In this document: positions 1 through 64,000 of the stretch, in pieces
Numbering within the stretch: position 1 is the stretch's first letter
Layout of the letters: each line of letters opens with the position of its first letter
Assembly (NCBI GenBank): GCA_026874595.1
Contig: CM049308.1
Coordinates: forward strand, 16,802,001 to 16,866,000
Length of the DNA: 64,000 nt
Direction: 5' to 3'
Source of the DNA: Sipunculus nudus
Taxonomy: Eukaryota > Annelida > Sipuncula > Golfingiida > Sipunculidae
Program-made: the position numbers and the translations under genes
Notes under the pieces: generated by a model
What the model was told of the DNA's origin: nothing
Databases searched by the model: none
What the model saw: only the letters and a program-made list of their open reading frames with translations

Positions 1-119
1 ATTTCTGAAAGTTGTTTACTGGAGAATTTAACAAAATAATTTAAGTTTTCCATATTTTCAATATTTGTGCGAGTGTCAAACTGGTTTATCATAGTTTTGG
101 TCTGAGAGATAATGCTTCT

Positions 120-772
120 TCAGAGTATATACCATTTAGTTTTACAACCTCTTTTTATCCACTCAGAAAAGGGAATGATTTTCTTATCTTGATCCACCAA
201 ATCTGTAATATACCTCAAACCTGCTTTCAAAAAATTTTGACTATATACAGTTTTTCCAGTTACCATTATATTTTTATTATTCCATACTATTTCACTACTT
301 GTTCTAAGACGTATAACCTCCCATACTTTCAATAAATCCAAATAAAAGGTTTGCAAATTTTGTAATCTGGTAACCGAATAATTACAATGGAGGAGAAATG
401 ACAGTCCACCATACCTTTTAAAAATCAAATCTACCACTTCTTTCCATTGTTTACACCCACCGTACACATACCGTTTTATCCACATAACTTTCTGTGCATC
501 TACCGGTATCATACATTGTACATTTATCATCTTCTGACCTCCATTGTCATAATCTTCCATCTTTTCCCTTTCCATATAAATTTGAATAACTCTCTTTCTA
601 TTTCTCTTATGTAATTTTTTGGTATGTCAATGACTGAAGCAATATATTGAAATTTTGAATAGCCAAGTGACTTTGATAATAAAATTCGTCCACTCAAAGT
701 CCACTCTGAGCCTCCACATGTACAAACTTTGTTTACCTTCAAGGAGTTTTGGTTTAATATTCTTTTCAGCAA
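120..772 (-). pseudogene. LINE ORF2 C-terminal region, broken
   Basis: Two overlapping frames (772-527 and 575-120) continue the same LINE protein after the thumb. The first holds WTLSGRILLSKSLGYSKFQ and FKFIWKGK, equivalent to the TMSLSGKITIIKAHILSQLT and YKFIWGGQ segments of the plus-strand LINE at 12.5-14.9 kb. The second holds MWIKRYVYGG and a Trp-rich stretch matching GWIKRFVSGQ of that copy. The frame switch near 540-575 marks an indel. The C-terminal zinc finger expected further on would lie left of the window. Confidence 0.8.
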
Positions 773-1301
773 TATCTATTTTATTTTTTGTTATATAAAC
801 ACCAAGCAGTTTTAAACAATCTTTAAAATTCAGAACTGATGTAAATTTTGAATTTAGTTTTGAACCTATCTGCATTGCTTCTGACTTTTCTTCATTTACT
901 TTAAGACCAGATATTTTAGAGAATGATGATAATAATTTCATGAGTTTGATGGCTGCATTTTCATCTTTAATTAGAGCTGTTAAGTCATCTGCGTAAAGTA
1001 CGCATTTAAGAATATTCTGGTTATTTAAAGGGATACCTTTAATTTGATTATTCTGTCGTATTTTCTCTGCTAATATTTCAATACAGATAATAAATAAATA
1101 TGGGGAGAGTGGATCCCCTTGACGCACACCTCTCTCTACTAAGAAATAACCTGAGGAGTATCCATTGTTCATTATACATGAACTTATGTTAGTGTAAAAA
1201 AGTTTGACCCATGATAATAAATTTTCTCCAAAATTAAATAATTTCAAAACCTCTATCATATAATTCCATTCCAATGAATCAAAAGCTTTTTCAAAATCCA
1301 C
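627..1301 (-). pseudogene. LINE reverse transcriptase catalytic core (palm, YADD), broken
   Basis: A 224-codon open stretch begins inside the palm at DFEKAFDSLEWNY (first catalytic Asp) and continues through RGVRQGDPLSPYLFIICIEI to LYADDLTALI; YADD is encoded at 995-984. It then reads FSKISGLKVNEEKSEAM and LKLLGVYI, the usual thumb-side motifs. RT would copy the element's RNA at a nicked target site (established for the family). The catalytic residues survive, but the frame is open only because both ends are frameshifted. The first codon is an internal residue, not a real start. Confidence 0.9.
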
Positions 1302-1482
1302 ACTGAAAAGTATCCCTTGTTGATCTATTATCTTAAGATATTCTATTGTTCTAAAATTGTTCTCAATTCTTCCCCTATATATCTGCCTTTAATAAAACCA
1401 TGTTGATCTGAACTAATAATTGAAGGTAGAATTTTCTTTATTCTTTCTGCAATAACCTTGGATGCAATTTTAAAGTCATTAT

Positions 1483-2277
1483 TTAGAAGAGAAATTGGTC
1501 TCCAGTTTTTTTTATTAATAATCTATCTTTACCTTTTTTATCAATAAGTGTTATCACAGACTGCTTTTGAGAGGGAGACATTTCCCCCAAATGAAGTGAT
1601 TTATTAAACGAGTTAATAACTAAAGGACCTATTTTGTTCCAAAAATATTTATAGAATTCTATAGTTAATCCATCATTTCCTGGAGACTTATTATTTTTTA
1701 AATTTTTAATTATATTTTCACATTCTCCTAACATTATTGGTCCCTCACATAGCTCTTTTTCTTCTGTTGACAATTTTGTTATGGTCGAATTATCAAAAAA
1801 ATATCGAGCCTCCAAAGAATTTAATTCTGTATTCTTACTTTTATAAAGATTAGCATAAAATTTTTTAGAATGATCCAGGATACCTTTTTCACTTGTAACA
1901 ATAAAGCCTGATTCTAATTTTAATTTACGAATATGTTTCCTTTTGCCATTTCTTTTCTCCAATTGGTAGAAGTATCTTGTACTTCTCTCTCCATATTCTC
2001 TCCATCTCACTTTAGCTCTAATTATGGTCCCTTCTGCTCATTTCATTTCAATATTATTTATCTTCTCTTTTATATCAAAATATTCTTCATTATTAGTTCC
2101 TCCACTTTCTAATGTTTTCAATCTCTCCATTAATGTATAATAATGCTGATCTGTTTCATGTTTAGATTTCTTTGCAAATATAATGGTTTCCTTCCTAATA
2201 TAATACTTAATCATGTCCCATTTGTTTCTACAATCCATATCTGATAACTCATCAAGCCATATGTCCAATTTTTTCAT
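1483..2277 (-). pseudogene. LINE ORF2 fragment: linker and N-terminal RT region
   Basis: Two open stretches (2277-2038 and 2010-1483) cover the region just upstream of the RT palm. The second contains RWREYGERSTRYFYQLEKRN, typical of LINE ORF2 proteins, then KNNKSPGNDGLTIEFYKYFW (the RT fingers motif with SPG-DGL) and [13 protein letters not shown]. The expected NWRPISLLN box follows, but the frame is lost in a T-rich run near 1507 and the peptide ends in unrelated residues. Remnants of the box and of the downstream [13 protein letters not shown] motif can be read in other frames between 1301 and 1500. This is a decayed part of the element at 1-2345, not a host gene. Confidence 0.85.
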
Positions 2278-2345
2278 TCATTAATTTTATATTATGAAGC
2301 ATACCTTTATTAAAATCCTTTTTTTTATCAATCCTATTATTCTAA

Positions 2346-4190
2346 TGTACCATTACTCTAATAAAGCAAGAATGTGATATTGAGATAAACTTGCCACAGT
2401 GTCCATTTGCAAAGCACAGGAATGGTAACATTGGATGCAGCCATAGCCTTTGTGATGTGTTGTTTACATATTTGTTAGAATTGTACCAGTGGATAAAATG
2501 AACCTGTCTAATCTGTAAAATGATAACACTTTACAATTAATTTAGTTCTGAGAATTTCTGTTATTCCAAGCTAAAACCAGAATTTTCATTTGTCCCAGGG
2601 AAAAATAAAAATAAACTTATGAAATGTATGAAATGATTCCTGTTTCTTCTAGGAAGAATGGGATTCTCATTTTTCTTGGAAGTTTCTGGATCTTCTCAGA
2701 TTTTCAGTTTTCACTAACATATACATTTGTATATGAAATTGTTTAAGCTTCTCCTTAGAAAAGTTCTTAATGCTAACTGATCATTAAAAAATGAGCCAAA
2801 ATTTGGGCTATCTTGTGAATGTAGAATGTACAGATTTAGAGTGCTGGTTCAGCCAGTTTTCTTCATATTTTGCACAGTAATGTGGAACTAAAAGATATTT
2901 TTTTCATTTTTTGACAGGTCATACAGTGATCGCATTTTAGCATAATGTTTATCAAGTGCAATTCTATAAGTGCCGAAACCCACAAATATGCCATTAAAAT
3001 AATTACACATTAGGTACATGTGTCATGTGTTGATTGAAGTTAATGATTAATGCATATATGGTTTGTGTACAGCTGACCACAGAGTGGTCAGTGTGTTGAC
3101 CCATGACTGTGTGTCATATGTTTACACAGAGCACAAGTCTTGAGGACACTTACTCACTGACCTTATAAATGTTTGTTTGCCCAACACTTTGTGTACTATA
3201 TGTTGATACAAAGCCAGTAACATCTGCATGGCTCTATCCTTTTCAAGTCTCTGTTTAGAAAAGGGGCAAGTTCAAGTGGTTCACCACTCACATACACTTG
3301 TGTCACCTCAAAATAAATAAGAAGTACACAAAGTGCAGTGCAAATACATCCACCAAGGCCTGAAAAATTCAGGTCCAAGCAGAAGCAAGGTTAAAAATTA
3401 CAATAAACTAGATAACTGTCGTGTGGCAGTCACAGGTCTCCACCAATTCCCCCCACAAGCCCCCCGACCCACCATTCTCCCACTGATCTTTTATCCATCT
3501 CTGATTGTATGTAAAGAACTAAAGTTTTGTAAAACAGAAATGAAATTTGGTTGTTCCTTCTTGAGGTTTCATTGATGAACTTTAATTGGTGATGTCATAT
3601 TTTTGTAATATTTGTATTATTCAAAAACTTTAATAAATATCACTACCAAACTTGCCACGCCACTCCTACATGGTAAAAGGCATATGGCTGTAAAACTTCT
3701 ATGTTAAATTGTTTCTATGGAAATGTAAATTAACTGACAAATGCTGAGTCCCCTATCTTATAGGGTTTTGCATGGGTGAATTCAAAGTGGTAACTGTAGA
3801 AATTTAGGGAACCAGATATAATTGTTGATTTTTCATCCATTTGTCGTGTCCTTGTTGGTAAGAAGAAAAATCAACACTGAACATCTGGAAAAATCAAACT
3901 TTTTTACCCCTGGGACATTGAAAAATAGGTCATGGTCACTGAAACCAGAGGAAATTAATTGGACCAAAGTAAGATATATCCTGAGTGAGTATCAATAAAA
4001 TCAGATAAAAAAGTAGCAGAATAACAAATATCTCCTCCTAACCTCAGGTAAAGATAATGACCCTTCTGTACTGGTATTCCTACTTACCTACATGCAGATG
4101 GCTTTATTCTCTTGACTGACCAACTAGGTGACTGAGAATCCTCTTTTGGAGAATCAGTTCTTTTGTTAGAGAGAATAAAATAAAGATCAT
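2346..4190. other. Intergenic, no gene seen
   Basis: AT-rich sequence without a convincing open frame. About 2640-2740 matches a segment near 37.9-38.1 kb (see that entry), marking an old dispersed repeat. The 80-codon open stretch at 3333-3575 and its antisense at 3196-3378 show no recognisable motif. Confidence 0.5.
2640..2740 (+). repeat. Dispersed repeat, partner of 37.83-38.10 kb
   Basis: The segment contains GAAGAATGGGATTCTCATTT followed by TTCTTGGAAG and a 'TGGATCTTCTC' stretch. The region at 37.92-38.10 kb has GAAGAATGAGAATTCTCATT, TTTCCTGGGAAG and 'TGGATCTTGCC' in the same order. Orientation is the same. Identity of the family is unknown. Confidence 0.55.
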
Positions 4191-4191
4191 A

Positions 4192-4690
4192 CCATCTGCA
4201 ATTGGTTTTCTATCCTACTATCTGCAATTGGTTTTCTATCCTACTATCTGCAATTGGTTTTCTATCCTACTATCTGCAATTGGTTTTCCATCCTACTTTC
4301 TGCAATTGGTTTTCCATCCTACCATCTGCAGTTGGTTTTCCACCTTACATCTGCAACTAGTTTTACATCCTAAGATCTGCAATTGGTTTTCCATCCTACT
4401 TTCTGCAGTTGGTTTTCAATACTAACATCTGCAATTGGTTTTCCATCCTACCAGTACTTCTGCAGTTTGTTTTGTGTGGCACATATGCAATTGGTTCTGT
4501 ATCCTAAATGTTGATTTTGTTTTGTATGCTACATTTGCAGTTGTCTTACTGTACATCTGTTATTGGCTTTGGATTCTACTCTTGCCAACGGAATTGCATC
4601 TCACTTCTGCATTTAGTTTTTGTATCCTACAAATGTAGTTGCAGTTTTGTTTCTCACAGGCACAACAGTATTTGCTTCCTACATTTGCAA
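4192..4690 (+). repeat. 26-bp minisatellite
   Basis: The unit contains TCTGCAATTGGTTTTC and TATCCTAC and repeats with a 26-bp period. The first four to six units are almost identical. Later units drift in sequence and spacing until they fade near 4690, just before the family A element. Open frames here are by-products of the repeat, since 26 bp shifts frame every unit. Confidence 0.9.
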
Positions 4691-4696
4691 TAGTTT

Positions 4697-7600
4697 TTAG
4701 CTCAGCTGACTGTAAGTCATCTGAGCTATAGGGATCACCTTTTGTCCGTCGTCCGTCCGGCCGTCCGGCCGTCCGGGCGTCTGTCCGTTAACAGGGCACA
4801 AATCGTAACCGCTAGAACTGGAATCTTCTTACTTGACATCCTGGGAGGTCCATGAAAAATCTCCTTGGAAACCAGAAATTAGGTCTCTGTTACCCATATC
4901 CTTCGAGCTATGGGGCCCCAAAGTACCCCCCAGAAAAGTCCAAAATTTCATACAAAAACTTCAATATCTCATTAACTACTTGACTGATGGTCATGATTTT
5001 TGGCATACATATTGATCATGAGAGGTTCCATCAGTTCCTGAAGACTGGTGGCGCCACCTGTATTTTTCGATTTTTTACGAATTTTTTTCTCTATTTTTGA
5101 GACCTTTAAAAATGTGAACATCTGTTAACAAGGCACAAATCATAACAACTGGACTTAGAATCTTCATTCTCGACACACTGAGAGACCTATAAAAAGTCTC
5201 CATGGAAACCAGAAATTAGGTCTCTGTTACCCATATCCTTCGAGCTATGGGGCCCCAAAGTACCCCCCAGAAAAGTCCAAAATTTCATACAAAAACTTCA
5301 ATATCTCATTAACTACTTGACTGATGGTCATGATTTTTGGCATACATATTGATCATGAGAGGTTCCATCAGTTCCTGAAGACTAGTGGCGCCACCTGTAT
5401 TTTTCGATTTTATTACGAATTTTTTTCTCTATTTTTGAGACCTTTAAAAATGTGAATATTTGTTAACAAGGCACAAATCGTAACGACTGGACTTAGAATC
5501 TTCATTCTCGACACACTGAGAGACCTATGAAAAGTCTCCATGGAAACCAGAAATTAGGTCTCTGTTACCTATACCCTTCCAGCTATGGGGCCCCAAAGTA
5601 CCCCCCAGAAAAGTAAAAAATTTCATACAAAAACTTCAATATCTCATTAAATACTTGACTGATGGTCATAATTGTTGGCATACATATTGATCGTGAGATG
5701 TTCCATCACTTCCTGCAGACTGGTGGCGCCACCTGTATCGTTCAATTTTTTACGAATTTTTTTCTCTATTTTTGAGACCTTTCAAAATGTAAACATCTGT
5801 TAACAAGGCACAAATCGTAAAGACTGGACCTAGAATCTTAATTCTTGACACACTGTGAGGTCCATGAAAAATATCCTTGGAAACCAGAAATTAGGTCTCT
5901 GTTAACCATATCCTTGGAGCTATGGGGCCCTTAAGTACCCCCCCCCCCCCCGAGTAGTCAAAAATTTCATACAAAAACTTCAATATCTCAATAACTACAT
6001 CACTGATGGTCATGATTTTTGGCATACATATTGATCATGAGATGTTCCATCAGTTCCTGCAGACTTGTGGCGCCACCTGTATTGTTCGATTTTTTACGAT
6101 TTTTTTCATCTATTTTTGAGACCTTTAAGGATGCTGTCATCTGTTAACGTGGCACAAATCATAAAAACTGGACCTAGAATCTTCATTCTCAACACACTGA
6201 GAGACCTATGAAAAGTCTCCATGAAAACCAGAAATTAGGTCTCTGTTACCCATATTCTTCGAGCTATGGAACCCCAAATTACCCCCAAGAAAAGTAAAAA
6301 ATTTCATACAAAAACTTCAATATCTCATTAACTACTTGACTGATGGTCATGATTTGTGGCATAACTATTGATCATGAGATGTGTCATCTGTTCCTGCAGA
6401 CTGGTGGCGCCACCTGTATCGTTCGATTTTTTACGATTTTTCTCTATTTTTGAGACCTTTAAGGATGCTGTCATCTGTTAGCATGGCACAAATCGTAACG
6501 ACTGGACCTAGAATCTTCATTCTTGACACACTAGAAGACCTATGAAAAGTCTCCATGGAACCAGAAATAAGGTCTCTGTTACCCATATCCTTCGAGCTAT
6601 GGGGCCCAAAAGTACCCCCCCAGAGTAGTCAAAAATTTCATACAAAAACTTCAATATCTCAATAACTACATCACTGATGGTCATGATTTTTGGCATACAT
6701 ATTGATCAAGAGGTGTTCCATCAGTTCCTGCAGACTGGTGGCACAACCTGTATTTGTTCCAGTTTTTTTTTTACGAATGTTTTATCTATTTTTGAGACCT
6801 TTAAAGATATGAACATCTGTTAACAGGGCACAAATCATAAAAACTGGACCTAGAATCTTCATTCTTGACACACAGGGAGACCCATGAAAATTCTCCATGG
6901 AAACCTGAAATTAGGTCTCTGTTACCCATATTCTTTAGGCTGTATGGCTCCAAAATACCCCCTGAATAATGGAAAATTTTATACAAAAAGTGCAGTATCT
7001 CAATAACTACAACACTGATGGTCATGATTTTTGGCATACATATTGATCATGAGCTGTTCCATCAGTTTCTGTAGAGAGGGTGCGCCACCTCTATTTTTTT
7101 CAAATTTTTACGAATTTTTTTTCTCTTTTTTCGAGACCTTTGAAGATGTGGCCACCTGTTAACAGGGCACAAATCGTAACGACTACACCTAGAATCTTTT
7201 CTCTTGACATGCAGGGAGGCCCATAAAAAGTCTCTTTGGAAACCTGAAATTAGGTCTCTGTTACCCATAACCTTTGAGCTATGGGGCTCCGAAGTACCCC
7301 CCAGAATAATGGAAAATTTGATACAAAAGCTCAAGTATCTAAACAACTATTGCAGTGATCACCATGATTTTTTTCATGGATATTGATCATGGAATGTGTC
7401 ATCAGTTTCTGCAGTATGGTGGCGCCACCTGTATTTTTTTTAATTTTTACAAATTTTTTTCTCTATTTTTGAGACCTCATAAGATGCGGTCATCTGTTAA
7501 TATGGCACAAATCGTAACAACTGGACCTAGAATCTTCTCTCTTGACATGCAAGGACGGTCATAAAAAGTCTATATGGAAACCTGATACAAGGTCTCTGTT

Positions 7601-8425
7601 ACTGATATCCTTTTAGCTATGAGGCTCGGAAGTTCCTCCCAGAATAATGCAAAAATTGATACAATAACTTTTGCATTGATCACCATGATTGTCTACATTT
7701 GTATTGATAATGGCTTGTTTCATCAGTTTCTGTAGACTGGTGGTGCCACCTGTATTTTGATTTTTTAATAATTTTTTTCTTGATTTTTGAGACCTTTAAA
7801 CATTTGGTCATCTGTTAACAGGCCACAAATCATAATGACTTGACCTAGAATCTTCTTTCTTAACATGCAGGGAGGTCCATGAAACATCTTGGAAACCTGA
7901 AATTAGGTCTCTGTTACCCATATCCTTCATGCTCTGGGGCTTCGAAGTACTCCCCAGAGTAAAGATTTGGTCATCTGTTAACAGAGCACAAATTATAATG
8001 ACTTGACCTAGAATCTCCTTTCTTGATATGCTGGGAGGCCCCTGAAAAGTCTCCTCGTGCACCTGAAATTACATCTCTGTTACCCATATCCTTCATCCTA
8101 TGCGGCTTTGAAATACCCCCCAGAATAAACATTTGGTCATCTGTTAACAGGGCACAAATCATAATAACTGGACCTAGAATTTTATTTTTTGACATGCTGG
8201 GAGACCCCTGAAAAGTCATCTTGTAAACCTTGAAAATAGGTGTCTGTTACCCATATCCTTCATGCTACAGAGCTCCATAGTACCCAAATGAATATTGGAT
8301 GATTTTATACAAAAGGTCAAGTTTGGAAAAAGTATTTCATTCAAATTTGACATTCAGATGATAAAATTACTTTTGTCAATGTCTTCCTGGTCAGCTGAGC
8401 GTCATGACCCCTGGGTCACTTGTTC
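4697..8425 (+). mobile_element. Family A element, copy A1 (helentron-associated/pearl-like candidate) with 337-bp tandem core
   Basis: The left end has AGCTCAG (4699-4705) and CTGAGCT (4721-4727), a perfect 7-bp inverted repeat, followed by GTCCGTC runs. The right end has GTCAGCTGAGC (8390-8400), which is inverted relative to the left GCTCAGCTGAC, then the short hairpin TGACCCCTGGGTCA and CACTTGTT. Between them lie 12 tandem units each opening with GTTAAC/GTTAGC (entry 4787-8320). The termini recur at 50.66-52.21 kb and 56.77-59.38 kb, and degenerate at 20.59-21.46 kb, so this is a mobile family. The hairpin-ended, transposase-free, tandem-core design resembles molluscan 'pearl'/helentron-associated elements; that classification is inference. 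Confidence 0.75.
4787..8320 (+). repeat. Tandem array, nine or ten ~337-bp units plus short ~165-bp units
   Basis: Unit starts (GTTAAC or GTTAGC, followed by RGGCACAAATC-like sequence) are at 4787, 5124, 5462, 5799, 6143, 6477, 6819, 7158, 7496, 7814, 7977 and 8143. Spacings are 337, 338, 337, 344, 334, 342, 339, 338, 318, 163 and 166. Each full unit carries CTGGTGGCGCCACCTGTAT or a decayed form, and TTGAGACCTTTAA near its end. A 14-base C run interrupts one unit (5938-5951). Short open frames of about 60-95 codons recur once per unit on both strands and are not genes. Confidence 0.92.
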
Positions 8426-8450
8426 ATTCCATAGAGGATCTTGCATTTGT

Positions 8451-8615
8451 ATCCTATATTGATTTGATCATTAAAAAGAGCCTTGTGGACATGAAGTAAG
8501 TAAATAGATACAGTTATGAGCTTGATCAGAGGTATGGGTAGCCATAACCTTCAACTGATTAGCCAAGAAGTCATTCTCTTTGTTATTAATTAAAGATCTT
8601 GATCTGGGCCTTGAC
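8451..8615 (+). repeat. Dispersed repeat, inverted copy at about 45.07-45.23 kb
   Basis: The segment from GATTTGATCATTAAAAAGAG through ACAGTTATGAGCTTGATC and GGTATGGGTAGCCATAA to TTCTCTTTGTTATTA matches, in reverse complement, the segment at about 45065-45235. Several small indels separate the two. It lies directly right of the A1 terminus. Family unknown. Confidence 0.75.
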
Positions 8616-10873
8616 ATGTATATATGAGATCGAAAACAAGCAATTAATTTTGTTTCCTACATATGTACAGCAGCTTTTGTATTCTTTATCTGCATTTTTT
8701 TTAACTCATTGGGCTATATGCTTAATGAGCTTATGCCATGGACATGATTTTGTTTGGTTTATTTGATAGGGCTAGGTGTTTGCTTTAAAAAGTCTACTTA
8801 GAAATTTATGAATTGTGCAGATTTATGCAAATTTTTGTTTAAATCACACACAAAAAATTTCCTTTATTTCTTTACTTATTTTCATTCTTTTTTTTATCTG
8901 ATTGGGCTTATTGCCTCCTAAAGTTCTACACAGAATTTGTCACCTGCAGGTTGGGGGCCATCTGATTTCAGGTTGTGTTTGCATCAGGATTCTGCTCGCT
9001 TCTGTTGTCCCCTGTCCAGTAGCCACACGTCCTGCCTTTATGTACATTGTGACAATATTAGGTCCTTACTGTAGAAGCCAGGATCAATCATAAAGCATTG
9101 TAAAATGGACAAAACCCTATCACTGCTAAACCATCCATTCATCTATAGTGTGAGCTTTCTTTATATGAAACACACGGCTGAGAAGAACAACTAAAAAAAC
9201 ACCAAAGAGTGTTATGTTTTATCCGGTTATTAGTTTTTTTATTTCTTAAAATGTTGTGATTTAATAAAATTTGCTTGGATATTCTTGTTATCAACAATTT
9301 TTACTTTTGGTTAATTTATTTTATATTCTAATAGTCAAACTCTTCAGGCAGATGGTTCAGTGGACAGAATACAAACTTATATTTGTGCATGTGTAATATG
9401 TTCTCATTTACATTCAAAATTTCATATTATGATTTATTTTTTCCAGCAAAATTTCAGCAACACTGTCAAGGCACATCAAGACAATCAACTTTTGCAAAGG
9501 AGATTGAAGTGAAAATGGTAGAAGGTGAAACCTAAGGTTTGTGATGTCACATTGAGGTTACAATAATGAACAACATTCAGAACAACAAAAACGGCATTAT
9601 AAGGAGGTCCCAAAGTCCAACAGTAACAAAAACAGCAAGACTTGCTTTGCTTAACAGACAGCAGTCAAAAAAGCTTTGTCAGATAGAAACAATTATATTT
9701 TGCATTTTTTATTAACTTTGTTTACATAAATCACTTCAGAAATATTTGATGTATATTTATGTTTCTTAAAATATAGGAATACATGTGACCTCAGTATTTT
9801 TTTCATTTATTTTATAACAGTGACATCTAGATACAGCTTACTGAACTATGGACACTTCAAAGACCATAAAGAAAAATTTTATTCTTACTTGTAAAAGAGT
9901 ACATCAAGACCAAATTATAATGTTAGAAATGCTGTTATAACCTATCATGATATCAAACTATATGCATAGACAAAAATTAATGATTTTGACCTCATAAAAT
10001 AATTTTTTATATAGTTGTTAATAAATTCTAGAATTCTAAAATTATATTTGCTGTAAGTTTGCATTGAGCATATGAAGTTATCAGAACATCTGTAATAGTG
10101 TTAACATTCATTCCTCCAAGGTCACATGAACATTCCCCTGATATTTCCCATGATCCTTTACTATTCCTTATTTTTTTAAGTTGCCTTTTTTGAATGTGAT
10201 ATTATGCTTTAAGAAGTTGCATGATAACAATCATATTTCTTGTTTAATAAATTTTCCATTTTTAATATTTTATCTTTTAGGAAGATAAATTGACTCAACA
10301 ATACTCTGGCCTTACATGGCATATTAAAATGACAGGCCTGTTCACTGGTCACAGATAACTTGATATTTATTTTTTATCCAACATATTCATTAATGAAATA
10401 GATTTCTATCAGTCACACAATCCAACAGTTGATTAAAGGTACAGATTTACTGAACTTTTGACATTGAAAATAATTATGTATTGATTACATGGATGTGACT
10501 GATTTCTTATAAGTGATTTTTATATATGAAAAAGAACCAAGTTAATTGATTTTCACTAAATGTGTACCATGCCACAAAGTAATTAATTCCCTAGCAAATC
10601 TTCAAAAGCAAAAATCTAATTGAAACACAACTTCTTTGCATTTATTAAATATACCAATAAACACAGTGGTTCACAGAAGCTGAACCAGAAATAGCAACAA
10701 AATACATTAATGTTTCATAGACCAGACCCATAACATGTAAAATGCCATGCTGGGAGTCAGTAAATTTCATATAAATTATGAATTATTACATTGGTTATTT
10801 AAAACCAAACTTTTAGGTTTTGTTCAGTTAGATTTGTTTTTTTGGACTGCCATTTCACATTGGTCAATGACAT
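8616..10873. other. Intergenic, no gene seen
   Basis: AT-rich DNA with homopolymer runs. No recognisable coding exon, RNA gene or repeat boundary was found. The 63-codon open stretch at 8902-9093 has no supporting motif. Confidence 0.45.
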
Positions 10874-12065
10874 AATTATATCTGCCAAAAAAGTTTTGTG
10901 GGTACTATATTTTCAGCTGGATGCTGCCGATGCTACCACATAGGTTTCCGGAGAACTCCATAACCAGCAGATGGAATTTTATGAAACTCTGAATTATGAT
11001 GGGGTCACATGTGAACTGCTGTGTCTTCATTTTGGGTTTACCTCTGACCTTTCCTCTCTGTGGAGTATCCATCTGTGTTCCTGTTTTTACACATAAACCC
11101 ACATATCTTTGGACTCAGTAGATCAATCAGGCTTAAATTTTGCATGAGTATAGCTCTTGGATAGCTTTATATCATGCACAAAACTGGTGGCACCATCTAC
11201 AATCCCTTTTTGCACATCGGCCTTTGGTCATCTGTCTTAGGGTAAAATCACTTATATCTCTGCATTGGTTGGACTTATTTGCCAGAAATTTTGCTCATAT
11301 AAACATCATGGATAGATTTCTGTTTTATATGACATGTGGCACCACCTACAATCACGTTTAAACTGCAGACATCAGTGCTAATATTTCAGGACTGGTTCAA
11401 CATATCAGCCTGAAATTTTTGCGTGTTTATGGATCTTACATAGCTCTTTATCATTAAAACTTTATCATTAAACTGATGGCCCCACCTGCAACTATTTTTG
11501 CATGTTGTCCATCTGTTTGTCTGTCTAGGGTAAAAATCACTCATATCTCAGAAGTGTTTGACATATCTGCCTGAAATATTGCAAGTGGAAACATCTTGGA
11601 TGGAGTTTTTGATGAGTTCACAGGTGGCCCCACCTATAAACATGTTTTCACGGCATCCATGCTAATGTCTCAGGACTGGTTTGACATATTTGCCTGCAGT
11701 GTTGCATGAGTATAGACCTTGCATGGCTCTACAGCTTATACAAATTTGGTGGCCCAATCTACAACCATTTTTTGTGTGATATCCATCTGTTCATCTGCCT
11801 AAGGTAAAAAGTCCTGATATCTCAGCAGTGGTTTGACTTATCCACCTGAAATTTTGCATGTGTACACATCTTTGATAGCTTTCTCATTCAAAAGACAGGT
11901 GGCACTACCTACAATCATGTTAATGTGAAAGACATCCATGCTGATATAGAATACATCTCACTCTATTTCCCCTTCCCACTCAACCCATGCATGCCTCACT
12001 TCACCCATACCACTCTGATTTCGGCGGATACACAGTCGCTTGTCGACCACCCACATTCTAGTTCT
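10874..12065 (+). mobile_element. Family B element, copy B1 (TIR-like ends, tandem core)
   Basis: The left end reads TATCTGCCAAAAAAGTTTTG and the right end TTTCGGCGGATACA then TTCTAGTT. GTATCCGCC at the left and GGCGGATAC at the right form terminal inverted repeats, clearest in the copy at 47.85 kb. The core alternates two half-units of about 145 bp, each with a decayed GGTGGCGCCACC palindrome (around 11188, 11334, 11470, 11622, 11748 and 11906). Two other copies lie at 22.38-23.49 and 47.85-48.48 kb. No transposase frame is present, so it is non-autonomous. Confidence 0.75.
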
Positions 12066-12462
12066 GCCATGTTATAATATCAACTAGATTCAAAACAGTG
12101 TGTCCTTGTATGTGTATTATTATCACCAATCACCCAAATCAAGTCCATTATGGCAATTACATTTTATATGAAACCATATTTCATGATTATTATTCAGATT
12201 ATTCTTAATCCTTATATCAGGGTTGGAGACATAAATACATAATTATGTAGCAAGTATATCACTATCGAGTCATTATTTACAAACAAAAATAGTACAAAAT
12301 ACAAATCACAGACTACTACCAGTATTACTTTAATGAATGAAATGGCATCTTGAAAGAAAGTTGATTCATCAAATCACAAATTTGAGGAAGAGCACCTTGA
12401 TGCAGCAAAAGTTAAACTGGGGGCATAATAAGCACCATTCCTAAATTGCCTTATCAAGAAAC
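12066..12462. other. Intergenic gap between B1 and the plus-strand LINE
   Basis: About 400 bp of AT-rich sequence with no recognised feature. Its right edge is the target site of the LINE insertion. Confidence 0.5.
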
Positions 12463-13219
12463 ATGTATAGATATTATTGCCAAAACCCTCGCAAATCGAC
12501 TAAAATCAGTGTTACACATTTTAATAAGTCCAGACCAAACAGGTTTTATTAAAAATAGATACATTGGGGAGAATATAGTTAAAATTATAGATTTATTTGC
12601 CTATTCAAAGACACATAATATAGAAAGTTATCTCTTGTCAATAGATTTTGAGAAAGCTTTCGACTTTTTAGAATGGTCCCATATTCAAAACACTTTACAT
12701 ATGTTTAATTTTGGATCTGCTTTTAAGAAATGGATTAATATATTATATTCAGACATCAGAAGCTGTGTAATAAACAGAGGATGGGCAACAAACTATTTTC
12801 CAGTAACGCGTGGTGTTAGACAAGGATGCCCTCTATCTCCATACTTATTTATAATAGCTTCAGGAATATTGGCAATTAAAATACGAAACAATACAAAAAT
12901 AAGAGGGATAAATGTTGCTGGTAAAGAACATAAATTAATCCAATATGCAGATGATACTGCTCTCTTCCTCACAGGTGGGCAAGAATCAATAAAAGAAGCC
13001 ATTTTAACATTTCAAAATTTTCAAAAAATATCTGGACTTAAGGTGAATTTAGATAAAACTGTTATTATGCCTGTGATAGAAAACACTAAAAATATATGTG
13101 ACAGTATGAAAAATTTAGGACTTAAGTGGTGCACAGAACCCATAAAGATTCTTGGTATATATATACACCCAGATTGGCGAAAAAATGAAAGATATCAATT
13201 ACAAAGAAATGTTAAGTAA
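12446..13219 (+). pseudogene. LINE reverse transcriptase core
   Basis: The open stretch begins in flanking DNA; LINE sequence starts at about 12474. It encodes SPDQTGFIKNRYIGENI, the palm motif SIDFEKAFDFLEW with the first catalytic Asp, RGVRQGCPLSPYLFIIASG and QYADDTALFL (YADD near 12944-12955), then FQKISGLKVNLDKTVIMPV and KILGIYIHPDW. All catalytic Asp residues are present. The frame ends at 13219 because one extra base (the C at about 13196) shifts it; the protein continues in the next frame. The apparent start is not a genuine initiator. Confidence 0.9.
12464..12473 (+). repeat. Left target-site duplication of the plus-strand LINE
   Basis: TGTATAGATA here is repeated exactly at 14935-14944, immediately after the LINE poly(A). 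Confidence 0.82.
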
Positions 13220-13931
13220 AATCAAAGCCATTTTAAATATATGGGCAACAAGAACAATGTCTCTCTCAGGTAAAATTACTATTATAAAAGCCCATATCTT
13301 GTCACAATTAACTTATGCATTTCAAGTTTTACCAAATCCTTTGCCAAATTATTTAAAAGAAATTGAAGCACTCTTGTATAAGTTTATCTGGGGTGGTCAA
13401 GAAAAGATAAAAAGAACAACCTTAATTGCGCCAATGGATAAAGGGGGGCTTAATATGATACATCTAAAATCCAAAATGGAAGCATTAAAAATTGGATGGA
13501 TTAAAAGATTTGTCTCGGGACAAACAGATGAGGGATGGAGACAAATTGTCAATGTTCAGTTTAAAAAATTAGGACCCCTTATATTCCAATGTAATTTAAA
13601 ATCTGATGATTTTCGCCATTTTAGCAATACATGTCATCCATTTTGGAGAGAGGTACTCAACATTTGGGGCAAATATAACTTTAAACATGTAAATACTTGT
13701 GACAAAATTCTAAATGAAATATTATTTTTCAACTCTCATATAAAAGTTGGTAACAAAATAGTTAATAATAAAACTTTGCATTTAGCTGGAATAACAAGTA
13801 TAAAAGATATCAGAAAGTATAATGGAGAAAAATATGTCTTCCTGTCCCACAGAGAACTAACAGATAAAACTAAAGCAAATATTAAGAAAATGCAATACAT
13901 GAGTATAGTGGATGCAATCCCATTAAGGTGA
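13197..13931 (+). pseudogene. LINE ORF2 thumb and connection region
   Basis: This continues the RT protein after the frameshift with NYKEMLSKIKAILNIW, TMSLSGKITIIKAHILSQLT, YKFIWGGQ and GWIKRFVSGQ. These are standard post-RT segments of LINE ORF2. The open frame extends upstream to 13152, but residues before about 13197 are read out of frame. It stops at TGA (13929-13931), where the family normally has Trp before KKEL, so a single base change (TGG to TGA) is the likely cause. The same frame then continues with KKELVTDKI to the next segment. Confidence 0.85.
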
Positions 13932-14588
13932 AAGAAAGAACTGGTAACAGATAAAATAACAAAAATAGTCTATAATTCAAATTTAGAAATAGTTAAGAAA
14001 ATGAAAAAAGTAACAAACACAATATATAAAGAATTAATACTCAAGATATATACAGAACCTTCAAAAGTTGTAGAAAAATGGAACAGAGATATGCAAGGAG
14101 ATTATCAAGAAATAGTATTTGAAGCATTTCAGAATATTGAAAAAATAACCATATCAGAAGAACTGAGAATGTTCCAGTTTAAACTACTTCATAGATGTAT
14201 TACTTTGAACCCATTTTTATTTATCATTGGAAAAAAGGAAACAACACTTTGCACCTTCTGCAATTCTGAAAAAGAAACATTGTTACATCTTTTTTATCAT
14301 TGTAGAGAAACTAAAAAGATAATATATCAAGTAAAAAATTGGTTATCAACTCTACATAACGGGATAAATGAAGAGATGTTTGATATAAAATCTGTTATTT
14401 TCAACACAACAAAAAATAGCCTGATTGATATGCTACTTCTGTTAACAAAAAAATTTATATACAATTGCAAATGCAACAAGACAATGCCAACAATCATTAG
14501 TTTCAAAATATACGTAGAACAAGTTCATAATATAGAAAGGAATATTGCAAGGAAACGTGATAAAATCAAGAGTCATATTGAAAAATAG
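13932..14588 (+). pseudogene. LINE ORF2 C-terminal domain with zf-RVT-like zinc finger
   Basis: In frame after the premature TGA, this part ends the LINE protein. It contains ELRMFQFKLLHRCITLNPFL followed by LCTFCNSEKETLLHLFYHC, a C-x2-C-x8-H-x4-C arrangement matching the zinc-knuckle region seen after RT in L1/Tx1-like and plant LINEs. The protein ends at TAG (14586-14588) with a basic Lys-rich tail. The first Met in frame is at 14001, but translation would not begin there in an intact element. Confidence 0.85.
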
Positions 14589-14934
14589 GACAATATTCAT
14601 ATTATCTTTTAGAAACATAAAAGAGTAAAAATAAATCTGTTTTCTTTTCCTGTTTTATTTTTTTAGAACCCTTGTCAACACGTTTATGTATGTATGCTTG
14701 TATATGTATGAACATGAGTATATATATATGTATATGTATATATGTATCATTCTCAATTAAACACTGTAACTAACATCTGATTATAGATCTACGAGTTAAA
14801 AATATGTGATATAGAAACATACATGTTTTGCTTTATGTCCGTCTATGTGAATGTATTTGTATCTTTTCACATATGTCCATTTGTATGTTTTTTTGTATCT
14901 GTTTATAAGTTGTTTCAATTAAAAAAAAAAAAAA

Positions 14935-14944
14935 TGTATAGATA
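14935..14944 (+). repeat. Right target-site duplication of the plus-strand LINE
   Basis: Exact copy of TGTATAGATA at 12464-12473, directly after the 14-base poly(A). Confidence 0.82.
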
Positions 14945-17399
14945 CTTTGAAAAAAGACCAAACACCGTGCAAATAACTGTATTGTAAAAAATGTAAAAAA
15001 AAGAAGCGCCCTGACTAATACATACACAAACTTATAAGAGGTATCATTAACAAAAATCATTCCTACAGAATACAATAACCATGTTGCATTATCTGGACTT
15101 AGCAATACAACAAAAGTCCTGTATGCACCCCTTAGGAGACTCACAAAATGCAATTTCTCAGTTGAACAGGAAAATGCCAAACACTCTACATTTGGCTAAG
15201 ATTGGTGTAAAACTTGAAACTTCCATTCATTTTGATGCCTTATTACTGGCAATATTTTCTGTTTGGTGATTATAGTTGAAATTACTCTTTTAATAAGAAA
15301 TCATTTGAATGCATAAAAAATTATAATGAAGACACTAAACATTTTCTTTGGTTTTTGCATATATATATGTACAATTACCTGAATATATTTTAATGTACTG
15401 TCCATCCATCCATCTATACATACAATTTTTAGTCCCCCGCCACGAGGAGGAAGGACTACTAAAATGTTCTGCGTCTGTCCCTCCTTCCATCCATGCTGCA
15501 CTATCACTGATGCACTTACCTAGGATAACATATGGCGGGGTATTGTTCCTCCAGGCTCTTGTTCCTCTTTCAACTCTGTATTGCCTTTGATATAACAGAC
15601 TCATTTCTCAGACTTTGGTTTTTATTTACCATTACCATGTCTATCATTTAGGACACACATACATGTAATTCTAATTTCTTAAATGCTTAGCCATGTTACT
15701 ATATGTAAGTGAAACAAAATGAAAGCTTCCAATAAGCTATTCTCACGCTCAATTCCAAGTTAATTGCACCATGTATACCAGTCAAAATGTCAGTGAAATA
15801 TTTATTATTATTTGTGAAGCCGACTTAATCCTTTACTATTCATTATAATTTCTCGATTATTGACAAATTCAGTCTTTCTGTTTATGTACATTACACAGTT
15901 AATGTTGAAACATAACAAAATTTCAACATTCACTTCAGATATTGTTTTCTTTAGGCTTATTGAAATCTGTTTTACTTGAAATAAACATGCAGTATGTATG
16001 ATCGCTGAAAATCTAGCCAGATTATGGAGTCCTAAGTTATTTGAAGTAGTGCACTCCAGAGCACTCGATCTACACTTACTTGAAAAGACAAGTTTTCAAA
16101 CTGTAGAATTTATAATTTCTAAATGTTATTTGTAAACAGAGTACATGCACCCAAACAGACATGATAGACAGATCATGTAACTTAAGGTGGATGGTTGCTG
16201 CACTTGGAAGCTACTGGTTGCAAAATGCCACCTCCAAATTCTTGTTCACCTGACTCTCCACCAGATGTCCTTGTTCAGTGTGTCTGGATTATTTTTGCAG
16301 GCCCGCTCCATATTATAAATGTATAATGGCCTTAGTACCTTGACACTGCCATTTTCTGATCTATTTGAATAAAATATTCTTTAATTAATAGATGTCAGAT
16401 ATCAGAATAGTCACCTTTTAGTCGTTGCAGTTGATGTTTCTTACCAAAAGTGCATGGACTATATCTTCTAGGAAGCATTCACAAAAAGAAATTCATTGTC
16501 ATTTGTCAAAAGGTCATAAGCTTGACATTTCAGCTCAGCACAACAAACAGTAGCTCACTGTTACCTAAGAGTTACACTTCAGTGTACATTAAAATATACC
16601 CATTACAGTAATATATTTCTGTTTCACAAAAAACTTTGAAATACAATAATAAATATATTTGTAATGCTCTGTCACTATTTTGCCACCAATCATCCTACAT
16701 AAGTTATACATAAACCCCCAAGGCCATACTTTTTTTAAAGGAAAGAGAGGCAAAATTTGCTTCACAAATTAAATAACTGAAGTACACAAGTATGTTATTA
16801 TAAATTGTATGAACAGTATACTTTATATAGGATTACAATAAAGTTATCATATAACGTTACAGTATTTAGAAATATGTATTCAGGTAATAAGGTTTTTGAA
16901 ATGTAAATGATATTTAAAACTAAAACAAAATCATCCAAATAAGAGCATATAAGATCATATGCAGCCACTAATGAAAGGATCTCATCAAATTTTGTATTTA
17001 CATAATTGATTTCATTATTTAGGGATTTATCAGTATAAAATCTCAAAGATAAATATGTCCCAATTTTCCTGTGGATAAACAGTGAGTACATGACACTCTT
17101 GAATTCTGAATGTCCTATAATTCTTTAAATATTTTGAGGGCTCAATTTTTTATTTGGTCATCTTATAAAAATCATATCTAGTAGGTTTAATCATATTCTG
17201 ATATAGGAATAAATCATTTGATTTTGAAGTTAGAACAACTGTTTGTGTGTTTAATTAAACTTTGGTTAAGCATCTTATTGAAACCAAAATCCATATAAAT
17301 CATGAATCACTTGCAAACTGGATACTGGAAAGGTCATCAGCATGCAGTTGCACATGTTATTGTCGAATTACGTAAGCATTCACTCAGGTATATTTATTT
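14945..17399. other. Intergenic; small repeat at 15.43-15.55 kb, otherwise nothing recognised
   Basis: AT-rich DNA. At 15431-15545, CCCCCGCCACGAGG and ATATGGCGGGG face each other as a short inverted pair around a GTCTGTCCCTCC-type stretch, resembling ends of a small molluscan repeat. Elsewhere I see no exon, RNA gene or clear element. Confidence 0.45.
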
Positions 17400-17878
17400 T
17401 GTTTTGTGACACGGTGCCAAAAGAAACAGAAACGCTGCTGAAATGACGTCAACAGATATCAAGATTGCGCACGTGGATTTGTTTACAATGCTGAGGGAAT
17501 CCCGGGGGTTCCTGTCTCTGTTATGGCGTCATCAGTCTACATTTGGAACATGGAAATCTCATTGGTTGCTAGTACGCCGTCTGTGGCTGTTCCAACAGCC
17601 GTTAGTTTTACATATTCACACATTTATGTGTTTTATTCTTCATAAGCAAACATTGATCATCGTCCATTTTAATTAAAACATCGCCTTATCATTACCCAGA
17701 GTTAGTTGCATTTCAAATAGAGGATGAGGAATTAAGAAACAGACAAATATTAGCCACTATATTTTGAGCGAGCGGGGTGGGGCACTTGCTGTTGCGTTTC
17801 ATAGGGACGGACGGCGTGGTCACATGGCTTCCATCCACCATTGTTCTTTGAAGCGTAGCATCATACGTTTGACATTAC
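17400..17878 (+). promoter_or_regulatory. Candidate promoter region (CpG-enriched, CRE, inverted CCAAT)
   Basis: CpG dinucleotides are visibly denser here than in the surrounding AT-rich DNA (17443-17590 and 17765-17835). The patch holds a perfect CRE, TGACGTCA (17444-17451), an inverted CCAAT box (ATTGG, 17561-17565) and a G-rich GAGCGAGCGGGGTGGGGC stretch near 17766. A strong splice donor lies just downstream (17903). This fits a TATA-less animal promoter on the + strand, plausibly that of the FOXN gene whose first coding exon has an acceptor at 42988. No transcript evidence is available, and a promoter for another gene or strand cannot be excluded. Confidence 0.45.
17444..17451. promoter_or_regulatory. 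Consensus CRE (CREB/ATF site)
   Basis: TGACGTCA, the perfect palindromic cAMP-response element, lies in the CpG-richer patch. Proximal promoters commonly carry it. Confidence 0.55.
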
Positions 17879-17902
17879 ATGCTGAATGGCGGCAAATTGT
17901 AG
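17840..17902 (+). other. Candidate non-coding first exon (5' UTR) of the FOXN gene
   Basis: The sequence ends TTGTAG|GTAAGG, a near-consensus donor at 17902/17903. The first FOXN coding exon begins after an acceptor at 42988, only 6 bases upstream of its ATG, so a 5' non-coding exon must exist upstream; this is the best donor next to promoter-like sequence. Its left edge (transcription start) is a guess. It would contain two upstream ATGs: one at 17879 with stop TAG exactly at the exon end, and one at 17886 (GAATGGCGGC) that would read across the junction and stop overlapping the FOXN start region. Confidence 0.35.
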
Positions 17903-20588
17903 GTAAGGATATACTTTCACTTTCATACATTTTATAACACTCATATAAATACTTGGTTTTTCTCGTTTTCTACTGTGGGGATATTGTGTATTGTTATCTG
18001 ACTTAAGTTGATAAATTACCCGTGCCTTGATGGTGTATTCCGCCAGTGATGTACCATGTGACAAAATGAAAATCTTCACTTCCGATGAAAAACGTGGCAT
18101 ATTCCCACGGAACTTTCTCACTAACCAGTCCTTTTCTCTGTCCGTGTTTGTATCAGGGGGCATCATTAAACCAATGGCTGATAAAACACAAGCTCCACAC
18201 CCCTTGTCATGAAACATAAAACCTGTAAATCTTAATTATTTGAAACCTTTGTGTGAGTGATGCAGTTGTCCTCGCGCCATATTTAACAGGTTGTTGACAC
18301 TGATTCAGTGGATGTCTGGGGGATGATGAAATGTGCCAGTTTGTATACATGTTGTCCAGAATATCACAATTTCTTTCTAAACATCGTTGAATTCCCGTAT
18401 TTAATACTTTTTGTACAGAAAGGATAATTTTATATTCGTTTCAACTTTGGGCGATATTGCGGAAGTGTTTTGGTGTGCATAATTTTGAACCTAGGCTTGC
18501 TGCTAACTGGCCATTGATCATTTCTGCTCTGTTGACGGTGATGCATGTTCAGCAAATTTTAGTGTGGTGTTAGTTTTTATTCTTGAAAACAGATATTTAG
18601 TAATAAAGTATGACTTTCTTCATTGTCAGATTTTTACCCCCCCCCCCCCCCACAAATTTTAGTGGAAAGAACAGTGAGTCAGAATCAGTTTAAAATCAAT
18701 GACTGTTTTGAAAAAAAACTTAAAAGTTCCTATGAATTATTGCTTTCCCTAACCTTTTTTCCAGTTGAATAAAATCTTTGTTATAAGCACTTCAGCACCA
18801 TATATAATGAACATGATCAAATAGAAGCAGCGGCTGAGTTCGTTTTCACTCCAGTCAGCTGATCCAGTTTTGCTTAACTCTGTCCTATTGTTCAGTTAAT
18901 ATTTACCCTCTAGACTAGATTTTCACATTTATTATGAATATTTATATTCATTTAACTAGCTAAAAATAGCTACATCAACTGACTGTGAGTTGCATTTGCC
19001 TTTTTATTCAGGCAATATGTATAGAAAATTGAAACCAACATTTTCTGTAGTCTGTAGTGCCAGCTTGGTTGTATATAAAATGTCAGGGTTGGGGTCAGGT
19101 ACAATTGACATTACCCAGGTACAGTTGTTTTCAAGATGGTTGGGTGCAGACATTTCATGGAGCCCTAGGTACAGGTACTTCGGTAAGTACCTGGATCCAG
19201 GTACAGATATTAGATGAATTAATTCAAAAATATTTGAAATAATATAATGCAAGTATATCATCAATATGCTTGACGTCATGTCCATTCACAGTATCATGCA
19301 TATATCTAAAGTACCTAATGTTACCTGAAACAGAATACAGCTGCATCAATCCCAGGTATGTAAACACTGAATTGGGTACCTAGCTGGCCCTATCCTTAGT
19401 TGATAATGATGTTAATACATGAAGTCATGGTAAGCTATACTGGTACATAGGGAACCTTGCCTGCAAATGAATTAATTTTAATCATTATAAATATACTTTT
19501 TTTTCCGGATTCTTGGCAGTTGGGGGTATCTTTTAATCAGAATTTCATTAGTTATTCATTTGGAAACTTGGAAAGAAAAAAAATGCCATGACTGTCCTTA
19601 TTGCATATCATGACAACAGACAGATTGATAACGGAAAATGATTTTGTCATTAAATTCTGGACAAGATATTAAAATAATGGTTGCTTACATGATAATATAG
19701 GACTCAAGATTATTGATATGTTATATACATGACAATTACTGGTAGCTCTGCATTTTACTGTAAATGCAATATTTGTAAATTTATGGGCAATTGAAGTGTG
19801 TACCTTGTGTTTTGAGTAAGTAACAGATATCCATTTCTCCTCCTTTCTGGAAGCAATAGTTGTCAGCAAATGATTTCTACCAAATACATGATTTTAGATA
19901 ATATTACATTGAAACATTTCTTTATGCTAGTATTGATGTTTACATTTTATGGATAATGAACAAGGCATTTTAGGTGAACTTTTCATGGTAAGGTGACTGA
20001 GGTCAGCTTAACAATGCAAGATTAAGCTCACAGGGTCATTTAGGGGTAAGCCTTGTAAAGCACAATAATGTGGTTCCTTAAACTTCCTTGGATTATTACT
20101 CTCAGTCAAACAAGATTTCTGAATCTAGCTTTCTCCATAATGGTATAAACCTCGAACAGGAGAGAGATACACCATTTGAGGGAAATTCTTAAAAGATTCT
20201 CGTGTAGTTTGAGTTTTTTCTTCATGGCTTACTGATAAAATTACTTTGGATAATACATTTAATAGTAATTAAATCACATTTGGATCATGTTCCTCATATT
20301 GAAAGAAAACATGGCAAGGCAGCATGTAACAGTTCCTACTAACCATACATACAAAACTTCAAGTATAGTTGTCTGAGTAGGGTAGAGTTGAAAAAAAAAT
20401 TACAGGATTATGTTTATTGCTGAGAGCCCCTTTGATATTAAAGAATTTGTAAGTTCACAAAAGTTTGCTTTTCACATGTAATTACTTGAGGACTTAACTG
20501 ATGACATACCAGTTGACTTAAATTTGACTTGTTTGTTGGTAGAAATATAAATAACTGGACTGATATCATAAAGCTATTAAAGAATTGT
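17903..20588. other. Putative intron 1, first part; no gene seen
   Basis: It contains a 15-base C run at 18637-18651 and, at 19084-19390, repeated AGGTAC-type stretches including a hairpin around 19170-19195. Nothing recognisable as an exon was found. The 118-codon antisense open stretch at 17861-18217 is discussed among the findings. Confidence 0.4.
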
Positions 20589-21463
20589 TTAGCTCCATTA
20601 GCTGGAAGCCATCGGTGGTCTATAGTGATCACCCTTTTGTCTGTCAGCCATCAAGTCATCTGTGACACTAAAGTAAACAGGGTACAAATCACAACTGTTT
20701 GATCTGTAAACTTCTGATTAAACAGTTACACACACAAAAGTCCTTGAAAAATCTCCTAGAAAACCTTTATTTTCTGAGTCAAAGGATGTGTATATAAACA
20801 GAAATAATACAAGTCCAATTTTTTTTTATCCCAAACCTAACTTCATCTTCAGCTCATCTAAGAACCTGTAGAAAGAGCCTGTTGATTTTGAGGTTAAGGT
20901 CACATGACCAACTTCATGTAAGAGTTTGTGGATGTATTTTAAGCAAAACCTTTACAACTCAAACCTTTCATCTTTCACATACTGCTCACCTGCCATTTGG
21001 TAAAGAACCCTGCAGCTTTTGATGTAACAAGATAAAAAAAAACGGCAGTACCCACTTCATTTTAAACGCTTGTGGACACATTCTAATTAAAGCTGTTTGA
21101 CCTAAAACTTCCACATCCCAAACCTTTGACCTGAACCATCAATCATTCACATGTCTCACTTACCAGGAGGGTGAAGAACCTTTTGCTTATGTAATATGAG
21201 GTGAAAGGTGAAGGTCACAGAACCCACCTCTTTAAAAAGCTTGTAGACATGTTTATTCTTAACTAAGTTATTTGACCTAAACTTTTCATCTTTCACATAC
21301 TGCTCACCTGCCAATATGTAAATCCCTACTGAATGACTGATCCTAAAATAAGGTGTGTTTTGATACATTTTAATTAAAAAAAAGGAAACATCTCCTATTA
21401 TTTTATTTCATAACAGTATCCTTATGAATAACTTCGGCTGAGTGACCCATTGGTCCCTAGTTG
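20589..21463 (+). mobile_element. Family A element, copy A2 (degenerate, ~130-bp core)
   Basis: The degenerate left end starts at TTAGCTCCATTAGCTGGAAG, followed by TGATCACCCTTTTGTCTGTC. The degenerate right end is CGGCTGAGTGACCC ... GGTCCCTAGTT (21435-21462). The core repeats a unit of about 130 bp (CTTTCATCTTTCACATACTG, then CTCACCTGCC, then GAAGGTCACAG, then GCTTGTGGACA). The same core occurs in A4 (50.66-52.21 kb), not in A1, so the same termini carry different cores. Confidence 0.65.
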
Positions 21464-21721
21464 AAATTATATACATGCTATTTCTATTACTACTGCCAGT
21501 TTGTACACACTGCACACACGTCACTTGAGTCATGCATATTTATACAGGCAAAACTCCCATTACATGCACCTTGGTGTTCTTTATTTGATAGGTAGTTTTA
21601 AGTAGGTTCAGATGCCCATAATCTTGTTAATACAGCAGTGTCTTTTGTATGGTCAAACATCCAGGTCCTGTGATTGCCTCACCATTTTTAGCTCAGCTGA
21701 CTATAATTCATCTGAGCAATA

Positions 21722-22079
21722 CTTATGGTCAGGGTTGGGTTTTAGGCTGCCCAAAACCTGTTTTTGGCAGGGCAGAGCCTAAAACCTGCCTTTAACTGCC
21801 TAAAATAGGTTATAACCTGCCTAAAACTGCCTTTTACTGCCTAAAACCCTTCTTACCCTCACCTATGACTTGCATTTTAACTATGTTTAACAAAGCCTTG
21901 TGACTGCATCACCCCAGCCATTTTGGTAGTGTTATAGATCTTTAAGTCAAAAATTTAAACAAATATAGGTTTTAGACACTTTTGGTGCCCAAAACCTGTT
22001 TTAGGTGGGGCAGTTTTAACCAGGTTAAAACCTATGGTTAAAACCTTCCTGCCTAAAACTTGCCAACCCTGCTTGTGGT
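21722..22079 (+). mobile_element. hAT-like MITE with 8-bp target-site duplication
   Basis: The element spans 21730-22071 (342 bp). Its ends are CAGGGTTGGGTTTTAGG and, inverted, CCTAAAACTTGCCAACCCTG. It is flanked by CTTATGGT (21722-21729) and CTTGTGGT (22072-22079), an 8-bp duplication with one mismatch. CAGGG ends plus an 8-bp TSD are typical of hAT elements. The interior is filled with AAAACCTG/CCTAAAAC sub-repeats and has no transposase frame. Confidence 0.8.
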
Positions 22080-22376
22080 TGTTCTGTCTGTGTGTTAGAC
22101 TGGCACATATTGAAACATTAAGGCCAATGAATAAAAAATTTGGCATACTGTAAGAAGTCCAAAAGGTCTACCTGACTGAAAACTGGGTCACTGCGACTTT
22201 GTTCCTTCAAGGAATTAAGAAATAACCTCAATATTCCATTAAAAACCTATTATCACACTTCAGGACTGCCTAATATGAAAACCAATCATCTGATTTTCTT
22301 CATTTTTAAATACCATAAGTATTCCCCTATACAGTTCCTATGTACATGCCAGAAATTAGATCAGTATTACATAATT

Positions 22377-23494
22377 GTATCTGCCAAAGTTTTTGCAGAT
22401 ACTATGTATTGAACGGGTTCCACCGCGGCCGCATTCGTTTCCGGAGAACTCATCTGAGACTTCTAGACAGATTTTTCCAAAACTTACATCAATTATCGGG
22501 TAACATGTGAACTTGTGTTGACCTCTGACCTTTCCTCTCTGCCCAGCGTCCTTTTGTGCGTCTGTTTCCACACATAAACCCACATATCTCGGGAACCGTT
22601 TAACTGATCAGGAATACAATTTTGTACAAATGTAGCCCTTGGATAGCTTTATAACATGCACAAAACATGGTGGTGCTACCTGCAACCATACAGTGTCCAT
22701 CTGTTCGGCTGCCTTGGGTTAATATCACTCATATCTCTGCAATGGTTTGACTAATTCACCTGAAATTTGGCATGCGGATACATCCTCGATAGGTTTCTTG
22801 ATTTTATGACAGGTGGCGCCACCTACATTCACCTTCACGTTGCAGACATCCATGCTTATATTTCCGGACTGGTTTGACATATCTTCGTGAAAATTTGCAT
22901 GTGTATAGATCTCACATAGCTCTTTACCATACACAAAACTGGTGGCGCCACCTGCAACCATTTTTGCACGGTGTCCGTCTGTTTGTTTGCTGTGGGATAA
23001 AATCACTCATATTTCTGCAGTGGTTTCACATATCTGGCTAAAATTTTGCAGGTTTATACATCCTGAACAGCTTTCTTGATTTTATGACAGGTGGTGCCAC
23101 CTACATTTTAGTTTTGACCGATTGGGCCAAAATTTTGCATGTAAATAGATCTCACATAGCTCTTTATCATACACAAACTGGAGGGGCCACCTGCAACCAT
23201 TTTTGCTCAACGTCCGTCTGTTTGTCTGCTATGGGCTAAAATCACTCATATCTCAGTAGTGGTTTGACTTGTCTGCCTAAAATTTTGCGTGTTTATACAT
23301 CTTGGTTAGCTTTCTCAATTTTTTTGGCAGGTGGCGCCACCTACATACACATTTCGGTTGCTGACATCCATGTTAATATGCATCACACCTAACTCTATTT
23401 CCCCTTGCCACTCAATCCATGCCTCACTTCAACCTTTCCACTATGATTTTGGCGGATATACACGTAGTCGCTTGTTGACTACCTTTTCTAGTTT
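22377..23494 (+). mobile_element. Family B element, copy B2, nested inside A3
   Basis: Left end TATCTGCCAAAGTTTTTGCAG; right end TTTTGGCGGATATACACGTA then TTTTCTAGTT. The core has perfect GGTGGCGCCACC palindromes near 22812, 22941 and 23330 and decayed ones near 23091 and 23182. The flanks rejoin as family A sequence: left TCAGTATTACATAATTG, right AAAAGTTATGGGCTCAAACA. An uninterrupted version is at 57791-57826 in A5 (TCAGTATTGCGTAATTG then TTTTAAGTTATGGGCCC). Junctions are uncertain by about 5 bp. Confidence 0.82.
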
Positions 23495-23840
23495 ATAAAA
23501 GTTATGGGCTCAAACATAATGCAAACATTTACCCACTTAACATGATAATTGTTGAAGCTAGAGACTTTTTTTCAGGGATATAACATTATTTTATCAAGAT
23601 TCAATTGTATATCCAAGATAAAATCTGAATTTTGTAAATTTTTTTAAGTTATTAGCATAAATAAAAAATCAGTACCTTAAATTTTGCCCAACTTTGACCA
23701 TGGTACTTTTTTTCCCTATAAGCACATTTGATGTAATTTATACAGCAGGTATATTTAAGGGTTTAAATTCTAAAATTTGAAATTAGAAGTTCAACAATTA
23801 TGCTAGTTATTTTTATTCAGAGGCTCTATTTTATTCATAT

Positions 23841-25196
23841 TGTATTGATGTCCAGCTGGAGGCAGGCCACATCTGATCATTGGAGGTCAGATTTGCCAGG
23901 GTGCCTGATTTGTCACTGGGGAGATCCCCTGCTTTGACAGGTGTACAGTTAATCTCATATCAAGGGGGGGGGGAGATTTGTTATTGTTTACACTGTATTT
24001 CCTTAATTGTTATGCTGTTTCCACTCCAATATACAAATTTTTTCTTGAAATAGTAATTCAAGGAGTACTCCAGAAGATGCAGTTTTGTGGTTGTTAAGCA
24101 TTTTTAAAGAAAAAGTTTCTGTTTAATAATTTTAGCAAATTAAAATATAACTAAAGCCATCAGTATGCATGAATTCACGTAAATGGAAAGTTATTGTGAA
24201 GCCCTTAACTTTCCAAGTACTGAACATTTTGTGCTTAAATTTGACACAACTTGTTTAAATGAAATTCTAGACAAGTTTGAAAAGTGGGGGCCCTGGCCAG
24301 GAACTTCAAGGTCAAATCAACTGAAATGTAAACTTTTTTAACCTTATAACTTGTGAAGTATTGCAAATCTGCCCTTCATATTTTACAATTGGGGCATCAA
24401 ACTGGATCTTATCTGATATATATCTTAATTTCAATTTTGAGTCAAAATTTCATATTCAGTGTTCATATTAATCAGGTGATAAAAAGATGTACAGTCCATT
24501 TCTAAATGTGGACAATTTTAAGAAGTGGCCAAGACTGAGTAGAATATTATGTGGTGAACTAGTAATATAATATCTGTACGAATGACAGATTAGAAACCTT
24601 TCAGCTTGTAGTCTTGGTCTTGGTTATATGACCTTGTTTCAAAAAGTGAAAGTTAATGGTGAAAGTGTGAATTTGAGAAGTGAAAGCTGAATACTGCTTT
24701 TAATGTACTGCATGTTGTAGTACACTGCAGGGTCCTGTGGTACAGATTGTTTTGTGTACATAACACATTCAGTCCAGATGAGGAAAGTATTTGTTCAGTC
24801 CTACCTTGTATGAGCATTAGGGCTGCACATTCCTTAAATATAAAAGGTTTTTGGTTTGATGTTTCCTTAAGGTTTTACTTTAGTGGTGATAGAGCATGAA
24901 AGTACATTGATACAGTTGTGTACAAGTGCACAGGCCAGAAATTAAGGAATGAATCTTGTTTGAATGAATGCTGAAATATATTACCAATAAAATATTTAAA
25001 TGATAGTTTTTACCAGGGAAGTAGGACTCAAGACTTGGACTTAGAGTCAGATGCCAAGTCCACTTTCTCAGGGACATCTTTTATTGAGGGTCCAGGGCTT
25101 GGGCTCAGACTCAGGAGGTCAGGCTGAGTCCATCTCGAGTCCAAAGGAGAAAGACCGTCACATAAACTAGGATGTTCAGATGGGAGACAAGAGACC
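23841..25196. other. Putative intron 1; no gene seen
   Basis: AT-rich DNA with an 11-base G run near 23965. From about 25020 to 25140 there is a degenerate array of GACTTGGACT / GGCTCAGACTC motifs, similar to a short stretch at 26.37-26.45 kb on the other side of the foldback element. Confidence 0.4.
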
Positions 25197-25200
25197 CATA

Positions 25201-26185
25201 TATATAAGTGTCAGTCGTAATGAGCGCGGTCGGGATGGGCGCGCGGTTCCTGGACGTGGTCGGGATTGGCGTGGTCGGGCTGGGCACCGGTTTATACAAA
25301 GCAAGATTGGTGCTGCTGGGCATGGACGCAACGGCTCTTATGAAACTTGAATATTACTAATTCCCTCAATTTTGTTACATTTGAACAGTTGGTTGACGTT
25401 AAGTGGGTTTTTCATGAGAAGCACGTGAATGCATTTCAATTTACGGTATTTATACAAATTAACAAATTCCCAGGTTTTAACGACAAAAAATAGACCTTGA
25501 ATGCTAATTTTACCATCTCATTCTAGTTGCTGGACATTTATCATAGAAAATAACAATATTTTCGTACCATGATAAACGATTTCAATACCAAACAACATTT
25601 GTTGATGTAAGCAACCTAGTTACCTGTAGAAGTACGTCAAAAGAAGGAAACCTGCTCACTCAGAAGCCAACACCGATTAATTAGTTACTTAGCGGGACAG
25701 GTTTTCTACAACGCTGTTTAAACAGCTGCAAAACTCATCTTCACAAACATTCAGTTGGTTGACATTAAGTGGGTTTTTCATGAGCCGCATGTGAATGCAT
25801 TTCAATTTACGGTATTTATACAAATTAACAAATTCCCAGGTTTTAACAACAAAAAAATCGACCTAAAACGACTAAAAATAGCGTTCAAGGTCAATTTTTT
25901 GTCGTCCAAATCTGGGATTTTGGTAATTAGTATATATACCATACATTGAAATGCATTCACGTGCGGCTCATGAAAAAACCCACTTATCGTCAACCAACTG
26001 TTGAAATATAACAATATTGAGGGAATAAGTAACATTCAAGTTTCATAAGAGCGGTCACATCCATGCCCAGCAGCACCAATCTCGCTTTGTATAAACCGGC
26101 GCCCAGCCCAACCACGCCAATCCCGACCACGCCCAGGAACCGCGCGCCCATCTCGACCACGCTCATTACGACCCTAATCTATATA
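25201..26185. mobile_element. Foldback element with ~300-bp inverted arms and GC-rich ends
   Basis: Left arm 25215-25510 and right arm about 25875-26171 are inverted copies, starting TCGTAATGAGCG and ending CGCTCATTACGA. The outer ~70 bp of each arm are strikingly GC-rich, with CGTGGTCGGG-type sub-repeats and a shared GGGCGCGCGGTTCCTGG. A third partial copy of the left arm (25749-25866, from CAGTTGGTTGACATTAAGTG to AGGTTTTAACAAC) abuts the right arm, forming a second, nearly spacer-free inner hairpin. TATATATA sequence flanks both sides, so any TSD is unclear. There is no transposase. Class unknown. Confidence 0.8.
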
Positions 26186-27834
26186 TATATGTAAACTAAT
26201 CACAATTAAAATAATATATACAAAGCTGTATATACAATACTTAAAATATTTCTGCATCTAGAGCTGTATATGTTAAAACATCAAAACGAAAGCATGTGTG
26301 AACTATAACAGAAATATTCATTATCATCACAAATATCCAGTTGAAGTGTTTTAAATAAAGATATTTTTATATGATTTGGACTTGAGCTTGGACCTCAAGG
26401 ACTTGGGCACTCAGACTTGCACTTGGCCTTGTTAATGTGGAATCTACTACAAAGTTTTTACCATGGGTCATTTAGAAAGAATCCCTAGCAGGGTATCCAT
26501 TTTAAAGTATATTTCTTTTAAGGAAAAGTCCATAATGAAGTATAAATGATAAAGATAAGCTGTATCAGTTTCATTCCTGAATCAAACAGAAAATCCATAT
26601 TAGAACAAAGTTTCATTTTGACACTGAAAGTCTGATATAAGCTATTCCCAGATAAGCTTGTGGGATATGTTATATGCTGGTCCATAATATGGTAATTGGT
26701 TTCAATCTTTGTATGAAGCTTCTGCATTGAATATTTGGTTTTGAAACTTTCATGCAAATTACATGAAAAAATATACCATTTTACAAATTTAATCTGCTGG
26801 TTTGGTTCTAAAGATGAATAATATACTATAGTGACAAGCCTTTGTGCCAGTTTCCATTTCTTAATGTGATTTACAGTCCACACAATAGATTGGAATCCCA
26901 TAAATAAGATTATCTGTTCAGTCTGTAACCTGTTTATTGATAAGAGTGCTGTTACAATTCATTATTTTACATATACAACCTCATAAAAACCTGTGAGAAG
27001 TGTAAAGTAGGGCAGATGTTCCTGAAGAGGAAAAGTATTAAACTTACCTGGGCCTTACAAAATGTTTTATTACTGATGCAGGTATACTTTCATGTAAAAA
27101 AAAATGACACAATCATGACACTTAAAACCAGACCAGGTGAACTGACCTACTACCCTTCTTTCATGAAACAGTTACTCCATGATATCACTATTCCTTCTGT
27201 TAACAGTTACAAATGATGTCAAATATTTGACCTTAATTTTAAAACTTTACAAGCTTGCTGCCAGTCAGCAAGAACTTTCATTTAAAATTATTTAAATTTA
27301 TTTAATGAGTGTTAACTTGAGCAGACCAAAGCAACGGTTCCTAAATACAGTCGCAGAACACTGCCTTTATTTTCATTGACATAAGTGCAAGAGAAAAGCA
27401 ATTACATCATGTAAGAATATGGATTAATCAGACTTGGGCAGCTAAAATGGTATTTCTGAGAAAAAAATGGAAAATTGTGACCATTTTGTAATTGATTAAA
27501 TATTTAATGTAAATGATAACTGTGCTGACAGAGGGTACAAAGAATAAAAGGATTTTCTTTGAAAAATCCATCATATTTAAATGTTGTCCAAAACCCTTAC
27601 TTTAAAATATTCTGACTTCTGAGAAATGTTTACATGATACAGTATGCAAATTTATTAAGTTTATACATGTATAAAGATTCTTAAAGATAATATTGTTAAA
27701 TATAGCTGCACCAAATGCCATGAACTTACATAAAAATTAAGGTCTCACAATGTCTACCTTAGGTAAATTATTAAGGAAAGCACTTGTCCAGTAAAGCTTC
27801 TTCACCCCTCCCCCCAATACTTGCTATTACATTT
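26186..27834. other. Putative intron 1; no gene seen
   Basis: AT-rich unique-looking DNA. The 127-codon minus-strand open stretch at 26518-26901 has no recognised motif and average AT-rich composition, so I do not call it. Confidence 0.4.
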
Positions 27835-28880
27835 TTAGGCCAAAAAAAAAAATAAATTATATGTTTCTCAGGCACTGCCCACATCACTTTCAACCTCTGC
27901 GTCATACGTTTTTATTGCCCAAGTTTCACATGGTATTCTAGTGACGTGGTTGATCCCTGCTAAAAAAAAAAATCTATGACTCCCGGGTTGGTCAGTTTCC
28001 CTCCAAATGATTCTTGGGTAATTTTTACCAATGAATATACTTAAGCATTGATAATTCCTCTAAAACTTTTGACCAATTAGACCTGTACATTGTTCATAGT
28101 TATCAATACTTCCATCTTTGGGGACTGTTTTCATTAATATCCACCACGCTGCGCCAATGTTCATAGCTAACGAAGTGATAATACTCCTGGTTTCCGTTAA
28201 AACATATGCTGTTTAAATAAACACTTGGAATCGGTCTAATTTTTGTGTGATAGAATTCATTTGTAAAATTTTGTCCCACAAAGAGAAATTATTTGTGTAT
28301 TTTCATGCTTCGAAACAGGTGAGATTCAACATGGCTGTCATCGGGGCCCATCGGCAGATATTGTTTTTTAAAAGAACTTCCATTTTACTTCTTTTGCATT
28401 TAAAATTTGAATAAGAAATATCAGTTAAGATTGTATAAGACTTAAAGAAAGAAATTTCAATTTTATATCTTTATTAAACAATCTTCAATTTCAATTTAAC
28501 AAGGCATGACCATAATGCATTTCGATTTGGAATCCCCCATGTCATGGCCATCGGCGGGGCCCACTTTTTCCGGCATTCCTTGCAAGATTTTGACATTCGT
28601 AGTATTATATAATCTGCTTTGTGTTATTATTACCTGAAAAAGAAATAAAAATCTCACATATTCCGAAGATCCTTTCAATCTTCTGCTAAATTCAACTTAT
28701 ACATCATTTATATCTAATATTTAAATCTTTACTTGTCATTTCTATGCCAGTGCCAGAGAAATAATTTATTATACTTTACGCTATTTTCATGGAAAAAGAA
28801 ATAAAATAAAAAGTCACCCGCCTGTTTTATATTCTGAAAAAAAGTGCTTGAGAAACATTATTAATTTTTTTTTGGCCTTA
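27835..28880. mobile_element. MITE of ~1.04 kb with long TIRs and TTA duplications (PIF/Harbinger-like)
   Basis: The element spans 27838-28877. The left end is GGCCAAAAAAAAAAA, then ATGTTTCTCAGGCACT; the right end read inverted is GGCCAAAAAAAAATT, then ATGTTTCTCAAGCACT, giving TIRs of about 40 bp with an indel. TTA flanks both ends (27835-27837 and 28878-28880). A 3-bp TWA duplication is characteristic of PIF/Harbinger. The interior has two related GC-rich patches (CATCGGGGCCCATCGG near 28340 and CCATCGGCGGGGCCCAC near 28548). No transposase frame is seen. Confidence 0.75.
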
Positions 28881-28914
28881 GTGTGTGCATAGGTCAATAA
28901 AGTTGCTTTAAAAG

Positions 28915-29329
28915 CAGGGTTTGCAGGTTTTACCCAACTAGGTGAAACCCGCATTTTTCTCAGATAGAACCTGGGTTGTATATAATAGATTTTTACCCAG
29001 ATAGCAACCCAGGATTCCTAGGTTTAACCCCATATTCCTGTTGATCATAGTGAAATGCTCTGCACAGCCAAAATGTGAGTGGTAAAAATGGCTTTTTATA
29101 GATTGGGGTGATTTGGTCAGATTCACTTAGCTTGTTACCTATATAATATTCACAAAGTGTTTATTTTCTGCTGAATAATCATTGAGGAACTGAGCTTTGG
29201 TCCTGCTTGATAAAAGCAGATAGGGATGGGGGGAAACTCTTTGTAATAAATTGGGCAAAAAACTTAACCCAGATTTTAACCTCTGGGTTAGGTAAAATTG
29301 GTTTTACCTCAGTCAAATGCAAACCATGT
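28915..29329. mobile_element. Possible MITE with CAGGGTTTGCA ends
   Basis: CAGGGTTTGCAGG at the left and TGCAAACCATG at the right are imperfectly inverted. The interior is rich in ACCCAG/GGTTTTACC motifs, like the hAT-like MITE at 21.7 kb. I could not find a matching 8-bp TSD, so the boundaries are tentative. Confidence 0.4.
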
Positions 29330-31681
29330 GTGGTTCCTTTTTGCAAACTTTTCATTTCTGAATTCTTGCAGAGAGACATGAACCATGTAAAGAAAAAATA
29401 CAAGAGAAGAAATACACAAGTGGGTGTGGCCTATGATGATTGACACAAGTGACTATTGACATTGTAGGAGCATTTCCTGTATCCTTACCTGGTCCAGGTG
29501 AGTCCTGTCTTGTTAATATGATAAGGATAACATTTGATTAACTGCTCAATTCATAATGTCTATTGTGGTTTCCTGTGAAGCTGTGAACTTTGCTTGTAAT
29601 GAGCTAGCAACAGTTATGGACAGAGGTGATATCTGTTCTAACATTTTACCCATTCAGCATTTCACAGAATGTCATAAAAAAATTTTTAAATTGAATGTGG
29701 TCAAACTTCTTTGTGTTTTCTATAGAGAATTTAGTGTTAGTCCACTATGAAGTCTTTTATATCGAATTGCAGCTATTTTAACTCCCTTTCAGAATATATA
29801 TTTATAATGTTAGTGTTGAGATTAACAATGATATGAGGTATATATATTATAATTTTTAAAATTTCCTTTTAGGTCAGAGGTGGGCTGACACGCTGTGAAT
29901 TGTAACGTTCTGCTTTTATCACATTTGTGCAGTGCTTGTCATTATATTTAATTTTCATTTTACATTAAAAGATCATTCTTGACTTGTAGGGAGAATTAAA
30001 CATCCCTATCAAAGGTGTCTAATTTTATTTAACTCCACTGGAAAACCATGTATCTGACATATTTGTTGTGACTTTGCAACATGTATGCTAAAAATGGAAC
30101 CAGGTATAAGACAGGATTATCGGCATTTACCATAAACTTCACCATTTTGAACTGCTATTTCGTCATTTTCAAACTGGGTTAGTATGTGCTTGGGAAAACA
30201 ACAACATGCCGTGTAGGACAAAACAGGCTTTTTAGGCCATGCATTAATTGGCTGGTTTAAAACTTTCATACAATTAAGACAAGCAGATATGATGCCCTAA
30301 AGGACCTTTCACATGTATTTATGTTGGGAGTGAAACACACTCGTAGGAAGCTCTTTAACTTATGAAAGTACATGGAATGTTTTACACCTTAAGATATATC
30401 AAAGCTTTTGTCACTTTCTTCGACCTTGACACAGCAACTACTGTATTTGTATTAAACTTGTTAACATTGTTTCTTGATACAAAAATTCATATTAAAAATT
30501 CACAATGAGCTATGCCCATGCTTCAGCCTTCCTTTGATCTCCCCTGTGTTTAAACTGTTCCTTAGTGATGTTAAAGAGAAAATAAAGGTACTAAGAAACC
30601 ACTCTTTGAGAAGTTAGAAAACAAGGTGTTAGGGTTTCATTAACAGTTTAAAGTGGTCATTTACAGTTTTAAGTGGTTCTTGTTTGAAGTACAGGCACCA
30701 TTTCTTATGCTGCTGGTCACAGCCCAATGACCATAAGCCACCAGGAGCAGGTTTCCCATGTCCTGCTCAGGTATTGTCTAATTATAATTAAAGCTGTAGG
30801 TGGTTAATTAGCAGGTCACACCTGAAAGCCTTTGGCTATACCTGAAAGCCTTTGGCTATGTTTAGACTGTTTGGCCCTAGTAGGTGATGTAACACCTGTC
30901 AGGAGGAACTTTATGATGTGCTCTTTTGATGTGGTTTATCTGTGATTAATTAATTAATAAAAGAGCTACCTCCAAAACATAGCCATACAGAAAGTATGAC
31001 TGCAAGGATACACAGCAGAGTTAGACATTGCAAGGTAGGATTTAGTATATTATAAATATACTATCTGTTATAATATATACTGTGTATACTGCATAAACTA
31101 GTATCATATAAAAAAGATTGTTTTTCATTTGGCTTTAGAGGAATATATCGTATGTAAGTTTTTTAGAATAACTTCTAAGAGAAATGATAAGAATTACAAG
31201 AACAGTATAATAAATGAAAAATCCATATGGTATGAATCTTGGTAACAATGTTTTGCCAACATTACCATACATGTCATAATAATTGGCTCGTGCATACTCC
31301 AGATCCCTCATATTACACCATTTTCCAGTTCAAAATTATACCTCTGATCATTATGTTCACAACATCTAACCCAATGTTTAATCAGTAGATATGGCATCAA
31401 AGCACTACATTGTTTTATCATGAGTGTCATTTTGCCATTGCTCCAGGAATCTTAACACTGTCCACACACTGTGTACGGTTGGATTCCCTCATTATGTTAT
31501 GGTGCCTGTGCAGTCTTCTGTTAATATGGTAGTTCTTTATATTCAGCTTAGTCATTTTATCATATTTGTAAAGAAAAACCTAAGAGCACTGACTTTTATT
31601 TACTGTTCTCTTTTGTCATTAATTCAAAATCAGATGAAGTGATAATATTTCTAGTAAAAACCATTTCATATAAGTTTTGTT
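29330..31681. other. Putative intron 1; 20-bp tandem duplication, otherwise nothing recognised
   Basis: CCTGAAAGCCTTTGGCTATA is repeated once in tandem at 30821-30860 with one mismatch. No exon or element boundary is evident. Confidence 0.4.
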
Positions 31682-31695
31682 GTTGCCATGGTAAC
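31682..31695. promoter_or_regulatory. RFX/X-box-like palindrome
   Basis: GTTGCCATGGTAAC fits the RFX consensus GTNRCC-N(0-3)-RGYAAC closely. Possible intronic enhancer site. Confidence 0.5.
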
Positions 31696-33191
31696 AAAGA
31701 AACAATTACCAGCTTCTTCACCAGACAGAAGCCACAAAATAAAACATTGTCACCTGGATCAGGTTGAAATAAATTTGCTAAATTTTACCAGATGGTTAAC
31801 AATTGCTGATAAATATTTTTAATCAGACCACAGCTAGGTTTAGAAAGTGAGCAGGTGGATAAAGTTTTCCTTTAAAATGATGCAGGCCTTTTTGGTTCTC
31901 ATAAAATATTTCACGGATGCATCATCAAACACCGGCATTCCTTTTCATGTAATATTAAGTTTTTCATTAAATTTAGGATTTGGCTAAACAGACGGCATTT
32001 AAACATTACATCTTACACTGTAAGGTAAACAGTAATTTTATTTCTTTTCAAAGGTATGATTTTTAAGAACAATTATGATCACAAATAATTAATTTGTGTT
32101 ACTTTTGGTATACCCATAATTTCCACAAGAGTCCTGTCATTGACATCTGAATTTTAGTGTGTACACAATGGCAGCCCCCAGAGAGGGAGAACACAACACC
32201 TTACTTCGAACATAAAGTTCAAGGACAGCATTCAGGCAATAATCTTTCTGGGGAAAGCTTGGATGGCTAGGGGACATGTATTGGCAAAGTTTAGACTGGA
32301 ATTATGCTTTTTTTATGGCCATGCTAACATTCTCAAAATATGGTAGGATTCAGACTTAATCCTGATTTGTTGTTTAAAACATATTATATCATGTCATTTG
32401 TTACACTTATATTTATAGCACAATCAAAACTAATTTATAATCTGGCCTACACCGGAAAATATATGTGCCAGGCATTTAGGTTTGGTGTCTAATTTGAATC
32501 CCTGATTCTATTTTGTGAAATCCCTTCATGTTAAATGTCATTGAATGTCATGCACAGACCTTGTTTGAGCAATAGCTGTAATTACTATAGAAAAAGCTAA
32601 TTGTAACTTGCAGATTTCCCTTTTTCCAGGTGAAATAATTAGCTCTCAAACCTACATGGACCTTGATTTTTATGTATCCCTGGAAAGCTATTTCATATTC
32701 CTTAAAATTTGAATTTTTTTAAATGACCATGAAATGTAAAGACCTCCATTAGTATGACTGTAATATTTGTTAGAGATTACATTTTTGCCACATTTGGGTA
32801 GTACATCATATGTAATTAATTATGTTAAGTATTAGAGGACTTCAATCAACAAACTAGAATACTTAATTATTTTTGCTAAAAACACTAGTCTTCAGTTGAG
32901 TGGATTAAGTGTGAGTAACTGTTCACCATTTGTTTCATGCATTATATGAATATAAATTATTCATTCTTGGAAGAAAATAAGTTAAATTACCATTCATGCT
33001 GCAATTTTTAGAATCTTTAGAAATAATTTTTTTTTTAGAAATAATATTTTTATATTGAATAAATAATTTATTTTCACTCAAAATGTTAAATTATTTCAAT
33101 GCATAATGTTTTGAATAATTATAACAACTACCTTTTAACTTCAGTAAATACTTATAGTTAGCAAGGTTTTGAATGTTTGGTGATATAATGA
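31696..33191. other. Putative intron 1; no gene seen
   Basis: AT-rich, apparently unique DNA. Nothing recognised. Confidence 0.4.
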
Positions 33192-33359
33192 TCATTATAT
33201 GGAGATATAGTCCTAAAGGAACGTGAGGAAGATCCGGATGACAGCCAGTACATCACACAGAGAGATGAGGATGCCTCACTCAGTTATGCTTCTGTTTTCC
33301 CAAGCATCTGCAGCAGTCCTATATTGAATATCCCTCACCATGAACACTTGTTGCATTGA
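33192..33359 (+). other. Coding-looking open stretch without a start codon
   Basis: Fifty-five open codons end at TGA (33357-33359). The stretch KEREEDPDDSQYITQRDEDA has acidic, non-AT-driven composition unlike surrounding random frames. Codons upstream of about 33210 look intronic. An exon of an unannotated isoform, a dead exon or a conserved regulatory patch are all possible. I recognise no domain. Confidence 0.2.
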
Positions 33360-34016
33360 TTATTCGGGAACCGCCCAATTCAGCAGATGTATAGGTATTG
33401 TCTGTTTGGCTACAGTAAACAGTTGGCCAGGCCAACGAAGGGACATCTTGTGGTTCTCATGGCTTGTCAGGGGAACATGGTCGCTTTATTTTGTTTGGCT
33501 GTATGGATTTTGTGCCAGATGAAAATATGAACTTGTTCCAGGAATCCATGATTGGGCTAATTTTGAGTATGAGTAATTCTGATTAACAGCGAAAACCAGT
33601 CATTACAGATAAAACAATTGTAAGAAAGGAAATGTCATATTGGCTTAGAATAGAGAAAAATCCACCAGGATCAAGCAAGGATCAGTAATGGTTTTGTAAA
33701 TGCCTCAAACTATAAAATATTTTGTTGCACTGTATTACTCCTTTGGGAAAGTGGAAACAACCATTTATATTTATTATGTACTCATATAAATGATATATCC
33801 GTCCAGAAAACAGTGTTAACAAGTAAAAAATGTGGACAACTGCATTATGTGGCCAGTGCTTTATCGGAACTGAGGACCCTGCTGCCCTAAGTGCATCATT
33901 GGCCTGAGTTTAGGATACTGTGATGTGCATTTGATATTGATGTGCAAGATAACATCTGCAAGTTATGCCCTTCTACCACTACCAGAGGCAGATAATGAGG
34001 GGCTGCTGAGAGTGTT
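33360..34016. other. Putative intron 1; no gene seen
   Basis: Moderately GC-richer than its surroundings up to about 33540. It includes a forkhead-type GTAAACA site near 33415. No supported exon. Confidence 0.35.
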
Positions 34017-34030
34017 ATCACCATGGCAAC
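34017..34030. promoter_or_regulatory. RFX/X-box-like site
   Basis: ATCACCATGGCAAC (reverse complement GTTGCCATGGTGAT). It is followed by GCATCTG, as is the site at 35164. Confidence 0.42.
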
Positions 34031-34463
34031 GCATCTGCATCACAAAGCACCAGATGACCTAGTTTTTGGCTAGGCAGTGAAAAAGCTTACTGACACACAA
34101 GGGTCTATTAGTAACTGGATAGGCAGTAACACATGTAAAAAGGGCATCAAGAGTCTTGATACTGCTGGTTTCTATGATTAGATAATGAACATTGCAGTTG
34201 ATCTTAAGATAAGCTAAAGTTAATTCAAAACAAGACCTAACTTGCAGTTTGAAAGTGAGTTCATTGAAGCAGCTATTTGAAACCTCTCTTGAGTTTGTTT
34301 CTTGTAATGGTGGGTGTGATTTATATATGTACATATGTATATTTGTAGTAATAATACCAATACATTTATAGCACCTAGAACACCTTCAAAAAGTTAATGA
34401 GGCCTTCAATGCCAAGACTTTTTTAAGGAAAAAAAAATATTAAAAAAAAACAATATTTTTAAC

Positions 34464-34499
<36 letters not shown>
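34464..34499 (+). repeat. (TAA)n microsatellite
   Basis: About twelve uninterrupted ATA/TAA triplets. Confidence 0.95.
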
Positions 34500-35163
34500 T
34501 AAAACAGGTTTCATTATGTATAGTTGGAGGGGTGACTTTTTAGGTGACTGCTATTAGAGTTAAAGATATTTAATTAGAAATCTTATTTTTCAGGGAAATG
34601 CCAAAGCTTTAAATAAATTTGAATATTTCAGATGAGAAAGGACAATTTAAATTAAAGGTCAATATAAAACAGTCCTTTAATACTCCTAAAATAAGTTGTG
34701 GTCCATTATTAAGGAGTTCACCTCAGCAGAGCTCCAGTTTTTAGAACAGCTCAATAAAACATTAAATATTAAGACAAAAAATTGGTTATTTAAATTTTTT
34801 TTTCAAATTTTATAAATGAATATAATTATTATATATAATTATATATCCAGTTAACAAATGAAGAGTATCTCACTTATATGATCATCACTTAGCAGTGTTC
34901 CTCCACTGTCCCAAGTAATGGTTTGAAGCGGTCCAATGGTTAAGAGTGTAATAAGAGTGTGTCCTCCACACATTGCGGAGGGTGGGATGACAGGGATCAG
35001 CTGACAGGGTTATAAGTTTATAACTGCGGTGATGGCCATGTTTTGGCTAGATATTGGTTAGTGAGAAAGTGGTAAGTGTGGAGAACAACCAAGTCTTGAT
35101 GCTGTTGAATCAATACCACACCAGTTCCAGCAGCAGAGCAGGCCTAGCCTGGCTGAAATCACT
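34500..35163. other. Putative intron 1; no gene seen
   Basis: Very AT-rich up to about 34860, then more balanced composition leading into the X-box at 35164. Confidence 0.4.
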
Positions 35164-35177
35164 GTAACCATGGTAAC
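35164..35177. promoter_or_regulatory. RFX/X-box-like palindrome
   Basis: GTAACCATGGTAAC, followed by GCATCTG. It shares ACCATGGYAACGCATCTG with the site at 34.02 kb. Confidence 0.48.
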
Positions 35178-35537
35178 GCATCTGGGATAATGTCCGGCAG
35201 TGGATGAGAAGCCCCCCTGTTCAGATTTGGTGAAGGATGCTATGCGACCTTCAGGGTTTATAGGCATTACAGGCTCTCCTCAGGCTCTGTCGACAGGATA
35301 CGGATTTCCACAACTCAAAACAGTATGTGTGCATGTAGTAGAGAGAGAAAGATGAATGGTTTTTTTTTGGGGGGGGGGAGGGGGAATATGTAATTGCCTA
35401 ATGATATCACGTTGTCCTTTGACCAATCAATATTATTAAGAAGGAATTTTGGAAAGAATGATGTAGAAGTTATTGTCAGTGACATATAATTGAAGACAGG
35501 TCGTTAACTTCATCCCATCCCTGAATTGGGATTATAA

Positions 35538-35553
35538 GGGGGGGGGGGGGGGG
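35538..35553 (+). repeat. G16 homopolymer
   Basis: Sixteen consecutive G. A shorter G-rich run (GGGGGGGGGGAGGGGG) lies near 35369-35384. Confidence 0.9.
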
Positions 35554-37166
35554 ACAGGTGATTAGTAATAGATAAATATGCCTGATTCAGGGATCAGACA
35601 CCAGTGATAGATAAAGATACTTGCTTCTAAACTGCTTTTGGCTTCAGCTTTAAGCGTGACATTTATCTTTCTGTGTCAGCAGACAGGAGACACCAGCAAG
35701 TGCCTTTTCTACTCCGTAATAAACCATAAAAATGTAATTAATGAAGTTAAGTTGCTGTTACACTTAACATGGTACCAGCAAAGACTTAGTTGTATAAAAA
35801 ATGCATTTTGTTACAAGCTTCTGGACAAATTGCTCTTCTCTGCCTTGTAGTGCATGAACATTCTTTATATAGGTTTTATGACTGATGGCGAATATTTATT
35901 AGAAAAATTTCCCTATGAGCATTTTGTCTTGATACCATGTCTAAATTAAAATTCACAATTAGTGTTAAAAAAAAAGAGAAAAAGAAATTTATCATATTGT
36001 TCTCTTGTTTTCCATGGACCGTAGTCCCACATAGTTGTAAAACAAATATGAAAAAAAAAAAAATGAAAAATAAAGATAATTGAAGAAAGATGACTGTCAT
36101 TAGGGCATTGTTTGATACTACATATTTAGTTATAAACACATGAGACACTTTCTGAGATAAATTATTGTAAAATTAAACATCAGACAAAAGAAATTTTTTG
36201 GAAGTATTAAAAAATTAGATATTCAGGCCATTAAGCATCAGAATTATAGTTAACTACATTGAAAATGTTTTTTATCCCACTTTTATGAATATGAAAAAAG
36301 TATTGTATAGAAGTCTTCTCAATTGTGATAAGCATATGTTTATACCAAGGAGGTTATGTTTATATCAATGTTTGTGTATTTGCAGGTTTAATCAGAAAAA
36401 AAACCTCATTAGACATTGATTCACCAATAAAGTAATCCACTGTAGTAATATAATGATCAACATCTTTTGCCATTTTCCTAGATTTTCCACAAAATTTCTG
36501 AAACAGGAACGTAATTGGGCCACTGATCTAATAAACTATCTAGATGTGGTGTTCAGTGTATAAAGTATCTTGTAACAAGATTCCTCTCCTCCAAATACCT
36601 GGAAATTAGTTCTTTAGTTTATTAAATTTATTCATTATTATTGTTTAATCCTTCTAATAAAAAAAGCCAAGGCTGGACTTTTCAGATTGGCAGAACAGTT
36701 AAGCTGTGGATATATTTATACATGAACCAATTACTAAGCATTGCCCAGGCAGCTTTAAGTTTCATATAGATACAAACAGTGGATATGTGTTTGACTGGAA
36801 GCCTTTCTTATAGATCAGTTTCAGGTCATCTTTAGCTCTGAGAAATCAGCACCCTAGCTGACTCTGCTTGAACTGTCAACACGGAGCAAGTTGTCAGGCT
36901 TCGGGTAGATCTGTTTGACTGGCTGTCTAACACAACCCATGATATTCTGCACATAATAGTTGCCTAGTTAATTACAAGAAATGGGTTTGAATTGGCCAGT
37001 AGTTAGTGATCCATCAATATAGGCAGGGCAGGCCCTGTCCCTTGATGTACAGTAGTTGGGATTGGTAACAGCACTGCTTGAGTTGGAGTAGATATTGAAT
37101 TTCAAATTGACCTACTGGGGAGATCACAGCTTGCTGTGGATGCAGCAGGAACCACTTATGATGATG
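35554..37166. other. Putative intron 1; candidate conserved non-coding DNA, no gene seen
   Basis: From about 36700 the composition becomes less AT-biased and lacks repeats, which would fit conserved regulatory DNA. This is only an impression. No exon supported. Confidence 0.35.
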
Positions 37167-37180
37167 GTTGCCACAGCAAC
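37167..37180. promoter_or_regulatory. RFX/X-box-like palindrome
   Basis: GTTGCCACAGCAAC is two perfect GTTGCC/GCAAC-type arms with a 2-bp centre. A second, weaker site (ATCACCATGGCGAC) follows at 37190-37203. Confidence 0.5.
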
Positions 37181-37189
37181 AGTTGTTAC

Positions 37190-37203
37190 ATCACCATGGC
37201 GAC
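37190..37203. promoter_or_regulatory. Weak RFX/X-box-like site
   Basis: ATCACCATGGCGAC, ten bases downstream of the stronger palindrome at 37167. Confidence 0.35.
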
Positions 37204-37829
37204 ATGATGCTGCAGCATGATGGCTGTAGCGGCTGTGTCTGCTGTGGCAGATTGGGACCCCAGGAATGACAGGCTCATTTGATTGGTCAGTATTGATAGG
37301 CTTTGGTAGGATAATTCAATTATCATTCACCTGCCTAGAATAAATTTACCCAACCACACACTGGAAATAGGCAGGGGTGACAGTGAGAGGTCAAGATTGA
37401 CCAAGTCTGGTGTGTTCCTGACTGCCATAAAATACGATTCAAACTGAAGGTGATAATGCCATGCATCGGCTCTCATGGACCCTTCATGGTGGTATGTTGA
37501 CTTATCATATGCTAAAATTTCTCATACCTACCTGTGCACTTTGAACAATGCTAGTTCATGGATTTACTTTTCATCACTTTCTATTGTGTGTTATATATAT
37601 AATATTCAAACAATTCCAAAATTGTGTTGTTTTTTTTATAATCTGGTCTCTGGGGCACATTTTATGGCATATATTGGATGACATAGCTGTGGCTACCATA
37701 ACCATTATACTACATGCTATATAAATGGTGAATTGGTTACTTCAAAACTCACATTTAAGTAATGGTTGTTTCAAAAGCAGGAAATGCCATACAATTGGAT
37801 CCTAAAGGGATCATCACAGGGATAAATGA
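37204..37829. other. Putative intron 1; no gene seen
   Basis: Balanced composition to about 37450, including AATTCAATTATCATTC, then AT-rich. No exon supported. Confidence 0.35.
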
Positions 37830-38100
37830 AAATTCTCCTTTTTCCAATGTTTAAATTTAAAAACTGAATTCCAGTCTCCTGAAAAAAATTTAGGTTTCTC
37901 AATTTTCCCAGGACAGACTGGAATCCTCTTTTTTCCCAAAAGAATGAGAATTCTCATTTTTCCAAGGAACATCAAGAATCTTTTCAAATCATTTTTTTTA
38001 TTTTCATTTTTCCTGGGAAGAATGAGAATTCTCATTTTTCCTGGGAAGATGCTGGATCTTGCCCGGTGATCATTCTTCCCTTGACATATATATATTCATA
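37830..38100 (+). repeat. Short internally repetitive dispersed repeat
   Basis: The motif GAGAATTCTCATTTTTCC and variants recur several times (around 37830, 37945 and 38030). The last copy with its right flank matches 2.64-2.74 kb. Each motif is a palindrome (GAGAATTCTC). Confidence 0.6.
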
Positions 38101-39959
38101 CCAAATAGTACATCTGTAAGTTTTATGTTTGTTACTAAATTCCTTGTTCCCAGGTCATAAGTTCTACCAAAAAAAAAAGTAATTATGTTTTAAGAAAAAT
38201 TTGAATAATTGTTCACAATAACTCCTTTTTGTTGGGATACATGTAACCTTCATTTCATATACTTTATTTTTTCATCATCTGCTACATTTTGTGTCACACA
38301 AGCCTGTTAAAAAGTGTGATTTGGTACATGGTGTATCAAACATGAGTAATTCTAACAAATAGCAGAGTCGGCATAATACGGAGGTAGCCTTTTAAATACC
38401 AGTGAGAGCATAACAGGTGTAAAGGCAGAGATAAGCCATCAGAACTAAATGAGATACCCTACATGCCACAGAATCACATTGCACTTGATAAGACTGAGCT
38501 TGGTGTTACCGTAGTTATTCTACTGAACTTAACATTCTTTAAAAATGAGATATTAAAAAAGTCCTTATCACCTCAATATTTTGCTTGTATAATTAACAAA
38601 TTGGGTGGTGTCCAAATTTTCAACATTTCTCAGAACTGATCATTAATCATGTCTAAACTGTGCATTCATAGAATGTGGTAAATGGTTAAATCTAGTTAAC
38701 AACATCATTTATAAGGAATGAAATGTGAAGTATTCACAGTTGAACACAGTTATTTATTTATTTAGAACGATCACATGTGCACAGTTTAAAAATACAGAAA
38801 ACATCCACATATAACAGGTTACAAACTTAACAAAGCTCATTGAGATTTTGATATTTTGAATTGGAATATTACTGGTTCTTCAAAATCAACTATTCAAGGT
38901 TTTGAAAAAAAGTCTGATAAAAGCTATTGTATGGTGCATTTGTTTGACACCTTTCCTTTAGTGCACTGAATATTAATTGAATGTGCATGCCAGGTAATAT
39001 GTTGGCTGTAATTTATTCTTGATTTGCCAGTCATGGTGCAGTAACTGAGTAAGACAAAAGATAATAAGATAGGTTTTTAAATAAATAAGTATGAATTTGA
39101 CATGATGATATACATGTATGGTAGTCGTTCTCATACTGGATTCACTGCTCAGCTATGTGCGCTTTAAGAATGTTACCTTGTATGTGATTAAGCATTGTAT
39201 TAACTGTTGATTAAATTCTGTTGTATATATTTAGTGGACTTAGTTTGTTGGTACATGTTTTGCCTCATGCATTGCAAGGTTTGTTAAATAAGTGTAAAAA
39301 GGGCAGCACTTGTTAGTAAAAGTAATGTCTTAGAATTTTTGAGATATGTGATTTAGAGGGGTATCAGGAATTTGGCAAGAAGATTTGTGCAGGGTAAAAA
39401 AAATTGAATGCATGAAGAGTTTACATATTTTTACTTAAGATGAATGTCCACAAAAGAACTGGTATCATGTAAGAGAAATTTCTGAAAAAAAAGTGTTTCA
39501 TTTTTGGGACTGGATGATGTAATGGCTCATTATAAATTAATGTACAGATATATTAAGTGAGTGTAAAACCAGTTATATTATACAGGGAAGTTTTTAATAT
39601 GATTTTAATGCACATTCCCATGTCATAACATTGTCTCCTCCTCTCATTTTCTCTCTCTCTTTCTCTCTCTCTTTCTTTTCTCTCACCATTTGTGGTTTTG
39701 TTCAATCCAGATAGAATTCCAATTTTGTCTGGTTCAGTTACAAACTGGACCAGATTGTAAAAGATCTGTGATTTGACAAGTAATTTATGAATTATATATA
39801 TAATTTGATATAAATATATTTATATAATATATCTCTCATAAATAACTTCTTTAATTAACTCTGACATTAATTATATATATATGATATAATTATAATTATA
39901 TAATATATTTCTCATAGAAGTAAATATGAGATTTATAAATATGATATCTATTATATAAG
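38101..39959. other. Putative intron 1; low-complexity stretches only
   Basis: CT-rich tract at about 39637-39690 and an AT-only tract at about 39790-39960. No gene or clear element. Confidence 0.45.
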
Positions 39960-40066
39960 TACAGTTAAACCTCCCCCAATGACCATCTCAGTTTAGCAAC
40001 CACCTCAAAATAACAACCACTTTCATGTTGCCATTGGTGGTTGTAATTTTGAAGTTTCACTATATC
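39960..40066. repeat. Small MITE-like repeat (CAGTTAAACCTCC family)
   Basis: Starts ACAGTTAAACCTCC and ends GAAGTTTCACTAT, roughly inverted. The body is AACCACCTCA / GGTGGTTGT repeats. Related ends occur inverted at 47.79-47.84 kb (AAGGTTTTACTGTATA). Confidence 0.5.
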
Positions 40067-40084
40067 TTTATACAAAAGTTCTGA

Positions 40085-40420
40085 AGTGTATGCTTCCGCA
40101 TATTGGGGGACATTGATTTGGGTTTGCCCGTCTGTCTGTGTGTCTGTCCGTTCATCAGGTTTTCTTCCTGTGCCATATCTTACCTAAATATTATCTGATT
40201 TCATTCAGATTTGGCTCAGTGATTGCTCTCATGCATACCTTGGAGTGTCTGTCTGAAAATTTATCATCACCAGCTCTAAAAAAAAATGTCCCCATTTGTT
40301 TTCGATTCACAACAAATTTATGACATGTGGAGACATCTTCAGGGGAAAAAAAATTAAAACATATTCAGAAGGTAAGCAAAACAGGGGACACAGATTCCAC
40401 AAATTTGCTTGTTATTGTTG
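40085..40420 (+). repeat. Dispersed repeat, GGGGGACATTGATTTG family
   Basis: The left part has ATTGGGGGACATTGATTTGG followed by a GTCTGTCTGTGTGTCTGTCC run; the right part has ACAGGGGACACAGATTCC. The GTCTGTC run after a conserved head resembles families A, B and E. Only one copy is visible here. Confidence 0.45.
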
Positions 40421-42573
40421 TCCCTATGTAATTTAAATCGTGAACCCTCTGTATTGATAGAGGTCCTTGTCCATTGTATGTGTCCTTAGCTTCGTTAATT
40501 CTGTACTTGACCCTATATTTAACACGCCAAGATAAATCCATACTTTGCAGCTTTTGGATTGTCTGGGGGTATAATGTCAGCTGAATATTTTCTAATCAAG
40601 GGGCTTCCTTAATGCGTTCTTAAGTGAGAATGACCACTAATAGATGTTCCAGTTAGTTCAGAAAATCCAATTATTAACAGACCAATCAGCTAACAGGTCT
40701 ATTCAGGCCCGAGAGGTCACTGATTTTCCTTAGATATAATCCATTTTAAATGCTTCGGAGTGACGAACTGCACCGTAAGAGTGGTCAGCCATTTGGTCTG
40801 TAATTGCATTATGTGCAGTGTCAAATATAGCATCCTCAGGATGTCAGTTGTTAGGAATACTGTACAGATTCAGCAGACTAGAATCTCTTGATAAAGTTCA
40901 GTCCGATGCAAAAAAGGTACCTGTGTTTATTTTATTTGAAAGTTTCCCTGATTTCTGAAGAGGTTATGACCAAAGTGTCTTAGAGGAATGACTGGTTCAA
41001 AGCCGAACAGTTATGTGTTAAACTGTTAATAGTTTTTTATTTGTGCTCTGTTTTAAAACATTTTTTATATTAATTCACATTTTTCATAATACAAAAAGCA
41101 CACAAGTCATTTCAGCTTCTGTAGTATAGATTATAATTAATAACAAAGATTTGAAATCTTAAAAGTGAAAACCTGACATTATAAAGTAAAAGAGTTCACT
41201 GAATGTAATTCACAATATGGTAGTATCTTTGACATTTTCCTTTCTTTGAAAGTCTTCTGAGCAGGCCAACAGAAAATTGGTCTGTTGAATTGACACTCCT
41301 TTTTATCTTTGGGGGGGGGGGGGGGCGAATGAGCACTCAGTCCTTGATAGTATAGTTGCACATTTGTGGTTTAAGCAAGGAGTAATTAACTTTTTCTGCC
41401 ATTTTTAGTATTTTTTTTATTTAATTGCTATAGCATCAAGTTAAACCTGGGTCATATTAGAAAAGAAAAAGTGATTACAATCTTTGCTGTAGCTGGCACC
41501 CTCATTTCATTATGATATACAAATGGTGTTACCTATAATATAATGGGCTACTTAAGGCCCATTGTTTCGACAGAGACTCCTTTATAGTCCTCGCGGTGAG
41601 AAAGCCAATCAAGCATGCTGTTGCTATTACTGTCAGGATCAAATATTAATAAACTAAATGGATTGTGATTGGTTGAGCTGCTTTATTTGAGAGAGCGTTA
41701 AAGAGGCAGTTTGTGTGACTGGTAAGGTACTTATCTCTACCAGATAGGAATTAGACAGCGATGAATAGTTGTTTCTCATAGATAATTTGATATTAGTGCT
41801 ACTTTTAGATATGTCTGGCTCCTGGGATAGGAGTACTTCAGCTTTGATTGACAGCTACTTGAATTCTTAGTACAAAGACCATGATGTTCCAATTGATTGA
41901 TCTTTTTTATTGCTTAATATTTTATTAATACTCTTCCACTCAAACTTCATGCCATAACTTGTAATGAATTTTATGTCTTAGCAAATAGTATTCAGCATTG
42001 TATTCTGTGGCTTAGAAAATGATGGCTCAGTAAGATTTGTGCTGATGTTACTGTATGCATGCTAAATTCCTGAATGGTACATTATGATCATACAACCTGG
42101 CATGTTTGCATAGATGTAGCTTTTTGTTTTGTAACCTTCATTGTTTTGATTTTTTTTCTGAAGTGCTGGTACTGCTGTTGTTAGAGCTTTGATGATTTTG
42201 CCAGCTGACTTTATTCTGTACATATAAAATGTGAAATATTGGAATATGTTAATAATGGCAGGAAATAACAGAGCAAAGTCCAGAAAACATATCTGACAAC
42301 ATGATACATATACATCTTGCATGTACAGAAAGTTCTTTTTAACTGGTGGCCAAATAAAATGTGTCCTGCCCGGTGTAGCGTGAAAAGTTCAGTATCTGTG
42401 TAAATACGAAGTGTTACTATTGTGCCCTAGACAGAGAACTGTGTGTTGTTAATTGTGGTTATGCACAAGGATAGACACACAAACGCCTGTATGCACCAGT
42501 GGCGTCCCCCCTAACAATACAGGCCCCCACATTTTGGGATGTTGTGTGGGGTGTCTTATTAGCTGTGATTACA
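40421..42573. other. Putative intron 1 / upstream flank of the coding exon
   Basis: G15 run at 41311-41325. No exon supported. From about 41550 to 41720 the sequence is less AT-rich. Confidence 0.4.
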
Positions 42574-42587
42574 GTTGCCATGGCAAT
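42574..42587. promoter_or_regulatory. RFX/X-box-like palindrome
   Basis: GTTGCCATGGCAAT, one base from the palindromic consensus, about 0.4 kb upstream of the FOXN coding exon. Confidence 0.48.
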
Positions 42588-42988
42588 GGCCTATGTGGGA
42601 AGCTGGTGCATGAGGGAGAAGCCAGTGGGCCTTAGAGCTGTGTGTATTCACATGACACAGGCTCCTAGAGTCATTAGTCACAGCTGTTACACAGCCTCAT
42701 GGGTACTCCCCAATTGATGCTATTTTGGAGTCCCCAGCACTAGGGGAAGCGGTACCCATTTAGGTCATCATGGCTTCCAGTGATGTCTTCCACCTAACGC
42801 TGGAGTACAACTGCTGAATTTTAGGCCTGTTTATGGGGCTTTTAAGCTAAAATTGTCTGGCAGACAGAGTCATTAGATAGAGTGGTACCTCTCTATGCAG
42901 ATTTGGGAGCATTTATCCTGGACTTTGCTCAAGTTTTTTGGTGCTGGATGTGGTTTGGTGAAACTGACTAGTGGGTTATATTCTTCAG

Positions 42989-43002
42989 GTTGCCATGGCA
43001 GC
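42989..43002. promoter_or_regulatory. X-box-like sequence overlapping the FOXN start codon
   Basis: GTTGCCATGGCAGC differs from the palindrome GTTGCCATGGCAAC at one base and includes the initiator ATG. It may simply be a Kozak context (GCCATGG). Confidence 0.25.
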
Positions 43003-43591
43003 AGACATGAGAGCGGAGGAGAGTGATGCGTCAAAGCGGGCTCGGCTTGTAGAGAGCTTGAGCGCCAGTTTCCCTGGTAGCGCGTTGTCACGGGCGCTGC
43101 ATGCAATGGATGAAGACCAGGAGAATGCGGAGGATCCGTTATCCAGTAGCTGCTTTGCATCCTTACGACTGGATAAAGTTAAAATAGAGGAGGAAGAGGA
43201 TGATGAGTTAACTAGTCTAGCTTGGTTACAAGACAATGATTTACTGAAAAACTTGAGGGCTGGAGAAGACCTCTTTGATAGCCCATCAGACGAACTCCAG
43301 AAGGAAAACGCAGGTGGAAACCAGGGTTATGCCCCCCAAACACATCCACCCCACGTTCCGTATAACCCTCAAAAACATGTGAACAGTAAACCCCCTTATT
43401 CTTTCAGCTGCCTCATATTTATGGCTATCGAGGACTCACCGTGCAAGAAGTTGCCAGTTAAGGATATATACTCGTGGATTTTAAACCACTTTCCTTACTT
43501 CCAAAATGCCCCAACGGGCTGGAAAAACTCTGTGCGCCACAACCTGTCTCTCAACAAATGTTTCAAAAAAGTGGAAAAGGAAAAAGGCCAG
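42995..43591 (+). CDS. FOXN3-like: FOXN2/FOXN3-type forkhead transcription factor, first coding exon
   Basis: This exon encodes residues 1-199 of a nuclear DNA-binding regulator. The start is the ATG in GCCATGG (42995), 6 bases after an acceptor (TTATATTCTTCAG, ending 42988). Open frame runs upstream only into the intron. Residues 60-75 are very acidic ([10 protein letters not shown]), followed by [15 protein letters not shown], a hallmark of the FOXN2/FOXN3 subgroup. The forkhead begins at about 132 ([18 protein letters not shown]), and helix 3 is [19 protein letters not shown] (175-193), carrying the DNA-contacting N-S-x-R-H-x-x-L-S residues. The exon ends with an intact codon (CAG) at a GTAGGT donor, inside the domain, so splicing to 60504 is needed for a complete forkhead. 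Vertebrate FOXN3 (CHES1) is a transcriptional repressor linked to cell-cycle checkpoint control; the role here is inferred. FOXN2 and FOXN3 are usually a single gene in invertebrates. Confidence 0.96.
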
Positions 43592-44824
43592 GTAGGTTCA
43601 TGTTATCTTAACTTTTATAACTTTCTTGAAATTTTTTGTAGTACAGAAAACAATCAATAAAAATCACTGCAGCATCCTTAATAACTTTTAATCACACAAT
43701 TAAACATTTCCACATGCTTACATTGCTCAGTATATTTTTGTTTGCTGATTTTAAATTAAAATATTTTTTTTACATCGGTTAATAATATTACCAATAAAGA
43801 TCACTAGAACAGCTAAAATTGAAATTCTAGACTGACCAATCAGTTGTTTCCTGTATTTTGTATTTTTTTTTTGTTATTTTGAAAAGTGATGTATATTTAC
43901 ATTATTTTGCAGGTTATGCATTAGAGTTTTCAAAGTGAAACTTCTTATTGATCAGTGTATGTTTGTATATTGTATGTCCTTAATTTAATTTCATGTTTCT
44001 TATGAATGAACAATGGGCACTTAAGGTTTTTTTTTTTTAAATAATTTAGGATTTTTACTGTACATACTGCTGTCATTGACGACAGTAACTACTGTAATCA
44101 CTAAGGCCTACAGGTCCAGCATTACCTCATAGAACCCACTCCAGTCAGTCCATAAAAATTTATAAAAGTCCTTAAAAGTCCTGGAAAAAAGACCCTTGAA
44201 TGTTATTTGTATGGCAGAGTAAAACATTGTATGTAACGTCAGATGTTAACTTGAATGAGCATACTCACTGACTCAGATAGCGGAGCGGTATATGACCCTG
44301 TAAGGTGGAGTACAAGTTACCTGATCAGTGGCCTGAAGCGCCTGGCCAGGTAATTGATTAATTAACAGTAGAATTACCATCCTCACCTCCCCGCTGTATT
44401 TATTGTGTTGACAGCCCTGTTCTACCCAGGGGATACAAGCTGCACTCCCGGTTACTATTAAAGCCAAACAGCACTATACACAGTTAGTGAATGGCAACAT
44501 TACTCCTAACCTGGGACACCTTCGTATTGCTAACGAACCACTGTGCTTGACCTGCAGGTTGATGAAGTACTTAAGTAAATTATAAGTATGCAATAACTTA
44601 ATAACTTGTTGATATAATACTGAAAAGCAAAATTAAAATAAATTTACCTTGACGGAAGTGCTTGTCACTGAATTTGCATATGTAAAAAAAAAATTATATT
44701 TTTCTTTATCTTTTACAGGGAAATATACTTTATTGTTCCCTGATTACTTAATACATATTTATAATTTTTAAATTCTTATAGTCAGTTCAATGAAAATATT
44801 GAACTTTTCATATTAATATATATG
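43592..44824 (+). other. FOXN intron inside the forkhead domain, first part
   Basis: Donor GTAGGT at 43592. AT-rich with no repeats recognised up to 44824. Translation into the intron would add about 20 residues before a stop (43660), so an intron-retention product would lack the wing. Confidence 0.6.
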
Positions 44825-45100
44825 TCAAGGCCTGGATCCTGATCTGGATTCAGTTCAGCCTAAACCCTGATCTGGATCTCGGCTGGACCAATCGCCTATT
44901 GGTCTTGACTGATTCCCAGTTGGTCAAGACAAAATCCCAACTGGGATTCTGACCAGACCAAACCCCGATCAGGATCAGGTCCAACCCATATCCTGATTCA
45001 GACTGTGAGTTGACATAATACTTAATACTTGACATATATGACAAGTATATATTGTCATATCCCGATTGGGATTCAGACCAACCTAATTCTTGATCCTCAA
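44825..45100. repeat. Palindrome-rich degenerate array (GATCTGGATT motifs), first block
   Basis: Variants of CCTGATCTGGATTCAG and CAACTGGGATTCTGACCAG recur, and many form short hairpins (GACCAATCGCCTATTGGTC; TCCCAACTGGGA). A second block of the same composition is at about 45640-45840. Confidence 0.6.
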
Positions 45101-45235
45101 ATAATAACAAAGAGAATTCCTGACTTCCTGTCAAATCAGTTGAAGTTTATGGCTACCCATACCATGGATCCAGCTCATAACTGTACCTACTTGCTAACTT
45201 CATGTCCAGGCTCTTTTTAATCATCAAATCAATGT
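45065..45235 (-). repeat. Dispersed repeat, inverted copy of 8.45-8.62 kb
   Basis: Reverse complement matches 8451-8615 through GATTTGATGATTAAAAAGAG, ACAGTTATGAGCTGGATC and GGTATGGGTAGCCATAA. See that entry. Confidence 0.75.
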
Positions 45236-45404
45236 AAAAATTGTGAATATTTATAAAATGTTTTTGCTTATTTTAGATACAGATTTCAATTATTTTTATC
45301 TATACAAACATGATGTATAAGGTTATACAAGCCAGAAAAATTTTATTCATCATATTGTGAATTTTACAAAAGTTAAGTAGCATTCTTTTATTCCATTAAT
45401 TAAT

Positions 45405-45490
45405 TCATGTCAGGTACAAGTCCTACTAATATTCACTTGTTCAACTAAGTCTTTATGTGTATGAAGTTTGGCATTGCATAAATAAAAGTT
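45405..45490 (+). repeat. Direct repeat, partner at 46.26-46.35 kb
   Basis: ATGTCAGGTACAAGTCCTAC, CACTTGTTCAACTAAGTCTT and GTTTGGCATTGCATAAATAA recur in the same order at 46263-46345 with a few changes. The two copies bracket the second palindrome-rich block and the (AT)n tracts. Confidence 0.75.
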
Positions 45491-45639
45491 TGTCATGATG
45501 ATATTAGATTTAAATTTATGAGAAGGCTGATCTAAGGTGAATTTTCCTCAGTTTAATTAGAAGTATGTGATATATTTAGATTTAGTATATTTATGTGCTA
45601 TTTTTAGTATTATGTCAACTCATATTGTCAATCAGAATT

Positions 45640-45840
45640 TGGGCTGGACCAGATCCTGATCAGGGTTAAGACTTGTCAGAATCTGCTCGGGCTTTGGTCT
45701 GGACCAATTGGTGATTGGTCCAGACCATATCCCAACTGGGATTCAGTCCGACCTAACCCCTGATGAGGATCTGGTCCAGCCCAGATCCCAGTCAGGGTTA
45801 GGCTGAACTAAATCCCGATCTGGATTGGGTCTGTACCAAT
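45640..45840. repeat. Palindrome-rich degenerate array, second block
   Basis: Same motif vocabulary as 44825-45100 (GGACCAATTGGTGATTGGTC; CCCAACTGGGATTCAGTCC; GATCCCAGTCAGGGTTAGG). It ends at the duplicated segment next to the (AT)n tract. Confidence 0.6.
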
Positions 45841-45854
45841 TGCTGAAATATATG

Positions 45855-45920
<66 letters not shown>

Positions 45921-45955
45921 CTGGATTGGGTCTGTACCAATTGCTGAAATATATG

Positions 45956-45992
<37 letters not shown>
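45820..45992 (+). repeat. Duplicated 48-bp segment plus two (AT)n tracts
   Basis: A segment beginning ATCTGGATTGGGTCTGTACC and ending AATATATGCATACATATATA occurs at about 45820-45865 and again at 45918-45965. Each is followed by a pure (AT)n tract (to 45918 and to 45992). A replication-slippage duplication is likely. Confidence 0.9.
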
Positions 45993-45996
<4 letters not shown>

Positions 45997-46261
45997 ACCC
46001 TAAAGCTGTCAAAGGCTACTTGATTCATGCCAAAAAGGATATATCCTTGCTATTACTTTTCTCTAGATTTATTTGTAGCTTGCTACATATCAGGAAGTAA
46101 TTGAAATTGACATGCAAGTAACAGAGTTTGTACACAGTAGTTGAGTATTCTCTGCAATTTGACCATTGTTTAAACTGATTCAATACAAATGTGATTTCTT
46201 TTGGCAATCTTTCCTAATTTAAAAGTTATATTGATGGAAAAAGTTACACAGATAAGCCAAG

Positions 46262-46350
46262 AATGTCAGGTACCAGTCCTACTAATCTTCACTTGTTCAA
46301 CTAAGTCTTATGTGTATATAGTTTGGCATTGTGTAAATAACTAAAGTTAC
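46262..46350 (+). repeat. Direct repeat, partner of 45.41-45.49 kb
   Basis: See the entry at 45405. Confidence 0.75.
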
Positions 46351-46644
46351 TCTTAAAGCCAAGGTTTAAGTTTGTGATGACTACAAGTTCCCTACTTTCC
46401 TTTTATTAATGCTTAATCTGTAGCTATGTGTTCCTAATAGAAAGTAGTTGCTCTTGTCCTGGGTTTTCATAAATTGTAAAAAGACATTTCTATCAGATTC
46501 ATAACAAATTTAATTGGAGAAATGGACATTTTTATTGAAAAAACTTGAAACTTAGTGAAATTGTTAAAAAAAAAAAATAGTATTAATGCCAAAGACACAT
46601 TACTGGTTAATGAAAGGAACAACCAGTTAAGGCAGAATTATTGT

Positions 46645-47235
46645 ATCCCCAGACAAAATCGGGGGATACTATGTTTTCATGACGTCCCGCTGCCGCTGCA
46701 TATAAATCTTGTTGGCGCAACAACTAAAATAATATTTCACGGATCCTTCCCCCAAACTTGGTATATGTATAGATATGGGTGAGAGGAGGATGCCTATTTA
46801 AAATGAGGTCATGACCTTTACTAGGAGAGTGTCCTTGACCTTGAATAGGTCCAATCTTGGGGGAAATCACACAAATTCTTAAATATCTCAAGAAATCTTG
46901 CTTGGATTGATCCCAAAATCAAGTTGATCGAAGATCATGGATAGGGTTGTCAACTTCCAGAAACTAGTAGCATCACCTGTTATTCTTTCAGTTGTCTTTG
47001 TGCCGTTTAATACCCCATCATTGCCACTTTACAGTACTGTGACCATTATAAGTCAAAAACTAGATTTCTTTCATATTATGCATGTACATAGACATTGGTT
47101 AGGGGATGATGTATATTGAAATTGGGGTCATGATCTTTTCTATGAGAGTGACCTTTTCTATGAGAGTGGTCTGATATTAATTGTTGCTGAAGATTGGGGG
47201 GGGGGGGGGGGCTATTCTTTAGGGGGGGGGGATTA
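46645..47235 (+). repeat. Family E element (GTATCCCC/GGGGGATAC head)
   Basis: The head reads TGTATCCCCAGACAAAATCG then GGGGGATACTATGTTTTCAT, an inverted GTATCCCC/GGGGATAC pair followed by CGCTGCCGCTGC, closely parallel to the head of family B (GTATCCGCC ... GATACTATGTTTTTGACC). The body includes a decayed GGTGGCGCCACCTG equivalent (AGTAGCATCACCTGTTATTC) and a perfect AGGTCATGACCT (46806-46817). It ends in two G runs (47196-47211 and 47222-47231). Confidence 0.6.
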
Positions 47236-47785
47236 ACTGCGGTGCCAAGAAATATCAAGTAAATTAGGTAACTTGTATGCTCTTGTAACAGTTTCTGACA
47301 GGGAGATATGTTATGTCATGAACCAAAAAACCTTGGGTAATTGAAGTAGGTTCAGGAGTAAGATGATTCTGCAGTGAGTAAATACTGCTTTTAAGTAGGT
47401 TGATAAATGGCTTGATCAGTCCAAGGATATTCCTCCTAAATATAGCAGCAATTCATGTTAATCTTACCAGGGCTGTAATAAGTTTATATACAGTATATTA
47501 CTCAGTAATCACCAGTAGCTGCTATCCAACATACAAGGTCGGTGATTTACACTGATTTTATTCCCATTAGAGGTATGCCTTCAATTCTGACACGCAGTAT
47601 ATGGGAGCATGATTTTAGTCTTTTAAGTATCAGCCCCATGATCCATTTTGATATTTTTGCTGGTCATGGTTGGATAAGGGCAAGGACTGGAAATACAACA
47701 GTGAAGTAGTACAGGACAGTGTTGTGGTCTTATTGTGGGAATCTGCAAAAATATTTTGGTTGCCACTAAGCCTACACTAACATAA
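47236..47785. other. FOXN intron; no feature seen
   Basis: Ordinary AT-rich intronic sequence. Confidence 0.4.
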
Positions 47786-47851
47786 CCTACACTAACGGGA
47801 ACACCACTAGGTGGTAGAGTTATCAAGGTTTTACTGTATATATAGTTTGAA

Positions 47852-48476
47852 ATTGTATCCGCCAAAACAAAGTTTTGCAGATACTATGTTTTTGACCAGG
47901 TTCCATCGCCGCTGCAGCGTCAGTTTCCGGAATAGAACTCTGAGACCACTGGACAGATTTTTCTGAAAATTTACACAATTTTCAGATCATGTGAACTGGT
48001 CCCAAAATTTTCTGTGTTGACCTCTGACCTTTCCTCTCTCCAGTGGGTCCATCTGTGGGTCTGTTTTGACGCATTAACCCACATTTCTCGGGAACCGTTT
48101 GACTGATCAGGAAAAAAGCTTTGCACAAATGTAGCCCTTGGATAGCTTTACAACATACATAAAAATGGTGGCGCCACCTGCAACCATTTTTGCACAGCGT
48201 CCATCTGTTCATCTACCTTGGGATAATATCACTCATATCTCTGCATTGGTTGGACTTATCCACCTGAAATTTTGCATGTGTATACATCCTGGACAGCTTT
48301 CTTGATTTTATAACACATGGCGCCACCTACATTCACGTTAACGCTGCAGACATCCATGCTAATATGCAACACCTCACTCAGTTTCCCCTTGCCACTCAAT
48401 CCATGCCTCAGGTCACCCATCCCACTCTGATTTCGGCGGATACAAGTAGTCTCTTGTCGACTACCAGTATTCTAGT
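47852..48476 (+). mobile_element. Family B element, copy B3 (shortest core)
   Basis: The left end ATTGTATCCGCCAAAACAAA and right end TTTCGGCGGATACA, then TTCTAGTT, give the clearest terminal inverted repeats of the family (GTATCCGCC...GGCGGATAC). The core is about one dimer with GGTGGCGCCACCTGC near 48166 and TGGCGCCACCTAC near 48320. It lies in the FOXN intron in the same orientation as the gene. No coding capacity. Confidence 0.78.
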
Positions 48477-49987
48477 TGTTTTCTGATTGTGACAGCTGTC
48501 AAACACAACCACCCTACAAACCGAATACACCACAAGAGGTTACTGGAGTTTTTACCGCACTTGTGAGGATTACTGTTCCCTGCTTCGAATAAATCTCAAA
48601 TAACTGCATCACTGACACAAACTCACAAACTCAAACACAAATGGGATTTTCTTATACTTGAGTCAAAAGGTATTTTATTGTTATATCAGCCTGGCATAGC
48701 AGGATATATCGGTTATGTTTGCATGGATTTCTCTTTTCTTCCCCAATGGCTCCACTTGTAGAGTAATGCTTTGTCTCTGAGATATAGTGGAAGTAGCTCA
48801 TACTCTTGTCATTACGTTGTCAACACTTGTTGTAATCTGGGACTTGCCAGGACTGCTCCTTTGAATGTTTTTTCAGTCAGCAAAGGTTCCTCATGGCAAT
48901 CCCCATGTAAATACACCAGGAAATTAGAGGTACACTCAATATAAAGGGTAATATCAATCAAGTACAGTACAGTAAACCTCCTAAAAAATTAAGGAATAAA
49001 ATTTTGAACTTTAGCTTAAACTTGATCAGTTAATTGTTATGGGATTCAAATCCTAAGCCAGCTCAAATAAGGGGCACCGTTTCCACTGAGACTGGAGAAG
49101 GTCTTGAGCATAAATTAGATGTTCATTCATGGATAGTTAAAATAGCGATCAATAGGAAACATACATTAACATCCAGATATGGGTCTCGATTAAATTAAAT
49201 TTTAATTAAACTTGATTAAATTCATTTAAAAAAATGCTAGGCCAGATTTTGTGTCCTCTTTCTTATTATTCCAGATGATGGTCCTAGACACTAGAATGTC
49301 AGAGAACTGGCTCCCTGGGATTTTAAGAAAGTACAACATTTAGTCTTATTTCTCCCTCTTTAACAGTTGAATTGTCCTCACTGACCTTTTGCAGTGCAAT
49401 GTGTCATGATTTTGGGTGAAATTACATGGGACCTTTTTAGTACATAAACCATGTTTTTTCCCATAAAGAATATGTTACAGAGTTGTGCGTGTCATGAATG
49501 ACATAATCACTCATGCCTGTTTATACGTTACTATGGTGATGAGCTTGTCATGAAGTCAGGTTCATCCCCTGTACAGGGTGACTTCAGGCATGGGCGGCTG
49601 AATATAATAGAAAGAACACATCCCATGGACCTGGAGGTTAACTGGTGTCATGGTTCAATAAACACTCCTCAATATATCAGCTGGGCGTGCACATACCCTG
49701 CGTGTGGATGAAATGTGTCATTGAGTAGACTAAGTGATGCACAGTGTTTGCATTTTGGCTCCCACTCCGCCAGATCTCCGAAGCACTCAGTAGCTTGAAT
49801 GGCCATTTTATTATACTGGTTAGGACTGTTTTCAGTGGCTTTCATTTGGCACGTACTTAAGAACTGGTGTGTCACATGACACTTATTGTAGCTGATCAGA
49901 AATAATATATGTGTTTCTACACTTAACGGAAATATTGTTATACTGTATTGCTAGTGTTGTCCCAGTCCCAGTCCCAAACGTGATGCG
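48477..49987. other. FOXN intron; no gene seen
   Basis: Mixed composition. A weak X-box-like GTTACTATGGTGAT is at 49527-49540. No exon supported. Confidence 0.4.
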
Positions 49988-50001
49988 GTTGCCATGACAA
50001 C
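49988..50001. promoter_or_regulatory. RFX/X-box-like palindrome
   Basis: GTTGCCATGACAAC, within a GC-richer, repeat-free patch (about 49970-50290) in the FOXN intron. Confidence 0.45.
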
Positions 50002-50660
50002 AAGATGCCAGCTGCTGCGACCAGGGGCCTCCCACCCGCTGGTGATTCTAAACCAAATTGGTTGTCTTCCTGGAGAATGATTGGCTGGGCCAAAGCAACA
50101 GCAATTGGTATTGAACTGTTTCAGCCCAAGCCATTTCCTGGTTTCATAACCTGCTGTTACAAGTCCAGCCCTTGAAGCCAGGCTACAGCGTTCCTCTGTT
50201 GTTACATCTCCTGAGCTATTGTAGTATTCCAGCGCCATCTGTTCCCTGTGACTGTTTGTTCACTGTGGTTTTGTCTGGGCTGCATCCAGTCAAAAAGCCT
50301 GCTGCACCAGTTCTGCTCCAATATATATTCTGGCTTTATAAACAGCCATTATTGCTCTTATTTAATATTGCTTAACATACAGAGATTTCCCTAGTCTGAA
50401 GGTCATACTCTGCTCTTTTGGAACATATTTTATGACTTAAATTGTGAGAACATGATCAGGCTTGATAATGTGGCACTTAGTATTGAATGGAGCTTAAGAA
50501 AACGAGTGACAGTTAGGCCCTGTAGGGCAAGTAACATCTGGCATATACTTGCCCTACATGATTCTACGTGTCCTACAGAAATCAGTGATTACACACACAA
50601 ACAAGTGTGTCCCATTTGATAATTTTGCACCAGTGAACATGTACATATGTTGCTGCTTTT

Positions 50661-52206
50661 TAGCTCAGCTGACTTTCAGTCATGCTGGGCTATAGCGTTG
50701 GGTCTTTGTCCGTCGTCCGTCTGGCCGGCCGGCCTTCCTTCCGTAACTGTAGGGGCTAGGGCCATGAACCCTATGCAGTCTTAGAGGTTCTAAAAAGATC
50801 TCCTTGCAAACCTGATATTAGGTCACTGCGACCTATATTCTCGAAGTTATGGGGTGTGTTTGCACCCCCCAGAAATAATTCTTTTAGCCAAAATTTTCAT
50901 CCAGAACCTTCCATCTTTCATATACAGCTCACCTACCAACAGGGGAAGAACCATAATTATTTTGAGGTCAAAGGTCAAGGTCACAGAACCAACTTCTTTG
51001 AAAAGCCTGTGGATGCATTTTACCCCAAACCTTTCATCCCAATTCTTTGATCTTTCACATATAGCTCACCTCCTAAGTGGGAGAAGAATCCTATAATTGT
51101 TGAGGTCACAAGGTCAAAGGTCAGGGTCACAGGATCCAATTCTTTGAAAAGGTTGTGGACACATTTCAAGCTAGACCTTTCATTCCAAACCTTTCAGCAC
51201 TGATATCACTTCTCTGCCAACAGGGGAAAAGACCTGTTGATTTTGAGGTCAACAGCACCCTCTTCTTGCGTGGAGTCATTTTCAGGCAAACTTTTCAATC
51301 TATACTTTCCATATATATGGCTTACCTACCAATAGGGGAAGAAGCCTATTGATGTTGGGTTCAAAAGGTCAAAGATCAAGGTCACAATATTGTTCTAAAT
51401 GCTTGTGAACATATTTCAGGTGAAATTGTTCAACCCAAACCTTCAGTCTTTCACATATGCCACATCTGTGCATCACTGAATGTGATTCAAACTTCATATT
51501 TATGGGTCTTTTTGCATGAAGAAATAACTAATTGACTTTGAGGTCAGCTGGTCATGAGGTTAAAGGTTGCAGGTCTAAGTTATTCACTCATTGGTTGCCA
51601 AGTAATTACACCTGGCCATATGTAAGTGGTTAGTAGTTACCCATCATTTAGAAAGAATCCAGTTGATATGTTGGCAAAAGGCCAAGGTCATAGGTCAGGG
51701 ATGTTCACAATAACTTATTTTGTAGACCATCTCTATTTTTCTTGTTTTCTTGTATATATAACCATGGCACTCACAACTGGTACATCTCAATGTGTGCCCA
51801 TAATTGTCAGTGACACTTGTGGTATATGACTCCCTTTTGTATCAGCTCATGGAGTGATAAGGATATATCATTAGTGCATAACAAAAACACTGTTGCTGGA
51901 ATACTTTGACCAGGCATTAAGACTATGAGAGTTAAGTGTTAAGGTTTAGCTACTGATTTATAAAATGATGGGAACATTTTGCAGTTTATATCATGGAATC
52001 ATAGCAATGAACTTAGTTTTCCAGTTAAAGTTTACACATTTTTTCTCTATTTTTGAGATATATAAATACAGACTTAATCTTGGCCTGTTGGTTAATCTGT
52101 TTGATGCTTCAGTTGAACGAGTATTTACTACCATTCTGATGATAAAATTTCCTTTTGCGAATCTCTTCCCAGTCAGCTGAGCGTCATGACCCATGGGTCA
52201 CTTGTT
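50661..52206 (+). mobile_element. Family A element, copy A4 (~130-150-bp core with AGGTCA arrays)
   Basis: Left end AGCTCAGCTGACTTTCAGTC, then GTCCGTCGTCCGTC. Right end AGTCAGCTGAGCGTCATGAC, then CCATGGGTCACTTGTT (52171-52206), nearly identical over roughly 70 bp to the right end of A1 (also TCTGATGATAAAATTTCCTT upstream). The core repeats CTTTCACATATAGCTCACC, then AGGGGAAGAA, then GAGGTCAAAGGTCAAGGTCA, then CTTTGAAAAGCTTGTGGACA-like blocks every 130-150 bp, as in A2. No transposase frame. Confidence 0.78.
50965..50983 (+). promoter_or_regulatory. Nuclear-receptor half-site array (DR1 + DR0) in A4 core
   Basis: AGGTCA-A-AGGTCA-AGGTCA: three perfect half sites. The first two form a DR1, the RXR/HNF4-type arrangement. 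The next core unit (51103-51129) has AGGTCA, AGGTCA, AGGTCA and GGGTCA; another (51366-51384) has AGGTCA, AGATCA and AGGTCA. Confidence 0.5.
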
Positions 52207-52389
52207 TTTGTTAATAATATTTCCATTTTAGTATTTGCAGAGATTAAGATGTAGGTGATTTAAGATAGAGACATTACAATATGATTTCATTTCTCCAAGA
52301 CTAGTTTTCATTCAGGCCTTGAGTAAAGGCTTATGTTGCACCAACTTACCCAGCAGTAGGAGCCCACTTTTGGTAGCCCTACCACCATT

Positions 52390-52900
52390 TTTCATGTCTT
52401 GATTCCAGGGGAGACATGTTGTCAGTAGTTATCTTGTGAACACGATAACTTTTGAAGGGTCCATATTTACCTCCAAAATTGGAAACACTTATTGTTCCTA
52501 CCAAAATCTCGGATAAGTTAGAGACCTGGTGACCTTGACCCTCATCTTTAGGGTCAAATCTGCCAAAATGTAATATTTTTGTAAACCACATAACTTTATT
52601 TCACATTTTGTCCTCAAATTTAGTACACAATTGCTTATTAAGTATTGCAGATTTTCCTGTCACATTTGACACATTGTTTTAACCGAGTTCTTGAAATATT
52701 TTGGGTACTGGTGACCTTGACATTGATCTTCAAGGTAAAATTGATGCAATTTTAGGATTGTGACCTCAATAACTTTGGATATACTGAAAATTTTTTCTTC
52801 AAATTTGACACACTAGTTCCTACTGCCAAAATGTTGTAGGAGTTCAAAAAGCAATGACCATCTTCTAGATCAAATCTGTTAATCTAGAATCATTGTTTTG
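52390..52900 (+). repeat. Tandem repeat with GGTGACCTTGAC blocks
   Basis: CTGGTGACCTTGACCCTCAT (near 52522) and CTGGTGACCTTGACATTGAT (near 52703) share the following TCTT...AGGT sequence, and a third decayed block sits near 52850, giving a unit of roughly 150-180 bp. TTTGACACA...AGTTCCTACTGCCAAAAT also recurs. Family unknown. Confidence 0.55.
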
Positions 52901-54841
52901 AGATTGTGCATATTTTACTACTTACCTTTATGGTTTGCCCACAGGGGGGGGGGGACATATCTGTTTTTGCACTGTATTTCTAGTCTGGAACTGTCCATGC
53001 ATAAGGCTAAAGAATAAGCCAGAAGTCCTGATTTTTGTTAAGATATTATCTAGAGCAAACGTAAAAAAAATATCTTTATAAAATTTCATAAAATGATTAT
53101 TTGCTTTCAAAGCACTGTTGGATTTGTACCTCCTTTGCCTGGAGCCTTTATCACAAATGTGCACAGAATTTCCTAAATGTTTTACAGATTAAAGCAGAAT
53201 TTAGTCCATGCGAGTGCCATAAAAAGGATTCTTTAAATAAATAAAAAAAATTTATACAATAAAAAAATTTGATGATTATTTTTCATGCAAGGCAAAGAGT
53301 CAATTTACAATTCTTTTTAATTTTGTAAACACTGCTTGTACACCAGGCTTGGTTCAGGTTCAGAGGACTACAGCTGATCATGCCCATTTCCTGATCCAGA
53401 TAATGTGGCAGTGTCCTAAATGGTTGATTAATTAAGTGGTTAGCTCCTGCAAGAGGCTGCTAATGACTGCTATGTCATGATATTAGCTGCAGTCTCACAT
53501 GATCTCACACACACTGTGTTTATGGCAGGATACCATTAATTGGGACAGAAATTGATGAAGGTAAAAGGCCAGAGGGAGATGAAGGGGGATGTCCCAACTT
53601 GTATCACAAATAGTTACTTATGCGCATTGCTGACAATGTTCAAGATCAGTATGATGAAAGAAGTCTTTATTTATCAGCATAAGAGGTCTGGCCATACTCT
53701 GCCAAGGCCTGCAGTATCCTGCAGCAGAGATCGTCGGTCTCTCACTCATAGATTGCACTACAGATAGTTTTGTTCAACATGCAAACATGACCTCATAGAT
53801 ACACATTCATAAAATGACTTAGTTCAGTCTGACATGCCTGAAACTGAGCTTGTATTTATGAAATGTAAAATGTGAATTATTCCCTAAAATATTTCTTAGT
53901 AAACAAATATGCCATCACCTTACATCATAACAAGAGTGACCAGAAAAGTCTGGGTTTAAAATGTATGAGGTCAGCATGGCCCTGTACAAATCAGGGATAG
54001 AAATGTCCAGGGCTTCAAATGTTGCAGTCTTGGGGGCCAGAGTAAGTTAATGTAACAACAGTCCAGTTAGGATGATAACTCCGTCCTTCAGGACCAAAAG
54101 CAGTAGGATTTACCGTAGCTGTCAATAAATTGAAAAATAATTAAGAGAAGTAACTAAGTTTATGAAATGAAATGTTTCAAGAAGTCATGAATTAGTCATG
54201 ATCTGTTGTAAGAATTCACAGAAAGTTGTAAAAAAGTTTGAAAAAAAGTTTGAAAATTTAGAGCACCATTGGTTTTAATCTTTATGTGCAGCTAAAAATT
54301 TAGTTAAAATTAATACAAATATTTCAAGAAATCACAAATATATCTCTTTAGAAGCAAAAAAATCAAGTCACTGGGTGAAAAAGTGCTAGAGGAAGTGGCT
54401 TTGGAAAGAAACCCTGTAAAGGTCAAAAGGTTCAAAAGTGAAAATATCTTTGAAGAACTGACATATTATTAGTGCTAATTTCATACCAACTGATGAAATT
54501 TTTACAGAAACTTTGAAGATTATCTTCAGAAAAAAAAATTGTGGTTAAATGTTATAGCTGCTTATAGAAGAACAAGTGATATGTTCCTGTTTCAATAAAA
54601 AAAAAATATTTATTTTGATGACTCCAGGGAATCTGCTGCGTAAAGCACATACCTTTTTGGTCCAGGGATAAACATGATCATGTGACACATGCAGTGACTG
54701 GTTCATACATTTCCTGTATAACTGTTATAGATGATGACTAGTACTGTTCATCTGTCAGTGAATGCTCAGTTTATGATGACAATTTCTGCAGTATTTTGTA
54801 TCACATATATGGTATGTTTATCAACAGATATGTAAATAGAA
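52901..54841. other. FOXN intron; no gene seen
   Basis: G-run near 52943-52954. Otherwise AT-rich without recognised features. Confidence 0.4.
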
Positions 54842-55243
54842 TTAAGCTGTGTTTCCATTCATCCGTAAATCTTGTACGTCTCGTACGCAAAAAATCAGAT
54901 CCCTCTTTTTAAGATGAACTGTTTCCATATGTACGTTTTTATGGCTCCGCATGCGTATCCGCAAAAACGGACAGCATCGAAACGGATGGATGAGCGATTC
55001 ATCCGTTTTGCGGATGGCAAAAATGCCTACATTTCCCTACAGTGCCCCGGCGCCAGGTGTGATAAGACATATTGAAATTCTTCCGGCCTGTGGTCCTTGC
55101 AGTTTCAAAAGAGGCACATGAAAGGGTATCCGCAAGAAAAACGTCCATACTTATGGAAACAGTTTTTGCGGACTGCGTACTATGGAATGGACGTACGTCT
55201 TTTGCGGATACGTTTTTTGTTGATACATGGAAACACAGCTTTA
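54842..55243. mobile_element. 396-bp MITE with AGCTGTGTTTCCAT TIRs and TTA duplications
   Basis: The element spans 54845-55240, starting AGCTGTGTTTCCAT and ending ATGGAAACACAGCT, a perfect 14-bp TIR flanked by TTA at both ends (54842-54844 and 55241-55243). A 3-bp TTA duplication suggests a PIF/Harbinger-type MITE. The interior is unusually CpG- and CGGA-rich: ATCCGCAAAAACGG and CCGTTTTGCGGAT (about 54957-55015) form an inner hairpin, and TACGT/CGTAC blocks recur. Short open frames inside are not genes. Confidence 0.82.
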
Positions 55244-56422
55244 AACCTTTTGTCTAACATAATGTAGCTCTGTTGTACTCAAGTATCCATGAAAATTATA
55301 ATTTCGTAATAATTCCAATTATTCCAGTATTTAAACTTCACACGGTTTTCATTGGTCCCATCACAATTTTTATGTATTTTAGTACTTATAAATGTATTGA
55401 TTGTCATTTGGCAAAGATAATAACTTAATACTTTAAAACTCAGGTGTAATTTAAAATAAAATTAAAAAAAAAAACAGCAAAAGAACATAACTAACATTTG
55501 AGTAGGTCCAAATAAATATGGTAAGGTGTTTGACCAGTGATGTCATGGCATCAGACAGAGTTTCAAGATACCAACAACTAATGTCATCACCTTAAGTGAG
55601 TTATCTACCTCTGTCAGTATTTCATGATCACATCCTTAATTCATTATCCTCAAACAGAGGACACTGCCATCTGCTGGCGATAGAAGGCATGGATTTATAA
55701 GGAAAAGATGTCCTCTTCTCCATGATTAGATTAAAATCCTGTTTTTTGGTGAAAGAGAATTAACAACAGAATCTGTAGAATTTATCATAAAGTTTAAAGT
55801 AACTTTTAATAGTAATGGGATAAAATCATTAGAGGTTGAATAATCATCTTTAGATGAATGAGGGTTATCTGGCACTTAATAGAAATTCATGAAATAATAT
55901 AAAGGAAATTTCGTTTGTGGAATTTGTGCTTCTCTGTCTGAGAGGCTGTCCATACCAGTTTATACATCCAGAAATTGGGACTATATGTACTTGAGTATGA
56001 CAGCTGTATGTAATTAATGACCTTAAACAAGGTGGTGTTGGCTGGACTGCTCCTTAGAGACGGTTTCTCTTTGTGAATTAAACTAGCTATCCAGCACGAT
56101 TAGTTTCATGGTAATAAATGTGAGTCTGTAATTGAGTTATTGCAAGTTCTCTGAAGAAAGATGTGGCCAGTTCAGTGGATTTCAATAGCACTGAACATTT
56201 TGAATAATTTATATGGTTAGCTGGCTAATATAGAGTTGCATGTGGTTCCACCCATTCTTTGCTTCCCTGAAAACTTCTAAGTGTAATGGCTCATTTATAC
56301 ACTTTTTGTCTATTCCGGTTGTTAATATCATTGGAGAGCAGCGGTTATATGGGGCACCCATTCCCCAGACCATTTTCGACAACTGGGCTACAGTTCATTG
56401 GTTGCCTCAGCCTCCGTTGTTG
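55244..56422. other. FOXN intron; no gene seen
   Basis: AT-rich. Composition becomes more balanced from about 56330. Confidence 0.4.
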
Positions 56423-56436
56423 GTTGCCATAGTAAC
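56423..56436. promoter_or_regulatory. RFX/X-box-like palindrome
   Basis: GTTGCCATAGTAAC in a GC-richer, repeat-free patch (about 56330-56590) just upstream of A5. Confidence 0.48.
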
Positions 56437-56769
56437 AGGGTCTGCTATTGCCCCAACTATCTTGCTGTCTGTGCATTGGTATGGCTTGACAAAACTGAGG
56501 AGGATGGCTAAACACAAGAGCCACAACAGGATAGAAAATGAAAACCGGTGTTTGGTTTCCTGTAGTAGCCTGTAAAACAGTGAATCTTAAAGTTACTGCT
56601 ACTGCGTGCATAGGAAATCCTGACAGGGAGTCAGGGCTGCTGAGCTGTTCCATGGCTCCGTGCTAACAGTACACATAAATAGTTAACATTAAATTAAAGT
56701 GACATTTAAGATATTAAAGTAAAACAGTCCTCTTAATCTTTCCATTACTGAGATGGGGCTGTTTTTGTT

Positions 56770-59384
56770 AGCTCAGCTGACTATAAGTCATCTGAGCTAT
56801 AGTCGTGGTCCATTGTCCGTCGTCCGTCCGTCTGTCCGTCCGTCCGTCCGTAGATGAGGCACGTTTTGAAACCGTAAGATCTAGGAATCCAAAATTCGGC
56901 ATAATGTTAGATGTCCCCAAGATCTCCTACCAAGCCGAAAACTGGGTCTTTTCGACTTCGTTCCTTTGAGAAATTAAGGAAAAACCTCAATTTTTTATTA
57001 AAAACCTATTTTCACACTTCAGGACTGCCTAATATCAAAACCACTCATCTGTTTTTCCTCATATTTACCATAAATATTCCTCTATATAGTTCCTATGTAC
57101 ATTCAAGAAATTATGTCTGTATTATGTAATTTAAAAAAGTTGTGGACCCAAACATAATGCATTTTGTAAAAAATCAGGAAAGATATTTGATCACTTAACA
57201 CAAAACATGTTAAAGCTATGGACCTTTTTTCCAGTAATATAGCTTTAATTAATCAAAATTAAATTGTATACCAAAAATTAGATGAAAATCTTTTAAATTT
57301 TTAAAATATTAATAAAAATAAAAATTTGGTACCTTAAATTTTGCCCAACTTTGACCATGGCACGTTTTTTTCCTGTGAGTACTGTGGATTTAATTTTCAC
57401 AGCATGTTTTTGTTACCTTTTCAACTATTAACACCAAAAATTTGAAACCAGTTGATCAAAAACTGTAGATTTTATTCAAGTTTTCAAGCACCATGTAACA
57501 TATTGTTTACATCAAGCTAGTGTTATGCAGTTTGCAAGAGCTCAGCTCCCCAGCTTCAGCTCTTAGTTCCTTAAATTCGGCATACAGCTAGATGTCTCCA
57601 AAATCCCCTACCATGCCAAGAATTTGGTCACTAGGACTTAATACCTTCAAGATATTAATGAAAAACTTCATTTTTCCATTAAAAACCCATTGTTACACTT
57701 CAAGACTGCCTAATATCAAAACCACTGATCTGACTTTAATCATAAATAATATACATATTTTTCATTCTCTATGCACATGCCAGAATGATGTCAGTATTGC
57801 GTAATTGTTTTAAGTTATGGGCCCAAACATAATGTACTTTGTAAAAAATCAAGAAATATATTTACTCCCTTAACAAGGGGATTGCTGAAGCTAGAGATTT
57901 TTTGTCAGGGATGTAACATTATTTAATCAAGATTCAATTGAATTCCCAAAATTAGTTATGAATTTTTCAAATTTTATAAGTTATTAGTATAAATGTAAAA
58001 TTAATAACTTAAATTTTGCCCAACTTTGACCATGGCACGTTTGTTTCTTGTGAGCACTGTTGATATATTTTTCATATCATGCGTACATAAGGATTTCAGC
58101 TTTTAAGTTTAGAAAGCTGAAAGAAATTGGCCAAAAATTGTAGCTTTTATAAATGTTTTTATGAGACCCTGTCAGACTTTGGCTCTCTCCAGCCCCTCTT
58201 GAGTCACCTGTATGTTGACCTTGTTGAACTTTCAGCAAATTATGCATGCTTGAGGCGAGGCATACAGGGGAATCCAGGCAGCTTATGGCCAGCCACAGTT
58301 GATCCAGGTGTCCAACCCAACTCATCTAGTAGTTTTAACCAATTACATAACAATAAACAATAAATTAATAAATTTTTATTGGTTTTTAATAAAAAATTAA
58401 AGAAAAATAGAAAAGGAATTTGTTAGTTTATAATAACAGGAAATTAACTTGCAGTTACTGATGATATAAGAATCTTGTATCGATGGATAGAATGTCACGT
58501 ATTCCAAATAACACCATGCAGTCACCTATGGTATTTTTCAGTTCAATTTTAATGATAAAGAAGTAAATCATATCATTCATTACTAATCATTAGGGATCAT
58601 ATGATGGAAATTAATGATAGACAAAGATGCAGTTGATAATATTAATCTAGATTCCTACTGTGTCTAGTGTGTACATTGATGTGAAATTAGTCCAAAATGA
58701 ATTTATTACAGTTATTTTTTAATATAAATAAAAGCCATAAAACCAGGTACTTATGATCATTATTTAAATGTGTGAATTTTGTATATTCTGGATTCTCAAC
58801 ATCATTGTTTGGTGAAAACTGAATAAATACCAGTCATGGTGCGAATACTTTGTAATTGTATTTATATACGAATATGATTATGTACTCCATTATAAAATTT
58901 CTTGCATAAAGAATGGGAATTCAGGTAAAAATGAAAGTATATGAATACCAGTGCAAATACTTTCAAAATGTATTCATGAATGCATTCATGAATATATTCT
59001 TTAATATTATTTTAATAATCATTTCAGTTATATTTCATTTAAAAAAATCATATGATTATTAAAAAAAAAAATAATTTTTGGGACAATATTTGTAATTTTT
59101 TTTAATTAATAGTTAAACCCTTATATTATATATTCTGCTTATAAGTTATATGGCCAAGTCAAAATCTGTGTGACAATAGCACTCCATTTGTTAATAAAAT
59201 AAATGAAATAAATCCTCTTCCCTGTCTCCAAAGGTACTATCAAAATCAAACATAAGCTAAACAACAACAACTCATAATACAGCTTATATTTATTACCACA
59301 CAAAACCAGCATGTGCCTCATTTCTAAATAATATTTTTTTATCATATATAACAGCTGAGCGTCGTGACCCATAGGTCCCTTGTT
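56770..59384 (+). mobile_element. Family A element, copy A5 (third core type)
   Basis: Left end AGCTCAG (56770-56776) and CTGAGCT (56792-56798), then GTCCGTCGTCCGTCCGTCTG. Right end ACAGCTGAGCGTCGTGACCC, then ATAGGTCCCTTGTT (59351-59384). The core consists of two units (about 56880-57570 and 57575-58100) sharing ACTTCAGGACTGCCTAATAT-like, TTGCCCAACTTTGACCATGG and GGCACG blocks. This core type is shared with A3 but differs from A1 and from A2/A4. About 58150-58370 carries unrelated, less AT-rich DNA (GAGACCCTGTCAGACTTTGG), probably a later insertion. Confidence 0.75.
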
Positions 59385-60503
59385 CATATCACTTATAGTG
59401 TGGTCCTGTTGTACTGCAAGAGAGCAAGCCTCCCTTTGGTCTGTAAATGGTGTATCAGTTACTAATCATTAAATCAACACACAAAGCCTATAGAATAATT
59501 ACCAAGTTAACAGCCCTAGTTAATATCACATACATAAGACATTAAACAGCATTGTATACAAAAGCCAGAATACTTGTAAAAAAGTAAAAAAGTCCATCTG
59601 TTAACCGTTGTGATTGATTGTGTTATCTCACTTCAAAATCCAGCTGTATCATACATGCATATTTAAAAAATCAGTATTGTACATATATTTCAATAACTTC
59701 TGAGGTAAATTACTAAATAACTGAAGCACACTCATAGACAGATAGGGCGAGTGAACTATATATTGATGTATCAGTTCCTACAAGAGGACAAAAATGATCA
59801 TTGATGGCTGTGACAATGTTCAGTGCTGTCATCAACGACTGTAAAATCAGTGAGTCTCACAAGAATCTATATATATTATAAACAGAAAATAGGAGAGAAC
59901 TGGTATTTTCAGGTTTTATATTAGATAATTTGTATCACACAGAAAACATTGCATGTAGCAGTTCGCTGTCTCCATAAAGACCGTGCCATATTTGAATTAT
60001 TTTGTAATTATAGGGACACATACCTGCCAGACATTGTCATTAAAATTGATTTCACAGATTTTCCTGTTAAATCGTTGATGTTTCTTTTATAATCCCTTGC
60101 CTACAATTGATATTAATTTATTTTCTGTAATAATTAGATTTTATCATTAAAGGTTGAACAGATAATTATCATTAAAATATCTCTGTGTAGCCAGCCTTAG
60201 ACTGAGAAATACTACAAGAATATGAAAATACACTTTTTTTGGTATATATGCTTGATATAATAATGTTTTATCTTGTCAGTTTTTAGTTTCAAGTGAAGAA
60301 GATGACCACATCAGAATTTTATTTTCATTTGATAATTGAGATTAATGAATGATTTTATTTCATTTTTTTTTCACAGAGTCATTTAGCCCATGATGAAGGC
60401 CCACATTTCCCGACTTCATGGGGAAAACCCCTTTTCTTTGAAATTGAATGATTTTTTTTTATTTATATAATGTTCATTTATATATTTTGTATTTCTTTTT
60501 CAG
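59385..60503 (+). other. FOXN intron, last part, with acceptor at 60503
   Basis: AT-rich. The acceptor is TTTCTTTTTCAG (60492-60503) with a good pyrimidine tract. No other feature. Confidence 0.55.
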
Positions 60504-60658
60504 AGTATAGGTAAAGGGTCATTATGGTGCATAGATCCAGACTACAGGCCAAATCTTCTTCAGGCCTTACGAAAAACTCCTTATCATCCGTATCACCAGC
60601 TACAAATGCTTGCCAACCCGGGTCTACTCAATGGTCCCAACTACACCGTGCTTCCAGG
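60504..60658 (+). CDS. FOXN3-like: FOXN2/FOXN3-type forkhead factor, second coding exon (wing of the forkhead)
   Basis: This exon continues the protein in frame from Gln199: [20 protein letters not shown] then [32 protein letters not shown] is the conserved wing/beta-strand region of FOXN2/3 forkheads, and the ALRKTPYHP tail is also typical, so the domain is complete once spliced. The acceptor is TTTCTTTTTCAG|AGT and the donor CAGG|GTAAGT at 60658/60659, leaving a phase-2 intron (GG of a Gly codon). Residues 200-250 are encoded here. The next exon, with the C-terminal half, is not visible up to 64000. The preceding intron is 16,912 bp. Confidence 0.95.
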
Positions 60659-60827
60659 GTAAGTAATATCCTTGTTGAAACTCAGTACATATGTCAAATT
60701 ATTGCACAGATGTCAAACCATTCAGGAACAGGTCCTTAGGTTTACGTAAAACACTCAGTAGCTGTCCTCCTGTGTATATATGATATAAGCTTATACCATG
60801 CAAAGCTGCTGGGCTGATATGACACAG
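60659..60827 (+). other. Next FOXN intron begins (donor GTAAGT)
   Basis: Consensus donor GTAAGT at 60659-60664. No further FOXN exon is recognised before 64000. Confidence 0.7.
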
Positions 60828-60841
60828 GTTGCCATGGTGAT
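60828..60841. promoter_or_regulatory. RFX/X-box-like site
   Basis: GTTGCCATGGTGAT, identical to the reverse complement of the site at 34017-34030. Confidence 0.45.
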
Positions 60842-60901
60842 AGTTATTTTTAGCAGGTTGGCCAAGAGACAGGTGTGGTGTCTGGGGACCACCAAGCTTC
60901 A

Positions 60902-60916
60902 GTTGCCATTGGCAAC
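60902..60916. promoter_or_regulatory. RFX/X-box-like palindrome with 3-bp centre
   Basis: GTTGCCATTGGCAAC: perfect arms GTTGCC and GGCAAC around ATT, 61 bp after the site at 60828 and within the first 300 bp of the intron. It lies in a GC-richer patch (60790-61010). Confidence 0.5.
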
Positions 60917-62690
60917 AGCCAATAGGAAAAGTTGGGTTGTCATGTGATAAGGGTGGCATGTGCTGTGCATTTGTGGCTCTATTGTTGTTTTTGTGGCCTT
61001 GGGGTTTATGTAAATTATACATCTAGGTACTGGGCCTGGTAATGGATTCATGTTCATAAAAACCATGCAGATTAGGAAGAATTATTAACCATCCATTACT
61101 CTGAATAAAGCAGAATATTTCTGAAATCAAGTCTCAGGTTAAATTTTGCAGTCATGGCTGAAAATGGAAAACTTAAAATATATATATTTCATAATTTTGA
61201 ATGCTCTATATGTTGACATTAATAAATAATGTGGGGTATTTTTTACTTGAAAGGTTTTCATAGTATTGTCTATTATTCCCAATTTCCCACATTAATAAAA
61301 CATTATATACACTTTGTCTGTCAATGCCTCAAGCCTACTTACAGGAAAAGCTGGTTCAGCAAATATAATGCTCCTCAAAAAGAGCTGACCTGTGACAGCA
61401 ACAAGCTCAGTTTCATGTAATTGCTTTAGTAACATGCATGTCAGTAAAATGTGTCATTTTATGGTATATTATTATAACATATCTAGATTGCAGAATAAGG
61501 TCAATCCAAATACCACGGCTTCCTTCTTTTGTGATGGCATCTTAGGAAAATCAGTGAATATTTGTAGCAATGATCTTTGGTCATTTACACATGGTAACCT
61601 TGGCTGGAAGCCGGACTTTTGTTTATTTCTTGTATTGTCCAGTTCATTGGAGGAAAGTTTTCAGAAACAGGAATCAGCTTGTTGCATGTTTAAAACATGT
61701 ATTTAGGAAACACAAACTGGTTTCCCCTGATCACTGAGCCACTAAAAATGGCAATTTTGTTAACAGAGAGCATCTCTTGGATAAAATTTATTTTCTTCAA
61801 ATAGCTAAGTGAGCAGCCTTCACTGTGTTCATGGAGGTTCATATGAGACTGGAGTAAAGCTATGAAAAAAATACAGTTTAGCATAAGTTGATGAAGCAGG
61901 GATATAGTGGGAGCAAAATCAGGCCTTTGATGTAATTATAATAAACCAAGGTGAAAAGTTTCGAGGCAGATGTGTCTTAAATATACTGTTAATCAGGGTT
62001 CTGTTCCAAGTATTCCTTGGAATTAAAGATAGAAAAGAATAGGCATGAATGAGTAATTCCTACTCAGGTTAACATCAATATTGGTCTGTCAGATTCCAAT
62101 AATAATGTTTTTCTTTTCTAAATTGCTTCATTGACTCTGCCTTTGAGTGGCTGTTGAATTTCTTTTAACTGCATTAATGGCTCCAACAACTAATGTAATT
62201 CCATTTGTATAGATTGCAAAATCACTAAGTTTTGCTCAAGTCTAGGAAAAGTTGGGCAGCCTTTGCTTATGCTATGGATTTTCATTTAACCGCTTATCTG
62301 CCAATTAAACATGTATTGGTTAAAAGTCGCTGGGGCTTTCACTGATGTAATCAATTAACAAAAACACATGGTTAAGGCATTTGGGCCATTTAGTACCTTC
62401 AGTCCCGGACCTCGCTAACAACCTTTCATGGGCAGCATGCTAAGCGGCAAACCAGGATTTCCTTGGGTCTTTCAGCACCGCAACATTGTTTGTTCCTGTT
62501 GAATACAGAACCATTCAAAATTTGCACACCTGGATGCAGACATGATGCTCAATAAGTGAGTGCCGTGAACTGACACTCTCCAGTGCTTACTCAACTGGAT
62601 TTCAATAATGAATAGAGAACACACTCTGCAGTGGTCCCTAAAGCCATTCAGTCACCTGTTGGACTCATATGACAGGAGTATTATGGTATA
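60917..62690. other. FOXN intron; no gene seen
   Basis: No exon or element recognised. The 104-codon open stretch at 61392-61706 lacks motifs and is flanked by no convincing splice sites. Confidence 0.4.
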
Positions 62691-62694
62691 CCAA

Positions 62695-63145
62695 ACATCC
62701 CTCCGTCTGTAACTTTTAAGGTCACGGCGATAACTTACCGGGGCTTTGATGGATTTTCACGAAACTCACCAGAACTACTTACCAACAGATTTTCTTGCCC
62801 AAGTTCAGTTATGGGAAACATCCATACATATTTAATAAGGTCACAGGTCACTAGGCTACTTTGTGGTGTCACCATGATAACTTAAGAAGAATATGGAGGA
62901 TTTTAATGAAACTCATTATAAATGTTTATCAATAAAATATCTCACATAAGTTTGATTACCAGCAAAATCCATGCATATTTAATGAGGTCAGAGGTCACCG
63001 CACTTTGGAGGCACCTTGGTGACTTACCAAAAATCCTATGGATTTTCATGTAACTCATTATGCATATTAACTTATAAAGTTTCTCACTTGAATTACGTTT
63101 TCATAAAAAATCATGCATATTTAATGAGGTCACCAGATACACGAT
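62695..63145 (+). repeat. Three-copy tandem repeat (~145 bp) with AGGTCA pairs
   Basis: CATATTTAATAAGGTCACAG (62827), CATATTTAATGAGGTCAGAG (62974) and CATATTTAATGAGGTCACC (63116) recur with spacings of 147 and 142 bp. TGGATTTTCA and AACTCATTA blocks recur between them. The first two contain DR1-type AGGTCA-N-AGGTCA (62838-62850 and 62985-62997). Probably a decayed core of another GTCCGTC-type element (ATCCCTCCGTCTGTAACTTT at the head). Confidence 0.75.
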
Positions 63146-63841
63146 GGGCTTTTTATGCACTTTTGTGGTGCTCTTGTTTTATATATATCAAATTTTACAT
63201 TTTGTTATTTTTTCCAAACCCAGCTTCACCATTTCCAGTATCCAAACATTACATTTTTAAACTTGTTACACTTGAAACTTGAGTCATTTTAATTTGAAAA
63301 CTTTTCCAGAAATTTTTTTTATGATACTTTCACACTGTTTCCCATGTTACAATTTCTCCAAACTTTAACAAACTTATCAAAGATTTGAAAGAAATATATG
63401 TTCATCACAGAAAATGTGTTATTCCTTTTGTCCATTTCTTGTGTGCTTGGTTGTGTACTAGCCTTGATTGATAACCCTTTGATTAAACAAGGGTATTATC
63501 GTCTGGTGGAATTGCATAACTGGCTTATGTTGTAACCTTGAAACTGTTGACCTTTTGCTTTCTGATTCAGAAAATTTTGGCCTGGGGAAAGTCTGGAAAA
63601 TATAAAACTGGTGAAGATGTGTAGATCAGTGTCAAATCTGGGGCTATATGCTTTTTGTGCCCAAGGTGTCAATTGTATATGTAACCATTCTTAAAGATGA
63701 ATATACAGAGGAGGCCTTTGTTGTATTGTTTGCTCTGTGCTGACTATTCTAAAAGGGATGTCTTGCAAAAAGGAATTGTTGTAATAGATTGTCATAATTT
63801 AGATGCAAAGCACTCATTAGCATAATGTGTAATTCTTCAAG

Positions 63842-63844
<3 letters not shown>
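63146..63844. other. FOXN intron; no gene seen
   Basis: AT-rich, nothing recognised. Confidence 0.4.

Positions 63845-63895
<51 letters not shown>
63845..63895 (+). repeat. (AT)n microsatellite
   Basis: About 50 bp of uninterrupted TA alternation, followed by ACATATACATACACAC. Confidence 0.95.
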
Positions 63896-63901
<6 letters not shown>

Positions 63902-64000
63902 CATACACACATGACCATTATCTCTATATACATATATAATAATCAATAATAGGGGTGATTTGCTCTCTGCTTAGCACATTCTAATCCTGAAATAGATGTC

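Follow-up and report, generated by a model that had tools for sequence, protein, structure and literature searches.

Candidate RFX-binding palindromes cluster before and within a FOXN2/3 forkhead gene

The window (the whole 64-kb stretch of DNA that was analysed) carries two coding exons of a forkhead gene on the + strand. The first (42989..43603, with its ATG at 42995) opens the forkhead domain, and its 3′ end is approximate, placed by eye from a GTAGGT donor. The second (60504..60658), whose splice sites were also placed by eye, encodes the remainder of the domain, which matches PF00250 (E 1.4e-30). A C-terminal exon near C3:16,875,535 gives the gene a FOXN3-like acidic C-terminus. With a FOXN-type forkhead and this C-terminus the gene is presumably FOXN2/3, as judged by likeness to human sequences rather than from a tree. 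Across the genome, the FOXN exon had one full-length match only, and the three next best were forkhead-domain matches at 49–52%. Vertebrates have both FOXN2 and FOXN3, so that the single full-length match speaks indirectly for the earlier claim of an invertebrate; however, a CpG observed/expected ratio of 0.30 looks vertebrate-like. DNA-binding exons resembling those of RFX1/2/3, RFX4, and RFX6 are also present in the genome, named by likeness to known sequences. A search for COX1 gave 11 matches in the genome and no recognised mitochondrial contig; one of the matching contigs (C123) is bacterial, and another of the matches is only a short piece of nuclear DNA.

A sequence-only reading had listed ten RFX-like palindromes at this locus. 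All ten read as it had stated and at the correct coordinates, and they lie before and inside FOXN2/3, outside both FOXN exons found. For the scan, we fixed the RFX consensus as GTTRCC-N1-3-GGYAAC with at most one mismatch. Two sites match perfectly: GTTGCCATGGTAAC (31682..31695, spacing 2) and GTTGCCATTGGCAAC (60902..60916, spacing 3), the latter with a CCAAT box (GCCAATAGG) within a few bases after it. One departure each is found in GTAACCATGGTAAC (35164..35177), GTTGCCACAGCAAC (37167..37180), GTTGCCATGGCAAT (42574..42587, ∼0.4 kb upstream of the FOXN start codon), and the intronic sites GTTGCCATGACAAC (49988..50001) and GTTGCCATAGTAAC (56423..56436), the last of which lies outside the adjoining repeat at 56760–59394. 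The others are looser: ATCACCATGGCAAC (34017..34030) and GTTGCCATGGTGAT (60828..60841, in the intron after exon 2, ∼170 bp past it) have two departures, and ATCACCATGGCGAC (37190..37203), which forms a pair with 37167 at a distance of 9 bp, has three. No strand is assigned to any of these sites. The reported close match to the RFX consensus holds for seven of the ten (half-sites GTTRCC/GGYAAC at spacing 1–3, ≤1 mismatch), rising to nine at ≤2 and all ten at ≤3, but three sites depart from it at two or three positions.

Our scan also returned GTTGCCATGGCAGC (42989..43002, strand likewise unassigned, one departure), which was absent from the earlier list. Its surroundings (GTTGCCATGG, Kozak context) take in both the splice acceptor of FOXN and its start codon, and we set it aside as a coincidence of start-codon context; counts are given below with and without it. 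Such coincidences could in principle explain more of the sites, as GCCATGG is a Kozak context and the forkhead codons for Ile-(Thr/Ala)-Met-Ala-Ile give ATC(A/G)CCATGGCGAT. The site at 42989 coincides exactly with the start context of FOXN, and four relaxed-pattern matches at other forkhead loci proved to be three in forkhead-coding sequence (L053, L055, and L058, placed in the forkhead exon by eye) and one repeat copy. Against this, the ten listed sites avoid both FOXN exons found, and the four open frames that cover listed sites had no Pfam match at E ≤ 1. We regard a coding or start-codon origin of the sites as very improbable. Open frames over the islands were rejected as genes, with Pfam matches above the cut-off in none of seven and three sub-threshold hits (E 0.02–0.05). 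We also dropped 62868 as an eleventh site, a palindrome within a repeat common to locus L061. A composite element of X-box and CATCTG, seen at 34017, 35164, and locus L022, was abandoned as rare among other exact sites: by eye, CATCTG occupied that exact position in 1 of 47 exact sites without related flanks, namely L022 itself.

At ≤1 mismatch, the 33 kb from 31 to 64 kb hold eight sites, seven of spacing 2 and one of spacing 3 (seven sites, six and one, without 42989). This exceeds what composition gives: 100 shuffled versions of the same sequence held 0.42 sites on average and never more than 3. One permuted and one reversed dyad yielded 0 and 0 sites there, and at ≤2 mismatches the RFX dyad had 21 vs. 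8 permuted and 5 reversed. Among 180 permuted palindromic dyads the RFX dyad ranked first at ≤1 mismatch, followed by RTTGCC with seven sites, a variant that overlaps the RFX pattern, and then by dyads with four; at ≤2 mismatches, the dyad TGRCCT exceeded it in the region (25 vs. 21). In a de novo 8-mer count, the top word of the region, GGTTGCCA, scored 9.87 and fell within the simulated maxima (n = 40; mean 8.20, highest 11.41), and we rejected unsupervised 8-mer enrichment as proof of a cluster.

We compared this density with 201 kb of other sequence, which held three sites: none in the 31 kb upstream, one in 30 kb downstream, one at eight other forkhead loci (80 kb including 3,138 N), and one in six random pieces (60 kb), with pieces of 10 kb each. 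At ≤1 mismatch, the absence of sites from 1–31 kb was as described. A 337-bp satellite in that stretch carries weak GTCTCCATGGAAAC forms with three departures (5196 and 5534), and the single downstream control site (L049:902) is within the FOXN2/3 gene too. At one site in 80 kb, we rejected a generally higher X-box density at forkhead loci. With bounds chosen post hoc, the binomial probability is 1.7e-5 for 33 kb vs. 201 kb (9.0e-5 without 42989) and, bounds again post hoc, 0.002 for the whole 64-kb window (0.006 without 42989). The similar density in random genomic windows that would have refuted the sequence-only reading was not seen in the sequence sampled. Local density exceeds both the sampled loci and the genome mean of 1.08 spacing-2 sites per 64 kb at ≤1 mismatch, as would a homotypic cluster, again within bounds set post hoc.

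The window might nevertheless be one extreme of a high and uneven X-box background, with no joint function at FOXN2/3 even if single sites work. Genome-wide, GTTRCCNNGGYAAC at ≤1 mismatch has 23,982 matches, whereas its reversed pattern has 5,351 and a permuted dyad 2,855. Poisson expectation alone gives ∼19 64-kb windows with ≥6 spacing-2 sites and ∼3 with ≥7, and real clustering would raise both. The region was, moreover, flagged post hoc, and the 8-mer test was unremarkable. A stricter pattern argues the other way. The window holds seven places of RTYRCCATGRYRAY (six without 62868), a pattern for which only 0.23 genome windows with ≥6 places are expected (from an estimated place number), and over the initial 8.27 Mb of C1, no 64-kb window had more than three of its 57 places. 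Sites are also few in the neighbouring sequence, at the other forkhead loci, and in the random pieces. We consider this explanation quite possible but lean away from it.

The genome-wide over-representation arises partly because dispersed repeats carry palindromes. At least three repeat families carry an X-box-like palindrome: one with ATCACCATGGCAAC, to which, as judged from the flanks listed, 19 of the 20 copies sampled for this 14-mer belong; one with GAGTACTCGTTACCATGGCAAC (323 + 326 matches at ≤2 mismatches); and a tandem family at L006/L009. Flanks had relatives in the sampled genome sequence for 26 of 73 sampled exact sites, 60 of which were picked after skipping listed copies of the GAGTACTCGTTACCATGGCAAC family and 14 of which are of the GTTGCCATGGAAAC type; L006–L009, L017, and L085 stand outside the 73 (L017 and L085 cut off-centre). 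Exact palindromes examined and placed outside repeat families still numbered 24 vs. 1.4 for the permuted control in part of one contig, a nearly eighteen-fold excess. Among 50 listed places of GTTGCC-N0-10-GGCAAC, repeats included, 25 had spacing 2, 10 spacing 1, and 6 spacing 3, and the other eight spacings shared nine. RFX dimers are expected to show such a spacing preference.

The listed sites themselves could accordingly be old, decayed fragments of dispersed repeats, and the 14-mer at 34017 is identical to that of a common dispersed repeat, although its flanks are different. BLAST among nine site segments (±200 bp, E 0.05; 37190 and 60902 fall inside two of them and 42989 was left out) matched no segment to that of another site, and against sampled genome sequence (E 1e-4), the nine gave no match that was ≥60 bp or spanned a site. 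The 31682 segment had three short matches to other loci (20–28 bp, E 0.008–0.027), of which the match to L010 has the site at its centre. Genome searches with 31500–37400 (five sites) and 56200–61120 (three sites) returned repeats only at 32081–32370 and 56760–59394, off the sites, among the best 40 of 259 and the best 40 of 9,436 candidates scored, where low-copy relatives could escape; 33900–35300 matched itself alone. We thus found neither flanks common to the sites nor genomic copies, with the 42574 and 49988 segments compared with ∼224 kb of this genome’s sequence only. We rejected a single repeat family for all of the sites, in agreement with the sequence-only reading, and regard descent from several decayed repeats as improbable. 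The one exception that reading had made, for sites at 34.0 and 35.2 kb thought alike in their flanks, shrinks to a common stretch of 18 bp with one difference (the core plus GCATCTG).

On this evidence, a homotypic cluster of candidate RFX sites that regulates FOXN2/3 is the most likely reading, which we hold with middling confidence. The cluster would be a non-coding array of X-boxes spread over ∼30 kb, starting upstream of the first coding exon, or in a 5′ intron before it, and ending just past the second. RFX dimers (RFX1/2/3, possibly RFX4/6) would occupy palindromes in several, mostly GC-richer, islands. For nine of the ten listed sites, GC content does reach the 86th percentile of the region or more, as had been said of less AT-rich patches, but 31682, the sole listed site in AT-rich sequence, is at the 15th. 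GC peaks do not necessarily mark regulatory islands, and nine exact sites at other places lack one. Islands occupied by RFX would enhance, or silence, FOXN2/3 expression, and RFX might perhaps tether them to its promoter. We infer RFX binding, the chromatin state, and the direction and tissue of regulation from these patterns, and the locus may in this sense constitute the suggested RFX-dependent regulatory block. Rfx2 binds both promoters and enhancers, between which it has been proposed to form a bridge (PMC5245798), and the Caenorhabditis elegans forkhead gene fkh-2 is a target of the RFX protein DAF-19 (PMC10393296). In a literature search of titles and abstract openings, none dealt with RFX sites at FOXN2/3.

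If the sites are bound, FOXN2/3 would be under RFX control, a testable link between two families of transcription factors already tied via cilia and sensory cells. The nearly eighteen-fold excess of exact palindromes also lets one ask when RFX sites came into genome-wide use. A broader proposal, to which we give a low probability, is that RFX controls FOXN2/3 through multiple enhancers in a non-vertebrate, that roughly a thousand exact palindromes without recognised repeat flanks belong to a non-coding X-box layer older than vertebrates, and that several thousand RFX-like palindromes were scattered through the same genome by dispersed repeats in a separate process.

The sites resemble the X-box bound by RFX1–RFX7 (DAF-19 in nematodes), a 14- to 15-bp palindrome GTTRCC-N2(1-3)-GGYAAC, and RFX genes are present in the genome. 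X-boxes are reportedly enriched in vertebrate conserved non-coding elements, as Xie et al. are said to have found in 2007. Our case resembles that system in its many X-boxes in a large genome depleted of CpG, with the present ones close to a gene for a developmental transcription factor; it differs in that the genome is apparently non-vertebrate. RFX1 is also the methylated-DNA-binding protein MDBP, and the ATCACCATGGCAAC and ATCACCATGGCGAC variants are the expected CpG-decay products of MDBP sites in a methylated genome, methylation here being read solely from the CpG ratio of 0.30. In nematodes and Drosophila, X-boxes are described in ciliary gene promoters (PMC10393296 and PMC2375033), whereas here the candidate sites are dispersed over 30 kb. 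The bridging by Rfx2 and Foxj1 in Xenopus multiciliated cells (PMC5245798) offers a candidate mechanism for distant RFX sites around one gene. There, however, the targets are cilia genes at which Rfx2 acts with Foxj1 (PMC5245798), while at our locus, the gene itself is the forkhead.

All ten palindromes that the sequence-only reading had listed as RFX-like (31682, 34017, 35164, 37167, 37190, 42574, 49988, 56423, 60828, and 60902) were confirmed as written in the window (C3:16802001–16866000), which has a GC content of 34.8% and an observed/expected CpG of 0.30. In a scan for GTTRCC-N1-3-GGYAAC at up to one mismatch, 31–64 kb held eight sites against a shuffle mean of 0.42, and 1–31 kb, where none had been noticed, held none against 0.54 (100 shuffles each). 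The match at 42989, among the eight, falls in the sequence context of the FOXN start codon, so it was dropped as evidence for the cluster. At one mismatch, the permuted and reversed control dyads gave no match in the same 33 kb, and of 180 permuted palindromic dyads, the RFX one had the most matches, followed by RTTGCC (seven; an overlapping variant of the RFX dyad) and then by a count of four. At two mismatches, the RFX dyad gave 21 matches vs. 8 and 5 for the controls; the top dyad of the 180 was TGRCCT (25 matches in 31001–64000), which we take to represent nuclear-receptor-like half-sites. A perfect palindrome of a different type, GTTGGCCAGGCCAAC, lies in the same locus at 33422–33436. In a de novo 8-mer search of the region, GGTTGCCA ranked first, and its score of 9.87 fell within the maxima obtained from 40 simulated sequences, which averaged 8.20 and reached 11.41. 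Because of this, and because the cluster bounds were chosen post hoc and the binomial weakens to 0.002–0.006 with the whole window, the evidence for the cluster is firm if the consensus is specified in advance, and an unguided motif search would not have established it.

This density was not matched by random sequence: one-mismatch sites numbered 8 in 33 kb vs. 1 in the 60 kb of six random pieces, where the RFX dyad was in bare excess at two mismatches (10 vs. 7 and 8). On average, 64 kb of genome holds 1.08 spacing-2 sites; the window has seven (six without 42989), and a Poisson expectation gives ∼3 windows with at least seven and ∼19 with at least six. For RTYRCCATGRYRAY, an estimated 0.47 places fall in each 64 kb vs. 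seven in the window (six without the further match at 62868), and an estimated 0.23 windows with six or more are expected in the genome; among the 57 places listed in the first 8.27 Mb of contig C1, no 64-kb window held more than three. One-mismatch sites numbered one in the 30 kb downstream of the window and one in 80 kb (3,138 bases being N) drawn from eight further forkhead loci. With two mismatches allowed, these loci gave 9 matches to the RFX dyad, no excess over the permuted (13) and reversed (25) dyads. Of four relaxed-pattern matches there, three are forkhead-coding and one is a repeat copy. Read by eye, the codons that encode Ile-(Thr/Ala)-Met-Ala-Ile in forkhead genes produce a palindrome resembling the RFX site (L053:155, L055:161, and L058:170), a trap when scanning forkhead genes for RFX motifs. 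Contig C8 carries two arrays of forkhead-domain matches (34.66–34.73 and 71.70–71.79 Mb), the majority of them with open frames.

X-box palindromes are abundant genome-wide (1.43 Gb, 153 contigs). With up to one mismatch, GTTRCCNNGGYAAC occurs 23,982 times vs. 5,351 for its reversed control, and the permuted dyad occurs 2,855 times; GTTGCCATGGNAAC occurs 768+793 times vs. 4+5, a ratio that overstates the excess because the reversed control contains CpG. Over the initial 42.15 Mb of C1, exact GTTRCCNNGGYAAC occupies 52 places: 19 that we assign to repeat families, 24 found on examination to lack related flanks, and 9 unexamined or cut off-centre. The exact permuted dyad has 46 places in the whole genome, or 1.4 expected per 42.15 Mb, so the 24 or more nonrepeat places represent a nearly eighteen-fold excess. 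Extrapolating from 24 to 33 per 42.15 Mb of C1 gives a rough figure of 800 to 1,100 exact sites genome-wide outside these repeat families. Among 50 places listed for GTTGCC-N0-10-GGCAAC, spacings of 2 (25), 1 (10), and 3 (6) were favored.

Much of the remaining background is carried by dispersed repeats. On C1, 19 of 20 sampled copies of ATCACCATGGCAAC (L029–L043 and L045–L048) are part of a single repeat whose tails are rich in GTCTAGAC, and extrapolation from 25 of 57 places listed suggests roughly 4,000 copies. A second family carries an exact palindrome beside GAGTACTC (L007, L008, L012–L014, L018, L024, L078, L079, and others on C1); it has 649 matches at up to two mismatches (323+326 for GAGTACTCGTTRCCATGGYAAC) and numerous diverged copies. 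When 73 exact sites of either pattern in the sequence collected for comparison were compared jointly, 26 had related flanks and 47 had none, a ratio biased by omission of copies from the GAGTACTCGTTRCCATGGYAAC listing when L067–L126 were chosen. L066 (C5:67852325) is a short piece of mitochondrial COX1 copied into the nuclear genome; intact COX1-family genes with nearly identical scores lie on contigs C60, C61, C62, C66, C72, C74, C75, C89, and C123, which are probably bacterial symbionts or contaminants (C123, the only one read, is bacterial, with a cbb3-type oxidase neighbor).

The window sites fall outside the repeat families found, in agreement with the earlier view that they are not one family. 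Nine window segments gave no match of at least 60 bp or spanning a site at E 1e-4; at E 0.05, with 62868 left aside, three short matches (20–28 bp) were to 31682 alone, and the one match for 42574, of 23 bp, lay outside the site. Genome searches covered eight of the ten sites, 49988 and 42574 being the remaining two. The segment 33900–35300 matched only itself. Repeat matches were confined to 32081–32370 within 31500–37400 (five sites; best 40 of 259 candidates) and to 56760–59394 within 56200–61120 (three sites; best 40 of 9,436), low-copy relatives being possible in both. The ∼2.6-kb repeat at 56760–59394, in a FOXN intron, is probably a young mobile element, since near-full-length copies elsewhere number in the dozens at 96–98% identity. 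Elsewhere in the window are LINE-type broken frames at 120–2037 (−) and 12416–14588 (+), with PF00078 reverse transcriptase matches at 627–1388 (−) and 12416–13219 (+), and a satellite at 4787–8267 (unit ∼337 bp) whose consensus contains GTCTCCATGGAAAC, a weak RFX-like palindrome.

The forkhead domain (PF00250, E 1.4e-30) starts in an exon with an ATG at 42995, directly 3′ of a CAG acceptor, and ends in a second exon at 60504–60658; an acidic C-terminal exon lies ∼9.5 kb past the window end. By comparison with human sequences, the gene is a probable FOXN2/3. The next three best genome matches to the FOXN exon are forkhead domains of 49–52% identity; thus, one FOXN2/3 gene was found. The apparent start of the ATG exon at an acceptor makes an upstream untranslated exon probable, and sites 31682–42574 would therefore be upstream of FOXN2/3 or in its 5′ intron. 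Sites 49988 and 56423 lie in the intron separating the two exons, 60828 and 60902 in the following intron, and the downstream one-mismatch site is 902 bp beyond the window (L049:902), still within the gene. A gap of 9 bp separates 37167 from 37190, and one of about 60 bp separates 60828 from 60902; a CCAAT box follows 60902, a layout reminiscent of X and Y boxes. The description of most sites as lying in less AT-rich patches held, with 9 of 10 ranking in the 86th percentile of local GC or higher. These GC peaks are a property of this locus and not of X-boxes generally, because nine exact sites from other parts of the genome, none with related flanks, had GC values (0.29–0.44) that did not exceed those of random pieces (mean 0.40).

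The genome contains RFX DNA-binding exons; by similarity to known family members, we take L025 to be of RFX1/2/3 type and L026–L028 to be of RFX4/6 type. Therefore, trans factors exist. A homotypic cluster of candidate RFX sites acting on FOXN2/3 is the best-supported account, to which we give an even chance. Of the proposed RFX-dependent regulatory block at FOXN, the site cluster was borne out; the observation stands as a candidate RFX cluster, and the regulatory interpretation, judged from sequence, is plausible and half-tested. Published parallels include Rfx2, reported to occupy promoters as well as enhancers, with bridging between them proposed (PMC5245798), and the Caenorhabditis elegans forkhead gene fkh-2, reported to lie downstream of RFX (PMC10393296). 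In that worm, mouse FOXN4 can replace the RFX partner FKH-8 (PMC10393296), but FOXN2/3 belongs to another subgroup, for which a cell-cycle role has been described in arthropods and onychophorans (PMC9269926).
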